Below are positions 1-64,000 of a stretch of 64,000 nucleotides of DNA, one piece after another. Source of the stretch: Pseudorhodoferax sp. Leaf267 (GTDB lineage Bacteria > Pseudomonadota > Gammaproteobacteria > Burkholderiales > Burkholderiaceae_C). The notes under the pieces are model-generated. The model saw only the letters and a program-made list of their open reading frames with translations, had not been told where the DNA came from and made no database searches. The position numbers and the translations under genes are program-made. The stretch covers positions 62,001-126,000 of the forward strand of contig NZ_LMMV01000005.1 in the NCBI RefSeq assembly GCF_001422405.1, in the 5' to 3' direction. Positions within the stretch are counted from its first letter, which is position 1. Every line of letters begins with the position of its first letter.

Positions 1-1
1 C

Positions 2-3000
2 GCGACGCTGCGCTGGCAATTGCGGCCCCTGCTCGACCGCCGCTTGGTGGTCGATCAGCTGCAGGCCAACAAGGTCGTGCTCACGCCCGGCCCGCCGACC
101 GAAAAGCCGCCGGGCGAGCCGCTGCGCAGCGTGGAACTGCCGATCGACATCGAGCTGCCATTCGACGTGCGCGAGATCGTCTGGGCCGCCGCCACGCCCG
201 TGACCGTCCACGGACTGGCCGGCCACTACCGCTACGCCGAACACACCCACGGGCTGCGGCTGGACGGCGTGGAAGTGGCCGACGGCCGCTACCAGGGCCA
301 GCTGAGCCTGCAAGGCGCTGCGCCGATGGCGCTGACGGCAGCGCTGCGCGGCACCGTGACGGCACCGATGGCCGAGGGTGTCGCCCCGCTGGTGGTGCAG
401 GCCGATGCCGACGTGCAGGGCACGCTGTCCGACCCCGAAGGCCGCCTGGCCGTGAAGGCCCGCGTGGCGCCCGCGGCCGGCAGCGACGACCCCATGCGCG
501 CGAGCCTGGACGCAGAGATCGCGCCCTGGGCCACCCAGCCCGTCGTGCGCGCGCAGGGCGACTTCACGCGCATCGATGCCGCGCGGTTCTGGCCCACGGC
601 GCCGCGCACCGATCTGTCGGGCGACGTCGTGGCTGGCCCGCTGCCCGGCGCCACACCGGCTGCGCCCGCCTGGCAGGCCCGCGTGCAGGCGCGCAACGCA
701 CTGCCCGGCCCCTGGGACCAGCGCAAGCTGCCGCTCGCCAGCGTGGACGCCACGGCCCAGCTGCAGGGCCAGGACTGGACCATCCTGCCCAGCACGCTCG
801 CGCTGGGCCAGGGCGAGATCCAGGTGCAGGGCCGCTACAGCCCGGCGCCCGCGCCGTGGCAGATCGAAGCCAAGGTGCAGGGCGTGCGGCCCTCTCTGCT
901 CTACACGGGCCTGGACCCGTCCCCCATCTCGGGCACGGCCACTGCCACGCAGCAGGACAGCACCATCGCTTTCGATGTGGCGTTGAAGGCCGCGCCGGCC
1001 GGGCGCCAGGCCGCAGGCGGCGCGCTGATGGCCGGCCAGCGCGTGGACGAAATTCTGGCCAAGGGCCAATGGCGCGCGCAGACCCTGGACCTGCAGAACC
1101 TGCGCATCGACGCGGGCCCCGCCCGCCTGGCCGGCCAGTTGCGCGCGCAGATCGATGCCAAGGCCGGCGCCGGCCGTCTGGACTTCAGCGCGCCCGGCGC
1201 CACCGCCCGCATCGAAGGCGACATCGCGGCCACGCGCGGCACGGCTACGGCCAACGTGGACCTGCGCGACGCGGCAGCGCTGCAACGCTGGGTCAGCGCC
1301 TTGCCGGGCCTGTCCAACCTGTTCGCCGGCGCCACGGCCGCCGGCGCGGCGCAGCTGGACCTGCGCTGGCAGGGCGGCTGGGCCACGCTGCAGCAGCAGA
1401 TCGACCAGCCCTCGACACCGCTGCCCGGCCTGTCGGTGCAGATGGCCCTGAACGCTCCGCGGCTGGATCTGCAACTGCCGGCAGCGCCACCGGCCGTGGG
1501 CGCCACACCAGCCCCTGCGAACACGCCCACCCGCGTGCAGCTGCGCGGCCTCAAGGTCGACCTGGCCGGCACGCCGGCCAACGCCACGCTGGCCGTCGAT
1601 GGCACCGCCACGCTGGGCACGCAGCAGCTGCAGCTCAGCACGCGCGCCAGCGGCGGCATCGCGGGCCGCGACCAGTGGCGTCTGGCCCTGGCCAGCTTGC
1701 GCGCCACGGCCACGCTGCCCGACCCGGCCAAGCCCAATCCCGACACCTGGAGCCTGCAACTCGATTCGCCGCTGTCGGCCACGGTGCGCAAGACGCCGGC
1801 GCCGGGCTGGCGCGTCGAGGCCACCGGCGCCAGCGCGTCGGTCACCGGCCCCGTGCCCGGTACCGTGCGCCTGCAGTGGCAGCCCCTGCTGTTCGTACAG
1901 ACGGCGGGCAGCACACCGGATGCACCCGCGCGCTACCAGGTGCGCAGCAGCGGCCGGCTGCTGGGCCTGCCCATGGCCTGGGCGCAGGCCATGGCCGCGC
2001 AGGGCACCGCGGATCCACGCGCCGGCATCACGGGCGACCTGGTGTTCGACGGCGATTGGGACATCGACGCCATGGACAGCCTGCGCGCCACGGTCAAGCT
2101 CGCGCGGCGCAGTGGCGACATCCAGGTGCGCGCAGGCGGCGCTGCGCAGATCCGGCGCATCCAGACCACGGGCACCGGCACCGCGAGCGAGACCCGCATC
2201 GACGGCGGCAAGCCGGCCGACGCACCGGCCACGCCGGCCGGCATCCGGCGTGCCGAGCTGGTCGTGAGCGCCGAAGGCGAAGCCCTGCGTGCGCAGCTGA
2301 ACTGGGACAGCGCGCGCGCCGGCCAGGCGAGTGCCGATCTGCGCACCCGGCTCGTTCAGCAGGGCAACGCCTACAGCTGGCCCGATGACGCGCCGCTGTC
2401 GGGCCGTCTCGTGGCCAGCGTGCCCAACATCGGCGTGTGGTCCATGTTCGCGCCGCCGGCCTGGCGCATCGACGGCACGCTGGCGGCCGATGCCACGCTC
2501 GCCGGCAACCGCAGCGCGCCGCAGTGGAGCGGCCTGCTCTCGGCCGACGGGCTGGAGCTGCGCGCGGCCGTCGAAGGCATCGAGCTGCGCGATGGCCGCC
2601 TGCGCGCCAACCTGCGCGGCAACCGGCTTGTCGTGGACGAGTTCTCGCTCAAGGGCGGCAGCGCCAGCCGCGCGCGCATCGCCGGCCCCAGCGGCAACCT
2701 CAGCACCGTCAGCAGCGAAGCCGCACGCGACGGTGGCGAGCTGCGCATCACGGGCGACGTCAGCTGGGACCAGGCCTCGGCCGAGCGCTCGGGCATCCGC
2801 ATGGCGCTGGCGGCGCAGTTGCGCACGCTGCGCGTGCTGGTGCGCAGCGACCGCCAGGTCACGCTGTCGGGCCAGGTGCAGGCCAACCTGGACGACGGCC
2901 AGTTCAGGCTGCGCGGCGCGCTGACCACCGACCGCGGCGTCATCATCCTGCCCGACGAGACCGCCCCCACGCTGGGCACGGACGTGACGATCCGCTCGGC

Positions 3001-3814
3001 CGCCATCGACAAGGAGGCCGCGGCCCGGCAGGCGCGCGAGAAGGCCAGTGCCGACAAGGCCGCCGCCCAGGCGGCCAAGGCTACGCCGAGCAAGCCGCCC
3101 GACGTCGCCATCAGCGTCGACATGGGCGAGGACTTCGCCGTGCAGGGCCACGGGCTGACCACGCGGCTGGGCGGGCAGATCGAGGTCACGGCCAACGCCC
3201 GCTCCGGCGGCCAGCCGCGCATCACGGGCGAGATCCGCACCGTGCAGGGCCGCTACCGCGCCTATGGCCAGCAGCTGGACGTGGAATCGGGCCTGGCCCG
3301 TTTCAACGGCCCTTACGACAACCCCTCGCTCGACATCCTGGCGATCCGCCCGAACCTGGAGCAGAAGGCGGGCGTGCGCGTCACGGGCTCCGCACAGTCG
3401 CCACGCGTGGCGCTGTATTCATCGCCGCAGCTGACCGATGCCGAAACCCTGTCGTGGATGCTGCTGGGCCGCTCCACGGCCGGCGGCGGCGCCGAGGCTG
3501 CCGTGATGCAGCAGGCCGCGCTGGCGCTACTGGGCGGATTCGGCCCCAAGGGCGGTGGCGGCAATTTTGCGAGCCGCTTCGGCCTGGACGAGATCGGCTT
3601 CAAAGGCCCGGCCAGCGGCGAAAGCGCCAGCAGTTCGGCCCTGACGCTGGGCAAGCGCCTGACCGACCAGGTCTACGTGACTTATGAAGCGAGCCTGGCC
3701 GGCAGCCTGGGCACGCTCTACATCTTCTACGACCTGACGCGCAACTTGGCACTGCGCGGACAGGCCGGGCTCAAGAGCGGCGTGGACCTGATCTACACCC
3801 TGAGCTACGACTGA
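2..3814 (+). CDS. tamB: TamB, translocation and assembly module, 5' end outside window
   Basis: Inner-membrane-anchored periplasmic protein that works with the outer-membrane BamA-like partner TamA in outer-membrane protein assembly and in phospholipid transport between the membranes. The frame is open from base 2, so the N-terminus and signal anchor lie upstream; 1270 residues are visible. The sequence shows long repetitive beta-rich tracts rich in Ala, Gly and Asp, and a C-terminal DUF490/TamB domain with the typical end (GLKSGVDLIYTLSYD). A Lys/Ala-rich insertion near residues 1000-1035 (KEAAARQAREKASADKAA) interrupts the beta-helical part. TamA, normally directly upstream, would be outside the window. 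It is followed after 34 bp by a tRNA gene. Confidence 0.93.
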   Translation, partial: ATLRWQLRPLLDRRLVVDQLQANKVVLTPGPPTEKPPGEPLRSVELPIDIELPFDVREIVWAAATPVTVHGLAGHYRYAEHTHGLRLDGVEVADGRYQGQLSLQGAAPMALTAALRGTVTAPMAEGVAPLVVQADADVQGTLSDPEGRLAVKARVAPAAGSDDPMRASLDAEIAPWATQPVVRAQGDFTRIDAARFWPTAPRTDLSGDVVAGPLPGATPAAPAWQARVQARNALPGPWDQRKLPLASVDATAQLQGQDWTILPSTLALGQGEIQVQGRYSPAPAPWQIEAKVQGVRPSLLYTGLDPSPISGTATATQQDSTIAFDVALKAAPAGRQAAGGALMAGQRVDEILAKGQWRAQTLDLQNLRIDAGPARLAGQLRAQIDAKAGAGRLDFSAPGATARIEGDIAATRGTATANVDLRDAAALQRWVSALPGLSNLFAGATAAGAAQLDLRWQGGWATLQQQIDQPSTPLPGLSVQMALNAPRLDLQLPAAPPAVGATPAPANTPTRVQLRGLKVDLAGTPANATLAVDGTATLGTQQLQLSTRASGGIAGRDQWRLALASLRATATLPDPAKPNPDTWSLQLDSPLSATVRKTPAPGWRVEATGASASVTGPVPGTVRLQWQPLLFVQTAGSTPDAPARYQVRSSGRLLGLPMAWAQAMAAQGTADPRAGITGDLVFDGDWDIDAMDSLRATVKLARRSGDIQVRAGGAAQIRRIQTTGTGTASETRIDGGKPADAPATPAGIRRAELVVSAEGEALRAQLNWDSARAGQASADLRTRLVQQGNAYSWPDDAPLSGRLVASVPNIGVWSMFAPPAWRIDGTLAADATLAGNRSAPQWSGLLSADGLELRAAVEGIELRDGRLRANLRGNRLVVDEFSLKGGSASRARIAGPSGNLSTVSSEAARDGGELRITGDVSWDQASAERSGIRMALAAQLRTLRVLVRSDRQVTLSGQVQANLDDGQFRLRGALTTDRGVIILPDETAPTLGTDVTIRSAAIDKEAAARQAREKASADKAAAQAAKATPSKPPDVAISVDMGEDFAVQGHGLTTRLGGQIEVTANARSGGQPRITGEIRTVQGRYRAYGQQLDVESGLARFNGPYDNPSLDILAIRPNLEQKAGVRVTGSAQSPRVALYSSPQLTDAETLSWMLLGRSTAGGGAEAAVMQQAALALLGGFGPKGGGGNFASRFGLDEIGFKGPASGESASSSALTLGKRLTDQVYVTYEASLAGSLGTLYIFYDLTRNLALRGQAGLKSGVDLIYTLSYD

Positions 3815-3834
3815 ATGGGGCCCGGCACGGCCCC

Positions 3835-3840
3835 TACAAT
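3835..3840 (+). promoter_or_regulatory. Probable -10 box of the tRNA-Arg promoter
   Basis: TACAAT lies nine bases before the tRNA 5' end, followed by a GC-rich discriminator (GCCGCGCT), as is common at stringently controlled stable-RNA promoters. The -35 region, which would fall at the tamB stop codon, is weak. Inferred from position and sequence only. Confidence 0.5.
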
Positions 3841-3848
3841 GCCGCGCT

Positions 3849-3923
3849 CTCCTCGTAGTTCAATGGATAGAACGAGTGCCTCCTAAGCGCTAGATACAGG
3901 TTCGATTCCTGTCGAGGGGACCA
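3849..3923 (+). tRNA. tRNA-Arg (anticodon CCT)
   Basis: The cloverleaf folds by eye. The acceptor stem CTCCTCG pairs with CGAGGGG (one T-G wobble), the D stem GTTC with GAAC, the anticodon stem AGTGC with GCGCT around the loop CTCCTAA (anticodon CCT), and the T stem ACAGG with CCTGT; the CCA end is encoded. It reads AGG codons. The 3' end (bases 3905-3923) is the attachment core used by the adjacent integrase. The tRNA stays intact at the left end of the inserted element, but its terminator has been moved about 17.8 kb away to 21769-21795. Confidence 0.95.
3905..3923 (+). other. attL core, tRNA 3' end
   Basis: The 19-bp word ATTCCTGTCGAGGGGACCA forms the 3' end of tRNA-Arg and recurs identically at 21700-21718 in the same orientation. 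Integrases of the neighbouring type recombine at tRNA 3' ends, so this is the left attachment core. Confidence 0.92.
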
Positions 3924-4021
3924 AGTATGGGTCCAGGTATATCCACAGACGGCTAATGTTTTGGTTTTCTCGTTGGAAATCAATAATCTGCATGTCCAAG
4001 GTCGTCTAACACCATCCAACC

Positions 4022-4086
4022 AGATACCGTACAATTTTCGGTATCTCCTACGGTACGCCGGCCAGTACTGCAGTGGAGATACCGTA
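4022..4086 (+). repeat. Arm-type integrase-binding repeats, left end
   Basis: The 10-mer AGATACCGTA occurs exactly at 4022-4031 and 4077-4086. Between them TTCGGTATCT (4037-4046) is an inverted near-copy and TACGGTAC (4049-4056) a partial one. The inverse word TACGGTATCT recurs exactly at 21635-21644 near attR. Repeats flanking a recombinase gene and shared by both ends of an element are the expected layout of arm-binding sites, and these may also regulate the int promoter. Binding itself is inferred. Confidence 0.65.
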
Positions 4087-4098
4087 AATGAGGGCGCT

Positions 4099-5286
4099 AT
4101 GGGTCTGGTTGATACCTTTGTCCGGCAGGTCAAACATAGGGGCGCTCCTGCGGGCGAAAAGTACGCCGATGGAGGCGGCCTGTACCTGCATGTCAAGGCG
4201 GCCGGCAAGTACTGGCGCATGGACTACGCCTTCCTGGGCAAACGCAAGACCTTGGCCATTGGCGTCTACCCTGCCGTCTCCCTGCTGAAGGCCCGCCAGC
4301 GCCGGGACAAGGCCAAGGAACAACTGGCCGACGGCATCGACCCGAGCGCTGCCAAGAAGCAGGAGCGCAAGGCCGCCGTCGATGCTGCAACCAGCACCTT
4401 CGAGGTGATCGCGCGGGCCTGGCATAAGACAAACAAGGCCGAGCGCGGCAAGGTCACGCAGGCCAAGGTGCTGACCTGGCTGGAAAAAGATGTGTTCCCA
4501 ACACTTGGCGCGATGCCGATCAAGGCCATCTCGCCCCAGGACGTGCTTCAGGTCGCCCGTCGCATGGAGGCCCGCGGCGTTCAGGAGAGCGCGCACCGGA
4601 TCAGCCGGATCTGCGGCCACGTGTTTCGGTACGCCGTCGGCGAGGGCCTGGCTGACCGTGACGTCACGGCCGACTTGAGCGGCAACCTTGCGCCGGTCAG
4701 GAAGGGCCACTTCGCTGCGATCACCAAGCCCGAGCTGGTCGGCCCCCTGCTCCGCGCCATCGAGGTCTACGGCGGCCACATCTTCGCCGCGTCGGCGTTA
4801 AGACTGGCGCCGATGTTGTTCGTCCGGCCCGGCGAACTCAGGGCGGCCGAGTGGACAGAAATGGATCTCGACGCGGGCATCTGGGAGATACCGGCCGAGC
4901 GCATGAAGATGAAACAGGCGCATGTCGTGCCGCTGGCGACCCAGGCCGTTGCGATCCTTCGCAGGCTGCACCCGGTCACCGGCGAGGGCCGCTTTGTCTT
5001 CCCCAGCATCAGGACCGGCGAACGGCCCATGAGCGAGAACACGATAAACGCGGCGCTGCGTTCGCTGGGGTACGACAGCACAGTGATGACCGGTCATGGC
5101 TTCCGGGCGATGGCCAGGACCATCATGGACGAGGTGCTCGGCGAGCGCGTCGACCTGATCGAGCACCAGCTGGCCCACACCGTGAAGGACGCTAACGGGC
5201 GGGCCTACAACCGCACGGCTCATCTTGCAGCGCGGCGAGAAATGATGCAGCGGTGGGCCGACTACCTCGAAAAGCTGCGGGCGTGA
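4099..5286 (+). CDS. int: Tyrosine-recombinase integrase, P4/DUF4102 type
   Basis: Catalyses site-specific insertion and excision of the element at tRNA-Arg. 395 residues. The N-terminal DUF4102 arm-binding domain is marked by YADGGGLYLHV and the middle by the SAM-like core-binding region. The C-terminal catalytic domain contains R243 (in VRPGEL), H333-x-x-R336 (GHGFRA), H360 (QLAH) and Tyr370 (AYNR). I start at ATG 4099 (MGLVDTF), which gives the usual family N-terminus and has GAGGG upstream. A longer reading from 3961 would run through the arm-site repeats and adds non-homologous residues. It sits 175 bp from the tRNA, reading away from attL. Confidence 0.93.
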   Translation: MGLVDTFVRQVKHRGAPAGEKYADGGGLYLHVKAAGKYWRMDYAFLGKRKTLAIGVYPAVSLLKARQRRDKAKEQLADGIDPSAAKKQERKAAVDAATSTFEVIARAWHKTNKAERGKVTQAKVLTWLEKDVFPTLGAMPIKAISPQDVLQVARRMEARGVQESAHRISRICGHVFRYAVGEGLADRDVTADLSGNLAPVRKGHFAAITKPELVGPLLRAIEVYGGHIFAASALRLAPMLFVRPGELRAAEWTEMDLDAGIWEIPAERMKMKQAHVVPLATQAVAILRRLHPVTGEGRFVFPSIRTGERPMSENTINAALRSLGYDSTVMTGHGFRAMARTIMDEVLGERVDLIEHQLAHTVKDANGRAYNRTAHLAARREMMQRWADYLEKLRA

Positions 5287-5288
5287 CC

Positions 5289-5453
5289 AGAACACCGGCA
5301 TCAACTCGATCTGCGACAGCAGCGGCGGGTCACATTCGCCCACTACTACAAGATCAAAGTGCGCGACCGGCAGATGTTCAGCAACCCGCCGTGCAGATCT
5401 TCGAGAACAACTTCGACTACATCCGCGACGACTTCAAGATCACTAAGGACTAG
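5289..5453 (+). pseudogene. Broken coding remnant between int and cargo gene
   Basis: Two short protein-like stretches lie in different frames. VTFAHYYKIKVRDRQMFSN is readable from about 5327, and VQIFENNFDYIRDDFKITKD ends at the stop codon 5451-5453. Their aromatic and charged composition looks like real protein, and a one- or two-base shift near 5390 would join them. I do not recognise the family. It may be what is left of a gene lost when the neighbouring cargo gene arrived. Confidence 0.35.
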
Positions 5454-5454
5454 G

Positions 5455-5862
5455 TTGCGTAAATCGTCTTTTGACTTAGTTGACCTATCCAGCGAGACGC
5501 CCGCGCGCGCTTCGCTCGAAGATGCTGCCTTTCAGTTGCTGTGTCAGTATGCGCGCATGTTTTCCTCAGAAAACAACGACTTACGACGGTCTGGAGAGGA
5601 GAAGCTGAAGGAGATAGCGGCAATCTGGGCAGAGAGAAAAGGCGCTAGCCTGATCGGTCTGATGTTGAAGGAGAAGCAGAAGGAAGTGTTCGAAAGCAAG
5701 AACAACGACTACTTTCAGTTCCTCAATACCCAGCGAGGAGTTACCAATACAAAAAAGTTGGCAACGCTTTTGCAAAAACGCTTTGAAATCAACAGCTTCC
5801 GGAGCTGTGAGGATGTTGTGAGAGCGTGGAAGAAGAATTTACGTTCAGCGGGCGGCCCGTAA
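5455..5862 (+). CDS. Hypothetical cargo protein, low-GC
   Basis: 135 residues if started at TTG 5455, which follows AAGGAC; an upstream start at 5359 would read through the broken remnant. The protein is mostly helical and charged (for example KEKQKEVFESKNNDYFQF, then NTKKLATLLQKRF) with a C-terminal ARG/LYS-rich end. I see no recognisable domain, signal peptide or membrane segment. Base composition is clearly richer in A/T and codon use differs from every neighbour, suggesting separate and recent acquisition. Its place between int and the replication genes is a frequent cargo slot in satellites and islands. Function unknown; defence or regulation are possible. Confidence 0.6.
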   Translation: MRKSSFDLVDLSSETPARASLEDAAFQLLCQYARMFSSENNDLRRSGEEKLKEIAAIWAERKGASLIGLMLKEKQKEVFESKNNDYFQFLNTQRGVTNTKKLATLLQKRFEINSFRSCEDVVRAWKKNLRSAGGP

Positions 5863-5933
5863 ATCCGCCGCGCGCCAGCTCAAATTGCCAATGTGGCATC
5901 CCATATCATTTGGGCACCGTTGGACGACTTAAG

Positions 5934-5945
5934 GCCACATGTGGC
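5934..5945 (+). promoter_or_regulatory. 12-bp palindrome upstream of alpA, possible operator
   Basis: GCCACATGTGGC is a perfect palindrome, with a half site ATGTGGC at 5891-5897, in the 256-bp gap between the cargo gene and alpA. The gap holds no other gene that I can support. It may contain the main early promoter; the binding factor is unknown. Confidence 0.35.
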
Positions 5946-6118
5946 TGCTTCCAAAGGCGAACGGGCCAGCAACTTCCACATCGCTGACCCGTCCTTGAAC
6001 ACCAGGCCAAAGCCTAGAGCCCACTCCGTCAAGAGGACTCTGAGTATGCCAGCGTAGCCCGCACCTGGGTGTAACTGGTCGGTTCTGGTGGTTTTTTCAC
6101 TTACCGAAAAGGCAAGTT

Positions 6119-6316
6119 ATGACCACTGCGACCCCCTCCCCCGTCACTGAAGACGCCATCCTGCGCGAGCCCAAGGTGCTCATGCGCTTCCCCGTCTCGC
6201 GCGCCGCCTGGTGGGCTGGCGTGAAGGACGGACGCTACCCAGCACCTGTGAAGCTGGGCCCGCGCAGCACCGGATGGCGCAAATCCGACATCGATAAGTT
6301 GATCGCTAGCCTGTAA
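6119..6316 (+). CDS. alpA: AlpA-family DNA-binding regulator or excisionase
   Basis: 65-residue winged-helix protein of the AlpA/MerR-like class. The C-terminal part shows the usual pattern: a helix-turn-helix (LMRFPVSRAAWWAGVKDGRYP) followed by PAPVKLGPRSTGWRKSDID. In P4-type elements and Gram-negative PICIs such proteins activate integrase or early genes and can be the target of helper-phage induction. It is the first gene of a plus-strand block that runs with overlaps to the terminase, so it probably controls entry into the replication cycle. The start at ATG 6119 follows AAGGCAAGTT, a weak ribosome site. Confidence 0.85.
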   Translation: MTTATPSPVTEDAILREPKVLMRFPVSRAAWWAGVKDGRYPAPVKLGPRSTGWRKSDIDKLIASL

Positions 6317-6328
6317 GAGGTGGCGCTC

Positions 6329-6544
6329 ATGAATAAGACCGGTCACGACGCGGTCAGCTCGACCGCACCCGCCGACAAGGATTTCCGCACGCTCCAGGCG
6401 CAATTCGCGCTCAAGGGCCACCAGCTGCACCGCACCGAGGGCGCCAAGCCTGAACTGTTCTGTACCCGCTGGCGCTTGGTCAAGCACTTGGACGACCTGG
6501 ACCACGCCCGCCGCTTCCTGGAACAGATCGGCGGTGGCCAGTGA
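6329..6544 (+). CDS. Small hypothetical protein upstream of replication gene
   Basis: 71 residues. I start at ATG 6329 because AAGAGGTGG lies five bases upstream; GTG 6320 would overlap this ribosome site. Its stop shares bases with the ATG of the next gene, so the two are translationally coupled. The sequence has a short Gly-x-His/Thr region (GHQLHRTEGAKP) followed by TRWRLVKHLDDLDHARRFLEQ, a helical end common in small proteins coded before satellite primases. No catalytic motif is visible; an accessory role in replication is an inference from position. Confidence 0.75.
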   Translation: MNKTGHDAVSSTAPADKDFRTLQAQFALKGHQLHRTEGAKPELFCTRWRLVKHLDDLDHARRFLEQIGGGQ

Positions 6545-8601
6545 TGGACGCGTTGACCCAATTCCGCGACGCAATGGTCGCGCGCGATCTGATCCCGCCC
6601 GACCGCATCGACGCCGACGGGCAGCTGCACCGCTGCGACGTGAAGGGCAAGCACGGCAAGAACGACGGCGCCTATGTCCTGCACCTGGACGGGATCCCCT
6701 GCGGCGGCTTCCAGAACCACAAGGACGGCCTGGACTGGCAGAAGTGGCGCGCCGATGTCGGCCGCGCACTGACCGTCGAAGAACAGGCCGCCGAGCGCGA
6801 ACGCATCGCAGCCATCCAGTCCCAGCGCGAGCGGGATGACGAGGGCCGCCGCCTGGCTGCATCCATCGAAGCATCCGGTCTGGTTGCCAAGTCCAAGGCC
6901 GGGGCGCCTGAGCACCCCTACATCATCAAGAAGGGCATCAAGTCGCACGGCCTGCGCATCGTCGGCGCCAATCTGATCGTCCCCGCCAAAGACGTGAACG
7001 GCAAGCTGCACACCGTGCAGCGCATCGGGCCGGATGGCAGCAAGCTGTTCCTTTCCGGTGGCCGCAAAACCGGCTGCATGTTCCTCATGGGGCGGATCTC
7101 TGACATCGTCATCGTAGTAGAGGGTTTCGCCACCGGCGCTACCGTCCGCGAGGCCACCGGGCATCCCGTCGCCGTGGCTTTCGATGCCGGCAACTTGACG
7201 CCGGTCGCTCTGGCGCTGCACGACAAGTACCCGGAGGCGCAGATCGTGATCGGTGCTGATGATGACGCCGGGACCGATGGCAACCCGGGCACCGCCAAGG
7301 CCCTGGAGGCCGCGGAGCGGGTGGGCGGCAAGGTGGTGTTGCCCAACTTCCGCGAGGACCGTCCGGCCGGCGCCAGTGACTTCAATGACCTGCACCTACT
7401 CCACGGCCTTGATGCCGTGCGGGCCTGTTTCGAAACCGTCGCAACGCCTGCGCAGCACAGCGTGATCTTGACGTGCGGCGCCGATCTGGTGCCGACTGCG
7501 GTCAGGTGGATGTGGCCCAACTGGTTGGCGCTTGGAAAGCTGCACATCCTGGCGGGGTCTCCCGGTCAGGGCAAGACAACGCTGGCAGTGACGATGGCTG
7601 CCACCGTGACCATCGGGGGCCAATGGCCCGACGGGTCCAGGTGCGATGCAGGCAACATCCTGATCTGGAGCGGCGAAGACGACGCGGCAGACACCTTGTT
7701 GCCGCGGCTCATGGCTGCTGGCGGCGACAAGCGGCGATGCTTTTTCATCACCGGCGCCAAGAGGGATGGCGAGGTCGTCCCATTTGACCCGGCGCGCGAC
7801 CTGGGGCAGCTGCAAGCAGCAATCCAGCGGATTGGTGGCATCCGCCTCCTGGTGGTGGACCCGGTAGTCAGCGCGGTCGCTGGCGACAGCCACAAGAACA
7901 CCGAGGTCCGCCGTGCACTACAGCCGCTGGTCGACCTGGCAGCAAGCTGCGACTGTGCGGTACTGGGCATCACGCACTTTGCCAAGGGCGGGCAAGGCAC
8001 TGATCCTGCGCAGCGCGTCGTCGGCTCAGTGGCGTTCGCCGCTGTTGCCCGTGTCGTGCTGGTGGCGGCCAAGGTACAGGGCGAGGAAGGCAAGGACACG
8101 CGCATCCTGGCGCGCAGCAAATCCAACATCGGCCCGGACGATGGTGGCTTTGAGTACCACCTTGAACAGACCGAACCACTGCCGGGCATCCATGCATCGC
8201 GCATCGCTTGGGGCAAGGCCGTCGAGGGCAGTGCGCGCGAGCTGCTGACCGACGTTGCAGACGAGGAAAGCCAGGCTGATGACCACAACGACGCAGCCGA
8301 CATGCTGCGCGCCGAGTTGTCGGCGGAGGTGTGGACCAATTCAAACGACGCGGCCAAGACGCTGAAGGACGCCGGCTTCAGCAAGAAGCAGATTTGGCAG
8401 GCAGGCAAGAAGCTGCACATCCTGCGCCAAAAAGGGACTGCGGGACCGCACGATGCCTGGTACTGGCGCCTGCCCAACTATCCCGGCAAGGCGTTCGTGA
8501 ACGGCCTGGAAGTCCAAGATTCCGCCCAAGGTTCCCAAGGTTCCACGTTCCGAGACGGGGAATCTTCGGAATCTTGGGAATCTTCGGAGGTGCGTGTATG
8601 A
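6544..8601 (+). CDS. Toprim primase / RecA-like helicase replication protein
   Basis: 685 residues. The N-terminal part resembles the zinc-less primase region of plasmid and satellite proteins. The Toprim domain has Glu193 in VVEGFATG and the acidic triplet Asp239-241 in IGADDDAG. A RepA/DnaB-like ATPase follows with Walker A GSPGQGKTT (338-346) and Walker B-like LLVVDPV. A C-terminal winged-helix-like segment (SNDAAKTLKDAGFSKKQIWQ) may bind DNA. It is probably the replication initiator and helicase of the element, comparable in role to P4 alpha. The last 30 codons are made of 9-bp repeats that may be its own binding sites. The next gene overlaps by four bases. Confidence 0.85.
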   Translation: MDALTQFRDAMVARDLIPPDRIDADGQLHRCDVKGKHGKNDGAYVLHLDGIPCGGFQNHKDGLDWQKWRADVGRALTVEEQAAERERIAAIQSQRERDDEGRRLAASIEASGLVAKSKAGAPEHPYIIKKGIKSHGLRIVGANLIVPAKDVNGKLHTVQRIGPDGSKLFLSGGRKTGCMFLMGRISDIVIVVEGFATGATVREATGHPVAVAFDAGNLTPVALALHDKYPEAQIVIGADDDAGTDGNPGTAKALEAAERVGGKVVLPNFREDRPAGASDFNDLHLLHGLDAVRACFETVATPAQHSVILTCGADLVPTAVRWMWPNWLALGKLHILAGSPGQGKTTLAVTMAATVTIGGQWPDGSRCDAGNILIWSGEDDAADTLLPRLMAAGGDKRRCFFITGAKRDGEVVPFDPARDLGQLQAAIQRIGGIRLLVVDPVVSAVAGDSHKNTEVRRALQPLVDLAASCDCAVLGITHFAKGGQGTDPAQRVVGSVAFAAVARVVLVAAKVQGEEGKDTRILARSKSNIGPDDGGFEYHLEQTEPLPGIHASRIAWGKAVEGSARELLTDVADEESQADDHNDAADMLRAELSAEVWTNSNDAAKTLKDAGFSKKQIWQAGKKLHILRQKGTAGPHDAWYWRLPNYPGKAFVNGLEVQDSAQGSQGSTFRDGESSESWESSEVRV
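8514..8586 (+). repeat. 9-bp iterons in opposed orientation, candidate replication origin
   Basis: Motif CCAAGRTTCC occurs at 8514-8523, 8526-8535 and 8535-8544 (the last two 9 bp apart), with a degenerate unit after them. The inverse GGAATCTTSG then occurs at 8559-8568, 8568-8577 and 8577-8586, again with 9-bp spacing. Repeats thus face each other around a 14-bp centre. They lie in the last codons of the replication gene and are read as tripeptide repeats (QGS, ESS). The same 10-mers recur at 18120-18129 and 18855-18880. Iterons in or beside the initiator gene are typical of satellite origins; function here is inferred. Confidence 0.65.
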
Positions 8602-8930
8602 CCGCCGACCGTGTCTGTAAGCTGGTGTTCGATGCCGGCATGACCATGCACGCCGATGGCGCCGAGCTCGTCCTGAAACCTGCTGCGAAGTTGACGGCCG
8701 AGCTGCGCGCCCTGCTGGTCAAGCACAAAGCCGACCTGCTCGACTTCATCCGCCAAGCTGACATGCTGACCGCGGAGACGCTGGCCCGCGCCATGGCCGT
8801 TTGCGACCGGCACGACGACAGCGACCAGGCCCGCGAGGACATGCGGCGGGAAGTGATCGAGACGCCGGCCCACTTGAAGGCTGATCTGCTGGAGCACTTC
8901 AGGCAGGCCTACCCTGGGCCAGGAGCGTGA
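8598..8930 (+). CDS. Small protein with TubC-N-like docking fold
   Basis: 110 residues. The first half (VCKLVFDAGMTMHADGAEL then LTAELRALLVKHKADLLDFI) has the strand-helix pattern of the TubC N-terminal docking domain: a one-turn hydrophobic helix, short strands containing G and L, then LTxELRxLLxxHKxxLL. That domain is best known from polyketide/peptide synthetases but is also common as a stand-alone small protein downstream of mobile-element replication genes. The second half is acidic and helical. The ATG overlaps the stop of the replication gene, and its strong ribosome site GGAGGTG is formed by the end of the iteron array. Role unknown. Confidence 0.7.
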   Translation: MTADRVCKLVFDAGMTMHADGAELVLKPAAKLTAELRALLVKHKADLLDFIRQADMLTAETLARAMAVCDRHDDSDQAREDMRREVIETPAHLKADLLEHFRQAYPGPGA

Positions 8931-9379
8931 GCGACGACTACGACTCCGGCCTGGTGCCCGGGCGCAATCCTTTCCTCGATCTGGTGGCCGACCCTGACCG
9001 CCTGAGCCACCGGGAAAGGGTCGATGTCGTGCGTCGCCTGGCCGGCCGCCTGCAGGCCGCTGCAGACCGCGAAACCGTGTGGTTCGGGCGCCGGCTCACG
9101 GCCTGGCTGTCCGGCCCGGCTGACGGCGATCTGACCGCGGCGCTGGGCCTGCGTCCACCACCAGGCAGCCACCTCACGGCGCCGGCCATCCTGTCGCAGG
9201 AGAAGCGGGACATTGCGCTGCTGGAACTGAGCATTGCAGCGGGCAGTTACCGGGCCGCGCTGCGCCTGCTGAAGAGCGGCGAGGTGTCGCCCGAGTGGGC
9301 CGACCTGGCCAACGACCCGCCACGCTCCGCAGCCGCTTTTACCCGCGCGCTCAAGCGTGTTTCGCCTCCTAACGGCTGA
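8927..9379 (+). CDS. Hypothetical satellite protein
   Basis: 150 residues starting at GTG 8927, overlapping the previous stop by four bases with AGGAGC as ribosome site. It is rich in Arg, Ala and Leu, with a predicted helical body (RVDVVRRLAGRLQAAADRET and LLELSIAAGSYRAALRLL). No signal peptide, membrane segment or known motif is seen. It closes the replication block; the capsid gene begins 71 bp later. It might link replication and packaging, but nothing in the sequence shows this. Confidence 0.7.
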   Translation: MSDDYDSGLVPGRNPFLDLVADPDRLSHRERVDVVRRLAGRLQAAADRETVWFGRRLTAWLSGPADGDLTAALGLRPPPGSHLTAPAILSQEKRDIALLELSIAAGSYRAALRLLKSGEVSPEWADLANDPPRSAAAFTRALKRVSPPNG

Positions 9380-9450
9380 ACAGTACGTTTTGACAGAGTC
9401 GATGAGGATGCAGGCAACTCACCAATTGAGGCGCCTGCCTCCTGCATCAG

Positions 9451-10506
9451 ATGATCGAAGGCAATCAAGAACAACGCGGCCTGCTGGCACTTCGCGTGCT
9501 GCGCGCCCGGGCTGTTGGCCACGGCGACCCGGTGGCCGCCATGAGCTTCGCCCAGGCCAAGAGCCACTGGTCAGGGCATCAAAAAATCCTGCACTACATG
9601 ACCGGCAAAGCGGCGGTCGCGCCGGTCAACTCTCTGAACGCGCCGTTGATCAGCGAAGTCGGCTCCGACTTGCTGCTCGCGCTCAGGCCGATCACAGTGC
9701 TCGGCAAGCTCGGCGTCCGTCGCTTACCTTTGCGGACCAGGCTGCTGACCGGCTCACACGGCGCCGTCGCAAACTGGATGGCCGAAAGTCGGCCCATCCC
9801 CCTTACGCTCGGCTCGTTCTCGGCGCTTTCGCTCGATGGCCGGAAGATCGCGGCGCTGATGGTCGCCAGCAATGATCTGTTGCGCTCCGACCTGGTGGAC
9901 GTGGAACAAAGCCTGCTCGATGACCTGCTGGCAGCCTGCCGTCAGGTTCTGGACATGGCATTTCTCGATCCGCAAAACAGCGGCATCGTCGACGAGCGGC
10001 CGGCCAGCATCACGCATCCGTCCAGCGGCGGCGTCCTGATCAGCTCGACCGGCACGAGCGTCGGCGCGTTGGACGCCGACCTCAAGTCCGCCATTGCTGC
10101 CTTGCTGGCGGCTGGCTCTGACCTGTCGCGCGCCACTTGGGTGATGAGCCAATCCCTGCACTCCAAGCTGAGCCTAGTCCGCGGATCTGGCGGCGTGACC
10201 ATCTATCCCGGCTTGAGCCAACGCGGCGGCCTGCTGGCCGGCCTGCCGTGGATCGCATCGCAGAGCGCACCGACCAACATCATCAGCTTGATCGATCCGC
10301 AACACGTTGGCGTGTCGGAAGAAGAGCCCTACCTGTCCACGGCCAAACAGGGCGCAATCGACATGAGCTCGGCGCCTGGCGAACCATCGATGACCACGCC
10401 CGTGTCGTTGTTCCAAAGCGAATCAACCGCGCTCAAGGCCGTGCTCAATGTGGACTTTGTGGCACGTCGCCCGAGCGCTGCGACCGTCACGGGAGTGGGC
10501 TTGTGA
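9451..10506 (+). CDS. HK97-family major capsid protein
   Basis: 351 residues. It resembles the HK97-type capsid fold region from about residue 50: LRPITVLGKLGVRRLPL, an E-loop-like segment, WMAESRPIPLTLGSFSALSLDGRKIAALMVASNDLL, a spine helix (ALDADLKSAIAALLAAG), and a C-terminal beta part with VKSEST-like QSESTALKAVLNVDFVARRP. It would form the icosahedral shell. The N-terminal about 45 residues could be the scaffolding-like delta domain removed by the protease. The ATG at 9451 has no clear ribosome site, so a start at 9541 is possible. Unlike ordinary phages, the gene lies upstream of the protease and terminase. The next gene overlaps by four bases. Confidence 0.85.
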   Translation: MIEGNQEQRGLLALRVLRARAVGHGDPVAAMSFAQAKSHWSGHQKILHYMTGKAAVAPVNSLNAPLISEVGSDLLLALRPITVLGKLGVRRLPLRTRLLTGSHGAVANWMAESRPIPLTLGSFSALSLDGRKIAALMVASNDLLRSDLVDVEQSLLDDLLAACRQVLDMAFLDPQNSGIVDERPASITHPSSGGVLISSTGTSVGALDADLKSAIAALLAAGSDLSRATWVMSQSLHSKLSLVRGSGGVTIYPGLSQRGGLLAGLPWIASQSAPTNIISLIDPQHVGVSEEEPYLSTAKQGAIDMSSAPGEPSMTTPVSLFQSESTALKAVLNVDFVARRPSAATVTGVGL

Positions 10507-11648
10507 CCGCGCCGATGGACCAAGCCGTCAAACGCCTGACCGACGTCGTCGCCGCTACCCGCCAGCGCCTCGCGCAGGTCAAGGCGCCCGGCAGCACCCT
10601 GCACACGCTCGGACTGTTCATCATCGATTCGGCTGATCTGCTCAGCACCGCGAAGGGCTTGTTCGATCTCTGCGGCCAGGTCGACGAGACGTCAGCGCTG
10701 GATGTGACTAAGGCCGGCCTGTTCGCGATGGACATGCCAACGTCCATCGCACAGCTGAGCCTGGCAACGCGATTGGCTCAGCGCTGCCGTGATGACCTGG
10801 CGAAAGCCGAGACCCGCAGCATCGAGGAAACCCGCGCGGCAGAGGGGCCCTACCTGCGATCTGTCGAGCACGTCATCGAAGTGGCTGAAAACCTGTTCCG
10901 CTGCACCAAGGTCGCAGCAGTCCAGGCCGCGGCTGCGAGCAAGCCCAAGCCCACGCCGCCCGCCCCGCCCAAAGTAGATCCGCAAGCCCTGGCGAGGGCG
11001 GTGGCCGAACAGATGATGGCCACCGTGAAGGGCACTATCGATGCCGCCCTGAGCGCGCACACCGAGGCCGAGCGCAACGAGGTGCAGCGGCTGGTCAGCG
11101 ACAAACTGGGGGATCTGAAAGACAGCCTGCGCACCCGCGAGGACATGCGAGAACTCAAGGCGCTGCAGGCTGCGGGCGAACTGGACCGCCGCTTCGCCGG
11201 CATGGGCAAGACCATCAACACGATGGTGGACCGTCGCATCCAGCAGAGCCAAAGCCAATTGGTAAAGGACGCCGACCGGCTGGCCAAGATGCAGGCGCGT
11301 CAGGTGCGCAAAGACCTGCTCGACCGACTGGAGGAGATCGAGGCATCCGAGCACGCCATGGGCGAGATGCCGCGCCACGAATGGGACGGCACCAAGATCC
11401 GCTTTGAGCAAGAGCCCGGCGTCTTTGGTCCATGGGTGGATCTGGAAGGCCCGGCAGGTCGCAACGGCCTGAACGGCGGCGGTGGTGGCGTCCCAAAGAA
11501 CCTGGTGCTCGACGGCGGTGGAGCATTCGACGAGCACACCACCATCAACGGCGGCACCGCCAGCAGCATCAATCAGTTCGCGCTGGGCGGCGGCGGCGCG
11601 AACACCAAATACAGCACGCGGGTCTTCAACGGTGGCCGCGCGTTCTGA
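10503..11648 (+). CDS. Coiled-coil protein with glycine-rich C-terminus, probable head accessory
   Basis: 381 residues. GTG 10503 overlaps the capsid stop (GTGA); longer in-frame starts upstream lie inside the capsid gene and are rejected. Residues 1-130 are helical, followed by a Pro/Lys linker (KPKPTPPAPPK) and a long coiled coil (about 160-290). Then comes WDGTKIRFEQEPGVFGPWVDLEGPAG, a strand-rich segment seen before collagen-like phage fibre tips, and a tail very rich in Gly, Asn and Thr. It could be a capsid fibre, decoration or internal protein. It is not a portal: the HK97 portal fold motifs are absent. Confidence 0.6.
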   Translation: MTAPMDQAVKRLTDVVAATRQRLAQVKAPGSTLHTLGLFIIDSADLLSTAKGLFDLCGQVDETSALDVTKAGLFAMDMPTSIAQLSLATRLAQRCRDDLAKAETRSIEETRAAEGPYLRSVEHVIEVAENLFRCTKVAAVQAAAASKPKPTPPAPPKVDPQALARAVAEQMMATVKGTIDAALSAHTEAERNEVQRLVSDKLGDLKDSLRTREDMRELKALQAAGELDRRFAGMGKTINTMVDRRIQQSQSQLVKDADRLAKMQARQVRKDLLDRLEEIEASEHAMGEMPRHEWDGTKIRFEQEPGVFGPWVDLEGPAGRNGLNGGGGGVPKNLVLDGGGAFDEHTTINGGTASSINQFALGGGGANTKYSTRVFNGGRAF

Positions 11649-11649
11649 C

Positions 11650-11826
11650 GTGGTCGACCCGACCGACTTCTCTGCCGTCCGGCCGCTCACGCTGCAAGCG
11701 TGGATGGTCATCCGCGAGGCGCACGACCTGCCTGTTCTGGAGGCCGTGCGCAAGATGCTTGAGGACGTAGAAGCCGGGCACGTGGCGGCCCTAGATCGGC
11801 AGTTCGGTGGCCTCGAACTTCATTGA
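11650..11826 (+). CDS. Small hypothetical protein
   Basis: 58 residues from GTG 11650, one base after the previous stop. Composition is balanced and helical (LTLQAWMVIREAHDLPVLEAVRKMLEDVEAGHVAALD). The ribosome site is poor, so translation may be coupled to the preceding gene. No family recognised. It is followed by a 135-bp gap that contains a G/C-rich imperfect hairpin (about 11893-11942) before the protease. Confidence 0.5.
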   Translation: MVDPTDFSAVRPLTLQAWMVIREAHDLPVLEAVRKMLEDVEAGHVAALDRQFGGLELH

Positions 11827-11961
11827 AATCAAGCCCGCGTTTGGGCCTTCGAGAGCCGGCCCGTGCCGGTGGTTAGGAGTGGACCGCCCGCGATGGGGCA
11901 CACCACAGCCCACGCGAGCACTGGTATCGGTGGTGGGCACCCTCATTCAAGAAAGCGAAAC

Positions 11962-12576
11962 ATGATGAATCGGGCTTACTCCGTCGTCGAGGTCAAGCGC
12001 ATGTCCGAGCAGTCGGATACTGTGACCATCGAAGGCATTGCCAGCACACCGACGGTCGACAAGGCCGGCGACGTCGTCATCCCCACGGGTGCGAAGTTCT
12101 CCTTGCCGATGCCGCTGCTCCTTTCCCACAAGCACGACATGCCGGTGGGCAAAGTGGTCTACGCATGCCCCACGGCGCGCGGCATTCCCTTTACCGCCCG
12201 GCTGCCGCGCATCAAGTCGCCCGGCGTGCTCAAGTCCCGAGTGGATGAGGCCATCGACAGCCTGCAGTCCGGCTTGATCGCCGCATGCTCGGTCGGGTTC
12301 ACCGCCATCAGCAGCAGAACCAAGCGCCTCCCCGGTGGTGGCACCGAGTACAGCGAATGGTCCTGGCACGAGCTGAGCCTGTGCACCGTTCCCATGAACA
12401 GCGAGGCCGTCATCACATCCGTCAAGGCGATGGGACCAGCAAGCACCGCGGCCCACCTGTCGCCCGAACTGATCCATCAGATCAAGCTGGCCAACTTCCG
12501 CGCCTCGCGGGTCGGTGTGCCGCTGGTGGGCTTGGCACCTCGCACGGGTGTGAAGCTGCTGGATGCCCGGCGATGA
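11962..12576 (+). CDS. HK97-family prohead protease
   Basis: 204 residues. Serine protease of the herpesvirus-assemblin fold that trims capsid protein during head maturation. ATG 11962 follows GAAAGCG. Signs: the opening strand (VTIEGIASTPTVDKAGDVVIP), the catalytic His region LLLSHKHDMPVGKV (His56/His58) and the Ser110 segment IAACSVGFTAI, then the closing WSWHELSLCTVPMNSEA motif. The size and motif order fit active members. It follows the capsid gene here, the reverse of usual phage order. The next gene overlaps by four bases. Confidence 0.88.
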   Translation: MMNRAYSVVEVKRMSEQSDTVTIEGIASTPTVDKAGDVVIPTGAKFSLPMPLLLSHKHDMPVGKVVYACPTARGIPFTARLPRIKSPGVLKSRVDEAIDSLQSGLIAACSVGFTAISSRTKRLPGGGTEYSEWSWHELSLCTVPMNSEAVITSVKAMGPASTAAHLSPELIHQIKLANFRASRVGVPLVGLAPRTGVKLLDARR

Positions 12577-12833
12577 TCAAGCCAACACAAGCCCAGTGGA
12601 ATCAGCGCATCGACGATGCTCAGGATCACACCCACGACACCATCGGCGGCGTTCGGTACGCGCGCATCGCCTACGGCATGGACTACCCCGATGGCAAGGC
12701 CAAGTGCAGGGACTGCGCTGTTGAGCATGGACAGTTGCATGTCGTGGGCTGCTGCGTCGAGCGCTGCCCACGTTGCAAGGAACAAGCCATCGGATGCGGT
12801 TGCGATGAGGCCGGCGAGTACCGGCTCCAATGA
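12573..12833 (+). CDS. Cysteine-rich small protein, likely zinc-binding
   Basis: 86 residues, ATGA overlap with the protease. Pattern: IGGVRYARIAYG, then CRDC, GCC, CPRC and CGC, with HGQLHVVGCCVERCPRC. This His/Cys motif (H-x4-C-x4-CPxC) occurs in small proteins of phages and other bacteria and probably binds zinc. Its place before HNH suggests a DNA-packaging or nuclease-helper role, but that is inference. It overlaps the HNH start by four bases. Confidence 0.8.
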   Translation: MIKPTQAQWNQRIDDAQDHTHDTIGGVRYARIAYGMDYPDGKAKCRDCAVEHGQLHVVGCCVERCPRCKEQAIGCGCDEAGEYRLQ

Positions 12834-13183
12834 GGCTGCGCGCCCTCAAGTCCACGCTGCGCACGGTCGGCCCAACCGTCCGCACGCTGGGCGACTCGTG
12901 GCGGACGTCGGGCATGACCACCGGCCAGCGCGGCTACAACTACCGATGGCAGCAGGCCCGCGCGCGCCACCTGCGCAACAACCCGCTGTGCACGATGTGC
13001 GAGGCCGCTGGGCGCGTGGAACTGGCTACCGTCGTCGATCACCACATCCCCCATCGCGGCGACCAAGAGCTGTTCTGGCGCGAGAGCAACTGGCGGAGCT
13101 TATGCGTCACGCACCATTCCAGCGACAAGCAGCGCCAGGAGCGCGAGGACGCTAGGCATGGCATCGGCCCGATCGCACCGTGA
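12830..13183 (+). CDS. HNH endonuclease, packaging-associated
   Basis: 117 residues. Zinc-finger HNH fold: CTMC, then VVDHHIPHRGD with the catalytic His pair, NWRSLCVTHHSSDK with the second half of the metal site. A basic N-terminal helix (WQQARARHLRNNPLC) precedes it. HNH proteins encoded directly before TerS in cos phages act with the terminase in cutting cos DNA. The gene is coupled to the previous one by ATGA and is followed by a 144-bp intergenic region that may hold cos. Confidence 0.9.
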   Translation: MRLRALKSTLRTVGPTVRTLGDSWRTSGMTTGQRGYNYRWQQARARHLRNNPLCTMCEAAGRVELATVVDHHIPHRGDQELFWRESNWRSLCVTHHSSDKQRQEREDARHGIGPIAP

Positions 13184-13327
13184 TTGCGTCGCCTGCGTCG
13201 TTCTGGTGGGCCGCAGACCCCGGCAGGGCCTGGGGGGTAGGACCGACTGGAGCGGGACCGATCTTTCTAGACCGCTCTGTCCCGCACGCACACTGAATAG
13301 CTCCCCTCAGAAAGGAATCAGCAGCAA
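13184..13327 (+). other. HNH-TerS intergenic region, candidate cos/packaging site
   Basis: The region contains a run of six G (13232-13237, in TGGGGGGTAGG) followed by a 7-bp inverted repeat GCGGGAC (13252-13258) and GTCCCGC (13279-13285). No reading frame is convincing. A gap with a G-run between HNH and terS is where cos is expected in HNH-cos phages. The cut position cannot be set by eye. Confidence 0.45.
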
Positions 13328-13684
13328 ATGGCAGGCACAAAAGGCAGGAGCGGTGGAGCACGCGCGAATAGCGGTGGGGCTCGGGAGAACGCAGGCGGAC
13401 CCCGCCCTGGTGCCGGTCGCAAGCCCAGCGCACCGGTGGTCGTCATGTTGTCGACGCAGTTCGACGAGCCGGACGGGTTCCTCAAGGCCGTGATGAACAA
13501 TGACACCACGGACGTGAAGCTGCGAATTGATGCCGCCAAGGCGCTGCTGTCGGCCAAAGTGCGCAGGGCGGAGAACGGCGGCAAGAAAGAGCAGGCCAAG
13601 GAAGCAGCCAAAAAGGCCGACACCGGCAAGTTTGCATCGTCGGCACCGCCAAAGCTGGTGTCGGCGGGAGGCAAGACGCTGTGA
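13328..13684 (+). CDS. terS: Terminase small subunit-like protein
   Basis: 118 residues. The N-terminus carries GGARANSGGARENAGG and GGPRPGAGRKPS, an AT-hook-like basic segment typical of many phage TerS. It is followed by FLKAVMNNDTTDVKLRIDAAKALLSAKV, a helical core, and a basic tail. It should recognise the packaging site and load the large terminase. ATG 13328 follows AAAGGA at a slightly long distance. The end overlaps the GTG of terL by four bases, and its position directly before terL supports the call. Confidence 0.8.
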   Translation: MAGTKGRSGGARANSGGARENAGGPRPGAGRKPSAPVVVMLSTQFDEPDGFLKAVMNNDTTDVKLRIDAAKALLSAKVRRAENGGKKEQAKEAAKKADTGKFASSAPPKLVSAGGKTL

Positions 13685-15375
13685 CCGAGCGCTCCACCGC
13701 CTGCCTGGACTGGGCCGACCGGCTGCGCGACGGCCGGTCCATCATCCCGCCGCCCATCTTCCCGGATGAGGCGGAAGCCGGCCTGTCGGTCATGCGTGAA
13801 CTGCGTATCGTCGACGCACCGGGAAGCCCGCGGATGGGCGACGCTTGCGGCCAGTGGGTGTTCGACCTGGCGGCGTCCGTGTTCGGCGCCTACGACGCGG
13901 ACAGCGGCCGGCGCCTGATCACGGAATGGTTCGTGATGCTGCCGAAGAAGAACTTCAAGTCTGGCTTGGCGGCATCGATCATGCTGACCAGCCTGATTCG
14001 CAACTGGCGGCAGTCGGCCGAGTTCACCATCCTGGCACCCACGGTCGAGGTGGCGAACAACAGCTTCGGCCCGGCGCGCGACATGGTGACGTTCCGCGAG
14101 CCCGACGAGAACCTTTCCGAGCTGGAAAACCTCATCCACGTGCAGGGCCACATCAAGACCCTGACGCACCGGAACAAGAACGCCACGCTGCGCGTCATCG
14201 CGGCCGATGCCAACACCGCGGCCGGTAAGAAGTCGGTCGGCACGCTGATCGAGGAGCTATGGCTGTTTGGCAAGCAGCCAGGCGCCGCCGAAATGCTGCG
14301 CGAGGCCCTGGGCGGCCTGGCATCACGCCCCGAGGGCTTCACAATCTGGCTGACCACGCAAAGCGACGAGCCCCCGGCCGGCGTGTTCAAGGAAAAGCTG
14401 CAGTACGCCCGCGATGTGCGCGACGGCAAGATCCACGATCCCCAGTTCGTGCCGATCATCTACGAGCATCCGCCCGAGGTGGTGGAGGCCAAGCAGCACC
14501 TGAAGGTCGAGAGCCTGGCCATGGTCAATCCGAACCTGGGCTACTCCGTCGACCAGACATTCCTGCACCGCGAGTTTCGCAAAGCCACCGAGGAAGGCGA
14601 ATCGTCATTGCGCGGCTTCCTGGCCAAGCACGGCAATGTCGAGATCGGCTTGAACCTGCGGCATGACCGCTGGGCAGGTAGCGACTTCTGGGAGGCCGCA
14701 GGCGACGCTACCCTAACCCTGGACGAGCTGATGCGCCGCAGCGAGGTGGTGGTCTTCGGCATTGACGGCGGCGGTCTGGACGACTTGCTGGGCCTGTCGG
14801 CCATCGGCCGCGAGAAGGACACGCGGCGCTGGTTGCACTGGGCGCATGCATGGGCGCATGAAATCGTTCTGCAGCGGCGAAAAGAGATTGCGCCGAGACT
14901 GCTGGACTTCCAGAAGGCCGGCCAACTGACCATCGTGCAGCGGCCAGGCCAGGACGTGGTGCAGGTCGCAGACATCATCTGCAAAGTCCGCGACGCGCAG
15001 TTGCTGCCTGACAAGAACGCCATTGGCGTGGATGCGGCCGGCATCGGTGCCATCGTCGAAGAACTGACCACGCCAGCGCGCAACCTCACGCCGGATCACA
15101 TCGTGGCCATCTCGCAGGGCTGGAAGCTCAACGGCGCGATCAAGACCGTGGAGCGCATGGTGGCCGGTGGCGAAATGGTGCACGGTGCGACCGAGCTAAT
15201 GGCTTGGTCTGTCAGCAATGCGCGCGTAGTGCCTGTCGGCAACGCCGTGACGATCAACAAGCAGGTCAGCGGATCTGCAAAGATCGACCCGTTGATGGCT
15301 ACGTTCGACGCGGCCTCGCTGATGGCGCTTAACCCGGCTCCAGCCGTCGCGGAGTATCAGATTTTTTTTCTCTGA
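13681..15375 (+). CDS. terL: Terminase large subunit
   Basis: 564 residues from GTG 13681. DNA-packaging motor of the YmfN/Terminase_1 type. The ATPase domain has LPKKNFKSG (about 87-95) as Walker A-like motif, then APTVEVANNSF and an ELWLFGK acidic motif. The nuclease domain has VVFGIDGGGLDDLLGLSAIG and IGVDAAGIGAIVEEL with metal-binding Asp residues, ending PLMATFDAASLMALNP. It translocates element DNA into proheads. The last codons (EYQIFFL) lie in a run of eight T (15362-15369) and look atypical; a +1 shift in this run would extend the protein by about 17 codons to 15428. No portal gene follows, unlike usual phage order. Confidence 0.92.
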   Translation: MTERSTACLDWADRLRDGRSIIPPPIFPDEAEAGLSVMRELRIVDAPGSPRMGDACGQWVFDLAASVFGAYDADSGRRLITEWFVMLPKKNFKSGLAASIMLTSLIRNWRQSAEFTILAPTVEVANNSFGPARDMVTFREPDENLSELENLIHVQGHIKTLTHRNKNATLRVIAADANTAAGKKSVGTLIEELWLFGKQPGAAEMLREALGGLASRPEGFTIWLTTQSDEPPAGVFKEKLQYARDVRDGKIHDPQFVPIIYEHPPEVVEAKQHLKVESLAMVNPNLGYSVDQTFLHREFRKATEEGESSLRGFLAKHGNVEIGLNLRHDRWAGSDFWEAAGDATLTLDELMRRSEVVVFGIDGGGLDDLLGLSAIGREKDTRRWLHWAHAWAHEIVLQRRKEIAPRLLDFQKAGQLTIVQRPGQDVVQVADIICKVRDAQLLPDKNAIGVDAAGIGAIVEELTTPARNLTPDHIVAISQGWKLNGAIKTVERMVAGGEMVHGATELMAWSVSNARVVPVGNAVTINKQVSGSAKIDPLMATFDAASLMALNPAPAVAEYQIFFL

Positions 15376-15439
15376 CCGCTCGCAATCGACAAAACCGATC
15401 TTGGGGCGACGTGCTACTCCAGGACTAGTCGCCACAAAT

Positions 15440-16153
15440 TTAGACCACTCCGAAAGCCTGCCAAGTGCGCCACGCGCACACCGATGCAGCGCAAATTCCG
15501 GCGATCCAGGGATAAAAAATGGCAAGGCTGGCCTTTGCATACGTGAGAAGAAAGCAGGCAACCGTTGAATTAAGGAAGTGCCTGACGACAGGTGGCATCG
15601 GACATCTGATCACCGTCTCAGTTGTGACCGTACCCCCACCGTTCGGCTTCATCACATCCAAATCGACTTTGGCAATTTGTGTACCTGGCCCCCAAGCGCG
15701 CTCATCGCGCCCATCGTCGCTGTAGGCCACGATTGCGCGCCGGACCTTGATGTGGCGCTTAGCAGTGCCCAGTTCCTTGAAGAGGATCTCGAAGTGCAGC
15801 GAATCGCGCAAAGCTGCCTTGATAACCGGCGGCGTGTACTTCCATTTTCGGAGAACGAACGACTCAATGGACATCCAACGTCGAAAGTGCAAGTTCCGAA
15901 GCCTTGCTGCCTCCTTGCGCATCTCTTCCACTGAAGTTTCGTGCGAGCCTGAGAATCGAAATCTCAAGGCGAAATACAGCAGCGCTGCGCTCGTGGCCAC
16001 CCACACGCGCCACTCGAAGGCCGTAGACACGTCTCTCAAGCCAAGCAGTTTCTCGAAAATGCTTTGCGCCGGCAGCTGCAGCCACCACACCAGCAAAATG
16101 ACTGTGCTTACCGCGATGAAGTTGCGGCGCGCCTTGGTGTCCTCGTCGTCCAT
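15440..16153 (-). CDS. Putative membrane protein, unknown
   Basis: 237 residues from ATG 16153 (MDDEDTKARR); a longer start at 16171 is possible. Two membrane segments lie near the N-terminus (VSTVILLVWWLQLPA and WRVWVATSAALLYFALRF). A central soluble part follows (RHIKVRRAIVAYSDDGRDERAWGPG and DLDVMKPNGGGTVTTETVIRC), and at the C-terminus two further segments (VACFLLTYAKASLAIFYPW and IAGICAASVCAWRTW). It lies antisense to the head block, beside the terminase, where phages carry morons. A role in superinfection exclusion or defence is possible but not shown. Family not recognised. Confidence 0.6.
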   Translation of the reverse strand: MDDEDTKARRNFIAVSTVILLVWWLQLPAQSIFEKLLGLRDVSTAFEWRVWVATSAALLYFALRFRFSGSHETSVEEMRKEAARLRNLHFRRWMSIESFVLRKWKYTPPVIKAALRDSLHFEILFKELGTAKRHIKVRRAIVAYSDDGRDERAWGPGTQIAKVDLDVMKPNGGGTVTTETVIRCPMPPVVRHFLNSTVACFLLTYAKASLAIFYPWIAGICAASVCAWRTWQAFGVV

Positions 16154-16196
16154 GGTTCCTCCGGCGCGCACTGTAGCGGAGCCGGATGACCGAGGC

Positions 16197-16526
16197 TCAG
16201 GAGCGCCTCAGCCGCTTTCTGCTTGGCAGGTGCCGCCCTGTTGACGTGGGCGGGTTCACGATCATGTCAATGCCGAAGTCGGCAGGGACCTCGGCTGTGG
16301 CTTCGGCCAACATCTTGGCCCATTCCGCTGGGTCAAGGCCGGTTGCCTCGTTCAATGCCGCGACTTTGGCGAGGAATGCTTCATGCAACTTGAAGTAGTC
16401 CACAAGCAGCGCTGCCGGCGGGTGCCGCCCAGCGCGAAAGTACGCTTCGGTCTGCGAGGCCGCGGCATCCACCTTGTGCAGCAGTTCGTAGACCTCAGCG
16501 CGCAACTTGTCTGCGTCAGTCTCCAT
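16197..16526 (-). CDS. Small hypothetical protein, helical
   Basis: 109 residues from ATG 16526 (METDADKLRAEVYELL); the frame is open further upstream but without a good start. It is mostly helical: the N-terminal heptad-like part is followed by HPPAALLVDYFKLHEAFLAKVAALNEATGLDPAEWAKMLAEATAEV. The product is rich in Ala, Leu and Glu, with no membrane segment. It lies 43 bp before the membrane-protein gene on the same strand and may form a unit with it. No function can be assigned. Confidence 0.6.
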   Translation of the reverse strand: METDADKLRAEVYELLHKVDAAASQTEAYFRAGRHPPAALLVDYFKLHEAFLAKVAALNEATGLDPAEWAKMLAEATAEVPADFGIDMIVNPPTSTGRHLPSRKRLRRS

Positions 16527-16647
16527 GCAACTCAGAATAGACCGCAGCCGCGCAGTTGCAAGTCTCGTTCGCGGCCAGGCTCGGAGCCCTGACCGATGTA
16601 GGCTCACTGTTGAGCCCACGTCGGCCGCTTCAGTCGGCCTGCTCGCG

Positions 16648-16875
16648 CTATGCCGTGGCGCGCAGCGCGCGGACGGGATCTTCCAGACCCGGCACCAGCT
16701 CCAGCGAGTCCAGCGCCAGCAGCAGTACCGACGGACGCATGCGCCGCGCGTCGTGCATCTCCAGGAGGTGGTCTAGGAGGTCGCGCGCAAGCACGCGCAG
16801 TTCATCCGTCACGCCGGCATCAGCGACGATGCGGCGGCAGCGGACAAGCGCATCCCGTGTTGCTGGCGAGTGCAT
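16648..16875 (-). CDS. Small hypothetical protein
   Basis: 75 residues from ATG 16875 (MHSPATRDALVRCRR); ATG 16893 would add six residues. An amphipathic helical pattern runs through the middle (LRVLARDLLDHLLEMHDARRM then LLALDSLELVPGLEDPVRAL). An overlapping plus-strand frame has a far less protein-like composition and is rejected. It is the first of three minus-strand genes downstream of TerL. Function unknown. Confidence 0.5.
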   Translation of the reverse strand: MHSPATRDALVRCRRIVADAGVTDELRVLARDLLDHLLEMHDARRMRPSVLLLALDSLELVPGLEDPVRALRATA

Positions 16876-16971
16876 CAAGCAAATATAGCCCACGGCAGCA
16901 CGTCCACTTCAGCAGGGCGGCAGTGCTTACCCTGAGCCCCGACAGCCCTTCCACCGCTGGACAATGCCCAC

Positions 16972-17247
16972 ATGGACGACTATCCGCGCATGCTGTACCG
17001 ACCTGGCACGGGCCCCTCAGAGTTATGGGGCGCCTTGGTCGATAAAGCCATCGTGAACAACGCACAAGAAGAAGCCGAGCACCGTCGCCGTGGCTGGCTA
17101 CGTGAGCCCGTCGTGGCGGTCGCGCGCGCGAAGCGCCAACAGGCCACTAGCACCCGGTGGCGCTGGTTTTTAGGGCACTGGCAGTTCTGGATTACGACGG
17201 CAATAGCACTGTGCACAGCGGTGGTCGCGTACCTCGCGCTTGGCTGA
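16972..17247 (+). CDS. Small tail-anchored membrane protein
   Basis: 91 residues. The N-terminal soluble part begins MDDYPRMLYRPG, then a basic helix (EEAEHRRRGWLREPVVAVARAKR). One C-terminal membrane segment (FWITTAIALCTAVVAYLALG) suggests a tail-anchored inner-membrane protein. DYPRMLYRPG openings occur in small proteins of prophages and other mobile elements of proteobacteria. ATG 16972 is preceded by AATGCCCAC without a clear ribosome site. A 7-bp inverted repeat (GCCCCAC, GTGGGGC) just downstream may end transcription. Confidence 0.6.
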   Translation: MDDYPRMLYRPGTGPSELWGALVDKAIVNNAQEEAEHRRRGWLREPVVAVARAKRQQATSTRWRWFLGHWQFWITTAIALCTAVVAYLALG

Positions 17248-17449
17248 CCAGAATTAGGCTTAGCGGCCCCACGAGCAATTTGGTGCACTGGTGGGGCAGC
17301 TTTCAGGACCCCGCTCTGATCGTCGACCCCTTTTTGATTGTTTGATTTCCTGCTCTGCAGAATGCTAACTTTTGCTAATGGCTCCGCAGCCTTCACACAC
17401 CCCGGCCCCTGCGCATGCGACGTGTGCGAGTTTTGTGATGTGGCGTCGA

Positions 17450-17468
17450 AGTGCATTAGATTTGCACT
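17450..17468 (+). promoter_or_regulatory. Inverted repeat directly before a small gene
   Basis: AGTGCA (17450-17455) and TGCACT (17463-17468) form a perfect 6-bp inverted repeat that ends at the ATG of the following gene. In this place it would sequester the start or serve as an operator. No further support. Confidence 0.3.
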
Positions 17469-17687
17469 ATGTCGCTCACACTGCTGAAGCGGCTTGCAAC
17501 GTCAGCGCTGCCCTACCGCACGACCGAGCAATCCGAAATGTTGCACATCGCTGTGCTGCGCGCCTCCAAGTTGGTCGAGGCCGACCTGCCGCCCATGAAG
17601 GACCATCTGTACGTTGGTGAGGCTGTCGTCTACTCCATCACAAAAAATGGCCGAGCTCTCGCGACAGTTAGCCAGCGAAGGGGCTGA
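17469..17687 (+). CDS. Small hypothetical protein, possible regulator
   Basis: 72 residues from ATG 17469, immediately after the inverted repeat AGTGCA/TGCACT. The sequence has a helical first half (TEQSEMLHIAVLRASKLVEADL) and an ending (AVVYSITKNGRALATVSQRR) that resembles the wing strand of small winged-helix regulators, where ITxxGRAL is common. That similarity is weak and is pattern-based only. The next gene on the plus strand is over 1 kb away. Confidence 0.45.
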   Translation: MSLTLLKRLATSALPYRTTEQSEMLHIAVLRASKLVEADLPPMKDHLYVGEAVVYSITKNGRALATVSQRRG

Positions 17688-17736
17688 CACTGACAGCACT
17701 CATGCAGCGCACCCGCCATGGCTACCGTAGGCCGGT

Positions 17737-17946
17737 TCACAACCAAGGCTTTTGGGTATCGGCCTTCGCAAGCCGCACCATCTCGCGCTGCCTGGCAGAC
17801 GCTTCAACACGCAAATCTGCCGCTCGGTCGAGCTGCTCCTGCGAGGGATTTCCGCCTTGGCGGATCAATGCCGAAATCGCGTCCTGGGCAACTGAAGCTA
17901 GGTGCTCAGCTTCTTGCCACTCGTGAAATTTTTGTAGTCCTGCCAT
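17737..17946 (-). CDS. Small hypothetical protein
   Basis: 69 residues. The start ATG at 17946 is well supported: TTGGAGGTG stands five bases upstream. It is helical and charged (FHEWQEAEHLASVAQDAISALIRQ then QEQLDRAADLRVEASARQREMVRLAKAD). No domain recognised. It is the last gene in a row of small minus-strand frames between 18746 and 17737, which may be a unit of accessory satellite genes. Confidence 0.6.
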   Translation of the reverse strand: MAGLQKFHEWQEAEHLASVAQDAISALIRQGGNPSQEQLDRAADLRVEASARQREMVRLAKADTQKPWL

Positions 17947-18200
17947 GTGGCACCTCCAAACGGGGTGCGCTCAGATGACGTAGCAGCCAGGGCACGACGG
18001 AGGCTGCGCGCCCACTCTACGCTTTCTCCAACAGGACAGTTGCCCAGATTCTCGACCGCTGCAGCCCTTTCGTCAGTTTTGGCAGTGCCTACACAGGGAG
18101 CTTTGTGAAGAGCGCAGGCCCAAGATTCCGCCCGCACGTGGTTGGCGAATACTTCAGTCAAGCAAGCTGGGTCGCTCGGAGGGGCCTGCCAACATGCCAT
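17898..18200 (-). CDS. Possible small protein overlapping the next minus-strand gene
   Basis: 100 residues at most. The central part reads like protein (ANHVRAESWACALHKAPC, then DERAAAVENLGNCPVGESVEWARSLRRALA). Its end overlaps the well-supported gene at 17737-17946 by 49 bp, more than usual here, and the start is unclear. It may be a degraded or shorter gene. One copy of the CCAAGATTCC motif (18120-18129) lies within it. Confidence 0.35.
   Translation of the reverse strand: MACWQAPPSDPACLTEVFANHVRAESWACALHKAPCVGTAKTDERAAAVENLGNCPVGESVEWARSLRRALAATSSERTPFGGATWQDYKNFTSGKKLST
18120..18129 (+). repeat. Single iteron-like motif
   Basis: CCAAGATTCC, identical to the unit at 8514-8523; the match extends to CCAAGATTCCGCCC at both places. 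It stands alone here, without facing copies, 700 bp from the second cluster. It could be coincidence or a stray binding site of the satellite replication protein. Confidence 0.35.
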
Positions 18201-18229
18201 CGGAGCCTGAGGCAGTGCACCGATCGCAG

Positions 18230-18421
18230 TTATTTCAGTTTTAAAAGTTCGATCAACTGGCGCAACTGTGCTTCCGCATCATCGCGCTGGCGCTTCAGCT
18301 CCGCGATCTCGTGCGCCGAGTACAACCGGCCGCAATCAACAGCCGCGGCGTGAGCGGCGGCAGCATTCCGCGCGCGGGCTTGGGCTTCCTGCAAATCAAA
18401 AGTTGGGGGATTGTGTGCCAC
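18230..18421 (-). CDS. Small hypothetical protein, coiled coil
   Basis: 63 residues from GTG 18421, chosen because GAGGAG lies about seven bases upstream; ATG 18472 has no ribosome site. The opening HNPPTFDLQEAQARARNAAAA is followed by a short coiled coil with charged heptads (AHEIAELKRQRDDAEAQLRQL). No other motif. Part of the row of minus-strand small genes. Confidence 0.55.
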   Translation of the reverse strand: MAHNPPTFDLQEAQARARNAAAAHAAAVDCGRLYSAHEIAELKRQRDDAEAQLRQLIELLKLK

Positions 18422-18560
18422 GGGCGCACTCCTCGGTGAAGGTGGGCTCAGCTTCCGTGGCAGCCAAGGCACGAAGGAAGCTGCCTGTTAAGTCTCTCAT
18501 GGCCGCGCTGATCGCGCTACATCAAATGTCACAGCTAAGGCTTGGAAAGCCGCAAGCGCT

Positions 18561-18746
18561 TCAGATATCAAGCTTCGATCTGTAAACCGCACGGAGCTTT
18601 ACCAGGACTTCTTCCTCAAGCGCAGCCACGTCCGCAAGCATCTCGGGCGGCACAGGCAGCTCCGCTAGGCTCAACTGAGCTACCCGCTCGTGCGCAGCCC
18701 GCAGCCGCCGCACCGCATCCCCCCACTCGCGCATTTTTTGATCCAT
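18561..18746 (-). CDS. Small hypothetical protein, coiled coil
   Basis: 61 residues from ATG 18746 (MDQKMREWGDAVRRLRAAH). It is helical throughout (LADVAALEEEVLVKLRAVYRS), with no ribosome site clear enough to fix the start. The open frame upstream to 19070 crosses the second iteron cluster and is not protein-like, so I leave it out. It is probably the first gene of the minus-strand row. Confidence 0.5.
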   Translation of the reverse strand: MDQKMREWGDAVRRLRAAHERVAQLSLAELPVPPEMLADVAALEEEVLVKLRAVYRSKLDI

Positions 18747-18830
18747 GGCCGATTCTGTTGGCGCTACGTCGCTCCGCTTTTGTCGGCGCCCGCCTGTCAC
18801 GGTTGACCGACGCACGCCCAACATTCCGCC

Positions 18831-18880
18831 CCAAGGGTCCAGACTGCCAACGTCGGAATCTTGGCTTCTTGGAACCTTGG
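18831..18880 (+). repeat. Second iteron cluster, crr-like
   Basis: GGAATCTTGG (18855-18864) and GGAACCTTGG (18871-18880) are exact inverses of the units in the 8514-8586 array. CCAAGGGTCC (18831-18840) is a one-mismatch copy in the opposite direction. The arrangement, forward unit then inverted units, repeats that of the first array. An A/T-richer stretch follows (about 18885-18970), the kind of sequence that opens easily. Separated initiator-binding clusters are known from phage P4 (ori and crr). Confidence 0.55.
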
Positions 18881-18972
18881 CGGTTCTTGTTGCAGCTTTA
18901 GAAAGCGAAAGTCGCAACCCGGGACTATGAAAAAGTAAACACGCATCCTCAAAAACGTGTACGATTCCAGAC

Positions 18973-19164
18973 ATGGAGAAGAAGTCAACTGTCGGCGGCG
19001 CAAGGCCTGGTTCGGGGCGTAAGCCAATCCTTGAGGGGGAGCAGACCGTACCAGTAACGGTCCGCCTCACGCCACCTCAGCGCGACAAGCTGCAGCGCTT
19101 AGGCGGGGCTCCTTGGATGCGCAAGACGATAAGCAAGGCGAAGGAGCCCACGCCGAAAGAATGA
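18973..19164 (+). CDS. Small basic protein with GARPGSGRKP motif
   Basis: 63 residues from ATG 18973. The opening GGARPGSGRKP is a basic, glycine-rich hook seen in small DNA-binding proteins of phages and plasmids and also in TerS. It is followed by TVPVTVRLTPPQRDKLQRLGG, which resembles a ribbon-helix-helix strand and first helix. A short DNA-binding protein is likely; an autoregulator of the following operon is possible. It stands 90 bp after the second iteron cluster and reads in the direction of the attR-side operon. Confidence 0.7.
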   Translation: MEKKSTVGGARPGSGRKPILEGEQTVPVTVRLTPPQRDKLQRLGGAPWMRKTISKAKEPTPKE

Positions 19165-19278
19165 ACCTCGATGGCCTGCCGGGGAAAACGCAGGCCACAA
19201 AGGGCGACGGCCACGGATGTATCAGATCCGCAGCCGTCTAACCACAACGTGCAACCGTCTTAAAGGAATCAGCACACC

Positions 19279-19536
19279 ATGGCTATCCCAAGTATCGCCT
19301 CTAACGCCGCGCCCACTCATCCGCAAAGCGCAGGACACGCGCCGCGCTGCACTACCGCCGACTTCTCCACCTGGCTGCGCGCCAAGCAGCAGGCCGCCCT
19401 CGACGGCATGCGCACCACCACGGGCGCCGAGTTCACCAAGCACTGCGACGCCTTCCAGAACGTCACCACGGCCATCAACGTGCTGTGGAATTTCGAAGTC
19501 GAAACCGACATGGCGGCAGCCCGGGGTGCAGCATGA
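19279..19536 (+). CDS. First gene of the attR-side operon, hypothetical
   Basis: 85 residues from ATG 19279, with AAAGGA upstream. The middle (CTTADFSTWLRAKQQAALDGM) and end (FQNVTTAINVLWNFEVETDM) look like a compact helical protein. No known motif. The gene begins a chain of seven plus-strand genes in which each start overlaps the previous stop (ATGA), indicating one mRNA with coupled translation. Function unknown. Confidence 0.7.
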   Translation: MAIPSIASNAAPTHPQSAGHAPRCTTADFSTWLRAKQQAALDGMRTTTGAEFTKHCDAFQNVTTAINVLWNFEVETDMAAARGAA

Positions 19537-20240
19537 CCAGCATCACCAAGACCGAGCGCCCTTTGTACGACGAGTACACGGGCAAACTCGATGACCTGAT
19601 CGCGGCCGGACTGGTCCGCACCGATCAACTGCCGCCGCTGGGCAAGGCGTCCGTGTCGTACAGCCACGGCAGCGTCCAGCGGCGCCGCTGCCCGATGGAC
19701 GAGCACTATCTGCGGGTCGTGCGCAACCTGGATGGCACGTGGTCTGTGCAGGTCGGCATCACGGCACAGATCGCCGCGCCACGCAAGGCCGCTCAGCGCG
19801 CCGCCAGTGCAGCCAGGGAGCGCGAGCGTCAGGCCCGCTGGAACAAGCAGGAGCGCGCGCGCAAGCAGGTCGAGTTGGACCAAGCGGCTGCGCTTGCACG
19901 GCGCAATCTGGCGAGCGTGATCAAGTCCGAAACAGCCTACCGTCGGTATCTCGTGGGACGTCTGCGAGAAATGACCACCCTTGTGACCGACAGCGCGGCC
20001 GAGCCTGCGACCTGGCACGGCTACCGCCTTACTGAGGAATCGCGTGACGCCATCGTGATCGCAACCGATGCCCTCGCGGAGGCAGTGCTGCAGGCTGATG
20101 TGATCTTTGACCAACAGGTGCACGACAAGATCATCGCCAGCTATCGCGCCACCATCAGGGCAGCAGATCCATCGTTCGCCATGCAGCTGAGCGCATTGGT
20201 GCAGCCCAACCCGGCCATCCTGCAGGGAGAGGCATCATGA
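19533..20240 (+). CDS. Hypothetical protein with basic coiled coil
   Basis: 235 residues from ATG 19533, which overlaps the previous stop; an upstream start at 19485 is rejected. A short N-terminal domain (ERPLYDEYTGKLDDLIAAGLV) is followed by a beta segment (HYLRVVRNLDGTWSVQVGITA). A basic coiled coil (KAAQRAASAARERERQARWN and following) and a helical C-terminal domain come next. It is the largest protein of the chain. No family recognised; structural or DNA-binding roles are possible. Confidence 0.7.
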   Translation: MTSITKTERPLYDEYTGKLDDLIAAGLVRTDQLPPLGKASVSYSHGSVQRRRCPMDEHYLRVVRNLDGTWSVQVGITAQIAAPRKAAQRAASAARERERQARWNKQERARKQVELDQAAALARRNLASVIKSETAYRRYLVGRLREMTTLVTDSAAEPATWHGYRLTEESRDAIVIATDALAEAVLQADVIFDQQVHDKIIASYRATIRAADPSFAMQLSALVQPNPAILQGEAS

Positions 20241-20575
20241 GCCGCCGTTGCAAGCCCGGTCAGCGGGCGCGGGTCAAGGAGACTGGTCAGATCGTGCTGG
20301 TCGTCGGCCACTACTTCGAACGCATGAAGTGGGGCGGCGATGACAGGTGGCACATCGACTTCTTTCCGTGGCGAGTGCTGTCGCTGGGCACGCCGTTCAC
20401 CATCATTAGCGCAAAGACTGGCGCCTTTCTGACAAAGTCCATGTACTGCGTCATTGACGACAGCGAACTTGAACCGCTGGAGGACGACGACGACGGTCTG
20501 AGCCGCAGCACCGAAAAGGGCAAACCCGTGCAGAAGCCCCGCGAAGAAGCAACGGCGACAGGAGGTGCAGCATGA
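20237..20575 (+). CDS. Hypothetical protein, SH3-like beta pattern
   Basis: 112 residues, ATGA overlap, ribosome site GGGAGAG. The first 75 residues alternate short strands (CKPGQRARVKETGQIVLVVG, then FFPWRVLSLGTPF) and resemble small beta-barrel proteins coded in phages and plasmids. The C-terminal 35 residues are acidic and disordered (ELEPLEDDDDGLSRS). No catalytic motif is visible. Role unknown. Confidence 0.68.
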   Translation: MSRRCKPGQRARVKETGQIVLVVGHYFERMKWGGDDRWHIDFFPWRVLSLGTPFTIISAKTGAFLTKSMYCVIDDSELEPLEDDDDGLSRSTEKGKPVQKPREEATATGGAA

Positions 20576-20826
20576 GTGCCGCGCTTTTCACTCTGCCCAC
20601 CTCGCAAGCGGCCCCTGTCAAGCAGTCGCTCAGGCGTGGTTGCCTGCCCGAAGGCGTCTCAAGCATCTGGCAAGGCAGGGTGCTGCGCCAACGCCAAGCG
20701 CAGCATGAGGCCAATCGGCAGCGTTATACCGCTGATGCCATTGCGTTTGCCGCTGGCTACAACCAGGCCGACGCAGACCTGAGAGCCCGCCGCGCAGGGC
20801 GGTTGCCGCAAGGTGGTGCAGCATGA
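20572..20826 (+). CDS. Paralogue A of an IWxGRxLR small protein
   Basis: 84 residues, ATGA overlap with a strong ribosome site AGGAGG. Residues 22-40 read RGCLPEGVSSIWQGRVLR. The same pattern, RGxxPxGVxxIWxGRxLR, followed by a helix rich in Gln and Arg, appears in the gene at 21101-21403, so the two are related. The basic helix after the motif suggests nucleic-acid binding, but no family is known to me. Confidence 0.68.
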   Translation: MSAALFTLPTSQAAPVKQSLRRGCLPEGVSSIWQGRVLRQRQAQHEANRQRYTADAIAFAAGYNQADADLRARRAGRLPQGGAA

Positions 20827-21104
20827 CCACGTCGACCAAGCAACAGCCCGTCGAAATCTCATCGGCGGCACTTGAAGCGCTTCACCTTAGCCAGCTGGTT
20901 GAGTGGGTGATTCAGGCCAGTACGGTCCTCAATCAGATCGACGCAATCGCCAACGGACACGGCGAGCTTTTCCAGCTGCTGCAGAAGTGCAGCGTTCGCT
21001 ATGGCACGCCGGACTGGGAAGCCAGCGAGATGGAGTCAGGGTTGTCCTTCGTTCTGCATCGCCAGCGCCAACTGATCCAGCAGATTGCGGAGGGCAAGCC
21101 ATGA
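20823..21104 (+). CDS. Hypothetical protein, helical
   Basis: 93 residues, ATGA overlap. It is made of two long helices (LEALHLSQLVEWVIQASTVL and MESGLSFVLHRQRQLIQQI), linked by GHGELFQLLQKCSVRYGTPDW. No signal or membrane segment. It lies between the two paralogous IWxGRxLR genes and may act with them. Confidence 0.65.
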   Translation: MTTSTKQQPVEISSAALEALHLSQLVEWVIQASTVLNQIDAIANGHGELFQLLQKCSVRYGTPDWEASEMESGLSFVLHRQRQLIQQIAEGKP

Positions 21105-21403
21105 TGCCGATCGACAGCCCTATGGTCGCTGCCTTCAAGGAGGAAGTAGAGCGGCAGCGGCGGGTGCAATCGCCCTGCAACGTCATCCGCTTGAGCACCG
21201 CTGCGGCGCAGCCTCCAGTTCAGCCAGCCAGGCGCGGCCGGTTCCCCAAAGGCGTAGTCCCGATCTGGAAGGGCCGGGCACTTCGCAATGATCGCGAAGT
21301 GCGTAGAAAGCAGATTGAGAGACGACACGGCCTCATAGAGGGCTGTCTCATGTCAGCTGCGGCCTACCGCGCCGAGATCGCGGAACTGGAGGCAAGGCAA
21401 TGA
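21101..21403 (+). CDS. Paralogue B of an IWxGRxLR small protein
   Basis: 100 residues; ATG 21101 overlaps the previous stop and follows GGAGGG. Residues from about 45 read RRGRFPKGVVPIWKGRALR, the same core as in the gene at 20572. The C-terminal helix (EVRRKQIERRHGLIEGCL, then AYRAEIAELEARQ) is strongly basic and then acidic. The two copies probably arose by duplication, as their flanks differ in length. Confidence 0.68.
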   Translation: MMPIDSPMVAAFKEEVERQRRVQSPCNVIRLSTAAAQPPVQPARRGRFPKGVVPIWKGRALRNDREVRRKQIERRHGLIEGCLMSAAAYRAEIAELEARQ

Positions 21404-21609
21404 TCGCCGCGCCCATGGTGCCCCTGCTGCAGCACGCCGGCTGCACCGACCAGTGCGGCACGTTCCTGCCCGAGGACGACGGCCCGCCCGTGCTGGTGGT
21501 GGGATCGCTGGCCAGCCCCGAGCGCATGGCGGCGCTCGCACGGCGCCACGGCCTGGAGGTCGACACGCTGCTGGCCTCCGCGACCACCGGCATAAGGAGG
21601 GGAACATGA
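21400..21609 (+). CDS. Last gene of the attR-side operon, hypothetical
   Basis: 69 residues, ATGA overlap with ribosome site GGAGG. Contains PVLVVGSLASPERMAALARRHGLEVDTLL, a small alternating strand-helix fragment, after a Cys-containing start (HAGCTDQCGTFLP). Too short to assign. It ends 90 bp before attR, and the arm-type repeats lie between. Confidence 0.62.
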   Translation: MIAAPMVPLLQHAGCTDQCGTFLPEDDGPPVLVVGSLASPERMAALARRHGLEVDTLLASATTGIRRGT

Positions 21610-21623
21610 TGACCGAAAGAAAC

Positions 21624-21644
21624 ACGGTATCAATTACGGTATCT
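21624..21644 (+). repeat. Arm-type integrase-binding repeats, right end
   Basis: TACGGTATCT (21635-21644) is the exact inverse of the 10-mers at 4022-4031 and 4077-4086. ACGGTATC (21624-21631) is a second, shorter copy eleven bases upstream. Their presence just inside both ends of the element supports a role as arm sites of the integrase. Confidence 0.62.
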
Positions 21645-21699
21645 GACCGCGTAAAATTCCCAATCGCCAGCAATGGCGCGGCTTTCCAGGCACCTTGCT

Positions 21700-21718
21700 A
21701 TTCCTGTCGAGGGGACCA
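21700..21718 (+). other. attR core
   Basis: Identical 19-bp copy of the tRNA-Arg 3' end at 3905-3923, without the rest of the tRNA. It marks the right boundary of the element; normal chromosome resumes at 21719. Confidence 0.92.
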
Positions 21719-21768
21719 TCTCCCAACCGCGCGGGCCGCGCCTTCCAAGACATTTCTGTCTCCAACGC

Positions 21769-21795
21769 AAAAAGACGCGCATCTGCGCGTCTTTT
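21769..21795 (+). terminator. Intrinsic terminator, formerly of tRNA-Arg
   Basis: Stem AAAAGACGCGC with GCGCGTCTTTT around the loop ATCT. It stands 50 bp after attR. Before integration it would have stood about 50 bp after tRNA-Arg, so it is probably the original tRNA terminator, moved by the element. Confidence 0.8.
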
Positions 21796-21848
21796 CGATG
21801 GCGGTAACCCGGGACTGTGCACGCCCCGAGCGTGCGGCCCTGCCAGCC

Positions 21849-22406
21849 TCAGCTGGTGGCGCGTGCGGCGTTGCGCAGATCGCGGATCTGGTCGTGGTTC
21901 TTCTGCGCGCCGTCGGCCTGGCGCTGCACCACGGCCAGCACGTCGGCCGGCAGGGGCTGCTTCAAGGCCTTGCGGTAGCGCGCGATGGCGGTGTCTTCGC
22001 CGCGCTCGCAGGACTCCAGGATGGACAGCTCGCTGTCCGCACCCACGCTGCCCTTGATCTGCACCCAGCCGCGGTGCAAGGCACCGGCAGCCGTGCCGCC
22101 CGAGGCAGGCTCGCCGCCGTACTGGCGGATCAGCTGCAGCAGTTCTTCGCCGGCCTGTCGGCAGCCTTCGGCGCGCGTGGCGAACAGCTGCTTGGCGTTG
22201 GCGGTCTCGACCTGCTCTGCGCAGGTCTTGAAGCCGTATTCGCCGTCGCGGGCGTTCTCCAGCAGGTCGTTCAGCACGTCGACGACGTCGCCATCGGACA
22301 GGGCGGCATCGTTCACGATGTCGCTGCCGTTGGCCTGCGTGAGCGGGAGGCCGGTGGTGGGGTCGAGGTTCAACGTGCCGGGAAGGGTGTCGTTCGGGAT
22401 GGACAT
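21849..22406 (-). CDS. PA2169-family (DUF2383) four-helix-bundle protein
   Basis: 185 residues from ATG 22406 with GGAG upstream. After a short unordered N-terminus come VVDVLNDLLENARDGEYGFKTCAEQ and LLQLIRQYGGEPASGGTAAG, then LHRGWVQIKG and ILESCERGEDTAIARYRKAL. This is the ferritin-like four-helix pattern of DUF2383, with conserved ExGED and ARYRKAL. Members are linked to stress and general protection; the exact role is not known. The gene is the first after the satellite and reads toward it. Confidence 0.85.
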   Translation of the reverse strand: MSIPNDTLPGTLNLDPTTGLPLTQANGSDIVNDAALSDGDVVDVLNDLLENARDGEYGFKTCAEQVETANAKQLFATRAEGCRQAGEELLQLIRQYGGEPASGGTAAGALHRGWVQIKGSVGADSELSILESCERGEDTAIARYRKALKQPLPADVLAVVQRQADGAQKNHDQIRDLRNAARATS

Positions 22407-22602
22407 GTGCAGTTCTCCAATGGGAGCCTCTCGCGAGGCGGTGGACCGACTGTGGGCGACGCGCCGCACGGCGCAGGTCATCATGCGGGAACCCCGCGTG
22501 TAGGCGCTGCGCGCGACCTGCGCGGCGCTGTGCGCGGCACCCTACGCGGGCAACGCCTGGGCGCCGACCCTGTCGCGCGGTGCCCGGCGCCACGATGGCC
22601 CA

Positions 22603-23298
22603 GTGCCACACACACAGGAACCGCGCGCCGCTACCCTGCACGCCACCGCGCCCGTGCTGCTCGTGCTTCCCGGCTGGGACGATGACGGCAAGCCCCAGTT
22701 CGATGCCTTGAACGCCAGCCTGTCGGACCGAGGCTGGCGCTGCCGCCGCGCCCATCTGCCCGATGCGAGTTGGCCGGCCGCAGAGCGCGCCGCGCAGACG
22801 CGTGACGACGGACTGCGCAGCGCCTTGAAGGACTACGACGACCTGGTCGCCAGCACGCCGGGCCCGCCCGCCGCGGTCGCGCTGCTGGGCTTCAGCTATG
22901 GCGGCTACATGGCCACCCTGTTGGCAGGTGCGCGGCCCGTCGACTGGCTCGTGCTGCGCTCACCCGCCATCTATCCCGATGCGGACTGGGCCGTGCCCAA
23001 GGAAGAGCTCGACAAGCGTGCGCTGGACGACTACCGCCACCGGCCATTGGGCCCCGGCGACAACGACGCGCTGCGCTGCTGCGCCGCCTTCCGCGGCCAT
23101 GTGCTGCTCGTGGATTCCGGGTGCGACGCGATCATTCCGGCCGCGCTGATCCAGAGCTATGCACAGGCCTTCGACCAGGCGCGGTCGTTGACACGCCATA
23201 CCCTGCCCGGGGCCGACCACGCCCTGTCGGAGCCGGCGTCGCAGACCGCGTACCACGCCCGTGTCGTGGCCTGGCTCGCCCAGCGCCAGGGCGGATGA
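22603..23298 (+). CDS. Alpha/beta-hydrolase
   Basis: 231 residues from GTG 22603; no better start is in frame. Hydrolase fold with the nucleophile elbow GFSYGGY (Ser near residue 99), an acid residue in VDSGCDAIIP and a final His in GADHALSE. This is a full catalytic triad of an esterase or dienelactone-hydrolase-like enzyme; the substrate is unknown. Its stop overlaps the start of a broken second hydrolase (ATGA). Confidence 0.8.
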   Translation: MPHTQEPRAATLHATAPVLLVLPGWDDDGKPQFDALNASLSDRGWRCRRAHLPDASWPAAERAAQTRDDGLRSALKDYDDLVASTPGPPAAVALLGFSYGGYMATLLAGARPVDWLVLRSPAIYPDADWAVPKEELDKRALDDYRHRPLGPGDNDALRCCAAFRGHVLLVDSGCDAIIPAALIQSYAQAFDQARSLTRHTLPGADHALSEPASQTAYHARVVAWLAQRQGG

Positions 23299-23645
23299 CG
23301 AGAGCGCAGGCGCCCGAGCACAAGTTCCCGGCCGCCTGGGACGATGCACTGGCGGCCTACAAGTGGGCCCTGGCGAATGCCGCCTCTGTGCAGGGCGTCC
23401 CCAAGCGCGTGGCGCTGGCCGGTGAGAGCGCCGGGGGCAACCTGGCCATGGCCACCGCCTTCGCGGCGCGCGACGCCGGGCTGCAGCAGCCTGCGCATGT
23501 GCTCGCGGTCTACCCGGTGGCGCAGACCAGCCTGAACACCAGTGACGCACGAGTTCCTCGGGGAGGCAGCTGTGGTGCAGAAGCCAGGACGCCCAGGCTT
23601 ACGTTGGCCAGCGGCTGCAGCAGGGCTTTGCCGCCAAGCCTTGAG
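23295..23645 (+). pseudogene. Broken HSL-type alpha/beta-hydrolase
   Basis: Only pieces remain. EHKFPAAWDDALAAYKWALA and the nucleophile elbow GESAGGNLAMA belong to a hormone-sensitive-lipase-like esterase. After SLNT the reading jumps to what should be the last 40 residues (THEFLGEAAVVQK). A further shift leads to AQAYVGQRLQQGFAAKP and a stop at 23645. The N-terminus, a central block and the frame are lost, so it is non-functional. Confidence 0.75.
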
Positions 23646-23667
23646 CGAAGACAGGCTGGCCGCCGGC

Positions 23668-24819
23668 TCAGGCGGTCGGGTTCGCAGACGGCGGCACAGG
23701 CCGCTTGAGCGGCAGGCGCACCGTGAATTCCGAGCCCTTGCCAAGGCCCAGGCTGCGCGCGGCGACCGTCCCCCCGTGCTCGACCACGATCTGGCGCACC
23801 AGGCCCAGGCCCACGCCAAGCCCGCCAGGCGCGAGCTTGCGCGCCGATGCATCCTGCGTGAAGAACTCGAAGATGCGCGGGAGCATGTCCGCAGCAATGC
23901 CGATGCCCGTGTCGTCCACGCGCACGACCACCTCGTCCACCTCTTCGCCAGCCTTGACGAACACCTTGCCGCCCACGGGCGTGTACTTCAGTGCATTGCC
24001 GACCAGGTTCAGCATCACCTGCATCAGGCGGCGGCGGTCCGCCTCGATGAGGATCGGGGTCTCCTGCAATACCGCACGCAGCGCGATGTTCTTGGCGTCT
24101 GCGGCGCCGGCCATGTCGGTCATGACATCGGACAGCAGCTGCTGCAGGTGCACGCGCTCGATCGACAGCTCGAAGCCGCGGTGGTGTGCGCGCGCCAGGT
24201 CCATCAGGTCATCGGCCAGCCCCTTGAGCACGGCGATCTGGCGGTTGATGACCTGGACCGCCTGGCTGGAGGCGGCCGATGTCTCACGCGTGCCGAGCAG
24301 CTGCACCGCCATGGTCAAGGGCGCCAGCGGGTTGCGCAGCTCATGGCCCAGGGTGTGCAGGAAGAGCTGCGAGCGCTGCATCGCCTCGCGCAGTGCGTCA
24401 CGTTCCTTGTCGTTGGACTCGATTTTGGTGCGCAGGTCGGTGCGGTCGCGCAGGATCTTCACGAAGCCGCGCACGCTGCCGTCCTCGGCATGCACCGCCG
24501 ACAGCATGCCCGTGACCCACACACGGCTGCCGTCGCGCCGCAGATGCCAGCGGTCGTCCTCGGCGCTGCCCTGGGCCCGCGCGACATCCATCTCGTAGTC
24601 GTCCAGTCCGCGCTCGCGGTCCTCCGGCGTGAAGATCGCGGACAGGGGGCGGCCGATGGCCTCGGCGGCAGACCAGCCCAGCAAGGCCTCGCTGGAGCGC
24701 GCCCAGCCACGCACGACGCCCTGCGGGTCGCAGACGATGACGGCCTCCCCGGTCTCCGTGGCAAAGAAGGCGTCCAGGATGTGTTGGGCGAAGTGCGGGT
24801 CGGCGGCGGGGTGATCCAT
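23668..24819 (-). CDS. PAS-domain sensor histidine kinase
   Basis: 383 residues from ATG 24819 (MDHPAADPH). Soluble: a PAS domain (about 15-130: VIVCDPQGVVRGWARSSEALLGW, with the PAC end VRGFVKILRDRTD), then HisKA with the phosphorylated His in LHTLGHELRNPLAPL (near 160). HATPase follows with N-box LNLVGNALKY, DDTGIGI and GVGLGLVRQIV. No membrane segment, so it senses an internal signal such as redox state or a ligand. It follows the response-regulator gene by 43 bp, and the two form a system. Input unknown. Confidence 0.9.
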   Translation of the reverse strand: MDHPAADPHFAQHILDAFFATETGEAVIVCDPQGVVRGWARSSEALLGWSAAEAIGRPLSAIFTPEDRERGLDDYEMDVARAQGSAEDDRWHLRRDGSRVWVTGMLSAVHAEDGSVRGFVKILRDRTDLRTKIESNDKERDALREAMQRSQLFLHTLGHELRNPLAPLTMAVQLLGTRETSAASSQAVQVINRQIAVLKGLADDLMDLARAHHRGFELSIERVHLQQLLSDVMTDMAGAADAKNIALRAVLQETPILIEADRRRLMQVMLNLVGNALKYTPVGGKVFVKAGEEVDEVVVRVDDTGIGIAADMLPRIFEFFTQDASARKLAPGGLGVGLGLVRQIVVEHGGTVAARSLGLGKGSEFTVRLPLKRPVPPSANPTA

Positions 24820-24862
24820 GCACGCTCCATTCAGGGTGCGGCGCGGCCAGGCCGCGGCCGAC

Positions 24863-25234
24863 TCACGGGCACGCCCGGCAATAGGCGAGGAAGCTGTCCA
24901 GCTCGGTGGACTTGTCGAACACCTGGTCGGCACCGGCGGCAAGGCAGCGTTCGCGCATCGCGGGCGTCGCATAGTTGGTCAGCACCACCACGCGGCGGCA
25001 CGGCGAACGGTCGCGGGGTAGCGCGCTCAGGACGCCCAGGCCAGAGCCCTGCTTGAGGAACAGGTCGACGATGGCCAGGTTCCAGGCCTGGCCCGGACGC
25101 TTGAGCCAACGTGCGGCGTCGGCCTCTGTGTCTGCCACGCCGACGATGCGGGCGCCGAAATCCTCACGTAACGTGACGATCATGGCGTCCCGGATGGTCG
25201 GGTTGTCTTCCACGAGATAGATGAGGAGGGGCAC
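24863..25234 (-). CDS. CheY-like response regulator
   Basis: 123 residues: a stand-alone receiver domain. Acidic pair in YLVEDNPTIRD, phosphorylated Asp in LAIVDLFLKQGSG (near 57), Thr in VVVLTNYATP and Lys in QVFDKSTELD. There is no output domain, so it acts by protein contact or is phosphorylated by the kinase encoded directly downstream. The ATG at 25234 follows CCTCCTC on the plus strand, i.e. a GAGGAGG ribosome site. Confidence 0.9.
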   Translation of the reverse strand: MPLLIYLVEDNPTIRDAMIVTLREDFGARIVGVADTEADAARWLKRPGQAWNLAIVDLFLKQGSGLGVLSALPRDRSPCRRVVVLTNYATPAMRERCLAAGADQVFDKSTELDSFLAYCRACP

Positions 25235-25361
25235 GGTCGGTGATGGGGGGGTTTTGCAGACTGACCGTAGCGCAGCGCCACAGGCCCATGCGTAGGACCA
25301 CAGGCCCTATCGCGCAGGACAAAACGCAAGCGCAGCCACGCGCTGGCCACCTGCCGCAGCC

Positions 25362-25841
25362 TCAGTGCCAGCCGCCCGGAAACGCCCAGACCAGCGAGCC
25401 GGTCATGAGTAGATAGCGCAGGAACTTGCCGATCGCCATGTAGAAGAGGCAGGGCCAGAACGACAGCCTCAGCCAGCCGGCCACCGCGCAGAGCGGGTCG
25501 CCCACGGCCGGCAGCCAGGCCAGCAGGCAGGCCTTGGGGCCAAGGCGCTGCAGCCAGCCCAGCACGCGCACATGGTGCTGCGAGTGCGCGTACTTGTCGG
25601 CGACCTTGTGCGCGCCGTAGCCGATCCACCAGTCCAGCGCGCCGCCCAGGGTGTTGCCCACGGTGGCCACCAGAATCGCAGGCCAGAACATGTCCGGGTT
25701 GAGCTTGACCAGGCCGAACACCACAGGCTCGGAGCCCAGCGGCAGCAGCGTGGCCGAGATGAAAGACACGATGAACACCGTGCTCAAGCCGAACTCGGGC
25801 AGGGCGAGTGCCGCGAGCAGTTGGTTGAGCCAGGCTTCCAT
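25362..25841 (-). CDS. YqaA-family membrane protein (DedA/SNARE-associated type)
   Basis: 159 residues. Membrane segments at about 18-40 (STVFIVSFISATLLPLGSEP), 55-75, 108-130 and 135-155, with the signature VGNTLGGALDWWIGYGA in the first cytoplasmic loop. The YqaA branch of the DedA-like superfamily is widespread, and relatives are lipid or membrane-potential related transporters. The gene stands alone on the minus strand, divergent from dusB across a 130-bp gap. Confidence 0.87.
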   Translation of the reverse strand: MEAWLNQLLAALALPEFGLSTVFIVSFISATLLPLGSEPVVFGLVKLNPDMFWPAILVATVGNTLGGALDWWIGYGAHKVADKYAHSQHHVRVLGWLQRLGPKACLLAWLPAVGDPLCAVAGWLRLSFWPCLFYMAIGKFLRYLLMTGSLVWAFPGGWH

Positions 25842-25893
25842 GGCGGCTCAGTATAGGGAGGGGTTTTGTAGTCCGGCGCCGCGATCCGACCGC

Positions 25894-25926
25894 ATTTCAA
25901 TTGCTGAAATATGAGGCAGCTAGAAT
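25894..25926 (+). promoter_or_regulatory. dusB promoter region
   Basis: TAGAAT (25921-25926) is a good -10 box, 45 bp upstream of the dusB start, with a weak -35 (CAATTG) at 17-bp spacing. A perfect 6-bp inverted repeat ATTTCA-TGAAAT (25894-25899 and 25905-25910) overlaps the -35 region and may be an operator. Fis-type autocontrol of dusB-fis promoters is known in enterobacteria; whether it holds here cannot be read. Confidence 0.4.
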
Positions 25927-25971
25927 CGCTCCCCCGCTCCGCCCCCCCAGCCAGCCCCGCCCCCCGTTCCC

Positions 25972-27009
25972 ATGCACATCGGCCCATTCGCCCTGGCGAA
26001 CAACGTCTTTGCCGCGCCCATGGCCGGCGTGACGGACCGCCCGTTCCGCCAGCTGTGCAAGCAGCTGGGCGCGGGCTATGCCGTGAGCGAGATGGTGACC
26101 TCGCGGCGCGACCTGTGGGCCTCGCTCAAGACATCGCGCCGTGCCGACCACACGGGCGAGGTGGCGCCGATCGCAGTGCAGATCGCCGGCACCGAGCCGG
26201 CCATGATGGGCGAGGCCGCGGCATACAACATCGAGCGCGGTGCGCAGATCATCGACATCAACATGGGTTGTCCGGCCAAGAAGGTCTGCAACAAGTGGGC
26301 CGGCTCGGCGCTGATGCAGAACGAGGCGCTGGCGCTGTCCATCGTCGAGGCCGTGGTCGCCGCCTGCCAGCCGCACAACGTGCCGGTCACGCTGAAGATG
26401 CGCACCGGCTGGTGTGCCGAGCACCGCAACGCCGTGCAGCTGGCGCGCGCCTTCGAGAACGCCGGCGTGCAGATGCTGACCGTGCACGGCCGCACGCGCG
26501 AGCAGGGCTACAGCGGCCATGCCGAGTACGACACCATCGCCGCCGTGAAGGCCGCCGTGCGCGTGCCCGTGGTGGCCAACGGTGACATCACCACACCCGA
26601 GCGCGCACGCGACGTGCTGGCCGCCACCGGCGCCGACGCCGTGATGATCGGCCGCGCGGCCCAGGGCCGGCCCTGGATCTTTCGCGAGATCGTGCACTTC
26701 CTGGCCACCGGCGAGCACCTGGCCCCGCCGCTGGTCGCCGAGGTCCGGCGCCTGCTGCTGGCGCACCTGGAAGAGCACTACGGGCTGTACGGCCCATACA
26801 CCGGCGTGCGCTCGGCCCGCAAGCACATCGGCTGGTACCTGCGCGCACTGCCCGGCGGCGAAGCCTTTCGCCAGCGCATGAACCTGCTGGAAGAGCCCGC
26901 CGCGCAGCTGGCGGCCGTGGCCGACTACATGGACGCCCTGGCCGCCGACCACGACCGCATGCCGGCCGGCGGTGCAGAACAACACGAATCACTGGAGAGC
27001 GCAGCGTGA
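25972..27009 (+). CDS. dusB: tRNA-dihydrouridine synthase B
   Basis: 345 residues. FMN-dependent reduction of uridine in the tRNA D-loop (U17 in E. coli DusB). TIM-barrel with the FMN-binding opening APMAGVTDRPFR, catalytic Cys100 in NMGCPAKKVCNKWAGSAL, phosphate-binding VVANGDIT, and DAVMIGRAAQGRPW. A helical tRNA-binding domain follows. Full length. The stop overlaps the GTG of fis by four bases, the conserved dusB-fis operon of proteobacteria. Confidence 0.96.
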   Translation: MHIGPFALANNVFAAPMAGVTDRPFRQLCKQLGAGYAVSEMVTSRRDLWASLKTSRRADHTGEVAPIAVQIAGTEPAMMGEAAAYNIERGAQIIDINMGCPAKKVCNKWAGSALMQNEALALSIVEAVVAACQPHNVPVTLKMRTGWCAEHRNAVQLARAFENAGVQMLTVHGRTREQGYSGHAEYDTIAAVKAAVRVPVVANGDITTPERARDVLAATGADAVMIGRAAQGRPWIFREIVHFLATGEHLAPPLVAEVRRLLLAHLEEHYGLYGPYTGVRSARKHIGWYLRALPGGEAFRQRMNLLEEPAAQLAAVADYMDALAADHDRMPAGGAEQHESLESAA

Positions 27010-27242
27010 GCAAGAAAAGTATCGACGAGTGCGTGCGCAACAGTCTGGAGACGTATTTCAAGGACCTGCACGGCATCGAGCCCAACGGTGTCTACGAGAT
27101 GATGATCCGAGCCGTCGAAAAGCCCATGCTGGAGGTCGTGATGCAGCAGGCCGAGCAGAACCAGTCGCGCGCGGCCGAATGGCTCGGCCTGAACCGCAAC
27201 ACCCTGCGCAAGAAGCTGGTGGACCACAAGCTCATCAAGTGA
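27006..27242 (+). CDS. fis: Fis-family nucleoid protein
   Basis: 78 residues from GTG 27006. DNA-bending helix-turn-helix protein of the Fis/NtrC C-terminal type. The dimer helices include [19 protein letters not shown], and the HTH is [19 protein letters not shown]. It should regulate stable RNA and many other promoters. The gene overlaps dusB, as in most proteobacteria, and is shorter than the E. coli protein at the N-terminus, which is usual in betaproteobacteria. Confidence 0.95.
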
Positions 27243-27288
27243 GCCTCGCCGCACGCACCGATCCACCCTTTCCCCGAGTCTCTTCCAC

Positions 27289-28893
27289 ATGAATGCACTG
27301 ATCTCCGTTTCCGACAAGACCGGCGTGCTGGCGCTGGCCCAGGGCCTGCACGCGCTGGGCGTCAAGCTGCTGTCCACCGGCGGCACGGCCAGGCTGCTGG
27401 CCGACGCCGGCCTGCCGGTGACCGAGGTGGCCGACCACACGGGCTTCCCTGAAATGCTGGACGGCCGCGTGAAGACACTGCACCCCAAGATCCACGGCGG
27501 CCTGCTGGCGCGGCGCGAGCTGCCGGCCCATGTGGCCGCGATCGAGCAGCACGGCATCGCGCCGATCGACCTGCTGGTCGTGAACCTGTACCCGTTCGAA
27601 GCCACGGTGGCCAAGGCCGGCTGCACGCTGGAAGACGCGATCGAGAACATCGACATCGGCGGCCCGGCCATGGTGCGCAGTGCGGCCAAGAACTGGAAGG
27701 ACGTGGCCGTGCTGACCGACGCCTCGCAGTACGACGCCGTGCTGGCCGAGCTGCAAGGTAACGGCGGCAAGCTGTCGGACAAGACGCGCTTCGGCCTGTC
27801 GGTGGCGGCGTTCAACCGCATCGCCGACTACGACGGCGCAATCAGCGACTTCCTCTCGGCCGTCGACTTCGAGGCCAGCGCCGGCCAGCCCGCACCCGTG
27901 CGCAGCCTGTTCCCGGCGCAGAGCAATGGCCGCTTCATCAAGCTGCAGGACCTGCGCTACGGCGAGAACCCGCACCAGCAGGCCGCGTTCTACCGCGACC
28001 TGTACCCGGCCCCCGGCTCGCTCGTCAGTGCCAGGCAACTGCAGGGCAAGGAGCTCAGCTACAACAACATCGCCGACGCCGACGCGGCCTGGGAATGCGT
28101 CAAGAGCTTCGACGTGCCGGCCTGCGTGATCGTCAAGCACGCCAACCCCTGTGGCGTGGCCATTGGCAGCGATGCGCTGCAGGCCTACGGCAAGGCCTTC
28201 AAGACCGACCCGACCTCGGCCTTCGGCGGCATCATCGCCTTCAACCGCACGGTGGACCTGGCCGCTGCGCAGGAGATCAACAAGCAGTTCGTCGAGGTGC
28301 TGATGGCGCCCGGCTACACGCCGGAAGCGCTGGCCGTGTTCCAGGCCACCAAGGCCAAGCAGAACGTGCGCATTCTGGAGATCGCCATGCCGCCGGGCGG
28401 CGCCACCGACTGGCACAACGGCCGCAACGCCATGGACGTCAAACGCATCGGCTCGGGCCTGCTGATCCAGACGGCCGACAACCACGCACTTGCACGCGCC
28501 GACCTGAAGGTGGTGACCACCACGCAGCCCACGCCCGAGCAGCTGGACGACCTGTTGTTCGCCTGGAAGGTCGCCAAGTACGTGAAGAGCAACGCCATCG
28601 TGTTCTGCAAGGACGGCATGACCATGGGCGTGGGCGCGGGCCAGATGAGCCGTCTCGATTCGGCCCGCATCGCCAGCATCAAGGCCGAGCATGCCAAGTT
28701 GTCACTGGCCGGCACGGCCGTGGCGAGCGACGCGTTCTTCCCGTTCCGCGACGGGCTGGACGTGGTGGTCGACGCGGGCGCGACCTGCGTGATCCAGCCC
28801 GGTGGCTCGATGCGCGACCAGGAGGTGATCGACGCGGCCAACGAGCGCGGCGTGGCCATGGTGTTCAGCGGCGTGCGGCACTTCCGCCACTGA
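27289..28893 (+). CDS. purH: Bifunctional AICAR formyltransferase / IMP cyclohydrolase
   Basis: 534 residues. Last two steps of purine synthesis: AICAR plus 10-formyl-THF to FAICAR, then ring closure to IMP. N-terminal MGS-like cyclohydrolase domain ([28 protein letters not shown]) up to about residue 190. The C-terminal transformylase domain carries [24 protein letters not shown] (catalytic Lys-His) and [11 protein letters not shown]. It follows fis by 46 bp and probably shares its transcript. An intrinsic terminator closes the unit. Confidence 0.97.
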
Positions 28894-28915
28894 TCCAGTA
28901 CCGGTCGCGCCCATG

Positions 28916-28946
28916 AAAAAGCCAGCCCGTGAGGCTGGCTTTTTTT
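28916..28946. terminator. Bidirectional intrinsic terminator
   Basis: GCCAGCC (28921-28927) and GGCTGGC (28933-28939) form a perfect stem, preceded by A5 and followed by T7. It ends purH on the plus strand and the convergent glycine-zipper gene on the minus strand. Confidence 0.9.
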
Positions 28947-28962
28947 CGTGCGCGCGGCGCGT

Positions 28963-29685
28963 TCAGTGCCGGTAGTAGCCGCGTGGCGGGCCGTAGTAGC
29001 CGCGGCCGCGCGACGAAAAATGCCCGCCGATGTAGCCAATGCCCAGGCCGATCGCCAACGGCGCGACGTAGGACGGAGCAGCATAGACGGGCGGCGCGTA
29101 CACCGGCGCGGGATACGTGTAGACCGGCTGCTGCTGGTAGATGGTCACCTGCTCAACCGCCGGCCGCGCATAGCTGTTGCTGGAGACGATGCGCGCGGGC
29201 GCCTGCACCGGCGGCATTGGGCTGCCAACGGGCGTGACCTGCAGCTGCACGGTGGGGCCCGGGTCCTGCGGCATCTGCACCGAATAGCGCTTGCCGGCGA
29301 AGTCGTAGACCACGTCGTAATAGGTGGCGCGCGACTCGTAGAAAGTCTGCGTGCTGCAGTTCTGCACCGACTGGATCTGCGTGGGCTGCTGGGCCTCAAC
29401 CTGGTTGCCCAGCACCGCCCCACCCAGGGCGCCGAAGGCAGCGGCGGCCGCCTGCCCGCTGCCACCACCGAACGCGCTGCCCAGCACACCCCCGGCGATC
29501 GCGCCGATCACGGCGCCAGCGCCCGAGCGCTGCGGCGTGACCGCCACCTGCTGGTCGTGGCACACCAGGCGCGGCACCGCCACCTGCTGCAGCACCGGCG
29601 TGGCCGACACCACCGTGCCCACTTCCTGGGCCAGGACGGCGGCGCTCGCCAGGCCAGCGCCGCACAAGAGGAAGATGTGTTTCAT
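28963..29685 (-). CDS. Glycine-zipper 2TM-domain envelope protein
   Basis: 240 residues. N-terminal signal peptide (MKHIFLLCGAGLASAAVLAQ, then E). The glycine-zipper region GAGAVIGAIAGGVLGSAFGGG...GALGGAVLGNQ lies near 54-95. NCSTQTFYESRATYYDVVYDFAGKRYSVQMP follows, which is the SlyB/Rick17kDa-like tail of this family. The C-terminal third is rich in Pro and Tyr, ending in a Gly/Arg-rich segment. Exported to the periplasm or outer membrane; these proteins are thought to act in envelope integrity. Convergent with purH. Confidence 0.8.
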   Translation of the reverse strand: MKHIFLLCGAGLASAAVLAQEVGTVVSATPVLQQVAVPRLVCHDQQVAVTPQRSGAGAVIGAIAGGVLGSAFGGGSGQAAAAAFGALGGAVLGNQVEAQQPTQIQSVQNCSTQTFYESRATYYDVVYDFAGKRYSVQMPQDPGPTVQLQVTPVGSPMPPVQAPARIVSSNSYARPAVEQVTIYQQQPVYTYPAPVYAPPVYAAPSYVAPLAIGLGIGYIGGHFSSRGRGYYGPPRGYYRH

Positions 29686-29774
29686 GGTGTTCCTTCAGAG
29701 CCGCAAGCCCGGGAAAAGTTTAGGCCTTTACACAGGGTTTGCAACGCTTGAGGCGAGCCGCCTGTTGACGGCGC

Positions 29775-31070
29775 TCAGGCCGTTGCGAGCCCCCGAAACA
29801 CCGCGCGCGCCGCGGCCACGGTTTGTGCGATGTCGTCCTGTGTGTGCGCGGAGCTCACGAACCCGGCCTCGTAGAGCGCCGGCGCAATGTAGACGCCGCG
29901 CTCCAGCAGGCCGTGGAACAACCGGTTGAAGCGCGCGCCCTCGGTGCGCATGACGGCGCCGTAGTTCTGCGGCAAGGCCTCGAGCAGGAAGAAACCGAAC
30001 ATGCCGCCCTCGCTGTCGCCGCGAAAGGCTACGCCCTCGGCGTCTGCTGCCTGCTGCAGGCCGGCGACCAATGCCTGCGTGCGCTGCGCCAGCGCGTCGA
30101 AGAAGCCGGGCTTGGCGATCTCGCGCAGCGTGGCCAGGCCGCAGGCGGTGGCCACCGGATTGCCCGACAGCGTGCCGGCCTGGTAGACCGGGCCCAACGG
30201 CGCCAGTTGCTCCATGACGGCGCGCTTGCCGCCGAACGCAGCCAGCGGCATGCCGCCGCCGATGACCTTGCCCATGACCGTGAGGTCGGGCGCGAAGCCC
30301 GGGATGTCGCGCGCGTAGACGCTTTGCGCGCCGCCCAGCGCCACGCGAAAGCCCGTCATGACTTCGTCGAAGACCAGCAGCGCTCCATGCTGCGTGCACA
30401 GCTCGCGGCAGCGCCGCATGAAGGGAACGCTGGCGCGCACGAAGTTCATGTTGCCGGCGATCGGCTCGATCATGAGGCAGGCCAGCTCGGCGCCGTGTGT
30501 GGCGAAGGCCTGCTCCAGCTGCTCGAGATTGTTGTACTCGAGCACCAGCGTGTGCTGCACGACCTCGGGCGGCACGCCGGCGCTGGTCGGGTTGCCGAAG
30601 GTGGCCAGGCCCGAGCCGGCCTTGACCAGCAGGGCGTCGGCATGGCCGTGGTAGCAGCCCTCGAACTTGATGATCTTCTTGCGGCCGGTGGCGCCGCGCG
30701 CCAGGCGCATGGCGCTCATGGCGGCCTCGGTACCCGAGCTGACCAGGCGCAGCATGTCCATGGACGGCACCAGCGCCAGGATGGCCTCAGCCAGCTCGAC
30801 CTCGCGCTCGGTCGGCGCGCCGAACGAGAAGCCCTGGCCCACGGCCTCCTGCACGGCCGCGACCACGGCCGGGTGGCCATGGCCCAGGATCATCGGGCCC
30901 CAGGAACCGATGTAGTCGATGTAGCGCTGGCCCTCGGCGTCCCACATGTAGGCGCCCTGCGCGCGCGCGATGAAGCGCGGCGTGCCGCCCACGGCCTTGA
31001 AGGCGCGCACGGGCGAGTTGACGCCACCGGGGATCACGCGCTGCGCGCGCGCGAACAGTTGCTCGTTCAT
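29775..31070 (-). CDS. hemL: Glutamate-1-semialdehyde 2,1-aminomutase
   Basis: 431 residues from ATG 31070 ([22 protein letters not shown]...), with GGAGACAACC upstream; the larger open frame to 31637 is a shadow of the neighbouring gene. PLP enzyme converting glutamate-1-semialdehyde to 5-aminolevulinate in the C5 heme pathway. Signatures: [57 protein letters not shown] and the PLP Lys in [11 protein letters not shown]. Full length. thiD lies upstream on the same strand, 17 bp away, as in many betaproteobacteria. Confidence 0.97.
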
Positions 31071-31087
31071 GGTTGTCTCCACTGTCT

Positions 31088-32026
31088 TCAGTGCCGCGTG
31101 GGGCTGGGCATGCCGCCGATGTCGCGGCTTTCGTTCGCGTCGTCGCCGGCCGTGTCGTCTTCGTCGTCCTCGGGCTGGGCCCAGAACATGCGGTCGGGCA
31201 CAACATGGCCCATGCCGGGGCGAAAGCCGCCATCCAGGCAATGGTCCAGGTAGGTCAGCGCCTCGGTCGCTGCCTCGGCCAGCTCGGCGCCACCGGCCAA
31301 CAGGGCAGCCAGCGCGGCGGACAAGGTGTCGCCCGCGCCCGTGAACTGGGCCTCGAACAGCTCGAAGCGCGCGCTGGCCAGCACGGCCTGCGGCGAGGCC
31401 AGCACGTTGTCGACATGCTGGTCGGGCAAGAGGATGCCGGTGACCAGCGTGTAGGGCACGCCCTTGTCGGCCGCGGCCTTGGCGATGTCGCGCGGCGACG
31501 GGCTGCGCTCGCTGCTCCAGTCGGGCAGCAGCCAGCGGCGCAGCGTGCTGTGGTTGCCCACGAGCACGGTGGTCTGCGGCAGCATGAGTTCGCGGAAGGC
31601 ATCGAGGTAGGCGTCGATCTGGTCTTCTTCCCACCATGAGAGGTTGGGCATGTAGGCCACGACGGGCACGTCGGCATAGTCGGAGGCCAACTCGGCGATG
31701 GCCGAGATGTTTTCGGGGCTGCCGACGAAGCCGACCTTGATGACCTGCACGGCCACATCCTCCAGCACGGCGCGCGCCTGTTCGGTGACGGCGTCCTCGT
31801 CCAGCGCGAAGTGGTCGAAGATCTCGGCCGTGTCGCGCGCGTACGCCCCCGTCAGCACGGGCAGGGCATGGGCGCCGACCGAGGCGATGGTGGTCGCGTC
31901 CGCGCCCAGGCCGCCCGCGCCGCTGGGGTCGTTGGCATTGAAGACGACCACGCAGGCCGGGCCTGCGGCCTCGTCCTGGTCAGCCTCGTCGGGGTCTTGG
32001 TCGGTGGTGGCGGTGGGCTCGGTCAT
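31088..32026 (-). CDS. thiD: Hydroxymethylpyrimidine / phosphomethylpyrimidine kinase
   Basis: 312 residues from ATG 32026 (MTEPTATT...). Phosphorylates HMP and HMP-P for thiamine synthesis. Motifs: [25 protein letters not shown] (substrate and Mg region), [13 protein letters not shown], and the anion hole [19 protein letters not shown]. Acidic extensions at both ends are longer than in E. coli ThiD: an N-terminal run rich in Asp and Glu, and a C-terminal [10 protein letters not shown]. Head-to-head with rubredoxin; hemL follows. Confidence 0.92.
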
Positions 32027-32125
32027 GGGGGTGATGCAGGCGTGATTTGGATCAAATTCCACCGGGCATTGCGCTCGGAACGCCTCTATACAATCGTTGC
32101 ATTCTATTCGAAGGCCCCTTACGCT

Positions 32126-32299
32126 GTGACTGACTTCAAAACCTGGATGTGCTTGATTTGCGGGTGGATTTACGATGAATCCACGGGCGCTCCAGAGCAT
32201 GGAATTGCCCCGGGTACGCCCTGGCCCCAGGTCCCGATGAACTGGACCTGCCCCGAATGCGGGGCCCGCAAGGAAGACTTCGAAATGGTGGAGATCTGA
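32126..32299 (+). CDS. Rubredoxin
   Basis: 57 residues from GTG 32126. One-iron electron carrier with the FeS4 cysteines in MCLICGWIYD and TCPECGARKEDFE. The gene is divergent from thiD and directly precedes the chemosensory cluster, as it does in many betaproteobacteria. Its electron-transfer partner is not in the window. Start chosen because VTDFKTWMC gives the standard length. Confidence 0.95.
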   Translation: MTDFKTWMCLICGWIYDESTGAPEHGIAPGTPWPQVPMNWTCPECGARKEDFEMVEI

Positions 32300-32348
32300 C
32301 CCTCGGCAAGGTTCCGGGCACGGCCAGTCTGAACGGGAGCGCCCAGCA

Positions 32349-32735
32349 GTGACGACGACAGCAGCCAGCCTGCGCGTGATGGTGGTCGACGACAGCAACA
32401 CCATCCGCCGCAGCGCCGAGATCTTCCTGAAGCAGGGCGGCCACGAGGTGCTGCTGGCCGAAGACGGCTTCGATGCCCTGGCCAAGATCGACGAGCACCA
32501 GCCGCAGATGATCTTCTGCGACATCCTGATGCCCAAGCTCGACGGCTACCAGACCTGCTCCATCATCAAGCGCAACCAGCGCTTCGCCTCCATTCCGGTC
32601 GTGATGCTGTCGTCCAAGGACGGCGTGTTCGACAAGGCCCGCGGGCGCATGGTCGGCTCGCACGACTACCTGACCAAGCCGTTCACCAAGGACCAGCTGC
32701 TGCAGGCCGTGCAGAAGATCAGCGCGCTCGGCTAG
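32349..32735 (+). CDS. pilG: PilG-like twitching-motility response regulator
   Basis: 128 residues from GTG 32349. Receiver domain with [21 protein letters not shown], phosphorylated Asp in [41 protein letters not shown]. This matches PilG, which stimulates type IV pilus extension, more closely than PilH. First gene of the Pil-Chp operon. The second regulator PilH is not present in the cluster. Confidence 0.88.
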
Positions 32736-32738
32736 GCG

Positions 32739-33269
32739 ATGGCGCAGCGCGAAACCCTCACGGAGTTGCAGAACCGCCTCGCCGCACGCCTGCAGGCTGC
32801 GCAGACCGAAGGCCCGTCCGTGCACTGGCTGGCCGTCGAGGCCGGCGGTGGCCGTTACCTGGTCCCGCTGAACCAGGCCGGCGAGATCTTCCCGTGGACC
32901 ACGGTGCAGTCCACGCCCTACACCAAGCCGTGGTTCCTGGGCGTGGCCAACCTGCGCGGCGCGCTGTGCGGCGTGGTCGACCTGGGGCATTTCCTGGCCA
33001 TCGACGGCCTGGGCGTGCGCAGCCCCTCGACGCTGGCCGAGTGCAAGCTGCTGAGCTTCAACGCCGCACTGCAGATCAACTGCGCGCTGGCGGTCGACCG
33101 GCTCGCGGGCCTGCGCGGCGCCGATGCGTTTGCGCTGTCGGCCCCGGCGCTGCAGGACGCACCGGCCTACTTCGGCCGCATCTACACCGATGCCGCCGGA
33201 CTGCCATGGCAGGAGATCCAGTTGCAGGCGCTGGCGCAGACCACGAGCTTCCTGGCGATCGACGCCTGA
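32739..33269 (+). CDS. pilI: PilI, CheW-like scaffold of the Pil-Chp system
   Basis: 176 residues. CheW domain: [59 protein letters not shown], and [18 protein letters not shown]. Couples the receptor to the ChpA kinase. Three bases separate it from pilG, indicating one transcript. Confidence 0.9.
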
Positions 33270-33310
33270 CCCGGCGTACGCGCGCCGACGCTCCCTTCAG
33301 AGAACCGTCC

Positions 33311-34552
33311 ATGTCGTTCGAAGACAACCTGAAGCGCCCGTCCGCGGACGCCTCGCCCGCACAGCCGCCCGCAGCACCCGAGGCCACGGCCACGCTGCCG
33401 CTGCTGGGCACACGCCCGGCGCCACGGCAAGCGCGCCTGCTGGGCCTGCTGCTGGCCGCCGCGCTGCTCGCACTGGCCGGCCTGCTCGCCGCGCCACTGG
33501 CCCGGGCCGGCCTGGGCGGCGGCACACTCGCCGCCATCGCAGGCTCGGTGCTGCTGGCCATGCTGGCCGCGGCAGGCTGGGTAAGCGTGCAGCGCCAGCA
33601 GCACGCGGGCCAGATCGCCGCCCTGCGCGCGTCGGCCCCGCCGCCCGCCCCGACGACCGAGCATGCCGCCGATGCAGTGAACGACACCGCCGCTGCCCTG
33701 CACGCGCTGGTCGGCAGCGTGCAGGACACGGCCACGCGCGTGGCGCAGACCACGGCCGAGGTCGAAGGCGCCTCGGCCGCGCAGCTGGACGCGTCGACCG
33801 CCCAGCTGCGCGAAATCCGCGAGGCCGCCCGCGCGGTGCTGGACATGGCGCTGCGCATGAACGAGATGGCGGGCCAGGCGCAGGAATCGGCCCAGGTCGC
33901 GCAGCAGTCGCTGCAGGCCGCGGACGCGGGCCGCGCGGCCGTGCAGAACGCCATCGGCGGCATGGATGCGATCCGCGACCAGATCCAGGACACGTCCAAG
34001 CGCATCAAGCGGCTGGGCGAGTCGTCGCAGGAGATTGGCGAGATCACCGAGCTGATCTGGGGCCTGACCGAGCAGACCAACGTGTTGGCGCTGAACGCGG
34101 CCATCCAGGCCGCCTCGGCTGGAGAGGCAGGGCGCGGCTTCTCGGTCGTGGCCGAGGAGGTGCAGCGCCTGGCCGGCCGCTCGGCCGACGCCACGCGGCA
34201 GATCGCCACGCTGGTGCAAACCATCCAGGCCGACACGCAGGACGCCGTGGCCGCCATGGAGCGCTCCACCCAGGGCGTGGTCGCCGGCGCCCGCCTGTCC
34301 GACACGGCGGGCACGGCGCTGGCGGAGATCGACGCCGTCACGCGCCGGCTGGCCGAGCGCATCGAACACATCGCCGGCGCCACCACGCGCGAGACGGAAC
34401 GCGCCAACGGTGTGGCCGACAGCATCCAGCACATCTTCACCGCAACCGAGCAGGCTGGTGACGGCACGCGCGCCATGGCCGAGCAGGTGCGCGCATTTGC
34501 GCAGATGGCCGCGGAACTGCGCCAGTCCGTTGCACGCTTCACGACCGTTTGA
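33311..34552 (+). CDS. pilJ: PilJ-like methyl-accepting protein lacking a sensor domain
   Basis: 413 residues from ATG 33311; the frame is open upstream but inside pilI. Membrane segments at about 43-63 and 68-93 are joined by a very short loop, so there is no periplasmic ligand-binding domain. Known PilJ proteins are longer and have two PilJ-type periplasmic modules. The signalling domain is complete: [48 protein letters not shown] hairpin. The protein may sense through the membrane or partners, or be permanently active. Confidence 0.87.
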
Positions 34553-34556
34553 GCCC

Positions 34557-37500
34557 ATGTCCACCACACCACCGGCAGCCGCCTTCCCCCGCGTCGCGGA
34601 CGATCTGGGCCCGCTGGCCTGGGTGCGCGAAGAGCTGCGCAAGACCCTGGAGGCGGCGACCAAGGAACTGCGCCGCCACCTGCGCGAGGCCGACGCGGTC
34701 GCACAGGGCGGCAGCAACGCGCCCGACGGCGGCCACCTGGCGCAGGCCGGCCGGCTGCTGCGCCAGTGCACGGGCGCCCTGGCCATGATCGAGCAGCCCG
34801 CGGCGGCCCACATGCTGCGCGCGATGGAGGCGGCCACGCAGCGCCTGGCCGAGCAACCTGAAGCCTGCACCGAGGAGGCCGTCACGCACATCGAGCGCGC
34901 CGGCTTCGCGATGAACGACTACCTGGACGCGCTGCTGGCCGGCAAGCCGGTCTCGGCCGTGTCGCTGTTCCCGCAGTACCGCGACGTGCAGGCGGTGGCC
35001 GGCAACGACCGCATCCACCCGGCCGACCTGTGGACGCACGCGGAGCCGCAGGCGGCGCCCACCGTGCCCGTGGCTGCCGCCGCGCTTGCACCCGAGCCCG
35101 CCGTGCGCAGCCGGCTCGACCAGGCCGTGCTCCAGCTGGTCAAGACCGGCGACCCGGCGGCCGCCCGCGCGTTGCATGCCCTGGGCCTGGGGCTGGCCGC
35201 CGGCGCCGCGTTGCCGGACCAGGCCAGCTTCTGGAACCTGGCCGCGGCCTACTTCGAGGCCGTGGCCCTGGGCCTGGTGCCGTCCGACCTGTACGCCAAG
35301 CGCATGGCCTCGCGCGTGCTGACGCAGTACGCAGCGCTCGCGCGCGGCGAGGCCGCGCCCTCGGCACGGCTGGTGCAGGACCTGCTGTTTTACTGCGCGC
35401 GCGCCGTGCCCGGCGCCGATGCCCAAGCCGGCACGCTTGCCGCCGTGCGCTCCGCCCATGGCCTGGGCGCCGCACTGCCGGTCGACTACGAAGACCGCCG
35501 CTTCGGCCGCTTCGACCCCGCGCAACTGGCCCAGGCGCGCAAGCGCATCGCGGCCGCGGCCGAGACTTGGTCTGCCCTGGCCGGCGGCGACACGCACCCG
35601 TTCAAGACCGCGCTGGAACAGTTCGCCCTGGTCGGCGAATCGCTGACCCGGCTGCACCCCGACAGCGCCGTGCTGACGCAGGCGCTGCAGCGCACCGTCG
35701 AGGCCGCGGCCCACCAAGGCACGGTGCCGGCCGCGCCGCTGGCCATGGAGGTGGCCACCGCCGTGCTGTACCTGGAGGCTGCCTACGCCGACCTGGACGA
35801 GGACGACGCCGGCATGCGCGCGCGCGCCGCGCTGCTGACCGAGCGCCTGGACCAGGTGGCCGCGGGCGGCGCGCCGGAGCCGCTGCAGCCCTGGATGGAA
35901 GAGCTGTACCACCGCGTGAGCGACCGCCAGACCATGGGCCACGTGGTCGAGGAGCTGCGCAGGACGCTGGCCGAGATCGAGCAGACGCTGGACCAGTTCT
36001 TCCGCGCGCCGCGCGAGAAGATGGTGCTGGCCAGGGTCGTCGCGCAGTGCGCTCAGATGCGCGGCGTGCTGTCGGTGCTGGGGCTGGAGCAGGCCGCGCA
36101 CGCCGTGCAGCGCATGCGCGAGACCGTGGAAGGCTACATGGCCGATGCGCCGGACGACGCGCCCGCGCGCGCGGCCAGCTTCGACCGGTTGGGCGCCAGC
36201 CTGGGCGCGCTCGGGCTGCTGATCGACATGCTGGGCTACCAGCGCGCCCTGGCGCGCGAGCTTTTCGTGTACGACGAGTCGCAAGGCCTGCTGCGCATGG
36301 CACTGCCGCCGCAGGCCGATGCACAGCCGGCCGACCCGGCACACGATCCACCGCAGCTGCAGCCGGCCGTGGCCGACGCCGGTGAAGGCGACAGCGCCGC
36401 GCTGCAGGTCTTTGCGGACGAGGCGCGCCAGGCCGTGCATGGGGCGCGCTTGCTGACCGCCGCGCTGCGCGCGACGCCAGCCGACGCCGATCCCTTGCCC
36501 GCACTGCGTCGCGTCTTCCACAGGCTCAAGGGCAGCGCGCGCATGGTCGACCAGCCGGCATTCGGCGACACGGCCTGGGCACTGGAGGATCTGCTGACGG
36601 CGTGGCTGGCCACGCAGCAGCCGGCCACGCCGGCGCTGCTGGACCTGGCCGACGACGCGTTGCAGGCGCTCGCCGCCTGGGCCGACGACATCGCGGCCGG
36701 CCGCGACGGCGACCACCATGCCGCCGACCTGCGCGTACGCGCCGAGACCTTGCAGCTGGAGCCCGAGGCGTCAGCACCCGCGCCGGCCGTTGCCGACGAG
36801 GATGGCATGCGCGCGGTCGGCCCGCTGCGCATCGCGCTGCCGCTGGACAACGCCTACCTGAACGACGCCGATGAATCGTCACGCCGCCTGCTGGCCGGGC
36901 TGGGCGCCTGGTCGCAGGAGCCGGCCACGCCGCTGGACGAGGCGACCATCGCGCTGGCCCGCGACCTGGCCGACAGCGCCGCCCGCATCGGCTTTCATGC
37001 CTTGTCGCAGCTGGCGCACCGCCTCGTGGCTGCGCTGGCCCACGTGCAGGCCCACGGTCTGCGCGAGGGCCAGGGCCGCGTGCTGCTGGATGCGGCCGAG
37101 GACGTGCGCCGGCTGCTGCACCAGTTCGCGGCCGGCTTCCTGAAGGAGCCGAACGCGGCCGTGCAGCACGCGCTGGAGACCATCGTGCCAACGTCCGCGC
37201 CCGCGCCGGCGGCCACGGGCCCGGCCTTCGACGACGCCATCGACGTGGCCGATGCGATCGACCCCGACCTGTTCCCGGTGTTCGACGACGAGGCCGCCGA
37301 GCTGCTGCCGCGGCTGGGGGCTGCGCTGCGCCAATGGTCGGCCGAGCCCGCCGACACCGACGCGCGCCAGCGTGCGCAGCGCGCGCTGCACACGCTCAAG
37401 GGCAGCGCGCGCCTGGCTGGCGCCCTGCGGCTGGGCGAGAGCGCCCACCGGCTGGAGACCGCCATCGAGCCGCTGGCCGGCGATGGCGTGCCCACGGCTG

Positions 37501-39533
37501 CCATCGCCCCGCTGCTCGCGCAGGCCGATGCGCTGCAGACCGACTTGGACCGGCTGCGCGCCGCGCACCAGCCCGCGCCGCTGGGCGCGCTGTCGGCGCA
37601 GCCCGACACCGAAGCGCACGAAGTCGTCGGGCCGCAGCCCATCCCCGTGCCGCAGCCGCTGGCGCCGCGCGCCATGTCCAACCAGTCGGTGCGCGTGCGC
37701 TCGCAGTTGCTGGACCGCATGATCAACCAGTCCGGCGAGGTGCTGATCACGCGTGCGCGCATGCAGTCACGGCTGGACCAGCTGCGCGGCGCGCTCGGCG
37801 ACCTGGGCGGCAACCTGGACCGACTGCGCCAGCAGCTGCGCGAGGTCGAACTGCAGGCCGACTCGCAAATGCAGTCGCGTCTGGCGCAGGCGCGTGACAC
37901 CAGTCCTGCGGCCACGCCGTTCGACCCGCTGGAGTTCGACCGCTTCACGCGCGTGCAGGAGCTGACGCGCATGATGGCCGAGTCGGTCAACGACGTGGCC
38001 ACCGTGCAGCGCAGCCTGCAGCGCACCATCGAAGGCACGGAGGACGACCTGGCCGCGCAGGCACGCCAGGCCCGCGAGCTGCAGCACGATTTGCTGCGCA
38101 TGCGCATGGTGGCGTTCGACGCCATCGCCGAGCGCCTGCACGGCGTGGTGCGCCAGGCCGCCACCGACCTGGGCCGCCACGTGCAGCTGGAGATCAGCGG
38201 TGGCCTCATCGAGCTGGACCGCGGCGTGCTGGACCGCCTGGCGCCGACCTTCGAGCACCTGCTGCGCAACGCCATCGTGCACGGCATCGAGGACGCGCCG
38301 CAGCGCAGCGCCGCCGGCAAGCCCGAGGCCGGCCGCATCGAGATCGCACTGCACCACGAGGCCAACGACATCGCCATCCGCGTGCAGGACGACGGCCGCG
38401 GGCTGGACCTGCCGCGCATCCAGGCCCGCGCCCTGTCGCTGGGCCTGCTGTCCTCGGGCGCGCCACTGTCGGCCGGCGAGGCGGCGGACCTGATCTTCCT
38501 GCCCGGCTTCACGACCGCGCACCAGGTCACCGGCCTGGCCGGGCGCGGCATCGGCATGGACGTGGTGCGCACCGAGGTCCATGGCCTGGGCGGCCGGATC
38601 GAGACCCGCACGACGGCCGGCCAGGGGACGGAATTCAAGATCGTGCTGCCACTGACCACGGCCGTCACCCAGGTCGCCATGCTGCGCGCCGGCCCGCACT
38701 GCGTGGGCGTGCCGACCAACCTGGTCGAGGCCGTGCGCCGCGTGCCGGCCGCCGCACTGGCCCAGGCCTACGCCAGCGAAACCTTTGCCGAGGGCGGCGA
38801 GGCCCTGCCCTTCTACTGGGCCGGTGCGCTGCTGCAGTCCGCTGCCGCGAGCGAGGCACCCGGCGAGCGGCACGCCAGCGTGCTGGTGCTGCGCAGCGCC
38901 TCGCAGCGGCTCGCCCTGCATGTGGACGAGGTGCTGGGCCAGCAGGATGTCGTGGTCAAAAACCTCGGGCCGCAGCTGTCGCGGCTGCCGGGGCTGGCCG
39001 GCATGTCGGTGCTGGCCTCTGGCGCCGTGGTGTTGATCTACAACCCCGTGGCCCTGGCCGCCGTGCATGGCGCGCAGGCGCGCCAGGCCCAGCACGACCA
39101 GGCACTGCGCTCGGGCGACGGCGGCCTTGCGACCACCCAGCCGCCGGTGGCCACGCCGTTGGTGCTGGTGGTGGACGACTCCGTCACCGTGCGCCGCGTC
39201 ACGCAGCGGCTGCTGCAGCGCGCGGGCTACCGCGTGGCGCTGGCAGCCGATGGCGTGCAGGCGCTCGAGGTGCTGCAGGCCGAACGCCCGGCCCTGGTGC
39301 TGTCGGACATCGAAATGCCGCGCATGGATGGCTTCGACCTGGCGCGCACGCTGCGCGCGGACACCGGCTGGGCCGGCCTGCCCATCGTCATGATCACCTC
39401 GCGCATGGCCGAGAAGCACCGGACACATGCGCTGTCGATCGGCGTCGACCACTACCTGGGCAAGCCCTACTCCGAAGAGGAACTGCTGAGCCTGGTGCGC
39501 CGCTACACGGTAGCCGCCGACGGAGCGGACTAG
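34557..39533 (+). CDS. chpA: ChpA/PilL hybrid histidine kinase with Hpt and receiver domains
   Basis: 1658 residues from ATG 34557. CheA-like kinase of the type IV pilus chemosensory system. Layout: N-terminal Hpt-like helical repeats (about 20-110, without a clear His), a FimL-like part, two Hpt domains with His655 (HRLKGSARM) and His945 (HTLKGSARL), and a dimerisation helix near 1050. HATPase follows with LLRNAIVHGIED (about 1235) and GRGIGMDVVRTEVH, then a CheW-like domain (about 1365-1510). A receiver lies at about 1535-1655, Asp near 1583 in LVLSDIEMPRMDG. The own receiver may replace the missing PilH. Its last 4 bp overlap the opposite lacI-family gene. Confidence 0.93.
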   Translation: MSTTPPAAAFPRVADDLGPLAWVREELRKTLEAATKELRRHLREADAVAQGGSNAPDGGHLAQAGRLLRQCTGALAMIEQPAAAHMLRAMEAATQRLAEQPEACTEEAVTHIERAGFAMNDYLDALLAGKPVSAVSLFPQYRDVQAVAGNDRIHPADLWTHAEPQAAPTVPVAAAALAPEPAVRSRLDQAVLQLVKTGDPAAARALHALGLGLAAGAALPDQASFWNLAAAYFEAVALGLVPSDLYAKRMASRVLTQYAALARGEAAPSARLVQDLLFYCARAVPGADAQAGTLAAVRSAHGLGAALPVDYEDRRFGRFDPAQLAQARKRIAAAAETWSALAGGDTHPFKTALEQFALVGESLTRLHPDSAVLTQALQRTVEAAAHQGTVPAAPLAMEVATAVLYLEAAYADLDEDDAGMRARAALLTERLDQVAAGGAPEPLQPWMEELYHRVSDRQTMGHVVEELRRTLAEIEQTLDQFFRAPREKMVLARVVAQCAQMRGVLSVLGLEQAAHAVQRMRETVEGYMADAPDDAPARAASFDRLGASLGALGLLIDMLGYQRALARELFVYDESQGLLRMALPPQADAQPADPAHDPPQLQPAVADAGEGDSAALQVFADEARQAVHGARLLTAALRATPADADPLPALRRVFHRLKGSARMVDQPAFGDTAWALEDLLTAWLATQQPATPALLDLADDALQALAAWADDIAAGRDGDHHAADLRVRAETLQLEPEASAPAPAVADEDGMRAVGPLRIALPLDNAYLNDADESSRRLLAGLGAWSQEPATPLDEATIALARDLADSAARIGFHALSQLAHRLVAALAHVQAHGLREGQGRVLLDAAEDVRRLLHQFAAGFLKEPNAAVQHALETIVPTSAPAPAATGPAFDDAIDVADAIDPDLFPVFDDEAAELLPRLGAALRQWSAEPADTDARQRAQRALHTLKGSARLAGALRLGESAHRLETAIEPLAGDGVPTAAIAPLLAQADALQTDLDRLRAAHQPAPLGALSAQPDTEAHEVVGPQPIPVPQPLAPRAMSNQSVRVRSQLLDRMINQSGEVLITRARMQSRLDQLRGALGDLGGNLDRLRQQLREVELQADSQMQSRLAQARDTSPAATPFDPLEFDRFTRVQELTRMMAESVNDVATVQRSLQRTIEGTEDDLAAQARQARELQHDLLRMRMVAFDAIAERLHGVVRQAATDLGRHVQLEISGGLIELDRGVLDRLAPTFEHLLRNAIVHGIEDAPQRSAAGKPEAGRIEIALHHEANDIAIRVQDDGRGLDLPRIQARALSLGLLSSGAPLSAGEAADLIFLPGFTTAHQVTGLAGRGIGMDVVRTEVHGLGGRIETRTTAGQGTEFKIVLPLTTAVTQVAMLRAGPHCVGVPTNLVEAVRRVPAAALAQAYASETFAEGGEALPFYWAGALLQSAAASEAPGERHASVLVLRSASQRLALHVDEVLGQQDVVVKNLGPQLSRLPGLAGMSVLASGAVVLIYNPVALAAVHGAQARQAQHDQALRSGDGGLATTQPPVATPLVLVVDDSVTVRRVTQRLLQRAGYRVALAADGVQALEVLQAERPALVLSDIEMPRMDGFDLARTLRADTGWAGLPIVMITSRMAEKHRTHALSIGVDHYLGKPYSEEELLSLVRRYTVAADGAD

Positions 39534-40540
39534 GCGGCCGGCCCGTCGCTGTCGCCCGGCACCAGCACCGGCTGGTGCAGGCGCTGCAGCGTGGCAGGCG
39601 GCGCGCCTTCCAGCCTGGCGAGCGTGAGCTCGGCCAGCACACGGCCGATCTGCGCCGGCCCGGGCTGCTGCACGGCCGTGATGGCGGTGCGGATCACCGA
39701 GTCGGTGCCCAGGCCGTCGTACACAATGAGCGACAGGTCACGGCCCAGGCTGCGGCCCTGGTGCAGGGCCGCGTGGACCGCGCCCACACCGGCCAGGTGG
39801 TTGTCCACCAGCACCGCCGTCGGCGGCTGCGGCAAGGCCAGCAACTGCTGCATGGCGGCGTAGCCGGAGCGCCGGTCCAGCGCCTGGCGCAGCAGCAGAG
39901 GCGGTGACGGCGCCAGGCCGGCAGCCGCCAGCTCGGCACAGAAGCCATCGAAACGCAGGGCTGCGAAGTTGTACTCGGCCGGCGCGCCCAGGTAGGCGAT
40001 GCGCCGGTGCCCCAGGCCGGTGAGCCGGCGCGTGGCCAGGCGGGCGCCGCGTTCGTTGTCGAAGTCCAGCCAGGCGTAGTCGGTCGCCAGGCCGGGACTG
40101 CGGCCATAGGCGACGAAGGGCACGCCCTGCTGCTGCAGCAGGGCCAGGCGGGCATCGTGCACGCGCGTGCGTGGCACCACGAAGGCGCGGATGCGCCGGC
40201 CGCGGATGGCCCGCTGGTAGGCCGCCAGCTCGTCGCCCGCAGTCGACACGATCAGCAGGTCCATGGCCGCCTCTTCGAGCCGCTCGCTAAGCGCGGCCGC
40301 CACCGTCAGGAACAGCACGTCGCCCAGGTCGCCGGGCGTGATCGGGAACACCAGGCCTACGGCATCGCCACGGCCCAGGGCCAGGCCACGGGCGCCGGGG
40401 TCAGGCTGGTAGTGCAAGCGCGCGGCCGCAGCCAGCACGGCCGCACGCGTGGCCTGCGCGACCTCCGGGTAGCCATTGAGCGCGCGACTGACCGTGGTCA
40501 GCGACAGGCCGAGTTCGGTGGCGATCTTCTTGAGGCTCAT
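39530..40540 (-). CDS. LacI-family repressor of the alpha-glucoside locus
   Basis: 336 residues from ATG 40540 (MSLKKIATELGLSLTTVSRALNGYPEV), which is the usual LacI helix-turn-helix and hinge; the open frame to 40681 has no start of this type. The C-terminal part is a periplasmic-binding-protein-like sugar sensor (VGLVFPITPGDLGDVLFL, RGRRIRAFVVPRTRVHD, IVYDGLGTDS). It is divergent from the sugar transporter with 205 bp between, where palindromic sites lie. Expected to release DNA on binding an alpha-glucoside or derived sugar phosphate. Confidence 0.88.
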   Translation of the reverse strand: MSLKKIATELGLSLTTVSRALNGYPEVAQATRAAVLAAAARLHYQPDPGARGLALGRGDAVGLVFPITPGDLGDVLFLTVAAALSERLEEAAMDLLIVSTAGDELAAYQRAIRGRRIRAFVVPRTRVHDARLALLQQQGVPFVAYGRSPGLATDYAWLDFDNERGARLATRRLTGLGHRRIAYLGAPAEYNFAALRFDGFCAELAAAGLAPSPPLLLRQALDRRSGYAAMQQLLALPQPPTAVLVDNHLAGVGAVHAALHQGRSLGRDLSLIVYDGLGTDSVIRTAITAVQQPGPAQIGRVLAELTLARLEGAPPATLQRLHQPVLVPGDSDGPAA

Positions 40541-40635
40541 GGTCGGGAAGACAGGCCGTGCGCAGGCGCTGGCGACACATGCTAACAACGCATACAAACT
40601 TTTCGTATACACATAGTTTCTGCGTAACTTATTGG

Positions 40636-40708
40636 TTACCATGGTAAACCACGAAATCGACTCAAATTGCTTTGGACACAATATTCAAAGCGCTTTGGAC
40701 ATCTGTCC
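40636..40708 (+). promoter_or_regulatory. Operator-like palindromes of the alpha-glucoside locus
   Basis: CAAAGCGCTTTG (40686-40697) is a perfect palindrome centred on CG, the classical core of LacI/GalR-family operators. TTACCATGGTAA (40636-40647) is a second perfect palindrome, and GGACA-TC-TGTCC (40697-40708) a third. All lie in the gap between the repressor gene and the transporter operon. Regulation by the divergent repressor is the simplest reading. Confidence 0.55.
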
Positions 40709-40745
40709 AGACGTGAACAGCGACAACAATTTCCAGGGGATTTCC

Positions 40746-42017
<1,272 letters not shown>

Positions 42018-42029
42018 GCCAGCCCTGAC

Positions 42030-42057
42030 GCGGCCGGCGCTGCACGCGCCGGGCCGC
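42030..42057 (+). repeat. Intercistronic hairpin after binding-protein gene
   Basis: GCGGCCGGCGC and GCGCCGGGCCGC pair around the loop TGCAC with one bulged G. There is no T run, so this is likely an mRNA-protecting or partial-attenuation hairpin between binding-protein and permease genes. Confidence 0.6.
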
Positions 42058-42177
42058 GCCACCCCACCACCCCCTGCAGCGCCATGCCGGCGCCGGGTGC
42101 ATCCATGCGCCCCGGTCCCGACACGCGTGCCAGACGGTGGCCGGCCCTTGTTCTTTCCTCCCTTGCAGGAGCTTGTC

Positions 42178-43116
42178 ATGAGCAGTCCTCCCTCTGCCCT
42201 CACGCGTGAGCGCACCCGCAGCGCGTGGATCTTCCTGGCCCCGACGCTGGTCGTGCTGTTGCTGGTCGCAGGCTGGCCGCTGGGCCGCACGATCTGGTTC
42301 AGCTTCACCGACGCCAGCCTCGACTCCATCGGCGACTCCACCTACCTGTGGGTGGGCCTGTCCAACTACTTCGGAGAGTACGGCGTCTTCAACTTCGCGG
42401 CCGCGCAAGGCTTCTGGGCCACGGACTGGGGCATGGCGATCCGCAACACCTTCAAGTTCGCGGTCGTCTCGGTGGTGCTGGAGACGGTGCTGGGCGTGGT
42501 GTTCGCGCTGGTGCTGAACGCCGAGTTCAAGGGCCGCGCCTTCGTGCGCGCCGCGGTGCTGGTGCCCTGGGCGATCCCCACCATCGTCTCGGCCAAGATG
42601 TGGGCCTGGATCATGCACGACCAGTTCGGCGTGCTGAACGCCATGCTCAAGAGCTGGGGCGTGATCGACGCCAACATCGCGTGGACGGCCGACCCGGCCT
42701 ACGCGCTGTGGTCCGTGGTCCTGGTCGACGTGTGGAAGACCACGCCCTTCATGGCGCTGCTCACGCTGGCCGCGCTGCAGATGCTGCCGCGCGACTGCTA
42801 CGAGGCCGCGCACGTGGACGGCATCCACCCGGTCAAGGTGTTCTTCAAGGTCACGCTGCCGCTGATCTGGCCCGCGCTGATGGTGGCCGTGATCTTCCGC
42901 CTGCTCGATGCGCTGCGCGTGTTCGACATCATCTACGTGATGACGTCCAACAGCGTGGACACGATCTCCATGTCGGGCTTCGTGCGCCGCGAGATCGTGG
43001 ACAACAACTACGTGGGCTACGGATCGGCCGCGTCCACGGTGCTGTTCCTCATCATCGCGGCCTGCACGCTGCTGTATCTCAAGCTGTCCCGCGTCGACCT
43101 CGGCGGCAAGAAGTGA
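42178..43116 (+). CDS. ABC transporter permease (MalF type)
   Basis: 312 residues from ATG 42178 with AGGAG upstream. Six-helix inner-membrane permease: [28 protein letters not shown], then [23 protein letters not shown], and the EAA loop [27 protein letters not shown] (with EAAxxDGI-like core) that contacts the ATPase. Transports alpha-glucosides together with the next gene product. Confidence 0.93.
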
Positions 43117-43127
43117 GGAGCGGCGCC

Positions 43128-43973
43128 ATGAACCTCTCCACCCAACGCCTGCTAGGCAACATCGGCCTGTACACGCTGGTCGCCGTCATCAGCCTGTTCT
43201 GCCTGTTTCCGTTCTACTTCGCGATCGTCACGTCGCTCAAGGAAGGCACCGAGCTGTTCAGCACCTCGCTGTGGCCGGCCGCCCCCACGCTGAAGAACTA
43301 CGTCAACCTGTTCACGGTGCCCGAGCAGCCGTTCGGCCGGCACCTGTTCAACTCGGTGGCCGTGTCCTGCCTGGTCGTGGTCGTCTCGCTGTTGCTGGGC
43401 GTGACGGCCGCCTACGCGCTGGGCCGCATCCACTTCAAGGGGCGCGGCCTCTTGCTGCTGACCGTGCTGGCCGTGTCCATGTTCCCGCAGGTGGCCGTGC
43501 TGTCCGGCATGTTCGAGCTCATGCAGGCCATCGGTTTCTACAACCACTGGTGGGGCCTCACGCTGCCCTACATGATCTTCACCTTGCCGTTCACGGTCTG
43601 GGTGCTCACCACCTTCGTGCGCGACCTGCCCAAGGAGTTGGAAGAGGCCGCCATCATGGACGGCTGCACGCCCTGGGGCATCATCACCAAGGTGTTCCTG
43701 CCCGTGATGTGGCCGGCGCTGGTGACCACGGGGCTCTTGGCCTTCATCGCGGCCTGGAACGAGTTCCTGTTCGCGCTGACCTTCGTGCTGGCCAACACCG
43801 ACCGCACGGTGCCGGTGTCGATCTCGCTGATCAGCGGCGCCGACAAGTTCGAGATCCCCTGGGGCAAGATCATGGCGGCTTCGGTGCTGGTGACCTTGCC
43901 GCTGATCGTGCTGGTGCTGGCCTTCCAGCGCAAGATCGTGGGCGGGCTGACCTCCGGGGCGGTGAAGGGATGA
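43128..43973 (+). CDS. ABC transporter permease (MalG type)
   Basis: 281 residues from ATG 43128, eleven bases after malF-type gene, ribosome site GAGGAG. Six membrane segments; EAA loop [27 protein letters not shown]. The C-terminal end [12 protein letters not shown] is the typical MalG tail that reaches into the ATPase dimer. Its stop overlaps the next start by four bases. Confidence 0.93.
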
Positions 43974-45616
43974 GCGCGCTGCACAACGAATGGTGGCGCG
44001 GCGGCGTCATCTACCAGGTCTACCCGCGCAGCTTCGCCGACGGCAACGGCGACGGCATCGGCGACCTGCCCGGCATCACGGCCAGGTTGGAGCACATCGC
44101 CGGCCTGGGTGTCGACGCGGTCTGGCTGTCGCCCTTCTTCAAGAGCCCGCAGAAGGACTTCGGCTACGACGTCAGCGACTACCGCGATGTCGACCCGATG
44201 TACGGCACGCTTGCCGACTTCGACGCGCTCGTGGCCAAGGCGCACGGCCTGGGGCTCAAGGTCATGATCGACCAGGTACTCTCGCACTGCTCCGACCAGC
44301 ACGCCTGGTTCGCCGAGAGCCGCGCCAGCAAGGGCAACCCCAAGGCCGACTGGTTCGTCTGGGCCGATGCGAAGCACGACGGAACGCCACCCAACAACTG
44401 GCTCAGCGTGTTCGGCGGCAGTGCCTGGCAATGGGACACGCGGCGCTGCCAGTACTACCTGCACAACTTCCTGGTCAGCCAGCCCGACCTGAATCTCCAC
44501 AACCCCGAGGTGCAGGACGCACTGTTGGCCGAGGTGCGCTTCTGGCTGGAACGCGGCGTGGACGGCTACCGGCTGGACGCGATCAACTTCTGTTGCCACG
44601 ACCGGCAACTGCGCGACAACCCTGGCCGCGGCGCGCCCGCGCATGTGGACCCGACCGCCCCCGCCGCCAACCCGTATTCATGGCAGGTGCACCAGTACGA
44701 CAAGAGCCAGCCCGAAGCGCTGGACTTTTTGCGCCGGCTGCGCAAGTTGGTGGATGCATACGCCGACACCACCATGGTCGGCGAGATCGGCGACGAGGCC
44801 GGCCTGCGCCTGATGGCCGAGTACACGGGCGGGGGCGACAAGCTGCACATGGCCTATTGCTTCGACCTGCTGGGCCCGGTGTTCGATGCGCCCTATGTGC
44901 ACGGGCTGCTGACCAGCCTGCACGACCAGATCGCCGACGGCTGGCCCTGCTGGGCCATCTCCAACCACGACTGCGTGCGCGTGGCAACGCGCTGGGGCGG
45001 CAAGACGCCCGCCCCGGCGCTGCTGCGCCAGGTCGCCGCGCTGCTGCTGACGCTGCGCGGCAGCGCCTGCATCTACCAGGGCGAGGAACTCGGCCTGCCC
45101 GAGGCCGACATCGCACTGGCCGACCTGCAGGACCCCTACGGCATCACGATGTGGCCCGAATTCAAGGGCCGCGACGGCTGCCGCACGCCCATGGCCTGGC
45201 AGGCCGATGCGCCCGACCTGGGCTTTGGCAGCGGCGCCGCCAAGCCCTGGCTGCCGCTGGCTGAAAGCCACCGCGCGCTGGCCGCAGACCGGCAGCAGGC
45301 CGACCCCGGCTCGCTGCTGCACCACTACAGGCGCCTGCTGCAGTGGCGCCGCACGCAGCCCGCGCTGGTGGCCGGCGCCATGGCGCTGCTGCCGCTGCAG
45401 GGCGATGTGCTGGCCTTCGAGCGCTCGCAGGGCGCGCAGCGCCTGCTGTGCGTCTTCAACATCAGTGAGCAGGCCGCGCGCTACGAGGTCGCGGCCACCC
45501 ACTGGGAGCTGGCCCCAGACGCGCCCGCCACCACGCCGGGCACAAGCCGCGACGGCAACGCCCTCTGGCTGGCGCCGCACGCCACCGCCTTCCTCACGCT
45601 TCGCACCCCGGATTGA
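43970..45616 (+). CDS. GH13 alpha-glucosidase
   Basis: 548 residues. Cytoplasmic (no signal peptide) enzyme of the oligo-1,6-glucosidase/alpha-glucosidase branch of GH13. Conserved regions: [29 protein letters not shown]-like [13 protein letters not shown], the nucleophile Asp203 in [10 protein letters not shown], acid/base Glu272 in MVGEIGDE and Asp334 in ISNHDCVR. The [18 protein letters not shown] opening is standard. It hydrolyses imported alpha-glucosides to glucose. The gene overlaps the permease gene by ATGA and is followed by the transporter ATPase, so it is part of the uptake operon. Confidence 0.92.
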
Positions 45617-45629
45617 CAGGAGACTTCCG

Positions 45630-46829
<1,200 letters not shown>

Positions 46830-46885
46830 CGCCAGCGCCCGGCCGCGGTGCGCTGCGCACCGCCCCTTTCACTTCGACTGAGTTC

Positions 46886-49294
46886 ATGACCGACACCGAA
46901 ACCTCCCCGCTGGGGGTGGCTCCCTGGAGCCTGCCCGAATCGCGCTTCGACCCCGCGCGCGCGCCCCTGCACGAGACCCTGTTCTGCCTGGGCAATGGCC
47001 GCATCGGCCTGCGCGGCGCGCACGAAGAAGCGCACTGGCCCGGCACCGAGCAGGACGCCACCTACCTGAACGGCTTTCACGACGTCGAAGACATCGCCTA
47101 TGCCGAAAACGCCTACGGCCTGGCCCGCCACCACCAGTTCCTGGTGGCCGTGCCCAACGCCAAGGCCATCGGCTGGCAGATCGACGACGAGCGCTTCGAC
47201 CCGCGCACCGGCGCCATCGAGGACTACCAGCGCGCCCTGGACTTCCGCACCGGCCTGCTCACCCGCAACTTCACATGGGTTTCGCCGCAGGGCCGGCGCG
47301 TGGCGGTGCGCAGCACGCGCCTGGTGAGCCTGGAGCGCGAATCGATCTGCGCGCTGCGGTATGAGCTGCAGGTGCTGGACGGGCCGGCGCGCATCGTCGT
47401 GGAGTCCTTCATCGACGCGCGGGCGCACGAGATGGAGGTCAGCGACGATCCGCGCGTGGGCTCGGCGAACGCCGCCAAATCGCTGGTCGAAGTCTCGGCC
47501 GAACGGCGCGCGCAGCAGGTGCAACTGATCCACCGCACCAAGCGCAGCGAGCTGTATGTGGCCAGCTTCATGCACAACAGCGCCGAGGGCTCGCAAGGCG
47601 CCATCGCCGCGCACGACGCCGGCACCACGGCCTGCCTGGGCCACCGCTTCGAGGCCGAGCTCATGCAGGGCGAGAGCCTGCGGCTGGACAAGGTCTTCGG
47701 CCTCATGAGCTCGCAGCACGCGCCTGCGGCCGACGTGCCGGCGCTGCTCGGCCGCGCCGTGGAGCAGGCGGTGGAGGCCGGGTTCGCACAGCTGTGCGCG
47801 GAGCAGCAGGCCTACCTGGCGCGCTTCTGGCAGGACGCCGACATCGAGATCGAGGGCGACGACGCGCTGCAGCAAGGCATGCGCTTCAACCAGCTGCATC
47901 TGCTGCAGTCGGTGGGCCGCGACGGCCGCACCAACATCGCGGCCAAGGGCGTGACCGGCAGCGGCTACGACGGCCATTACTTCTGGGACACCGAGATCTA
48001 CGTGTTCCCCATGCTGCTGCACACGCAGCCACAGATCGCGCGCCGCCTGCTGGAGTTCCGCTACCACACGCTGGACGCCGCCCGCGCGCGCGCGCGCGAG
48101 ATGGCGCATGCCCAGGGCGCGCTGTTCCCGTGGCGCACGATCAACGGGCCGGAATGCTCGTCCTACTTCCCGGCTGGCACGGCGCAGTACCACATCAACG
48201 CCGACATCGCGTTCGCCGTCAAGCGCTACTGGGAGGCCACCGGCGACGACGCCTTCATGCTGGCCCACGGCGTGGAACTGGTGTTCGAGACCGCGCGCAT
48301 CTGGATGGGCCTGGGCCACTTCCAGGACGGCCGCTTCGAGGACGGCAGCACGCGCCGCTATTGCATCCACACCGTGACGGGCCCGGACGAATACACGGCG
48401 CTGGTCGACAACAACTTCTACACCAACGCGATGGCGCAGATGCACCTGGCCTTCGCGGTGGAGCTGGTGCAGTGGATGGCGCAGCAGCATGCCGGCACGC
48501 TGCTGCAGCTGCAGTTGCGCATCGGCCTGGACCTGCGCGAAGCCGAGACCTGGCAGGAAGCCGCGCGGCGCATGTATCTGCCCTACGACGGCGCGCTCGG
48601 CGTGCACCCGCAGGACGATGGCTTCCTGGCCAAGCCGCGCTGGGGCTTTGACACCGGCAGCGACGACGCGACCGCCCAGCGCCCGCTGCTGCTGCACTAC
48701 CACCCGCTGGTGATCTACCGCCACCAGATCTGCAAACAGGCCGACGTGCTGCTGGCCCTGCTGCTGCTGGGCGAGCAGTTCAGCCTGGCGGACAAGCGCC
48801 GCGACTTCGACTACTACGAGCCGATCACCACGCACGACTCCTCGCTGTCGCGCTGCATCTTCGGCATCGTGGCCTCGGAGGTCGGCTACCACGCCAAGGC
48901 CTACGATTACTTCGCGGCCGGTGCACGCGCAGACCTGGACGACCACCACCACAACACGCGCCACGGCGTGCACACGGCCGCCATGGCCGGTGCCTGGCTC
49001 GGCGTGGTGGCGGGCTTCGCCGGCCTGCGCATGCACAAGCGCATGCCGACTTTTGCGCCCACGCTGCCCGCGCACTGGCAGCGATACGGCTTCAAGTTGC
49101 GGCTCGCTGGCGTGCAACTGCAGCTCAGCGTGGACGCCGAGTCCTGCACCTACCGGCTGCTCGAAGGCGGCTGGCTCGCGCTGCGCCACTGCGGCCAGAC
49201 CGTCGTGCTGGGCGGCGAGCGCACCGAAATGCGCCTGCCACTGGCCACGCGCCCCCCCGTCCTGGCCGTGCCCGCAGTGGCCCACCCCGCCTGA
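46886..49294 (+). CDS. GH65 disaccharide phosphorylase (maltose/kojibiose/trehalose type)
   Basis: 802 residues. Inverting phosphorylase that splits an alpha-linked glucosyl disaccharide with phosphate to beta-glucose 1-phosphate and glucose. Opening LFCLGNGRIGLRGAHEE and GFHDVEDIAYAENAYG are family marks. (alpha/alpha)6 barrel with GYDGHYFWDTEIYVFPMLLHTQP, TGPDEYTALVDNNFYTN carrying the general acid Glu502, and RHQICKQADVLLALLLLGEQF with the phosphate-binding region. The following pgmB gene uses beta-glucose 1-phosphate. Exact linkage (maltose, kojibiose, nigerose or trehalose) cannot be read. Confidence 0.88.
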   Translation: MTDTETSPLGVAPWSLPESRFDPARAPLHETLFCLGNGRIGLRGAHEEAHWPGTEQDATYLNGFHDVEDIAYAENAYGLARHHQFLVAVPNAKAIGWQIDDERFDPRTGAIEDYQRALDFRTGLLTRNFTWVSPQGRRVAVRSTRLVSLERESICALRYELQVLDGPARIVVESFIDARAHEMEVSDDPRVGSANAAKSLVEVSAERRAQQVQLIHRTKRSELYVASFMHNSAEGSQGAIAAHDAGTTACLGHRFEAELMQGESLRLDKVFGLMSSQHAPAADVPALLGRAVEQAVEAGFAQLCAEQQAYLARFWQDADIEIEGDDALQQGMRFNQLHLLQSVGRDGRTNIAAKGVTGSGYDGHYFWDTEIYVFPMLLHTQPQIARRLLEFRYHTLDAARARAREMAHAQGALFPWRTINGPECSSYFPAGTAQYHINADIAFAVKRYWEATGDDAFMLAHGVELVFETARIWMGLGHFQDGRFEDGSTRRYCIHTVTGPDEYTALVDNNFYTNAMAQMHLAFAVELVQWMAQQHAGTLLQLQLRIGLDLREAETWQEAARRMYLPYDGALGVHPQDDGFLAKPRWGFDTGSDDATAQRPLLLHYHPLVIYRHQICKQADVLLALLLLGEQFSLADKRRDFDYYEPITTHDSSLSRCIFGIVASEVGYHAKAYDYFAAGARADLDDHHHNTRHGVHTAAMAGAWLGVVAGFAGLRMHKRMPTFAPTLPAHWQRYGFKLRLAGVQLQLSVDAESCTYRLLEGGWLALRHCGQTVVLGGERTEMRLPLATRPPVLAVPAVAHPA

Positions 49295-49333
49295 TTTCTC
49301 ACCTGCCACACCACCACAAGAAAGCTCGCCACC

Positions 49334-49996
<663 letters not shown>

Positions 49997-50142
49997 CGTC
50001 CGCACCGCTGCCTCTCCCACAAGAACAGAAAAGGAGACACCCCCACGAAAGCAGTCCACGCCCGCCACCGACCGACGTCACGACCGGCCGGCGCCCCTGC
50101 ACGCGCCGGCCTCATCCCCCAAAAAGATCCGAGGAGATTTCC

Positions 50143-51399
50143 ATGATCACCCATCCCTTGACCCGCACGGCCGCGGCAGCCGCCGCGCTGCTGCTGGGCG
50201 CCGTTCCCCTGCTGGCCCAGGCCCAGGACAAGGCCGACCCCACCAAAGAATTCGTCCAGAAGGTCAACAACGCGACCGGCCTGGAGTTCTGGGGCTATGC
50301 ACGCAGCGGCTTCTACGTGGGCCACAAGGACCAGGGCCGTCTGCGCGGCAACTATTCGCTGGGCGGCGATCTGCACAAGTACCGCCTGGGCAACGAAGGC
50401 GACCACTACATCGAGTTCGGCATCGGCAAGCGCTTCGACCTGGGCGACGGGCTCAAATGGGGCGTGTTCTACATGCCCAAGATCTACAACGGCGACACCG
50501 GAACGGCCCAGGCCTACGCCACCATGACCGGCATCTTCGACAACAGCGCGACGCTGTGGGCCGGCCAGCGCTTCCACCGCATCCAGGACGTGCACATCGT
50601 CGACAACTGGGTCATGGAAGACGGCGACAACTACGGCGCCGGCATCGACGACATCCCGATGTTCGGCGTGGGCACCCTGAACGTGGCGCTGCACACCTCG
50701 GACTCGTTCGACAACAAGGCCGGCAACGTGAACGACGCCAAGCGCGTGAACCTGCAGTGGCGCAAGATCCCGACCAACCCGGGCGGCAGCATCACGCTGA
50801 CCGCGGGCCTGATCTCTGGCGACTTCGCCAGGGGCAGCGACGGCGGCGCTCTCGGCATCGTGCACAACCAGAAGGACTTCCTCGTCAAGGGCCTGAACAA
50901 CTCGCTGATGTTGCAGGCCTCCACGGGCCATTCGGACATCCGCGGCAAGTTCAGCGGGCTGGACGTGGACGGCACTTCGTTCGGGGGCGCCAAGCAGCGC
51001 CGCATCCTGGACGTGGTGGACTTCCAGCTCGGCAAGCTCGGCGGCCAGGCCCTGATCGGCTACCAGACCATCGACCCGGACGACGGCGGCGACATCAAGG
51101 ACTTCAGCCTGGGCGGCCGCGTGAGCTACGGCATCGCCAAGCGCACCAAGCTGCTGGCCGAGATCGCGACCACGCAGCGCAAGGTGGACGGCGAAGCCAA
51201 CCGCCGGCTGAACAAGGGCACGGTGGCCGTGGCCTTCGCGCCCAACACCGACTTCTGGACGCGCCCGGAATTCCGCATCTACTACACGCACGCCAACTGG
51301 AACAACGCCGCGCGCCTGGCTGCCGCCAACTCCTACGGCTTCGGTGGCAAGCGCAACAACAACACCTTCGGCGTGCAGATGGAAGTGTGGTGGGAATGA
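50143..51399 (+). CDS. lamB: LamB-type maltoporin / carbohydrate porin
   Basis: 418 residues. Signal peptide up to AQAQ, then a short coil region (ADPTKEFVQKVNNATGLEFWGYARSGFYVGHKDQG) and an 18-strand beta-barrel with the LamB marks LGNEGDHYIEFGIGKRF, ATMTGIFDNSATLWAGQRFHRIQDVHIVDNW, and the C-terminal aromatic end VWWE. Outer-membrane entry for maltodextrins or other alpha-glucosides. Stands 146 bp after pgmB, in the same direction; a separate promoter is possible. A terminator follows. Confidence 0.93.
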   Translation: MITHPLTRTAAAAAALLLGAVPLLAQAQDKADPTKEFVQKVNNATGLEFWGYARSGFYVGHKDQGRLRGNYSLGGDLHKYRLGNEGDHYIEFGIGKRFDLGDGLKWGVFYMPKIYNGDTGTAQAYATMTGIFDNSATLWAGQRFHRIQDVHIVDNWVMEDGDNYGAGIDDIPMFGVGTLNVALHTSDSFDNKAGNVNDAKRVNLQWRKIPTNPGGSITLTAGLISGDFARGSDGGALGIVHNQKDFLVKGLNNSLMLQASTGHSDIRGKFSGLDVDGTSFGGAKQRRILDVVDFQLGKLGGQALIGYQTIDPDDGGDIKDFSLGGRVSYGIAKRTKLLAEIATTQRKVDGEANRRLNKGTVAVAFAPNTDFWTRPEFRIYYTHANWNNAARLAAANSYGFGGKRNNNTFGVQMEVWWE

Positions 51400-51439
51400 T
51401 GTGAAGACGGCCTCCGCCTGAGAGGGCGGGGCATTTGGT

Positions 51440-51473
51440 GCCGCCTCGGCCTCCGGCCGCAGGCGGCTTTTTC
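51440..51473 (+). terminator. Intrinsic terminator after lamB
   Basis: GCCGCCT (51440-51446) pairs with AGGCGGC (51461-51467), enclosing a second CGG/CCG pairing, followed by TTTTTC. It ends the alpha-glucoside operon. Confidence 0.75.
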
Positions 51474-51485
51474 TTGCCCGCGCAC

Positions 51486-51839
51486 GGTCCCGGGCCAGAC
51501 CCGATGCCGGTGCGCAGGGCCTTCGGGCAGCGGCGAGACACTGGACTTCGGCCAGATGCTCACGCGCACCTACACCGACGGCATCCTCGTGCTGCACCAA
51601 GGCCGCGTGGTCTACGAGAAGTATTTCGGCGCGCCACGCCGGAGCGCCCTGGCGACGCCACGGTGCGCCAGGTGATGGACATGACGATTGGCGTCAGGTA
51701 TTCGGAGAACTACGCCGATCCAAAGACCGAGATGGTGATCGTGCGCTACGCGGCGCACCCGATCGGGGCGAATGCCGGCAACGATCCGCTGACGCTTCCG
51801 GCGTTCCATGCGGTGGCAACGGCGTTGATGGCGCCGTGA
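51486..51839 (+). pseudogene. Broken serine hydrolase (beta-lactamase fold, NylB-like)
   Basis: Pieces of one protein remain in different frames. The start region YTDGILVLHQGRVVYEKYFGA is readable from about 51569. MDMTIGVRYSENYADPKTE follows after a frame shift near 51640. The C-terminal VRYAAHPIGANAGNDPLTLP...FHAVATALM is joined directly to the middle fragment. The catalytic SxxK region and central domain are missing. The gene is non-functional. The remaining part of the 543-bp gap to 51943 shows no other gene. Confidence 0.7.
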
Positions 51840-51942
51840 CCAGGCCGCACAGAGGCATCACAGGTTCAGAACTCCACCCGCGCCACGCTGTCGTGGCCGC
51901 CCTTGGCATCCTTCCCGACCACCGCCGGCGGCGGTGAAAGTG

Positions 51943-52221
51943 TCAGCCCACCAGGCGCTGGCGCACGACGAGAGAGATGGAGACCAGTCCTGCGCAGAGG
52001 CTGGTGTGCCCGCTGAGTGTCACCAGCCCCAGGCTCCATCCCTGTGCGCGCACTGCAGCCAGCAGGGCCAGCAGCAGCGCGGCCCAGCCCGCGCTGCGCA
52101 GCGCGAGCGTGGTGCGGCGTGGCAACGGGCGTTTGAACAGATCTTCCTGATGCCGCTCCATGGCCAGCGCCAACGCCGCAAAGCCCAGCAGCGACAGCGT
52201 GAAGACGGCGAGATGCGTCAT
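51943..52221 (-). CDS. DUF3325-family membrane protein
   Basis: 92 residues from ATG 52221. Three membrane segments (LAVFTLSLLGFAALALAM, a middle one, and LVTLSGHTSLCAGLVSISLVV) with the motif MERHQEDLF after the first, typical of DUF3325. In other proteobacteria it forms an operon with DUF3649 and PepSY-TM genes near TonB-dependent siderophore receptors. The start overlaps the stop of the PepSY gene (ATGA). Function unknown, possibly iron-siderophore handling. Confidence 0.85.
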   Translation of the reverse strand: MTHLAVFTLSLLGFAALALAMERHQEDLFKRPLPRRTTLALRSAGWAALLLALLAAVRAQGWSLGLVTLSGHTSLCAGLVSISLVVRQRLVG

Positions 52222-53825
52222 GCGCCCTCCCCGACCGCATCGCCCGCCAAGGGGCGTGCAGCCGCAGCGCGCCGGGCCGGCCGCGCCTTGGGTTGGTGCC
52301 GCGCCGTGCGCAGGGCCAGCGTCGCGTGCAGCGCGGCCAGCGCCAGCAGCGTGAGCTCCAGGCCGGCGAAGGCCCAGTCGCCCTGGGCCAGGCTGGTCCA
52401 CAGCGGCCGCTCGGTCGTGAAGACGTTGAGCACGGGCAGCAGCGCCAGCAATGCCGTGGCCGCCCACAGCTGCTCGATCCAGGCGCGCCTGGCGGGCCGC
52501 AGCACGGCATGCAGCAGCGTCGCGGCCCAGACCATGAAGAACAGGTGGATCTCCCATTCGCTGCGCGCGGTCATGGTGGTCGGCAGCAGCCGGTTGCCCC
52601 ACAGGAAGGACGCCATCGCGATCGACAGCCCGGCGATGGCGGCGATGTTGAGCCGCTCCACGAGCCGCAAGCCAAGATAGGGCTTGTCCGGGTCGGGCAG
52701 CTGCGCGCGGCGCTTGACGGTCCACATCACGAGGCCCGTGCCCACCATGGCCGTGCCGGCCAGGCTCACGAGGAAGTACAGCCAGCGCGTGGTGGTGTCG
52801 GAGAAGCGCCCCAGGTGCAGCGCGTACAGCACGCCGCGCGTCTCGGCCGCGGGGCCCACGTGGTCCTTGGCCCCGACCAGCTGGCCAGTCGTTCCGTCGA
52901 ACAGCAGGTACTGCGGGCTGTACGACACGCGGCCGACCTCGCTGCGCACCACGGTCACGCGGGCCGCGGCGTCGCCGCCGTGGTGGACGGTGATGCGGCC
53001 CACGCTGCCCGCGCCCCAGCGCACCTCGGCCTCGCGCACCATGTCGGCCACGGGCGCCAGCGGCGCGGCCTGGCCCGTGGGCTTGCCGGCCTGCACGAAC
53101 GCGCTGAGCGCGGCATTCATGGCGCGCCGCTCGGCCTGGCTCTTGAATGCCGCGTCGCCGCCCCAGGGCATGTACAGCAACATCAAGGTGATCAGCCCCG
53201 AGTAGGTGATCATGAAATGGAAGGGCAGGCCGAACACCGACAGCATGTTGTGCGCGTCCAGCCAGGAGCGCTGGCCCTTGCCCCAGCGGAAGGTGAAGAA
53301 GTCGATGAAGATCTTCTTGTGCGTGACCACGCCGCTGACGATGGCCACCAGCATGAACATGCCGCAAAAGCCCGCCAGCCAGCGGCCCCAGAGCACCGGC
53401 ATGTAGTGGAAGTTGAAGTGGAATCGGTAGAAGAAGTCGCCGCCGCCGGTTGCGCGCGCCTGCACCTGGCGGCCGCTCACCGCATCGAAGGTGGCGCGCT
53501 CGAAGCCGCGCCGGCCGTCGACGGCAGGCACGCGCCAGAACGCGTCCACCGTGGGGTTGCGCGCATCCGGCAGGCCGAAGCTCCACTGCGGGCTGCCGGG
53601 CGCCGCCGCGGCCATGGCGCCGGCCATGGTCTGGGCGACCGTGGCGGCGTCGGGCAGCGGCTGCTGCGCAGGCAGCTCCGGCCGCATCCAGCCCGAGATC
53701 TCGTCGCGGAAATAGGAGACCGTGCCGGTCAGGAACATGGCGTACAGCAGCCAGCCGACCAAGAGGCCAGTCCAGATGTGCAGGTCCGACATGGTTTGCC
53801 GAAGGCCGGGCGCTTTCGCACTCAT
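52218..53825 (-). CDS. PepSY-associated membrane protein, siderophore-reductase-like
   Basis: 535 residues from ATG 53825, overlapping the DUF3649 stop by four bases. Four or five membrane segments: DLHIWTGLLVGWLLYAMFLTGTVSYF, GRWLAGFCGMFMLVAIVSGVV, MITYSGLITLMLLYM, and several near the C-terminus (WLYFLVSLAGTAMVGTGLVMW, LFFMVWAATLLHAVL). Between the second and third comes KKIFIDFFTFRWGKGQRSWLDAHNMLSVFGLPFHFMITYSG, where conserved His may bind heme. Relatives act in inner-membrane reduction of iron from siderophores. Confidence 0.87.
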   Translation of the reverse strand: MSAKAPGLRQTMSDLHIWTGLLVGWLLYAMFLTGTVSYFRDEISGWMRPELPAQQPLPDAATVAQTMAGAMAAAAPGSPQWSFGLPDARNPTVDAFWRVPAVDGRRGFERATFDAVSGRQVQARATGGGDFFYRFHFNFHYMPVLWGRWLAGFCGMFMLVAIVSGVVTHKKIFIDFFTFRWGKGQRSWLDAHNMLSVFGLPFHFMITYSGLITLMLLYMPWGGDAAFKSQAERRAMNAALSAFVQAGKPTGQAAPLAPVADMVREAEVRWGAGSVGRITVHHGGDAAARVTVVRSEVGRVSYSPQYLLFDGTTGQLVGAKDHVGPAAETRGVLYALHLGRFSDTTTRWLYFLVSLAGTAMVGTGLVMWTVKRRAQLPDPDKPYLGLRLVERLNIAAIAGLSIAMASFLWGNRLLPTTMTARSEWEIHLFFMVWAATLLHAVLRPARRAWIEQLWAATALLALLPVLNVFTTERPLWTSLAQGDWAFAGLELTLLALAALHATLALRTARHQPKARPARRAAAARPLAGDAVGEGA

Positions 53826-54148
53826 GGCGCGGCCCCGTGCCAGTACGGCCAAGCCGCCAGCAGCAACGGCGCGGCCGCCACCAGCAGGCCCGCCCAGGCC
53901 CGGCGCGCGCTGCGCACGGCGAACACCCAGACCACCGCGCCGGCATAGACCAGGAAGCTCAGCAGCATCCCCGTCAGCACGGCCTCGGATCGGGACAGCG
54001 GCAGCGCCAGCGTGGCCACGGACGTGAGCGCCGCCAGCGCATAGCCGCCGAACAGCGCGGCCACGATGCGGGACAGCAAGGGGCCGTTACGATAAAGAGG
54101 AAGGGGGGCGCGCGCAGCCACGAGCAGACCTCGAACGGAATGGAGCAA
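53822..54148 (-). CDS. DUF3649-family membrane protein
   Basis: 108 residues. Three membrane segments (LSRIVAALFGGYALAALTSVATLALPLSR, AVLTGMLLSFLVYAGAVVWVFAV, and AWAGLLVAAAPLLLAAW), with SRSEAVLTGMLLSF as the family mark. First of the DUF3649-PepSY-DUF3325 operon. The usual TonB-dependent receptor is not in the preceding 250 bp, which hold no gene. Confidence 0.82.
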   Translation of the reverse strand: MLHSVRGLLVAARAPLPLYRNGPLLSRIVAALFGGYALAALTSVATLALPLSRSEAVLTGMLLSFLVYAGAVVWVFAVRSARRAWAGLLVAAAPLLLAAWPYWHGAAP

Positions 54149-54243
54149 CTAGGACAGGGGCGCCGTCGACGGCCCGGTCTGGCTGCGGCTTGACCTGGGA
54201 GTGCGAAAAGCGACGGAACGGGCGCCGAGTATAGGTTCTGGAT

Positions 54244-54256
54244 GCGAACAGTTCGC
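54244..54256 (+). promoter_or_regulatory. Palindrome in the PepSY-trio / PRC-barrel gap
   Basis: GCGAAC-A-GTTCGC is a perfect inverted repeat with one central base, near the middle of the 250-bp divergent gap. It does not look like a Fur box. It could be a binding site for a regulator of either side. Confidence 0.3.
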
Positions 54257-54398
54257 GTTGTCGCCCTGGCGCCGACGCAGGTTTGGCCGCGCTCCTACGG
54301 CCGGGCCACGCCGCCGACCACAGCGCCCAGCCCGGGGTGTGACCACACTGAAATCCTGAGGCCGGTCACCTCGATCGGCCAGCCAACAGGAGAACACC

Positions 54399-54737
54399 AT
54401 GGGCAATCCCGTCATCTCGTCCGACAAGGTCGAAGGCACCACCGTCTACAGCCCGGACGGCGGCAAGCTGGGCAGCATCGACAACCTCATCATCGACAAG
54501 CGCTCGGGCCAGGTGCGCTATGCCGCGCTGGAGTTTGGCGGCTTCCTGGGCATGGGCACCGACCGCTACCCCATCCCCTGGAGCATGCTGACCTACGACA
54601 CCAACCTGGACGGCTATGTTGTGCCTCTGCAGCAGGACCAGCTGGAACAGGCACCGCGCTACGACAAGGCCGAGTCGCCCGAATACACCGACGAATACGG
54701 CCGCCGCGTCTACGACCACTACGGCGTGACCTGGTAA
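54399..54737 (+). CDS. PRC-barrel domain protein
   Basis: 112 residues. PRC-barrel with ISSDKVEGTTVYSPDGGKLGSIDNLIID then RSGQVRYAALEFGGFLGMGTDRYPIPWSML. The C-terminal YTDEYGRRVYDHYGVTW extends it. Such stand-alone PRC-barrel proteins are common in stress regulons and photosynthetic bacteria, binding unknown partners. ATG 54399 has AACAGGAGAACACC upstream, a strong ribosome site. Confidence 0.88.
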   Translation: MGNPVISSDKVEGTTVYSPDGGKLGSIDNLIIDKRSGQVRYAALEFGGFLGMGTDRYPIPWSMLTYDTNLDGYVVPLQQDQLEQAPRYDKAESPEYTDEYGRRVYDHYGVTW

Positions 54738-54746
54738 GGCCCGCCG

Positions 54747-56237
54747 TCAGCGCCGCTTGGGCTTGGCGTCCAGCGGCTTCTTGACCACGGCATAGCGCGC
54801 GAGCGTCCGCTCGCGCGCATCGGCGTGGTCCACCAGTGGCCGTGGGTAGTCGTGGCCCAGCTTCACACCCGCCGCCTCCAGCTCAATCTCGCTTGCACGC
54901 CAGGGCGCGTGGATCAGCTTGTCGGGCAGGCTGGCCAGCTGCGGCAGATAGCGGCGGATAAACTTGCCGTCGGCGTCGAAGCGCTCGCTCTGGCTCACCG
55001 GGTTGAATATGCGGAAATAGGGTTGCGCATCGCAGCCGGTCGACGCCGCCCATTGCCAGCCGCCGTTGTTGGAGGCCAGTTCGAAGTCGTTGAGCTTCTC
55101 GGCAAAGTAGCGCTCACCCCAGCGCCAGTCGATGCCCAGGTCTTTCGTCAGAAAGCTGGCCACCACCATGCGCAGCCGGTTGTGCATGTAGCCGCTCTGG
55201 TTGATCTGCGCCATGGCCGCGTCCACCAGCGGGTAGCCGGTCTGGCCATGGCACCAGGCGGCGAACAGCGTCTCGGCATGCTTGCCGTGCTCCCACTTGA
55301 TCGCGTCGTACTCGGGCTTGAAGGCCGAGCTCGCCACGTGCGGGAAGTGCGCCAGGATCTGCATGTAGAAATCGCGCCAGCACAGCTCGGACAGCCACAC
55401 GCTGGCGCCCTGCATGCCCTGAAGGGACAGCTGCTGCGCCGTGCCCGCCAGCTGGCGGATCGACACCGTGCCGAAACGCAGGTGCACGCCCAGGTAGCTC
55501 GGCCCCTTCACGGCCGGGTAGTCGCGCGCCACGTGGTAGTGGTCCATGCGCTCGAAAAATTCTTCGAACAGCTCCAGCCCGCCGCTGGCGCCCAGCGGGA
55601 TCTTCAGCTCGCGCAGGTTGGTCGCCTCGAAGCCGATGTCGGCCAGGCCCGGCACGGCCTTGCGGTCGCCCTCGGGCCGCGGCGCCAGCGCCTGGGCATG
55701 GCGATCCACGGGGTAGGACGACAGGTAGAACGGCTCGAGCTTCTTCAGCCAGGCACTCTTGTACGGCGTGAACACGCTGTAGGGCCGGCCCATCTGCGTC
55801 AGCACCTCGCTGCGTTCGAAGATCACATGGTCCTTGCTCGTCACGAGCGCGATGCCCATGCCGGCCAGGTCGCCGCGCACGCGCGCATCGCGGGCCAGCG
55901 CGAAGGGCTCGTCGTCGTGGTTGGCGAACACCGCCTGCGCATGCAGCGCCTGCGCCGTCGCGGGGATGGCATCGCGCGCGGAACCGATGCGCACGATGAG
56001 CCCCGCATGCGGCTGGCCGGCCAGGCGGCGCAGGGCGGTGTCGAGCTCCTGCAACGCTGCCAGGATGAACTCCACGCGCCGGTCGGCGCGTGGCAGGTCG
56101 TCCAGGATGTCGGTGTCCAGGATGAAAACACAGTGCAGCTGGCTGCACGAGCGCAACGCGTGGTAGAGCGCCGCGTTGTCATGGGCGCGCAGGTCGCGCC
56201 GGAACCACATCAAACCGGTTGGGTACTTCTTGTCCAT
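54747..56237 (-). CDS. phrB: Deoxyribodipyrimidine photolyase
   Basis: 496 residues from ATG 56237 (MDKKYPTGLMWFRRDLR); GTG 56264 is possible and would add nine residues. Light-driven repair of pyrimidine dimers. N-terminal alpha/beta antenna domain (FRRDLRAHDNAALYHAL), DDEPFALARDARV. The FAD domain carries the photolyase signatures WLSELCWRDFYMQILAHFP and YPLVDAAMAQINQSGYMHNRLRMVVASFLTKDLGIDWRWGE, then ASNNGGWQWAASTGCDAQPYFRIFNP. The Trp triad is at least partly present. Convergent with the PRC-barrel gene. Confidence 0.94.
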   Translation of the reverse strand: MDKKYPTGLMWFRRDLRAHDNAALYHALRSCSQLHCVFILDTDILDDLPRADRRVEFILAALQELDTALRRLAGQPHAGLIVRIGSARDAIPATAQALHAQAVFANHDDEPFALARDARVRGDLAGMGIALVTSKDHVIFERSEVLTQMGRPYSVFTPYKSAWLKKLEPFYLSSYPVDRHAQALAPRPEGDRKAVPGLADIGFEATNLRELKIPLGASGGLELFEEFFERMDHYHVARDYPAVKGPSYLGVHLRFGTVSIRQLAGTAQQLSLQGMQGASVWLSELCWRDFYMQILAHFPHVASSAFKPEYDAIKWEHGKHAETLFAAWCHGQTGYPLVDAAMAQINQSGYMHNRLRMVVASFLTKDLGIDWRWGERYFAEKLNDFELASNNGGWQWAASTGCDAQPYFRIFNPVSQSERFDADGKFIRRYLPQLASLPDKLIHAPWRASEIELEAAGVKLGHDYPRPLVDHADARERTLARYAVVKKPLDAKPKRR

Positions 56238-56281
56238 CAGCTGGGGGATTTGGGCCGGCAGCACGCCGTTAAAATTCGGGA

Positions 56282-56881
56282 ATGAGCTCAGATTCTGCGC
56301 CGATGAACCTCACGCATCATTTCCTGATCGCGATGCCGGGGCTGGAGGATGAGACCTTCTCCCGCAGCGTGGTCTACCTGTGCGAGCACAGCGCCCGCGG
56401 CGCGCTGGGCCTGGTGATCAACAAACCCAGTGACATCAACCTGAAAAACCTGTTCGACAAGGTGGACCTGCCGCTGCGCCGCGCCGACCTGTCGGAAAGC
56501 CCCGTGCTGCAAGGCGGCCCGGTGCAGACCGAGCGCGGCTTCGTGCTGCACGAGGCCGTGGTCGCCACGCCACCCGACGAGGGCGAGAGCATCTATGCCT
56601 CGACCATGACCATCCCGGGCGGGCTGGAGATGACGACGTCCAAGGACGTGCTGGAGGCGCTGTCTACCGGCGCCGGCCCCAAGAAGGTGCTGGTCTCGCT
56701 GGGCTACGCAGCCTGGGGCGAGGGCCAGCTCGAATCGGAGCTGGCCGAGAACAGCTGGCTCACGGTGGAGGCCGACACGGCCGTCATCTTCGACACGCCG
56801 ATCGCCGAGCGCTACGACCGTGCCCTGCTGCTGCTGGGCCTGCAGTCGTGGATGCTGTCGCCTGAAGCGGGGCATGCGTGA
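56282..56881 (+). CDS. YqgE/AlgH-family protein
   Basis: 199 residues. Opening MNLTHHFLIAMPGLEDETFSRSVVYLCEHSARGALGLVINKP is the family mark. PVLQGGPVQTERGFVLH and LGYAAWGEGQLESELAENSWL follow. Small cytoplasmic protein of unknown biochemical activity, usually beside ruvX, with which it overlaps by four bases. Start from ATG 56282; ATG 56303 (MNLTHH) is equally possible. Confidence 0.92.
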   Translation: MSSDSAPMNLTHHFLIAMPGLEDETFSRSVVYLCEHSARGALGLVINKPSDINLKNLFDKVDLPLRRADLSESPVLQGGPVQTERGFVLHEAVVATPPDEGESIYASTMTIPGGLEMTTSKDVLEALSTGAGPKKVLVSLGYAAWGEGQLESELAENSWLTVEADTAVIFDTPIAERYDRALLLLGLQSWMLSPEAGHA

Positions 56882-57300
56882 GCATTCCCGTCGACACACC
56901 GGCCGTTCCTTCGCATTTCCAATCGTTTCTGGCTTTCGACTACGGCACCAAGCGCACCGGTGTCGCGGTGGGCAACAGGCTCACGCGCACGGCCACGCCG
57001 CAGGCCACGATCAAGGCCGAGGGCGCCGCGGCGCGGCTGGCCGCCGCCGAAGCCCGTGTGCGCGAATGGCAGCCCGACGCGCTGGTGATCGGCGTGCCCT
57101 ACCACCCCGACGGCGCCGCACACGAGAACACGGCGCGCGCGCAGCGCTTCGGCCGCCAGCTCCGCGCGCGCCTGCAGCAGCCCGTCTACGAGGTGGACGA
57201 GCGCTACAGCACGACCGAGGCCCTGAGCGAAGGCGCGCGCGATGCCGATGCCGCCTCGGCCTGCATCATCCTGGAACAGTTTTTACGAGCCCTGCCATGA
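56878..57300 (+). CDS. ruvX: RuvX/YqgF Holliday-junction resolvase-like protein
   Basis: 140 residues from GTG 56878. RNase-H fold: first acidic strand LAFDYGTKRTGVAVGNRLT, VIGVPYHPDG, VDERYSTTEAL and the last Asp in ARDADAASACIILEQFL. Thought to act in pre-16S rRNA maturation and/or recombination. Overlaps yqgE (GTGA) and precedes pyrR, a conserved betaproteobacterial order. Confidence 0.93.
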   Translation: MSIPVDTPAVPSHFQSFLAFDYGTKRTGVAVGNRLTRTATPQATIKAEGAAARLAAAEARVREWQPDALVIGVPYHPDGAAHENTARAQRFGRQLRARLQQPVYEVDERYSTTEALSEGARDADAASACIILEQFLRALP

Positions 57301-57304
57301 CACA

Positions 57305-57465
57305 ACCCCCACGCTCATCGCTTCGCGTATCGCTGCCCCCCAAGGGGGCCGAGCCCGGACACGAAAGGTCCGGTGGACCTTTCGCGCCTGGCGAGGGGCC
57401 GGGGCGCAAGCCCCGGCGCGGCCTGCAGGGCCGTCAGTGCCTTCGGGCGGCCGGGCGCCACTGAC
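57305..57465 (+). repeat. Comamonadaceae-type intergenic hairpin repeat between ruvX and pyrR
   Basis: The 165-bp gap is made of hairpins. GCCCCCCAAGGGGGC comes first, then a 10-bp perfect stem CGAAAGGTCC/GGACCTTTCG with loop GGT (57362-57384), then GCCGGGGC/GCCCCGGC with the GCAA tetraloop (57398-57417). The opening CCACGCTCATCGCTTCGCG is of the type found scattered through Comamonadaceae genomes. A similar but divergent copy lies at 58930-59095. Confidence 0.65.
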
Positions 57466-57966
57466 ATGAGCACCCTGACCCTGAACGCCGAGGCGCTGTA
57501 CGCCGAGCTGCTGCGCGGCATCCGCCCGCTGTGCACCCCTAAGACGCAACTGGTCGGCATCGCGTCCGGCGGCGTGTGGCTGGCCGAGCGCCTGCAGGCC
57601 GACCTGCAGCGCAGCGGCCAGCCCGGCACGATCTCGTCGTCCATGCACCGCGACGACTTCGCGCAGCGCGGCATGGTGGGCGGCAGCGGCAACAAGACCA
57701 CGCTGGCCTTCGACGTGCAGGGCGCGCAGATCCTGCTGCTGGACGATGTGCTGTACACGGGCCGCACCATCCGCGCGGCGCTCAACGAGCTGTTCGACTA
57801 CGGCCGGCCCACCAGCGTGCGCCTGGCCGTGCTGGTGGACCGCGGTTCGCGTGAACTGCCGATCCAGCCCGATTTCGCGGCGGCTCGCGTCACGCTGCCG
57901 GCGAACCAATCGCTGGCACTCGCGCGTGCCGACGACGGCGCCTTCAGTTTCAAGATCGAGGGCTGA
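57466..57966 (+). CDS. pyrR: PyrR bifunctional uracil phosphoribosyltransferase / pyrimidine regulator
   Basis: 166 residues from ATG 57466. Type I phosphoribosyltransferase fold with [11 protein letters not shown]-like [13 protein letters not shown] and the PRPP loop [21 protein letters not shown]. In Gram-positive bacteria PyrR binds mRNA attenuators; in proteobacteria the role next to pyrB is less clear. The preceding 165-bp repeat-rich gap contains several strong hairpins that could act as attenuator structures, but no classical PyrR anti-antiterminator can be recognised by eye. Confidence 0.92.
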
Positions 57967-57968
57967 CC

Positions 57969-58931
57969 ATGCTCGCCAGCAGAAATCCGCAGCTGAACAA
58001 GAACGGCGAGCTGATCCACCTGCTCTCCATCGAAGGCCTGCCCAAGGACATCCTGACGCAGATCCTGGACACTGCCGCCAACTTCGTGAGCGTGAACGAC
58101 CGCGAGGTGAAGAAGGTGCCGCTGTTGCGCGGCAAGAGCGTCTTCAACCTGTTCTTCGAGAACAGCACGCGCACGCGCACCACGTTCGAGATCGCGGCCA
58201 CGCGCTTGTCGGCCGACGTGATCAACCTGGACATCGCGCGTTCCTCGGCCGCCAAGGGCGAGTCGCTGCTGGACACCATCGCCAACCTCTCGGCCATGGC
58301 GGCCGACCTGTTCGTGGTGCGGCACAGCGAATCGGGCGCGCCCTACCTCATCGCGCAGCACGTGGCGCCGCATGTGCATGTGATCAACGCAGGCGATGGC
58401 CGGCACGCGCACCCCACGCAGGGGCTGCTCGACATGTACACCATCCGCCACTACAAGAAGGATTTCAGCAATCTCACGGTGGCCATCGTGGGCGACGTGC
58501 TGCACTCGCGCGTGGCGCGCTCCGACATCCACGGCCTCACCACGCTGGGCTGCGCCGAGGTGCGCGTGGTCGGCCCCAAGACCCTGGTGCCGAACGACTT
58601 GGCGCAGATGGGCGTGCGCGTGTGCCACACGCTCGAAGAAGGCATCAAGGACTGCGACGTGGTCATCATGCTGCGCCTGCAGAACGAGCGCATGAGCGGC
58701 GCGCTGCTGCCGTCCAGCCAGGAGTTCTTCAAGAGCTTCGGCCTCACGCCCGACAAGCTGGCGCTGGCCAGGCCGGATGCGATCGTGATGCACCCCGGCC
58801 CCATCAACCGCGGCGTGGAGATCGACTCGGCCGTGGTGGACGGCAAGCAGAGCGTGATCCTGCCGCAGGTCACCTTCGGCATCGCGGTGCGCATGGCCGT
58901 GATGGGCATCGTCGCAGGGAATGAAGCATGA
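57969..58931 (+). CDS. pyrB: Aspartate carbamoyltransferase catalytic subunit
   Basis: 320 residues; two bases after pyrR. Carbamoyl phosphate plus aspartate to carbamoyl aspartate. Motifs [13 protein letters not shown] (carbamoyl-phosphate site), [30 protein letters not shown] (HPTQ), [13 protein letters not shown] and [11 protein letters not shown]. Class A ATCase of the type that needs a dihydroorotase-like partner (PyrC'), which the next gene encodes. Confidence 0.97.
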
Positions 58932-59095
58932 ACATGGGGTCCACCCTCGTTTCTTGCTCACTTCGTGTAGCCGAATCCTCCCTCAAGGGAGCGACACCAG
59001 CGGCCCGGCAAAGCCGGTTCCGCGGTGTCCCCCGCCTTCTGGCCGCAGCCTGCGTGAGGCCGCGCAACAAATTCGACAACGCTCGCTCGAGAGAA
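58930..59095 (+). repeat. Second intergenic hairpin repeat, between pyrB and pyrC'
   Basis: The 169-bp gap contains TTGCTCACTTCGTGTAGCC, CTCCCTCAAGGGAG (short hairpin), and CGGCCCGGCAAAGCCGGTTCCGC, which pairs CCGGC with GCCGG. It follows the same plan as the block at 57305-57465 and belongs to the same class of dispersed repeat, though identity between the two is only partial. The two copies bracket pyrR-pyrB. Confidence 0.55.
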
Positions 59096-59100
59096 TCGTC

Positions 59101-60396
59101 ATGAAGACACTCATTCGCGGTGGCCGCGTGATCGACCCGGCCTCGGGCCTGGACACCACCTGCGACATCGCCATCGGCTCCGGCCGCATCCTCACCATCG
59201 GCCAGGTGAGCGCCGAGTTCAAGCCCAACCGCACGCTGGACGCTGCCGGCTGCATCGTGATGCCCGGCCTGGTGGACCTGTCGATGCGGCTGCGCGAGCC
59301 CGGCCATGAGCATGCCCGCATGCTGGAAAGCGAGATGGCCGCGGCCGTGGCCGGCGGCGTGACCAGCCTGGTCTGCCCGCCCGACACCGACCCGGTGCTG
59401 GACGAGCCCGGCCTCGTGGAGATGCTCAAGTCGCGCGCCGAGAAGCTGCACCAGGCCCGCGTGTTCCCGCTGGGCGCGCTGACGCGCAACCTGGCCGGCG
59501 AGGTGCTGACCGAGATGGTCGAGCTGACCGAAGCCGGCTGCGTGGGCTTCAGCCAGGCTGAGGTGCCGCTGGCCAACATCCAGGTGCTGCAGCGCGCGCT
59601 GCAATACGCCAGCACCTTCGGCCTCACCGTGCACCTGCGCCCGCAGGACCGCGACCTGGGCAAGGGCGTGGCCGCCAGCGGCCCGCTGGCAACGCGCATG
59701 GGCCTGTCGGGCGTGCCGGTGGCGGCAGAAACCATTGCGCTGCACACCATCTTCGAGCTCATGAAGACCACCGATGCGCGCGTACACCTGTCGCGCATTT
59801 CCAGCGCGGCCGGCATCGAGCTCGTGCGCCAGGCGCGCGCAGCCGGCCTCAAAGTCAGCTGCGACGTGAGCATCAACTCGCTGCACCTGACGGACCAGGA
59901 CATCGGCTACTTCGACAGCCGCGCGCGCGTGAACCCGCCGCTGCGCCAGCAGCGCGACCGCGACGCCCTGCGTGCCGCGCTGGCCGACGGCACGGTGCAG
60001 GCCCTGGTCTCCGACCACACGCCCGTGGACGCCGACGCCAAGACCCTGCCCTTCGCCGAGGCCGAGCCCGGCGCCACGGGCGTGGAGTTGCTGCTGAGCC
60101 TGGCGCTCAAGTGGGGCGAGGAACAGGGCGTGCCGATGGCGCGCACGCTGGCCACCGTCAGCGCCGCGCCAGCCGCCGTGCTGGGCGGCGCGCTGGGCAC
60201 CCTGCAGGCCAGCATCGGCCAGCTGGTGGAAGGCGGTGTCGCCGACGTCTGCGTGTTCGACCCCGCCGCGCGCTGGACGGTGGCCGACGAGGCACTGCGC
60301 AGCCAGGGCAAGCACACGGCCTTCACCGGCTACGAGCTGCCCGGCCGCGTGCGCTGGACGCTGGTCGGCGGCCACGTGGCGTTCGACGCCGCCTGA
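59101..60396 (+). CDS. pyrC': PyrC', dihydroorotase-like, catalytically defective
   Basis: 431 residues from ATG 59101 (MKTLIRGGRVIDPASG). Amidohydrolase fold similar to dihydroorotase. The metal-binding HxH, normally in GLVDLHVHLREPG, is here S61-M62-R63, so the binuclear zinc centre cannot form in the usual way. Later residues such as HLRPQD, HLSRIS and VSDHTP keep some of the pattern. In Pseudomonas-type class A ATCase an inactive PyrC' is required for the holoenzyme. That is the likely role here, downstream of pyrB. A separate active dihydroorotase must exist elsewhere. Confidence 0.88.
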   Translation: MKTLIRGGRVIDPASGLDTTCDIAIGSGRILTIGQVSAEFKPNRTLDAAGCIVMPGLVDLSMRLREPGHEHARMLESEMAAAVAGGVTSLVCPPDTDPVLDEPGLVEMLKSRAEKLHQARVFPLGALTRNLAGEVLTEMVELTEAGCVGFSQAEVPLANIQVLQRALQYASTFGLTVHLRPQDRDLGKGVAASGPLATRMGLSGVPVAAETIALHTIFELMKTTDARVHLSRISSAAGIELVRQARAAGLKVSCDVSINSLHLTDQDIGYFDSRARVNPPLRQQRDRDALRAALADGTVQALVSDHTPVDADAKTLPFAEAEPGATGVELLLSLALKWGEEQGVPMARTLATVSAAPAAVLGGALGTLQASIGQLVEGGVADVCVFDPAARWTVADEALRSQGKHTAFTGYELPGRVRWTLVGGHVAFDAA

Positions 60397-60399
60397 GGC

Positions 60400-61143
60400 A
60401 TGCGCCACGCGCGGGCGCTGTGGCGGCTGCTGTGCCTGCTGGCGCACGGCGTGCGCGGGCTGTGGACGATCAAGACGCGCTTTCCGGGCTGGAGCACGCT
60501 GGAGCGTGAACAGGCCGTGCAGCGCTGGGCCGCGGGCGTGCTGTCGCTGTCCGGCATCGGGCTGCAGGTGAACGGCGCGCCGCTGTCGGCCGGCCCGGTG
60601 CTGCTGGTGGCCAACCACATCTCGTGGCTGGACATCGTGGTCATCCACGCGGCCGGCTATTGCCGCTTCGTCTCCAAGGCCGACGTGCAGCACTGGCCGC
60701 TGGTGGGCGCACTGGCCACCGGCGCCGGCACGCTGTACATCGAGCGTGCCTCGCGGCGCGACGCCATGCGCGTGGTACACCACATGCGCGACCGCCTCGC
60801 GGCCGGCGACGTGGTGGCCATCTTCCCAGAGGGCACGACCGGCGACGGCCGCACGCTGCTGCCCTTTCACGCCAACCTGGTGCAGGCCGCCATCAGCGCC
60901 GACGTGCCGATCCAGCCGCTGGCGCTGCGCTTTGCCGATGGTGTGCGCGGCCCGACCAGCTTCGCGCCCAGCTTCGTGGGTGACGAGACGCTGGTGGGCT
61001 CGGTCTGGCGCACGCTGGGCGCTGCCCAACTGGTGGCCCATGTGCACGTGGGCACGCCCGAGCGGCACGTGGGCCGCGACCGGCGCACCTGGGCGCAGGA
61101 TCTGCAGGCCGAGGTCGAGCGGCTGCGCGCGCTGACGGGCTGA
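60400..61143 (+). CDS. 1-acyl-glycerol-3-phosphate acyltransferase (PlsC family)
   Basis: 247 residues, three bases after pyrC'. PlsC motifs: NHISWLD (NHxxxxD catalytic box), SKADVQHWPLVG, YIERASRRDA and FPEGTTGDG. A short N-terminal hydrophobic segment (LWRLLCLLAHGVRGLWTI) anchors it to the membrane. It would acylate lysophosphatidate or a related lipid. It is the last gene of the pyr cluster, convergent with the RpiR regulator, three bases apart. Confidence 0.9.
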   Translation: MRHARALWRLLCLLAHGVRGLWTIKTRFPGWSTLEREQAVQRWAAGVLSLSGIGLQVNGAPLSAGPVLLVANHISWLDIVVIHAAGYCRFVSKADVQHWPLVGALATGAGTLYIERASRRDAMRVVHHMRDRLAAGDVVAIFPEGTTGDGRTLLPFHANLVQAAISADVPIQPLALRFADGVRGPTSFAPSFVGDETLVGSVWRTLGAAQLVAHVHVGTPERHVGRDRRTWAQDLQAEVERLRALTG

Positions 61144-61146
61144 GGG

Positions 61147-62013
61147 CTACCCGCCGCGCGGCGTGGGCGCCTGCAGGTAGGCGCCCGATTCGAACAGCTG
61201 CCGCTCGGCCTCATCGATGCGTCGCACCACAGCCTTGCCGGCGCGGCTGGCCAGCAGCTCGACCAGCGCCTCCGTCAGCGCCAGGCCGGCCGCAACCGAC
61301 GGGAAGAACGAGGGGCTCGCGATCGTGAACAGCAGCAGCTCGTGCGCCAGCAGCGCCAGCGGCGAGGCCGCGCTGTCGGTCAGCGCGACGATGCGGCAAC
61401 CCGCGGCTCGGCCGGCCTCGGCCACCTGGACCGCCTCGCGCGAATACGGCGCGAAGCTGGCCACCAGCAGCACATCGCCCTTGGCCAGCGCGCGCTGCTG
61501 CATCTCCAGCGACCCGCCCTGCCCGTCCAGCAAATGCACCGTGGGCCGGAACAGCCGGTACTGGTAGACGAAGGCGAACGCGATCGGAAAGCAGGCCCGG
61601 AACCCCGCGGCATGCACGGCGGGCGCCTTCTCCAGCAGCGCGCAAACCGCCTCCAGCCGCGCCGCGCTCTGCTCCTGCGTGGCCTGCAGGTTGCGGCGCT
61701 GCACGGCGAACATCTCGCCGGCCAGATCGCCCTGACGCGCCCGGCCCACCAGCTGCTGCGCACGCGCGCCATAGGTGGCGCCACCCAGGCCCATGTCGGC
61801 CACAAAGGCGGCCTTGAGCTGCGGCCAGCCCGCAAAGCCCAGGTGCTGCGCAAAGCGCACCAGCGTGGCCGGCGTGCTGCCGGACTGCACGCCGATGTGG
61901 CGCATTGAGCTGGTGACCACCTCGGCCGGGTGGTCGAGCAGGTAGCGCGCCACCTGCTGCAGCGCTGGGCTGAGTTCGGCAAAGCGCTGGCGGAGCCGGT
62001 CCTGGATGGTCAT
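61147..62013 (-). CDS. MurR/RpiR-family regulator with SIS domain
   Basis: 288 residues from ATG 62013. The HTH_6 domain (about 1-77: LSPALQQVARYLLDHPAEVVTSSMRHIGVQSGSTPATLVRFAQHLGFAGW) is followed by a SIS sugar-isomerase fold (about 120-255). The SIS part has DVLLVASFAPYSREAVQVAEAGRAAGCRIVALTDS, the usual effector site. It is divergent from the aminotransferase, and repeated operator-like words lie in the gap. Despite the SIS domain, several members of this family control amino-acid genes. Confidence 0.9.
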   Translation of the reverse strand: MTIQDRLRQRFAELSPALQQVARYLLDHPAEVVTSSMRHIGVQSGSTPATLVRFAQHLGFAGWPQLKAAFVADMGLGGATYGARAQQLVGRARQGDLAGEMFAVQRRNLQATQEQSAARLEAVCALLEKAPAVHAAGFRACFPIAFAFVYQYRLFRPTVHLLDGQGGSLEMQQRALAKGDVLLVASFAPYSREAVQVAEAGRAAGCRIVALTDSAASPLALLAHELLLFTIASPSFFPSVAAGLALTEALVELLASRAGKAVVRRIDEAERQLFESGAYLQAPTPRGG

Positions 62014-62098
62014 GGAACAAATGTTACCGGCAGCGGCCCAGCGCCCATGTTGACGGAACATTTGATCCACCCAATAATTTAAACAGATCATTTGTTCC
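62014..62098 (+). promoter_or_regulatory. Three operator-like repeats between rpiR and aminotransferase genes
   Basis: GGAACAAATGTT (62014-62025), GGAACATTTGATC (62055-62067) and the inverse GATCATTTGTTCC (62086-62098) share the core GGAACAWWTG. One copy touches the regulator start and one lies 27 bp upstream of the aminotransferase start. The arrangement fits binding of the divergent RpiR-type protein. An A/T-rich stretch (62070-62092) may hold the promoter. Confidence 0.65.
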
Positions 62099-62124
62099 AA
62101 GCCCGTTCCACGCTGCATGACCGC

Positions 62125-63447
62125 ATGACACACATCTTCCACCGCCACCTGCATCACACCCCGCCCGTCGCCGTCTCGGCCCGGGGCCTCTACCTGCGCG
62201 ACGCCGAGGGCCGCGACTACCTGGACGCCTCGGGCGGCGCCGCCGTCTCCGCGCTGGGCCATGGCCATCCCGACGTGGTCGCCGCCATGCACGCGCAGAT
62301 CGACCGGCTGGCCTACGCGCACACCAGCTTCTTCACGAGCGAGGTGGCCGAGCAGCTGGCCGACGAACTGGTGCGCAGCGCGCCGGCTGGGCTGGAACAG
62401 GTGTACCTGGTCAGCGGCGGCTCCGAGGGCGTGGAGGCCGCGCTGAAGATGGCGCGCCAGTACTTCGTGGAGATCGGCCAGCCGCAGCGCACGCACTTCA
62501 TCGCGCGGCGCCAGAGCTACCACGGCAACACGCTGGGCGCGCTGGCAGTGGGCGGCAACGCCTGGCGACGCGAGCCGTTCGCGACCATCCTGGTGCCGGC
62601 CACGCATGTCGCGCCCTGCTACCCCTACCGCGAGCAGCGCGAGGACGAGACGCCCGAGCAATACGGCCAGCGCCTGGCGCGCGAGCTGGAAGACGCCATC
62701 GTGGCCCAGGGCCCGGGCCGCGTGATCGCCTTCGTGGCCGAGACCGTGGGCGGCGCCACGGCCGGCGTGCTGACGCCGGTGCCGGGCTACTTCCAGGCCG
62801 TGCGCGCGGTCTGCGACCGCCATGGCGTGCTGCTGATCCTGGACGAGGTCATGTGCGGCATGGGCCGCACCGGAACGCTGTACGCCTGCGAGCAGGAGGG
62901 CGTGGTGCCCGACCTCGTGACCATCGCCAAGGGCCTGGGCGGCGGCTACCAGCCCGTGGGCGCGGTGCTGGCGCACAAGAACATCGTCGAGGCCATGTCG
63001 CGCGGCAGCGGCTTTTTCCAGCACGGCCACACTTATTTGGGCCACCCGGTCGCCTGCGCGGCGGCGCTGGCCGTGCAGCGCGTGATCCAGCGCGACGGCC
63101 TGCTGGCCAAGGTACGCAGCGACGGCGAACACTTCAGCGCACTGCTGCGCCAGGCGCTGGGCGAGCACCCGCACGTGGGCGACATCCGCGGCCGCGGCTT
63201 CTTCTGGGGCGTGGAGCTGGTGGCCGAGCGCGCGCGCAAGACACCGTTCGACCCCGCCCGCAAGCTGCACGCGCAGATCAAGAAGGACGCCATGGCGCGC
63301 GGCCTGCTGGTCTACCCCATGGGCGGCACGGTCGACGGCCGGCAGGGCGACCACGTGCTGCTGGCGCCGCCCTTCATCGCCTCACGCGCCGAGCTGGAGC
63401 GCATCGCCGGCCTGCTGGCCGAGACCATCGCCGCCGTCACGCGCTGA
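62125..63447 (+). CDS. Class III PLP-dependent aminotransferase
   Basis: 440 residues from ATG 62125 (MTHIFHRHLHHTPPVAVSARG); the frame reaches back to 62092 through an operator repeat, so the later start is preferred. Fold type I: YLDASGGAAVSALGHGHP, VSGGSEGVEAALKMARQYF, RRQSYHGNTLGALAVGG, LILDEVMCGMGRTGTLYACEQEGVVPDLVTIAKGLGGGYQPVGAV with the PLP Lys in AKGLGGGY. Similar to omega-amino-acid or beta-alanine/aspartate-type aminotransferases; the substrate is unknown. It is probably regulated by the divergent RpiR protein and acts with the racemase-like gene downstream. Confidence 0.9.
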   Translation: MTHIFHRHLHHTPPVAVSARGLYLRDAEGRDYLDASGGAAVSALGHGHPDVVAAMHAQIDRLAYAHTSFFTSEVAEQLADELVRSAPAGLEQVYLVSGGSEGVEAALKMARQYFVEIGQPQRTHFIARRQSYHGNTLGALAVGGNAWRREPFATILVPATHVAPCYPYREQREDETPEQYGQRLARELEDAIVAQGPGRVIAFVAETVGGATAGVLTPVPGYFQAVRAVCDRHGVLLILDEVMCGMGRTGTLYACEQEGVVPDLVTIAKGLGGGYQPVGAVLAHKNIVEAMSRGSGFFQHGHTYLGHPVACAAALAVQRVIQRDGLLAKVRSDGEHFSALLRQALGEHPHVGDIRGRGFFWGVELVAERARKTPFDPARKLHAQIKKDAMARGLLVYPMGGTVDGRQGDHVLLAPPFIASRAELERIAGLLAETIAAVTR

Positions 63448-63506
63448 CCCCCCCCCCGGCGCGCACAGCAGTGCCCATGTCCCGCCCCCTCTGCGCCCTG
63501 CTCGCC

Positions 63507-63632
63507 AACATGGACATCGCTCGTCGCACGCTGGTTCATGGCGCCGATCCCGCCCGAAGGTGCCAACATCAACTACCCGCTGAACGCCGAGACGCGCGAC
63601 GCCTTTGCCAACCCTTCTTCCAAAGGCATCTG
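63507..63632 (+). pseudogene. Possible C-terminal remnant of an unidentified gene
   Basis: A short frame reads WTSLVARWFMAPIPPEGAN and then INYPLNAETRDAFANPSSKGI before a TGA at 63630. The composition is protein-like, but no start is present and the family is not recognised. It may be the end of a deleted gene between the aminotransferase and the racemase. The remaining bases of the 185-bp gap show nothing else. Confidence 0.3.
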
Positions 63633-64000
63633 ATGCCACGCATCGCCCTGATCCACGCCCTCTCGCACTCGGTCGAACCGATCAACGCGGCCTTCGTGCG
63701 TGACTGGCCCGAGGCCCAGCGCATGAACCTGCTGGACGACAGCCTGTCGGCCGACCTGGCCGCCGGCGGCCGGGGGCTGGACGCGGCCATGCACGCGCGC
63801 TTCGAGCGGCTGGCGCAGTACGCGGTGGACACGGGCGCCGACGGCATTTTGTTCACCTGCTCGGCCTTCGGCCCGTGCATCGAGGCCGTGGCGCGCCGAC
63901 ATGCAGCGCTCCCGGTGCTCAAGCCCAACGAGGCCATGGTGGCGCAGGCCACACAGGGCCAGGGCAAGCTGGGGCTGATCGCGAGCTTCGCAGCCACGCT
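63633..64000 (+). CDS. Asp/Glu/hydantoin racemase family protein, 3' end outside window
   Basis: 122 residues visible from ATG 63633. The pattern MPRIALIHALSHSVEPINAAF, ADGILFTCSAFGPCIEAVAR (with the catalytic-type Cys in FTCSAFG), KPNEAMVAQA and GKLGLIASFAAT is that of the aspartate/glutamate/hydantoin racemase superfamily. Only one of the two catalytic Cys regions is in the window. It begins directly after the stop of the remnant and in the same direction as the aminotransferase. A role in racemisation or C-C bond cleavage of an amino-acid derivative is inferred. Confidence 0.82.
   Translation, partial: MPRIALIHALSHSVEPINAAFVRDWPEAQRMNLLDDSLSADLAAGGRGLDAAMHARFERLAQYAVDTGADGILFTCSAFGPCIEAVARRHAALPVLKPNEAMVAQATQGQGKLGLIASFAAT

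Follow-up and report, generated by a model that had tools for sequence, protein, structure and literature searches.

A probable phage satellite of Gram-negative PICI type in Pseudorhodoferax, with capsid, protease and terminase genes and no recognised portal gene

A capsid gene is frequent among the phage satellites known as Gram-negative PICIs and occurs in 21 of 29 reference elements in one published survey, a figure that covers the capsid gene alone (PMC10111431). In the model PICI EcCICFT073, removal of this gene is described as leaving transfer unaffected (PMC6092414), and elongated PICIs are described as capturing clusters of late genes (PMC10111431). The cf-PICIs are defined by having a portal and connectors (PMC10690885). 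A different use of a capsid gene is reported for SaPIbov5, where the capsid homologue Ccm, of 355 amino acids and 24% identical to the capsid protein of the helper, is the sole satellite protein found in particles and sits in the pentamers (PMC8569155). A 2026 report of tape-measure genes in satellites, the first by its authors' account, concerns PLEs and a sample of cf-PICIs (PMC12987554). Our literature search returned no report of satellites with capsid and terminase genes and no portal, nor of satellites from Burkholderiales. SaPIbov5 is not known to have TerL or HNH genes.

The window analysed here is a stretch of 64,000 nucleotides from Pseudorhodoferax sp. Leaf267, a genus that NCBI places in the Comamonadaceae, Burkholderiales. 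It holds an element of 17,814 bp (3905–21718) at a tRNA-Arg(CCT) gene called by ARAGORN on the forward strand (3849–3923). The final 19 bases of this gene are the attL core (3905–3923), repeated perfectly as the attR core (21700–21718), so that the 17.8-kb element at tRNA-Arg(CCT) described in a first-pass annotation is borne out by the tRNA call and an exact repeat at both ends. No further exact repeat of at least 12 bases was found between 3781–4080 and 4101–40000, and a search for the empty site left the right flank unmatched in 6–6.5 kb from each of five other Pseudorhodoferax genomes. No resident helper phage was found in the host genome, which gave neither a second PF05065 capsid nor a match to PF04860, the portal family searched genome-wide. 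The IMG/VR contig IMGVR_UViG_2643221797_000001 (15,438 bp) contains the genes of the element from the integrase to orf85 at 100% and is possibly derived from the same genome.

The left 11 kb of the element is read on the forward strand. The tyrosine integrase (4099–5286; PF22022, PF13356, PF00589 and phrog_1), for which 4099 is the more likely start, reads into the element and is followed by orf167 (5362–5862), an ORF in a stretch of lower GC without a PHROG or Pfam match over the cut-off, which sits between the integration and replication zones in the place of the Bro zone of Gram-negative PICIs. Next come an AlpA-type excisionase or activator (6119–6316; PF05930, E 1.6e-8), orf74 (6320–6544), which is homologous to genes of the P. 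aquiterrae and P. soli loci, and a primase-helicase with Toprim_3 and AAA_25 domains (6541–8601; PF13362 and PF13481). These are followed by orf109 (8601–8930), which has a homologue in the cf-PICI-like element L014, and orf150 (8927–9379), which adjoins the capsid gene upstream; orf150 is helical in its predicted model and is kept in several relatives by alignment, and a fold search returned nothing for it at an E-value of 0.001 or below.

The first gene of the late zone (9451–10506, forward strand, as are all those up to terL) encodes an HK97-type major capsid protein of 351 amino acids (PF05065, Phage_capsid, E 5e-14; phrog_617, E 4e-26), about 29–31% identical to phages of its type. Its predicted model is only moderate (pLDDT 62), and Foldseek matched it to the capsids of HK97, of a GTA and of the cf-PICI EcCI2 with best TM-scores below 0.6. 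The gene after the capsid (10503–11648; 381 amino acids) has a fibre-like C-terminus, the source of the sole tail label in the element, a PHROG tail-fibre match (E 3e-8). It was considered as a cryptic portal and is probably not one, because its P. aquiterrae homologue is only 223 amino acids long and aligns only with residues 157–377 or thereabouts. The prohead protease (11959–12576; phrog_617, E 7e-29; phrog_80, E 1e-24; Pfam S78 under the cut-off) is 71% identical to that of the P. aquiterrae locus. After it come the Cys-rich orf86 (12573–12833; 63% to the P. soli locus), an HNH endonuclease (12830–13183; phrog_2323, E 6e-34; Pfam HNH under the cut-off), the terminase small subunit TerS (13328–13684; phrog_641, E 2e-18) and the large subunit TerL of 564 amino acids (13681–15375; phrog_9, E 4e-112), in which the Pfam nuclease domain scores over the cut-off and the ATPase domain under it. 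One pair of close relatives gave dN/dS values of 0.15 for the capsid, 0.09 for the protease and 0.65 for the helicase gene.

Beyond terL lies a block of small ORFs on the reverse strand (15440–19070; 243, 140, 81, 69, 80 and 169 amino acids), of which the 81-residue member resembles, at 60%, a homologue from a prophage of P. soli. This block separates terL from the attR-side operon on the forward strand (19279–21609), seven small overlapping genes without a family match, two of which (20572–20826 and 21104–21403) are paralogues. PADLOC, run on ten genes, nine of them outside the head module, gave one weak CARF match (E 0.015).

Much of the gene content named in the first-pass annotation stood: the integrase, AlpA, Toprim-helicase, capsid, protease, HNH, TerS and TerL were all confirmed by Pfam or PHROGs, and the large operon of small genes is present on the attR side. 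The same holds for the lack of portal, connector and lysis genes, none of these families having a Pfam or PHROGs match in the element, where every large ORF is accounted for: those of at least 300 amino acids with a positive coding score are the integrase, Toprim-helicase, capsid, gene after the capsid and TerL only. Head-tail connectors gave no PHROG match in an element that retains small genes without a family, and could be hidden among these. The capsid-size and activation genes of P4 are Sid, Psu and Delta, and none of these labels occurs among the Pfam and PHROGs matches of the element.

A census of 399 genomes of the same family yielded 19 capsid-related loci (the capsid gene halves at two contig ends in G003 being counted as one), of which 10 have no portal, two are integrase loci with a portal and tape measure, and seven are of phage type. 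The two portal carriers among these 12 family satellite loci are both in G293. In all ten portal-less loci the capsid comes after the replication genes, and seven have att repeats, which in six cases lie at a gene for tRNA-Arg, -Ser or -Thr. Within the stretch examined, their ORFs of at least 300 amino acids with a positive coding score fall into the following categories only: integrase, replication gene (including topoisomerase-like), capsid, TerL, tape measure and the gene that follows the capsid in our element. Some small genes in relatives bear a "portal" label (phrog_1289 and phrog_2271) that matches only the last 50–70 residues, and we do not count them as portals. Capsid genes are intact among relatives down to about 30% identity. 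No protease match was obtained in four portal-less relatives (P. soli, G228, G295 and G321). In seven related satellites a tape-measure gene is present and TerL was not detected, an absence that is not secure for the first G293 locus (L042), cut by a contig end; TerL and tape measure were not found together in any locus examined. The tape-measure genes of G499 and G927 were found through PHROGs, the custom profile having missed that of G927. To judge from these relatives, the late zone may be a slot open to exchange, in which a tape-measure gene can occupy the place that terminase genes have in others.

With eight wider portal-less loci added to the 12 family satellite loci, the portal is missing in 18 of the 20. 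An integrase was matched in six of the eight wider loci (L140, partial; L142; L143; L149; L152; and L153, whose capsid match is weak) and not in L144 or L150, the latter a contig of 9.9 kb. Outside this count stand a Phyllobacterium locus with no portal found (L038), labelled as phage in the tree before it was examined, and a weak match in a Chloroflexi MAG (L040), left unclassified. In the P. soli locus the integrases lie just upstream on the opposite strand, and boundaries were not found. A scan of genome contigs gave six loci, those of P. aquiterrae and P. soli and four distant ones, and in a capsid search of plasmids (129 records) the two examined among the matches listed were phage-type gene sets. 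The loci nearest by capsid carry replication genes and an integrase and lack a portal. Full prophages as closest relatives, which the first-pass annotation had named as the sign of simple deletion, did not appear. Of its suggestions, that of a satellite is supported over that of a decayed prophage by these relatives and by a gene order unlike that of phages, and that of a lineage of its own is supported too.

In the nearest phages the capsid is placed after the terminase and protease. Among 80 IMG/VR loci the portal lies downstream of the capsid in 68, counting two (L078 and L084) in which it comes after a second capsid gene, and the remaining 12 contigs end at most 2.1 kb from the capsid, with the protease upstream. 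The position of the capsid upstream of the protease and terminase, which had been taken to set the element apart from known satellite classes, is real but not distinctive, being shared by the portal-bearing L014, from the same family, with the order capsid-protease-portal-HNH-TerS-TerL.

Compared with phage IME307, the element has identities of 64.5% in TerL over its full length, 50% in HNH, 45% in the protease, 43% in TerS over 63 amino acids and 29% in the capsid. Across 193 phage–phage pairs with TerL identities of 55–70%, which share members and hence are not independent, capsid identity has a median of 57.5% and a minimum of 38.0%; the three pairs that the element forms in this band have capsid identities of 32.8, 34.2 and 34.9%. 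Very divergent capsids are thinly sampled, those less than 36% identical making up 16 of 2556 phage pairs, none of these with TerL at 50% or more. Because its capsid falls below the 38% minimum at similar closeness in TerL, the capsid and packaging genes of the element have, as judged from these identities, different histories. Between the phages PAJU2 and IME307, the capsid fusions are 99.4% and the portals 91.6% identical, with TerL at only 23%, and TerL of the element is 25% identical to that of PAJU2. Of the 241 phage pairs whose portals share 60% identity or more, 181 have TerL below 35%. Since phages with similar portals so often have unrelated TerL, TerL cannot name the helper, and the idea that the terminase was kept phage-like to fit a helper portal was rejected, portal likeness not predicting TerL likeness.

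We consider it somewhat probable, from the genes present, that the shell-and-packaging set of the satellite (capsid, protease, HNH, TerS and TerL) works on a portal and tail borrowed from a helper. A tailed helper phage would turn on AlpA, after which, to go by their families, the integrase and AlpA would excise the element and the Toprim-helicase would replicate it. Once processed by the protease of the element, the satellite capsid protein would build a shell around the helper portal, through which HNH, TerS and TerL would select and drive satellite DNA, and helper connectors and tails would complete the particle. The helper is probably a phage whose capsid belongs to this broad type, of which PAJU2 and IME307 are named examples, a guess drawn only from similarity.

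The resemblance to Ccm raises another reading, in which the satellite capsid would join the helper capsid, for example at the pentamers, and force small heads on the helper portal. The two proteins are comparable in length and divergence (351 amino acids and about 29–31% to phages of its type; 355 and 24% for Ccm), and the missing protease match in the four relatives is paralleled by SaPIbov5, for which the published account gives no known protease (PMC8569155). We nevertheless think such redirection unlikely, as the element encodes a protease, TerS, TerL and HNH besides the capsid. A reading in which the head genes, captured from helpers that make most of the particle, are of little use and act as backup or cargo is also rather improbable: the capsid genes are intact among relatives, show purifying selection in the single close pair analysed, and follow the replication genes in ten portal-less family loci, even if EcCICFT073 is described as tolerating capsid removal (PMC6092414), late-gene clusters are described as captured by elongated PICIs (PMC10111431) and the terminase and capsid here differ in history. 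Descent from a cf-PICI by loss of the portal and connectors would fit a gene order that is that of L014 minus the portal, and the related helicase (68%) and orf109 (45%), but is quite improbable given a capsid of another type, 23% identical to that of L014 over 167 amino acids, and given a portal-less state that is not recent, because the portal-less relatives are diverse. A remnant of a full prophage, to which the relatives of capsid, protease, HNH, TerS and TerL in the single phage IME307 might point, is very improbable and was rejected, since simple deletion cannot turn the phage order into capsid-protease-terminase and the element has perfect att sites, AlpA, a Toprim-helicase and portal-less relatives at other sites.

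If, as we prefer, the satellite supplies shell and motor and the helper supplies the portal, the element offers a natural system for learning which capsid-portal-terminase contacts must match. It stands between the classic PICIs, which use helper heads, and the cf-PICIs, with complete heads of their own. More speculatively, and with considerable doubt, a wide and scarcely described group of Pseudomonadota satellites may swap single virion parts instead of entire heads, keeping the shell constant and mostly using the portal of the helper, with TerS-TerL or a tape measure added and the late zone as exchange slot; on that reading, satellites trade virion parts one by one with their helpers.

Set beside known systems, the element shares its backbone of integrase, AlpA, Toprim primase and helicase with the AH14b satellite of Pseudomonas, in which, unlike here, the authors report finding no structural or terminase genes (PMC4936722). 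The window yielded no tape-measure gene, and it is the seven relatives with such a gene that resemble PLEs; unlike PLE11, whose particles are described as holding helper capsid proteins, those relatives also carry a capsid gene (PMC12987554). A satellite-encoded capsid homologue is common to the element, known from its genes alone, and to SaPIbov5, in which Ccm is used with helper head proteins and, unlike here, no protease is reported (PMC8569155). The likeness to cf-PICIs that was first noticed holds for the gene plan, which has capsid, protease, HNH, TerS and TerL genes of its own in the order of L014 and lacks tail and lysis genes. It does not hold for membership, because a portal, which cf-PICIs have by definition, as they have head-tail connectors (PMC10690885), was not recognised in the element; nor is the proposal that it makes its own heads supported. 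With the Gram-negative PICIs, as described for EcCICFT073 and PmCI172, it shares an inward integrase and AlpA at one end, then a replication zone, a late zone with a capsid gene, as most of them have, and a length within 10–20 kb (PMC6092414, PMC10111431). It differs from the reference members as described in its Burkholderiales host and in a late zone that unites capsid, protease, HNH, TerS and TerL. We therefore regard it as very probably an intact satellite of this type, to be classed among the Gram-negative PICIs as a member whose late zone is enlarged; because a capsid gene is frequent in those already known, it is a new variant and not a new kind.

The element occupies 3905-21718 at tRNA-Arg(CCT), as the first-pass annotation had proposed: the final 19 bases of this tRNA gene, whose 3' end lies at 3923, recur exactly at 21700-21718, and these two 19-bp att repeats form its boundaries. 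Inward from attL the tyrosine integrase gene (4099-5286) is followed by an unfamiliar gene, AlpA, orf74, a Toprim and AAA_25 primase-helicase, orf109, orf150, an HK97-type capsid, a protein with a fibre-like C-terminus, a prohead protease, a Cys-rich small protein, HNH, TerS and TerL, so that all the phage-related genes listed in that annotation (integrase, AlpA, Toprim-helicase, capsid, protease, HNH, TerS and TerL) were identified. Six adjacent gene pairs overlap by 4 bases. Downstream of TerL, a block of small ORFs of unknown function lies on the opposite strand (15440-19070), and the anticipated attR-side operon of unknown genes is present as seven small plus-strand genes (19279-21609). 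Every ORF of at least 300 aa with a positive coding score has an assignment, and in line with the first-pass annotation nothing in the element could be recognised as a gene for a portal, a connector or lysis. The predicted capsid model, of moderate confidence (pLDDT 62), matches the capsids of Bxb1, GTA, the cf-PICI EcCI2 and HK97 (E 2e-9 to 3e-6, TM-scores up to ~0.6).

Two small attR-side proteins (20572-20826 and 21104-21403) are paralogues, 39% alike over 67 aa, with an alignment score of 97 against a maximum of 45 among 500 shuffles. An 81-aa ORF (16648-16893, minus strand) is matched at 60% by a homologue from a P. soli prophage that carries the same type of capsid. The gene orf150 (8927-9379) lies directly upstream of the capsid gene in several satellites; it had no family or fold match, and no profile match in the phage-type loci scanned or in L014, a portal-bearing cf-PICI-like element from another genus of the family. 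Pseudorhodoferax is placed by NCBI in the Comamonadaceae, Burkholderiales, and the element's genes are present in IMG/VR at 100%. As the sole PF05065 capsid of the host genome is the element's own and no PF04860 portal matched in that genome, no resident HK97-type helper was found.

A capsid profile built from three sequences matched in 17 of 399 genomes of the family, giving 19 loci when the split capsid gene of P. aquiterrae is counted as one. Profile searches found no portal in ten of these (the window, P. soli C13, P. aquiterrae and genomes G099, G205, G228, G282, G295, G321 and G385), all with an integrase nearby, on the opposite strand in P. soli. Seven are phage-type, and two, both in genome G293, carry an integrase, capsid, portal and tape-measure-like gene with no TerL match, one being interrupted by a contig end. 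These two (L042 and L043) lie ~58 kb apart on contig C12, their portals are 97% alike, and their capsids fall on separate branches. Wider samples of 399 genomes of the order and 398 of the phylum added 15 loci, seven phage-type and eight without a portal; a genome-wide PF04860 search of the seven genomes holding those eight gave a single match, in G496 but on a different contig. In Phyllobacterium sp. KW56, of another genus, a capsid gene of the same type precedes a gene with the fibre-like domain, and no portal was detected at that locus. Att repeats were found at tRNA-Ser in P. aquiterrae (18 bp) and in G228 and G205 (14 bp), within the 3' part of tRNA-Thr in G385 and G282 (11 bp), and in G295 (19 bp), where no tRNA was found; the G321, G099 and P. 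soli loci gave none. The shorter repeats would mean little unless on tRNA genes. The portal-less P. aquiterrae element and L014 have a tRNA-Ser(GCT) att core in common.

Seven of the 20 satellite loci (18 portal-less and the two of G293) have a tape-measure gene, encoding 1477 aa in P. aquiterrae, 971 in P. soli, 727 in G099, 744 in G499 and 829 in G927, while the two in G293 (881 aa and one cut piece) rest on weaker matches. TerL matched in two of the 20, the window and G321, whose TerL is N-truncated (371 aa) with a transposase gene nearby, and in profile searches none of the 20 had both. Excerpts of a 2026 report (PMC12987554) describe tape-measure genes in PLEs, and the legend of an extended figure adds some cf-PICIs, a range that these seven loci widen.

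The window's proteins resemble those of the Pseudomonas phage IME307 to different degrees: TerL at 64.5% identity along its whole length, HNH at 50%, protease at 45%, TerS at 43% (63 residues aligned) and the capsid at 29%. TerL, capsid and protease were all present in 73 of the 95 loci supplied. Phage-phage pairs with TerL 55-70% identical (n=193) have a median capsid identity of 57.5 (minimum 38.0), and the window's three pairs in this band have 32.8, 34.2 and 34.9, a comparison that is descriptive rather than a test, with members recurring across pairs and capsids below 36% being rare. Such capsids occur in 16 of the 2556 pairs, and in all 16 TerL is below 50%. Judged from these identities, the window's capsid and TerL have different histories within one module. 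Between IME307 and a second Pseudomonas phage, PAJU2, the capsid fusions are 99.4%, the portals 91.6% and TerL 23% identical, a control that speaks against a stronger claim, that the need to fit the helper's portal keeps the terminase phage-like; this claim was rejected. Where phage portals are 60% or more identical (241 pairs), TerL identity is below 35% in 181 of them; terminases are thus exchanged freely among phages having similar portals, and the window's TerL is therefore no guide to its helper.

The capsid tree places the ten portal-less and two portal-bearing satellites outside an 11-phage clade of modest support (84/83), and groups the window with P. aquiterrae at 100/99; it neither demonstrates nor excludes a single origin of the satellite capsids. 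In G282 and G205, of one genus, capsid (96%) and protease (99%) are nearly identical, and integrases are just 32% identical with different tRNAs, and hence the modules are mobile. The dN/dS values for this pair (capsid 0.15, protease 0.09, helicase 0.65) place its capsid and protease under purifying selection.

The simplest course, and a likely one, although we infer every functional step, is that the satellite shell would build on the portal of a helper, the satellite's own terminase would fill it, and the helper would close and tail the filled shell. The main rival is a role like that of Ccm, the capsid homologue of SaPIbov5, in which the satellite capsid protein would join that of the helper. 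Alternatively the late genes may be of minor importance, for which EcCICFT073, a model Gram-negative PICI whose transfer is unaffected by capsid removal, provides a precedent.

Gene order bears on a further reading, that of a prophage remnant. Among the best 80 of 572 IMG/VR relatives the protease is upstream of the capsid in 73 and the portal downstream in 68, the remaining 12 contigs, with protease upstream, ending at most 2.1 kb from the capsid. Six of the seven phage-type loci of the family read TerL-protease-capsid-portal, and PAJU2 and IME307 read TerL, then the protease-capsid fusion, then portal; the order TerL-portal-capsid occurs in the seventh, G246, and in three phage loci of the wider samples, whose capsids are more distant. 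The window reads capsid-protease-HNH-TerS-TerL, which simple deletion cannot yield from either phage order, and portal-less relatives exist, so the decayed prophage that the first-pass annotation had allowed for was rejected. Two IMG/VR phage contigs (L078 and L084) carry two capsid-like genes with an integrase-like match in between, the second capsid being N-truncated and preceding the portal; these may be satellites embedded in a helper at its capsid gene (cf. excerpts of PMC10111431).

L014 has the window's order plus a portal between protease and HNH, and gene order is therefore no distinguishing mark of the window: the capsid does lie upstream of protease and terminase, but this does not set the window apart from known classes. 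As defined in excerpts of PMC10690885, cf-PICIs have capsid, protease, portal, connectors, TerS, TerL and HNH; the portal is defining, and the window, where none was recognised, falls outside the class to which it had been likened. Gram-negative PICIs, in the sections of PMC10111431 that outline them, have integration, Bro, replication and late zones, with a capsid gene in most late zones (21 of 29 reference elements), and capture late-gene clusters from helpers. The window matches this plan, its late zone being the capsid, protease and terminase set, and as no portal was recognised in it, unlike in cf-PICIs, we file it on its gene content as a variant form of Gram-negative PICI, new in its capsid-protease-terminase set.
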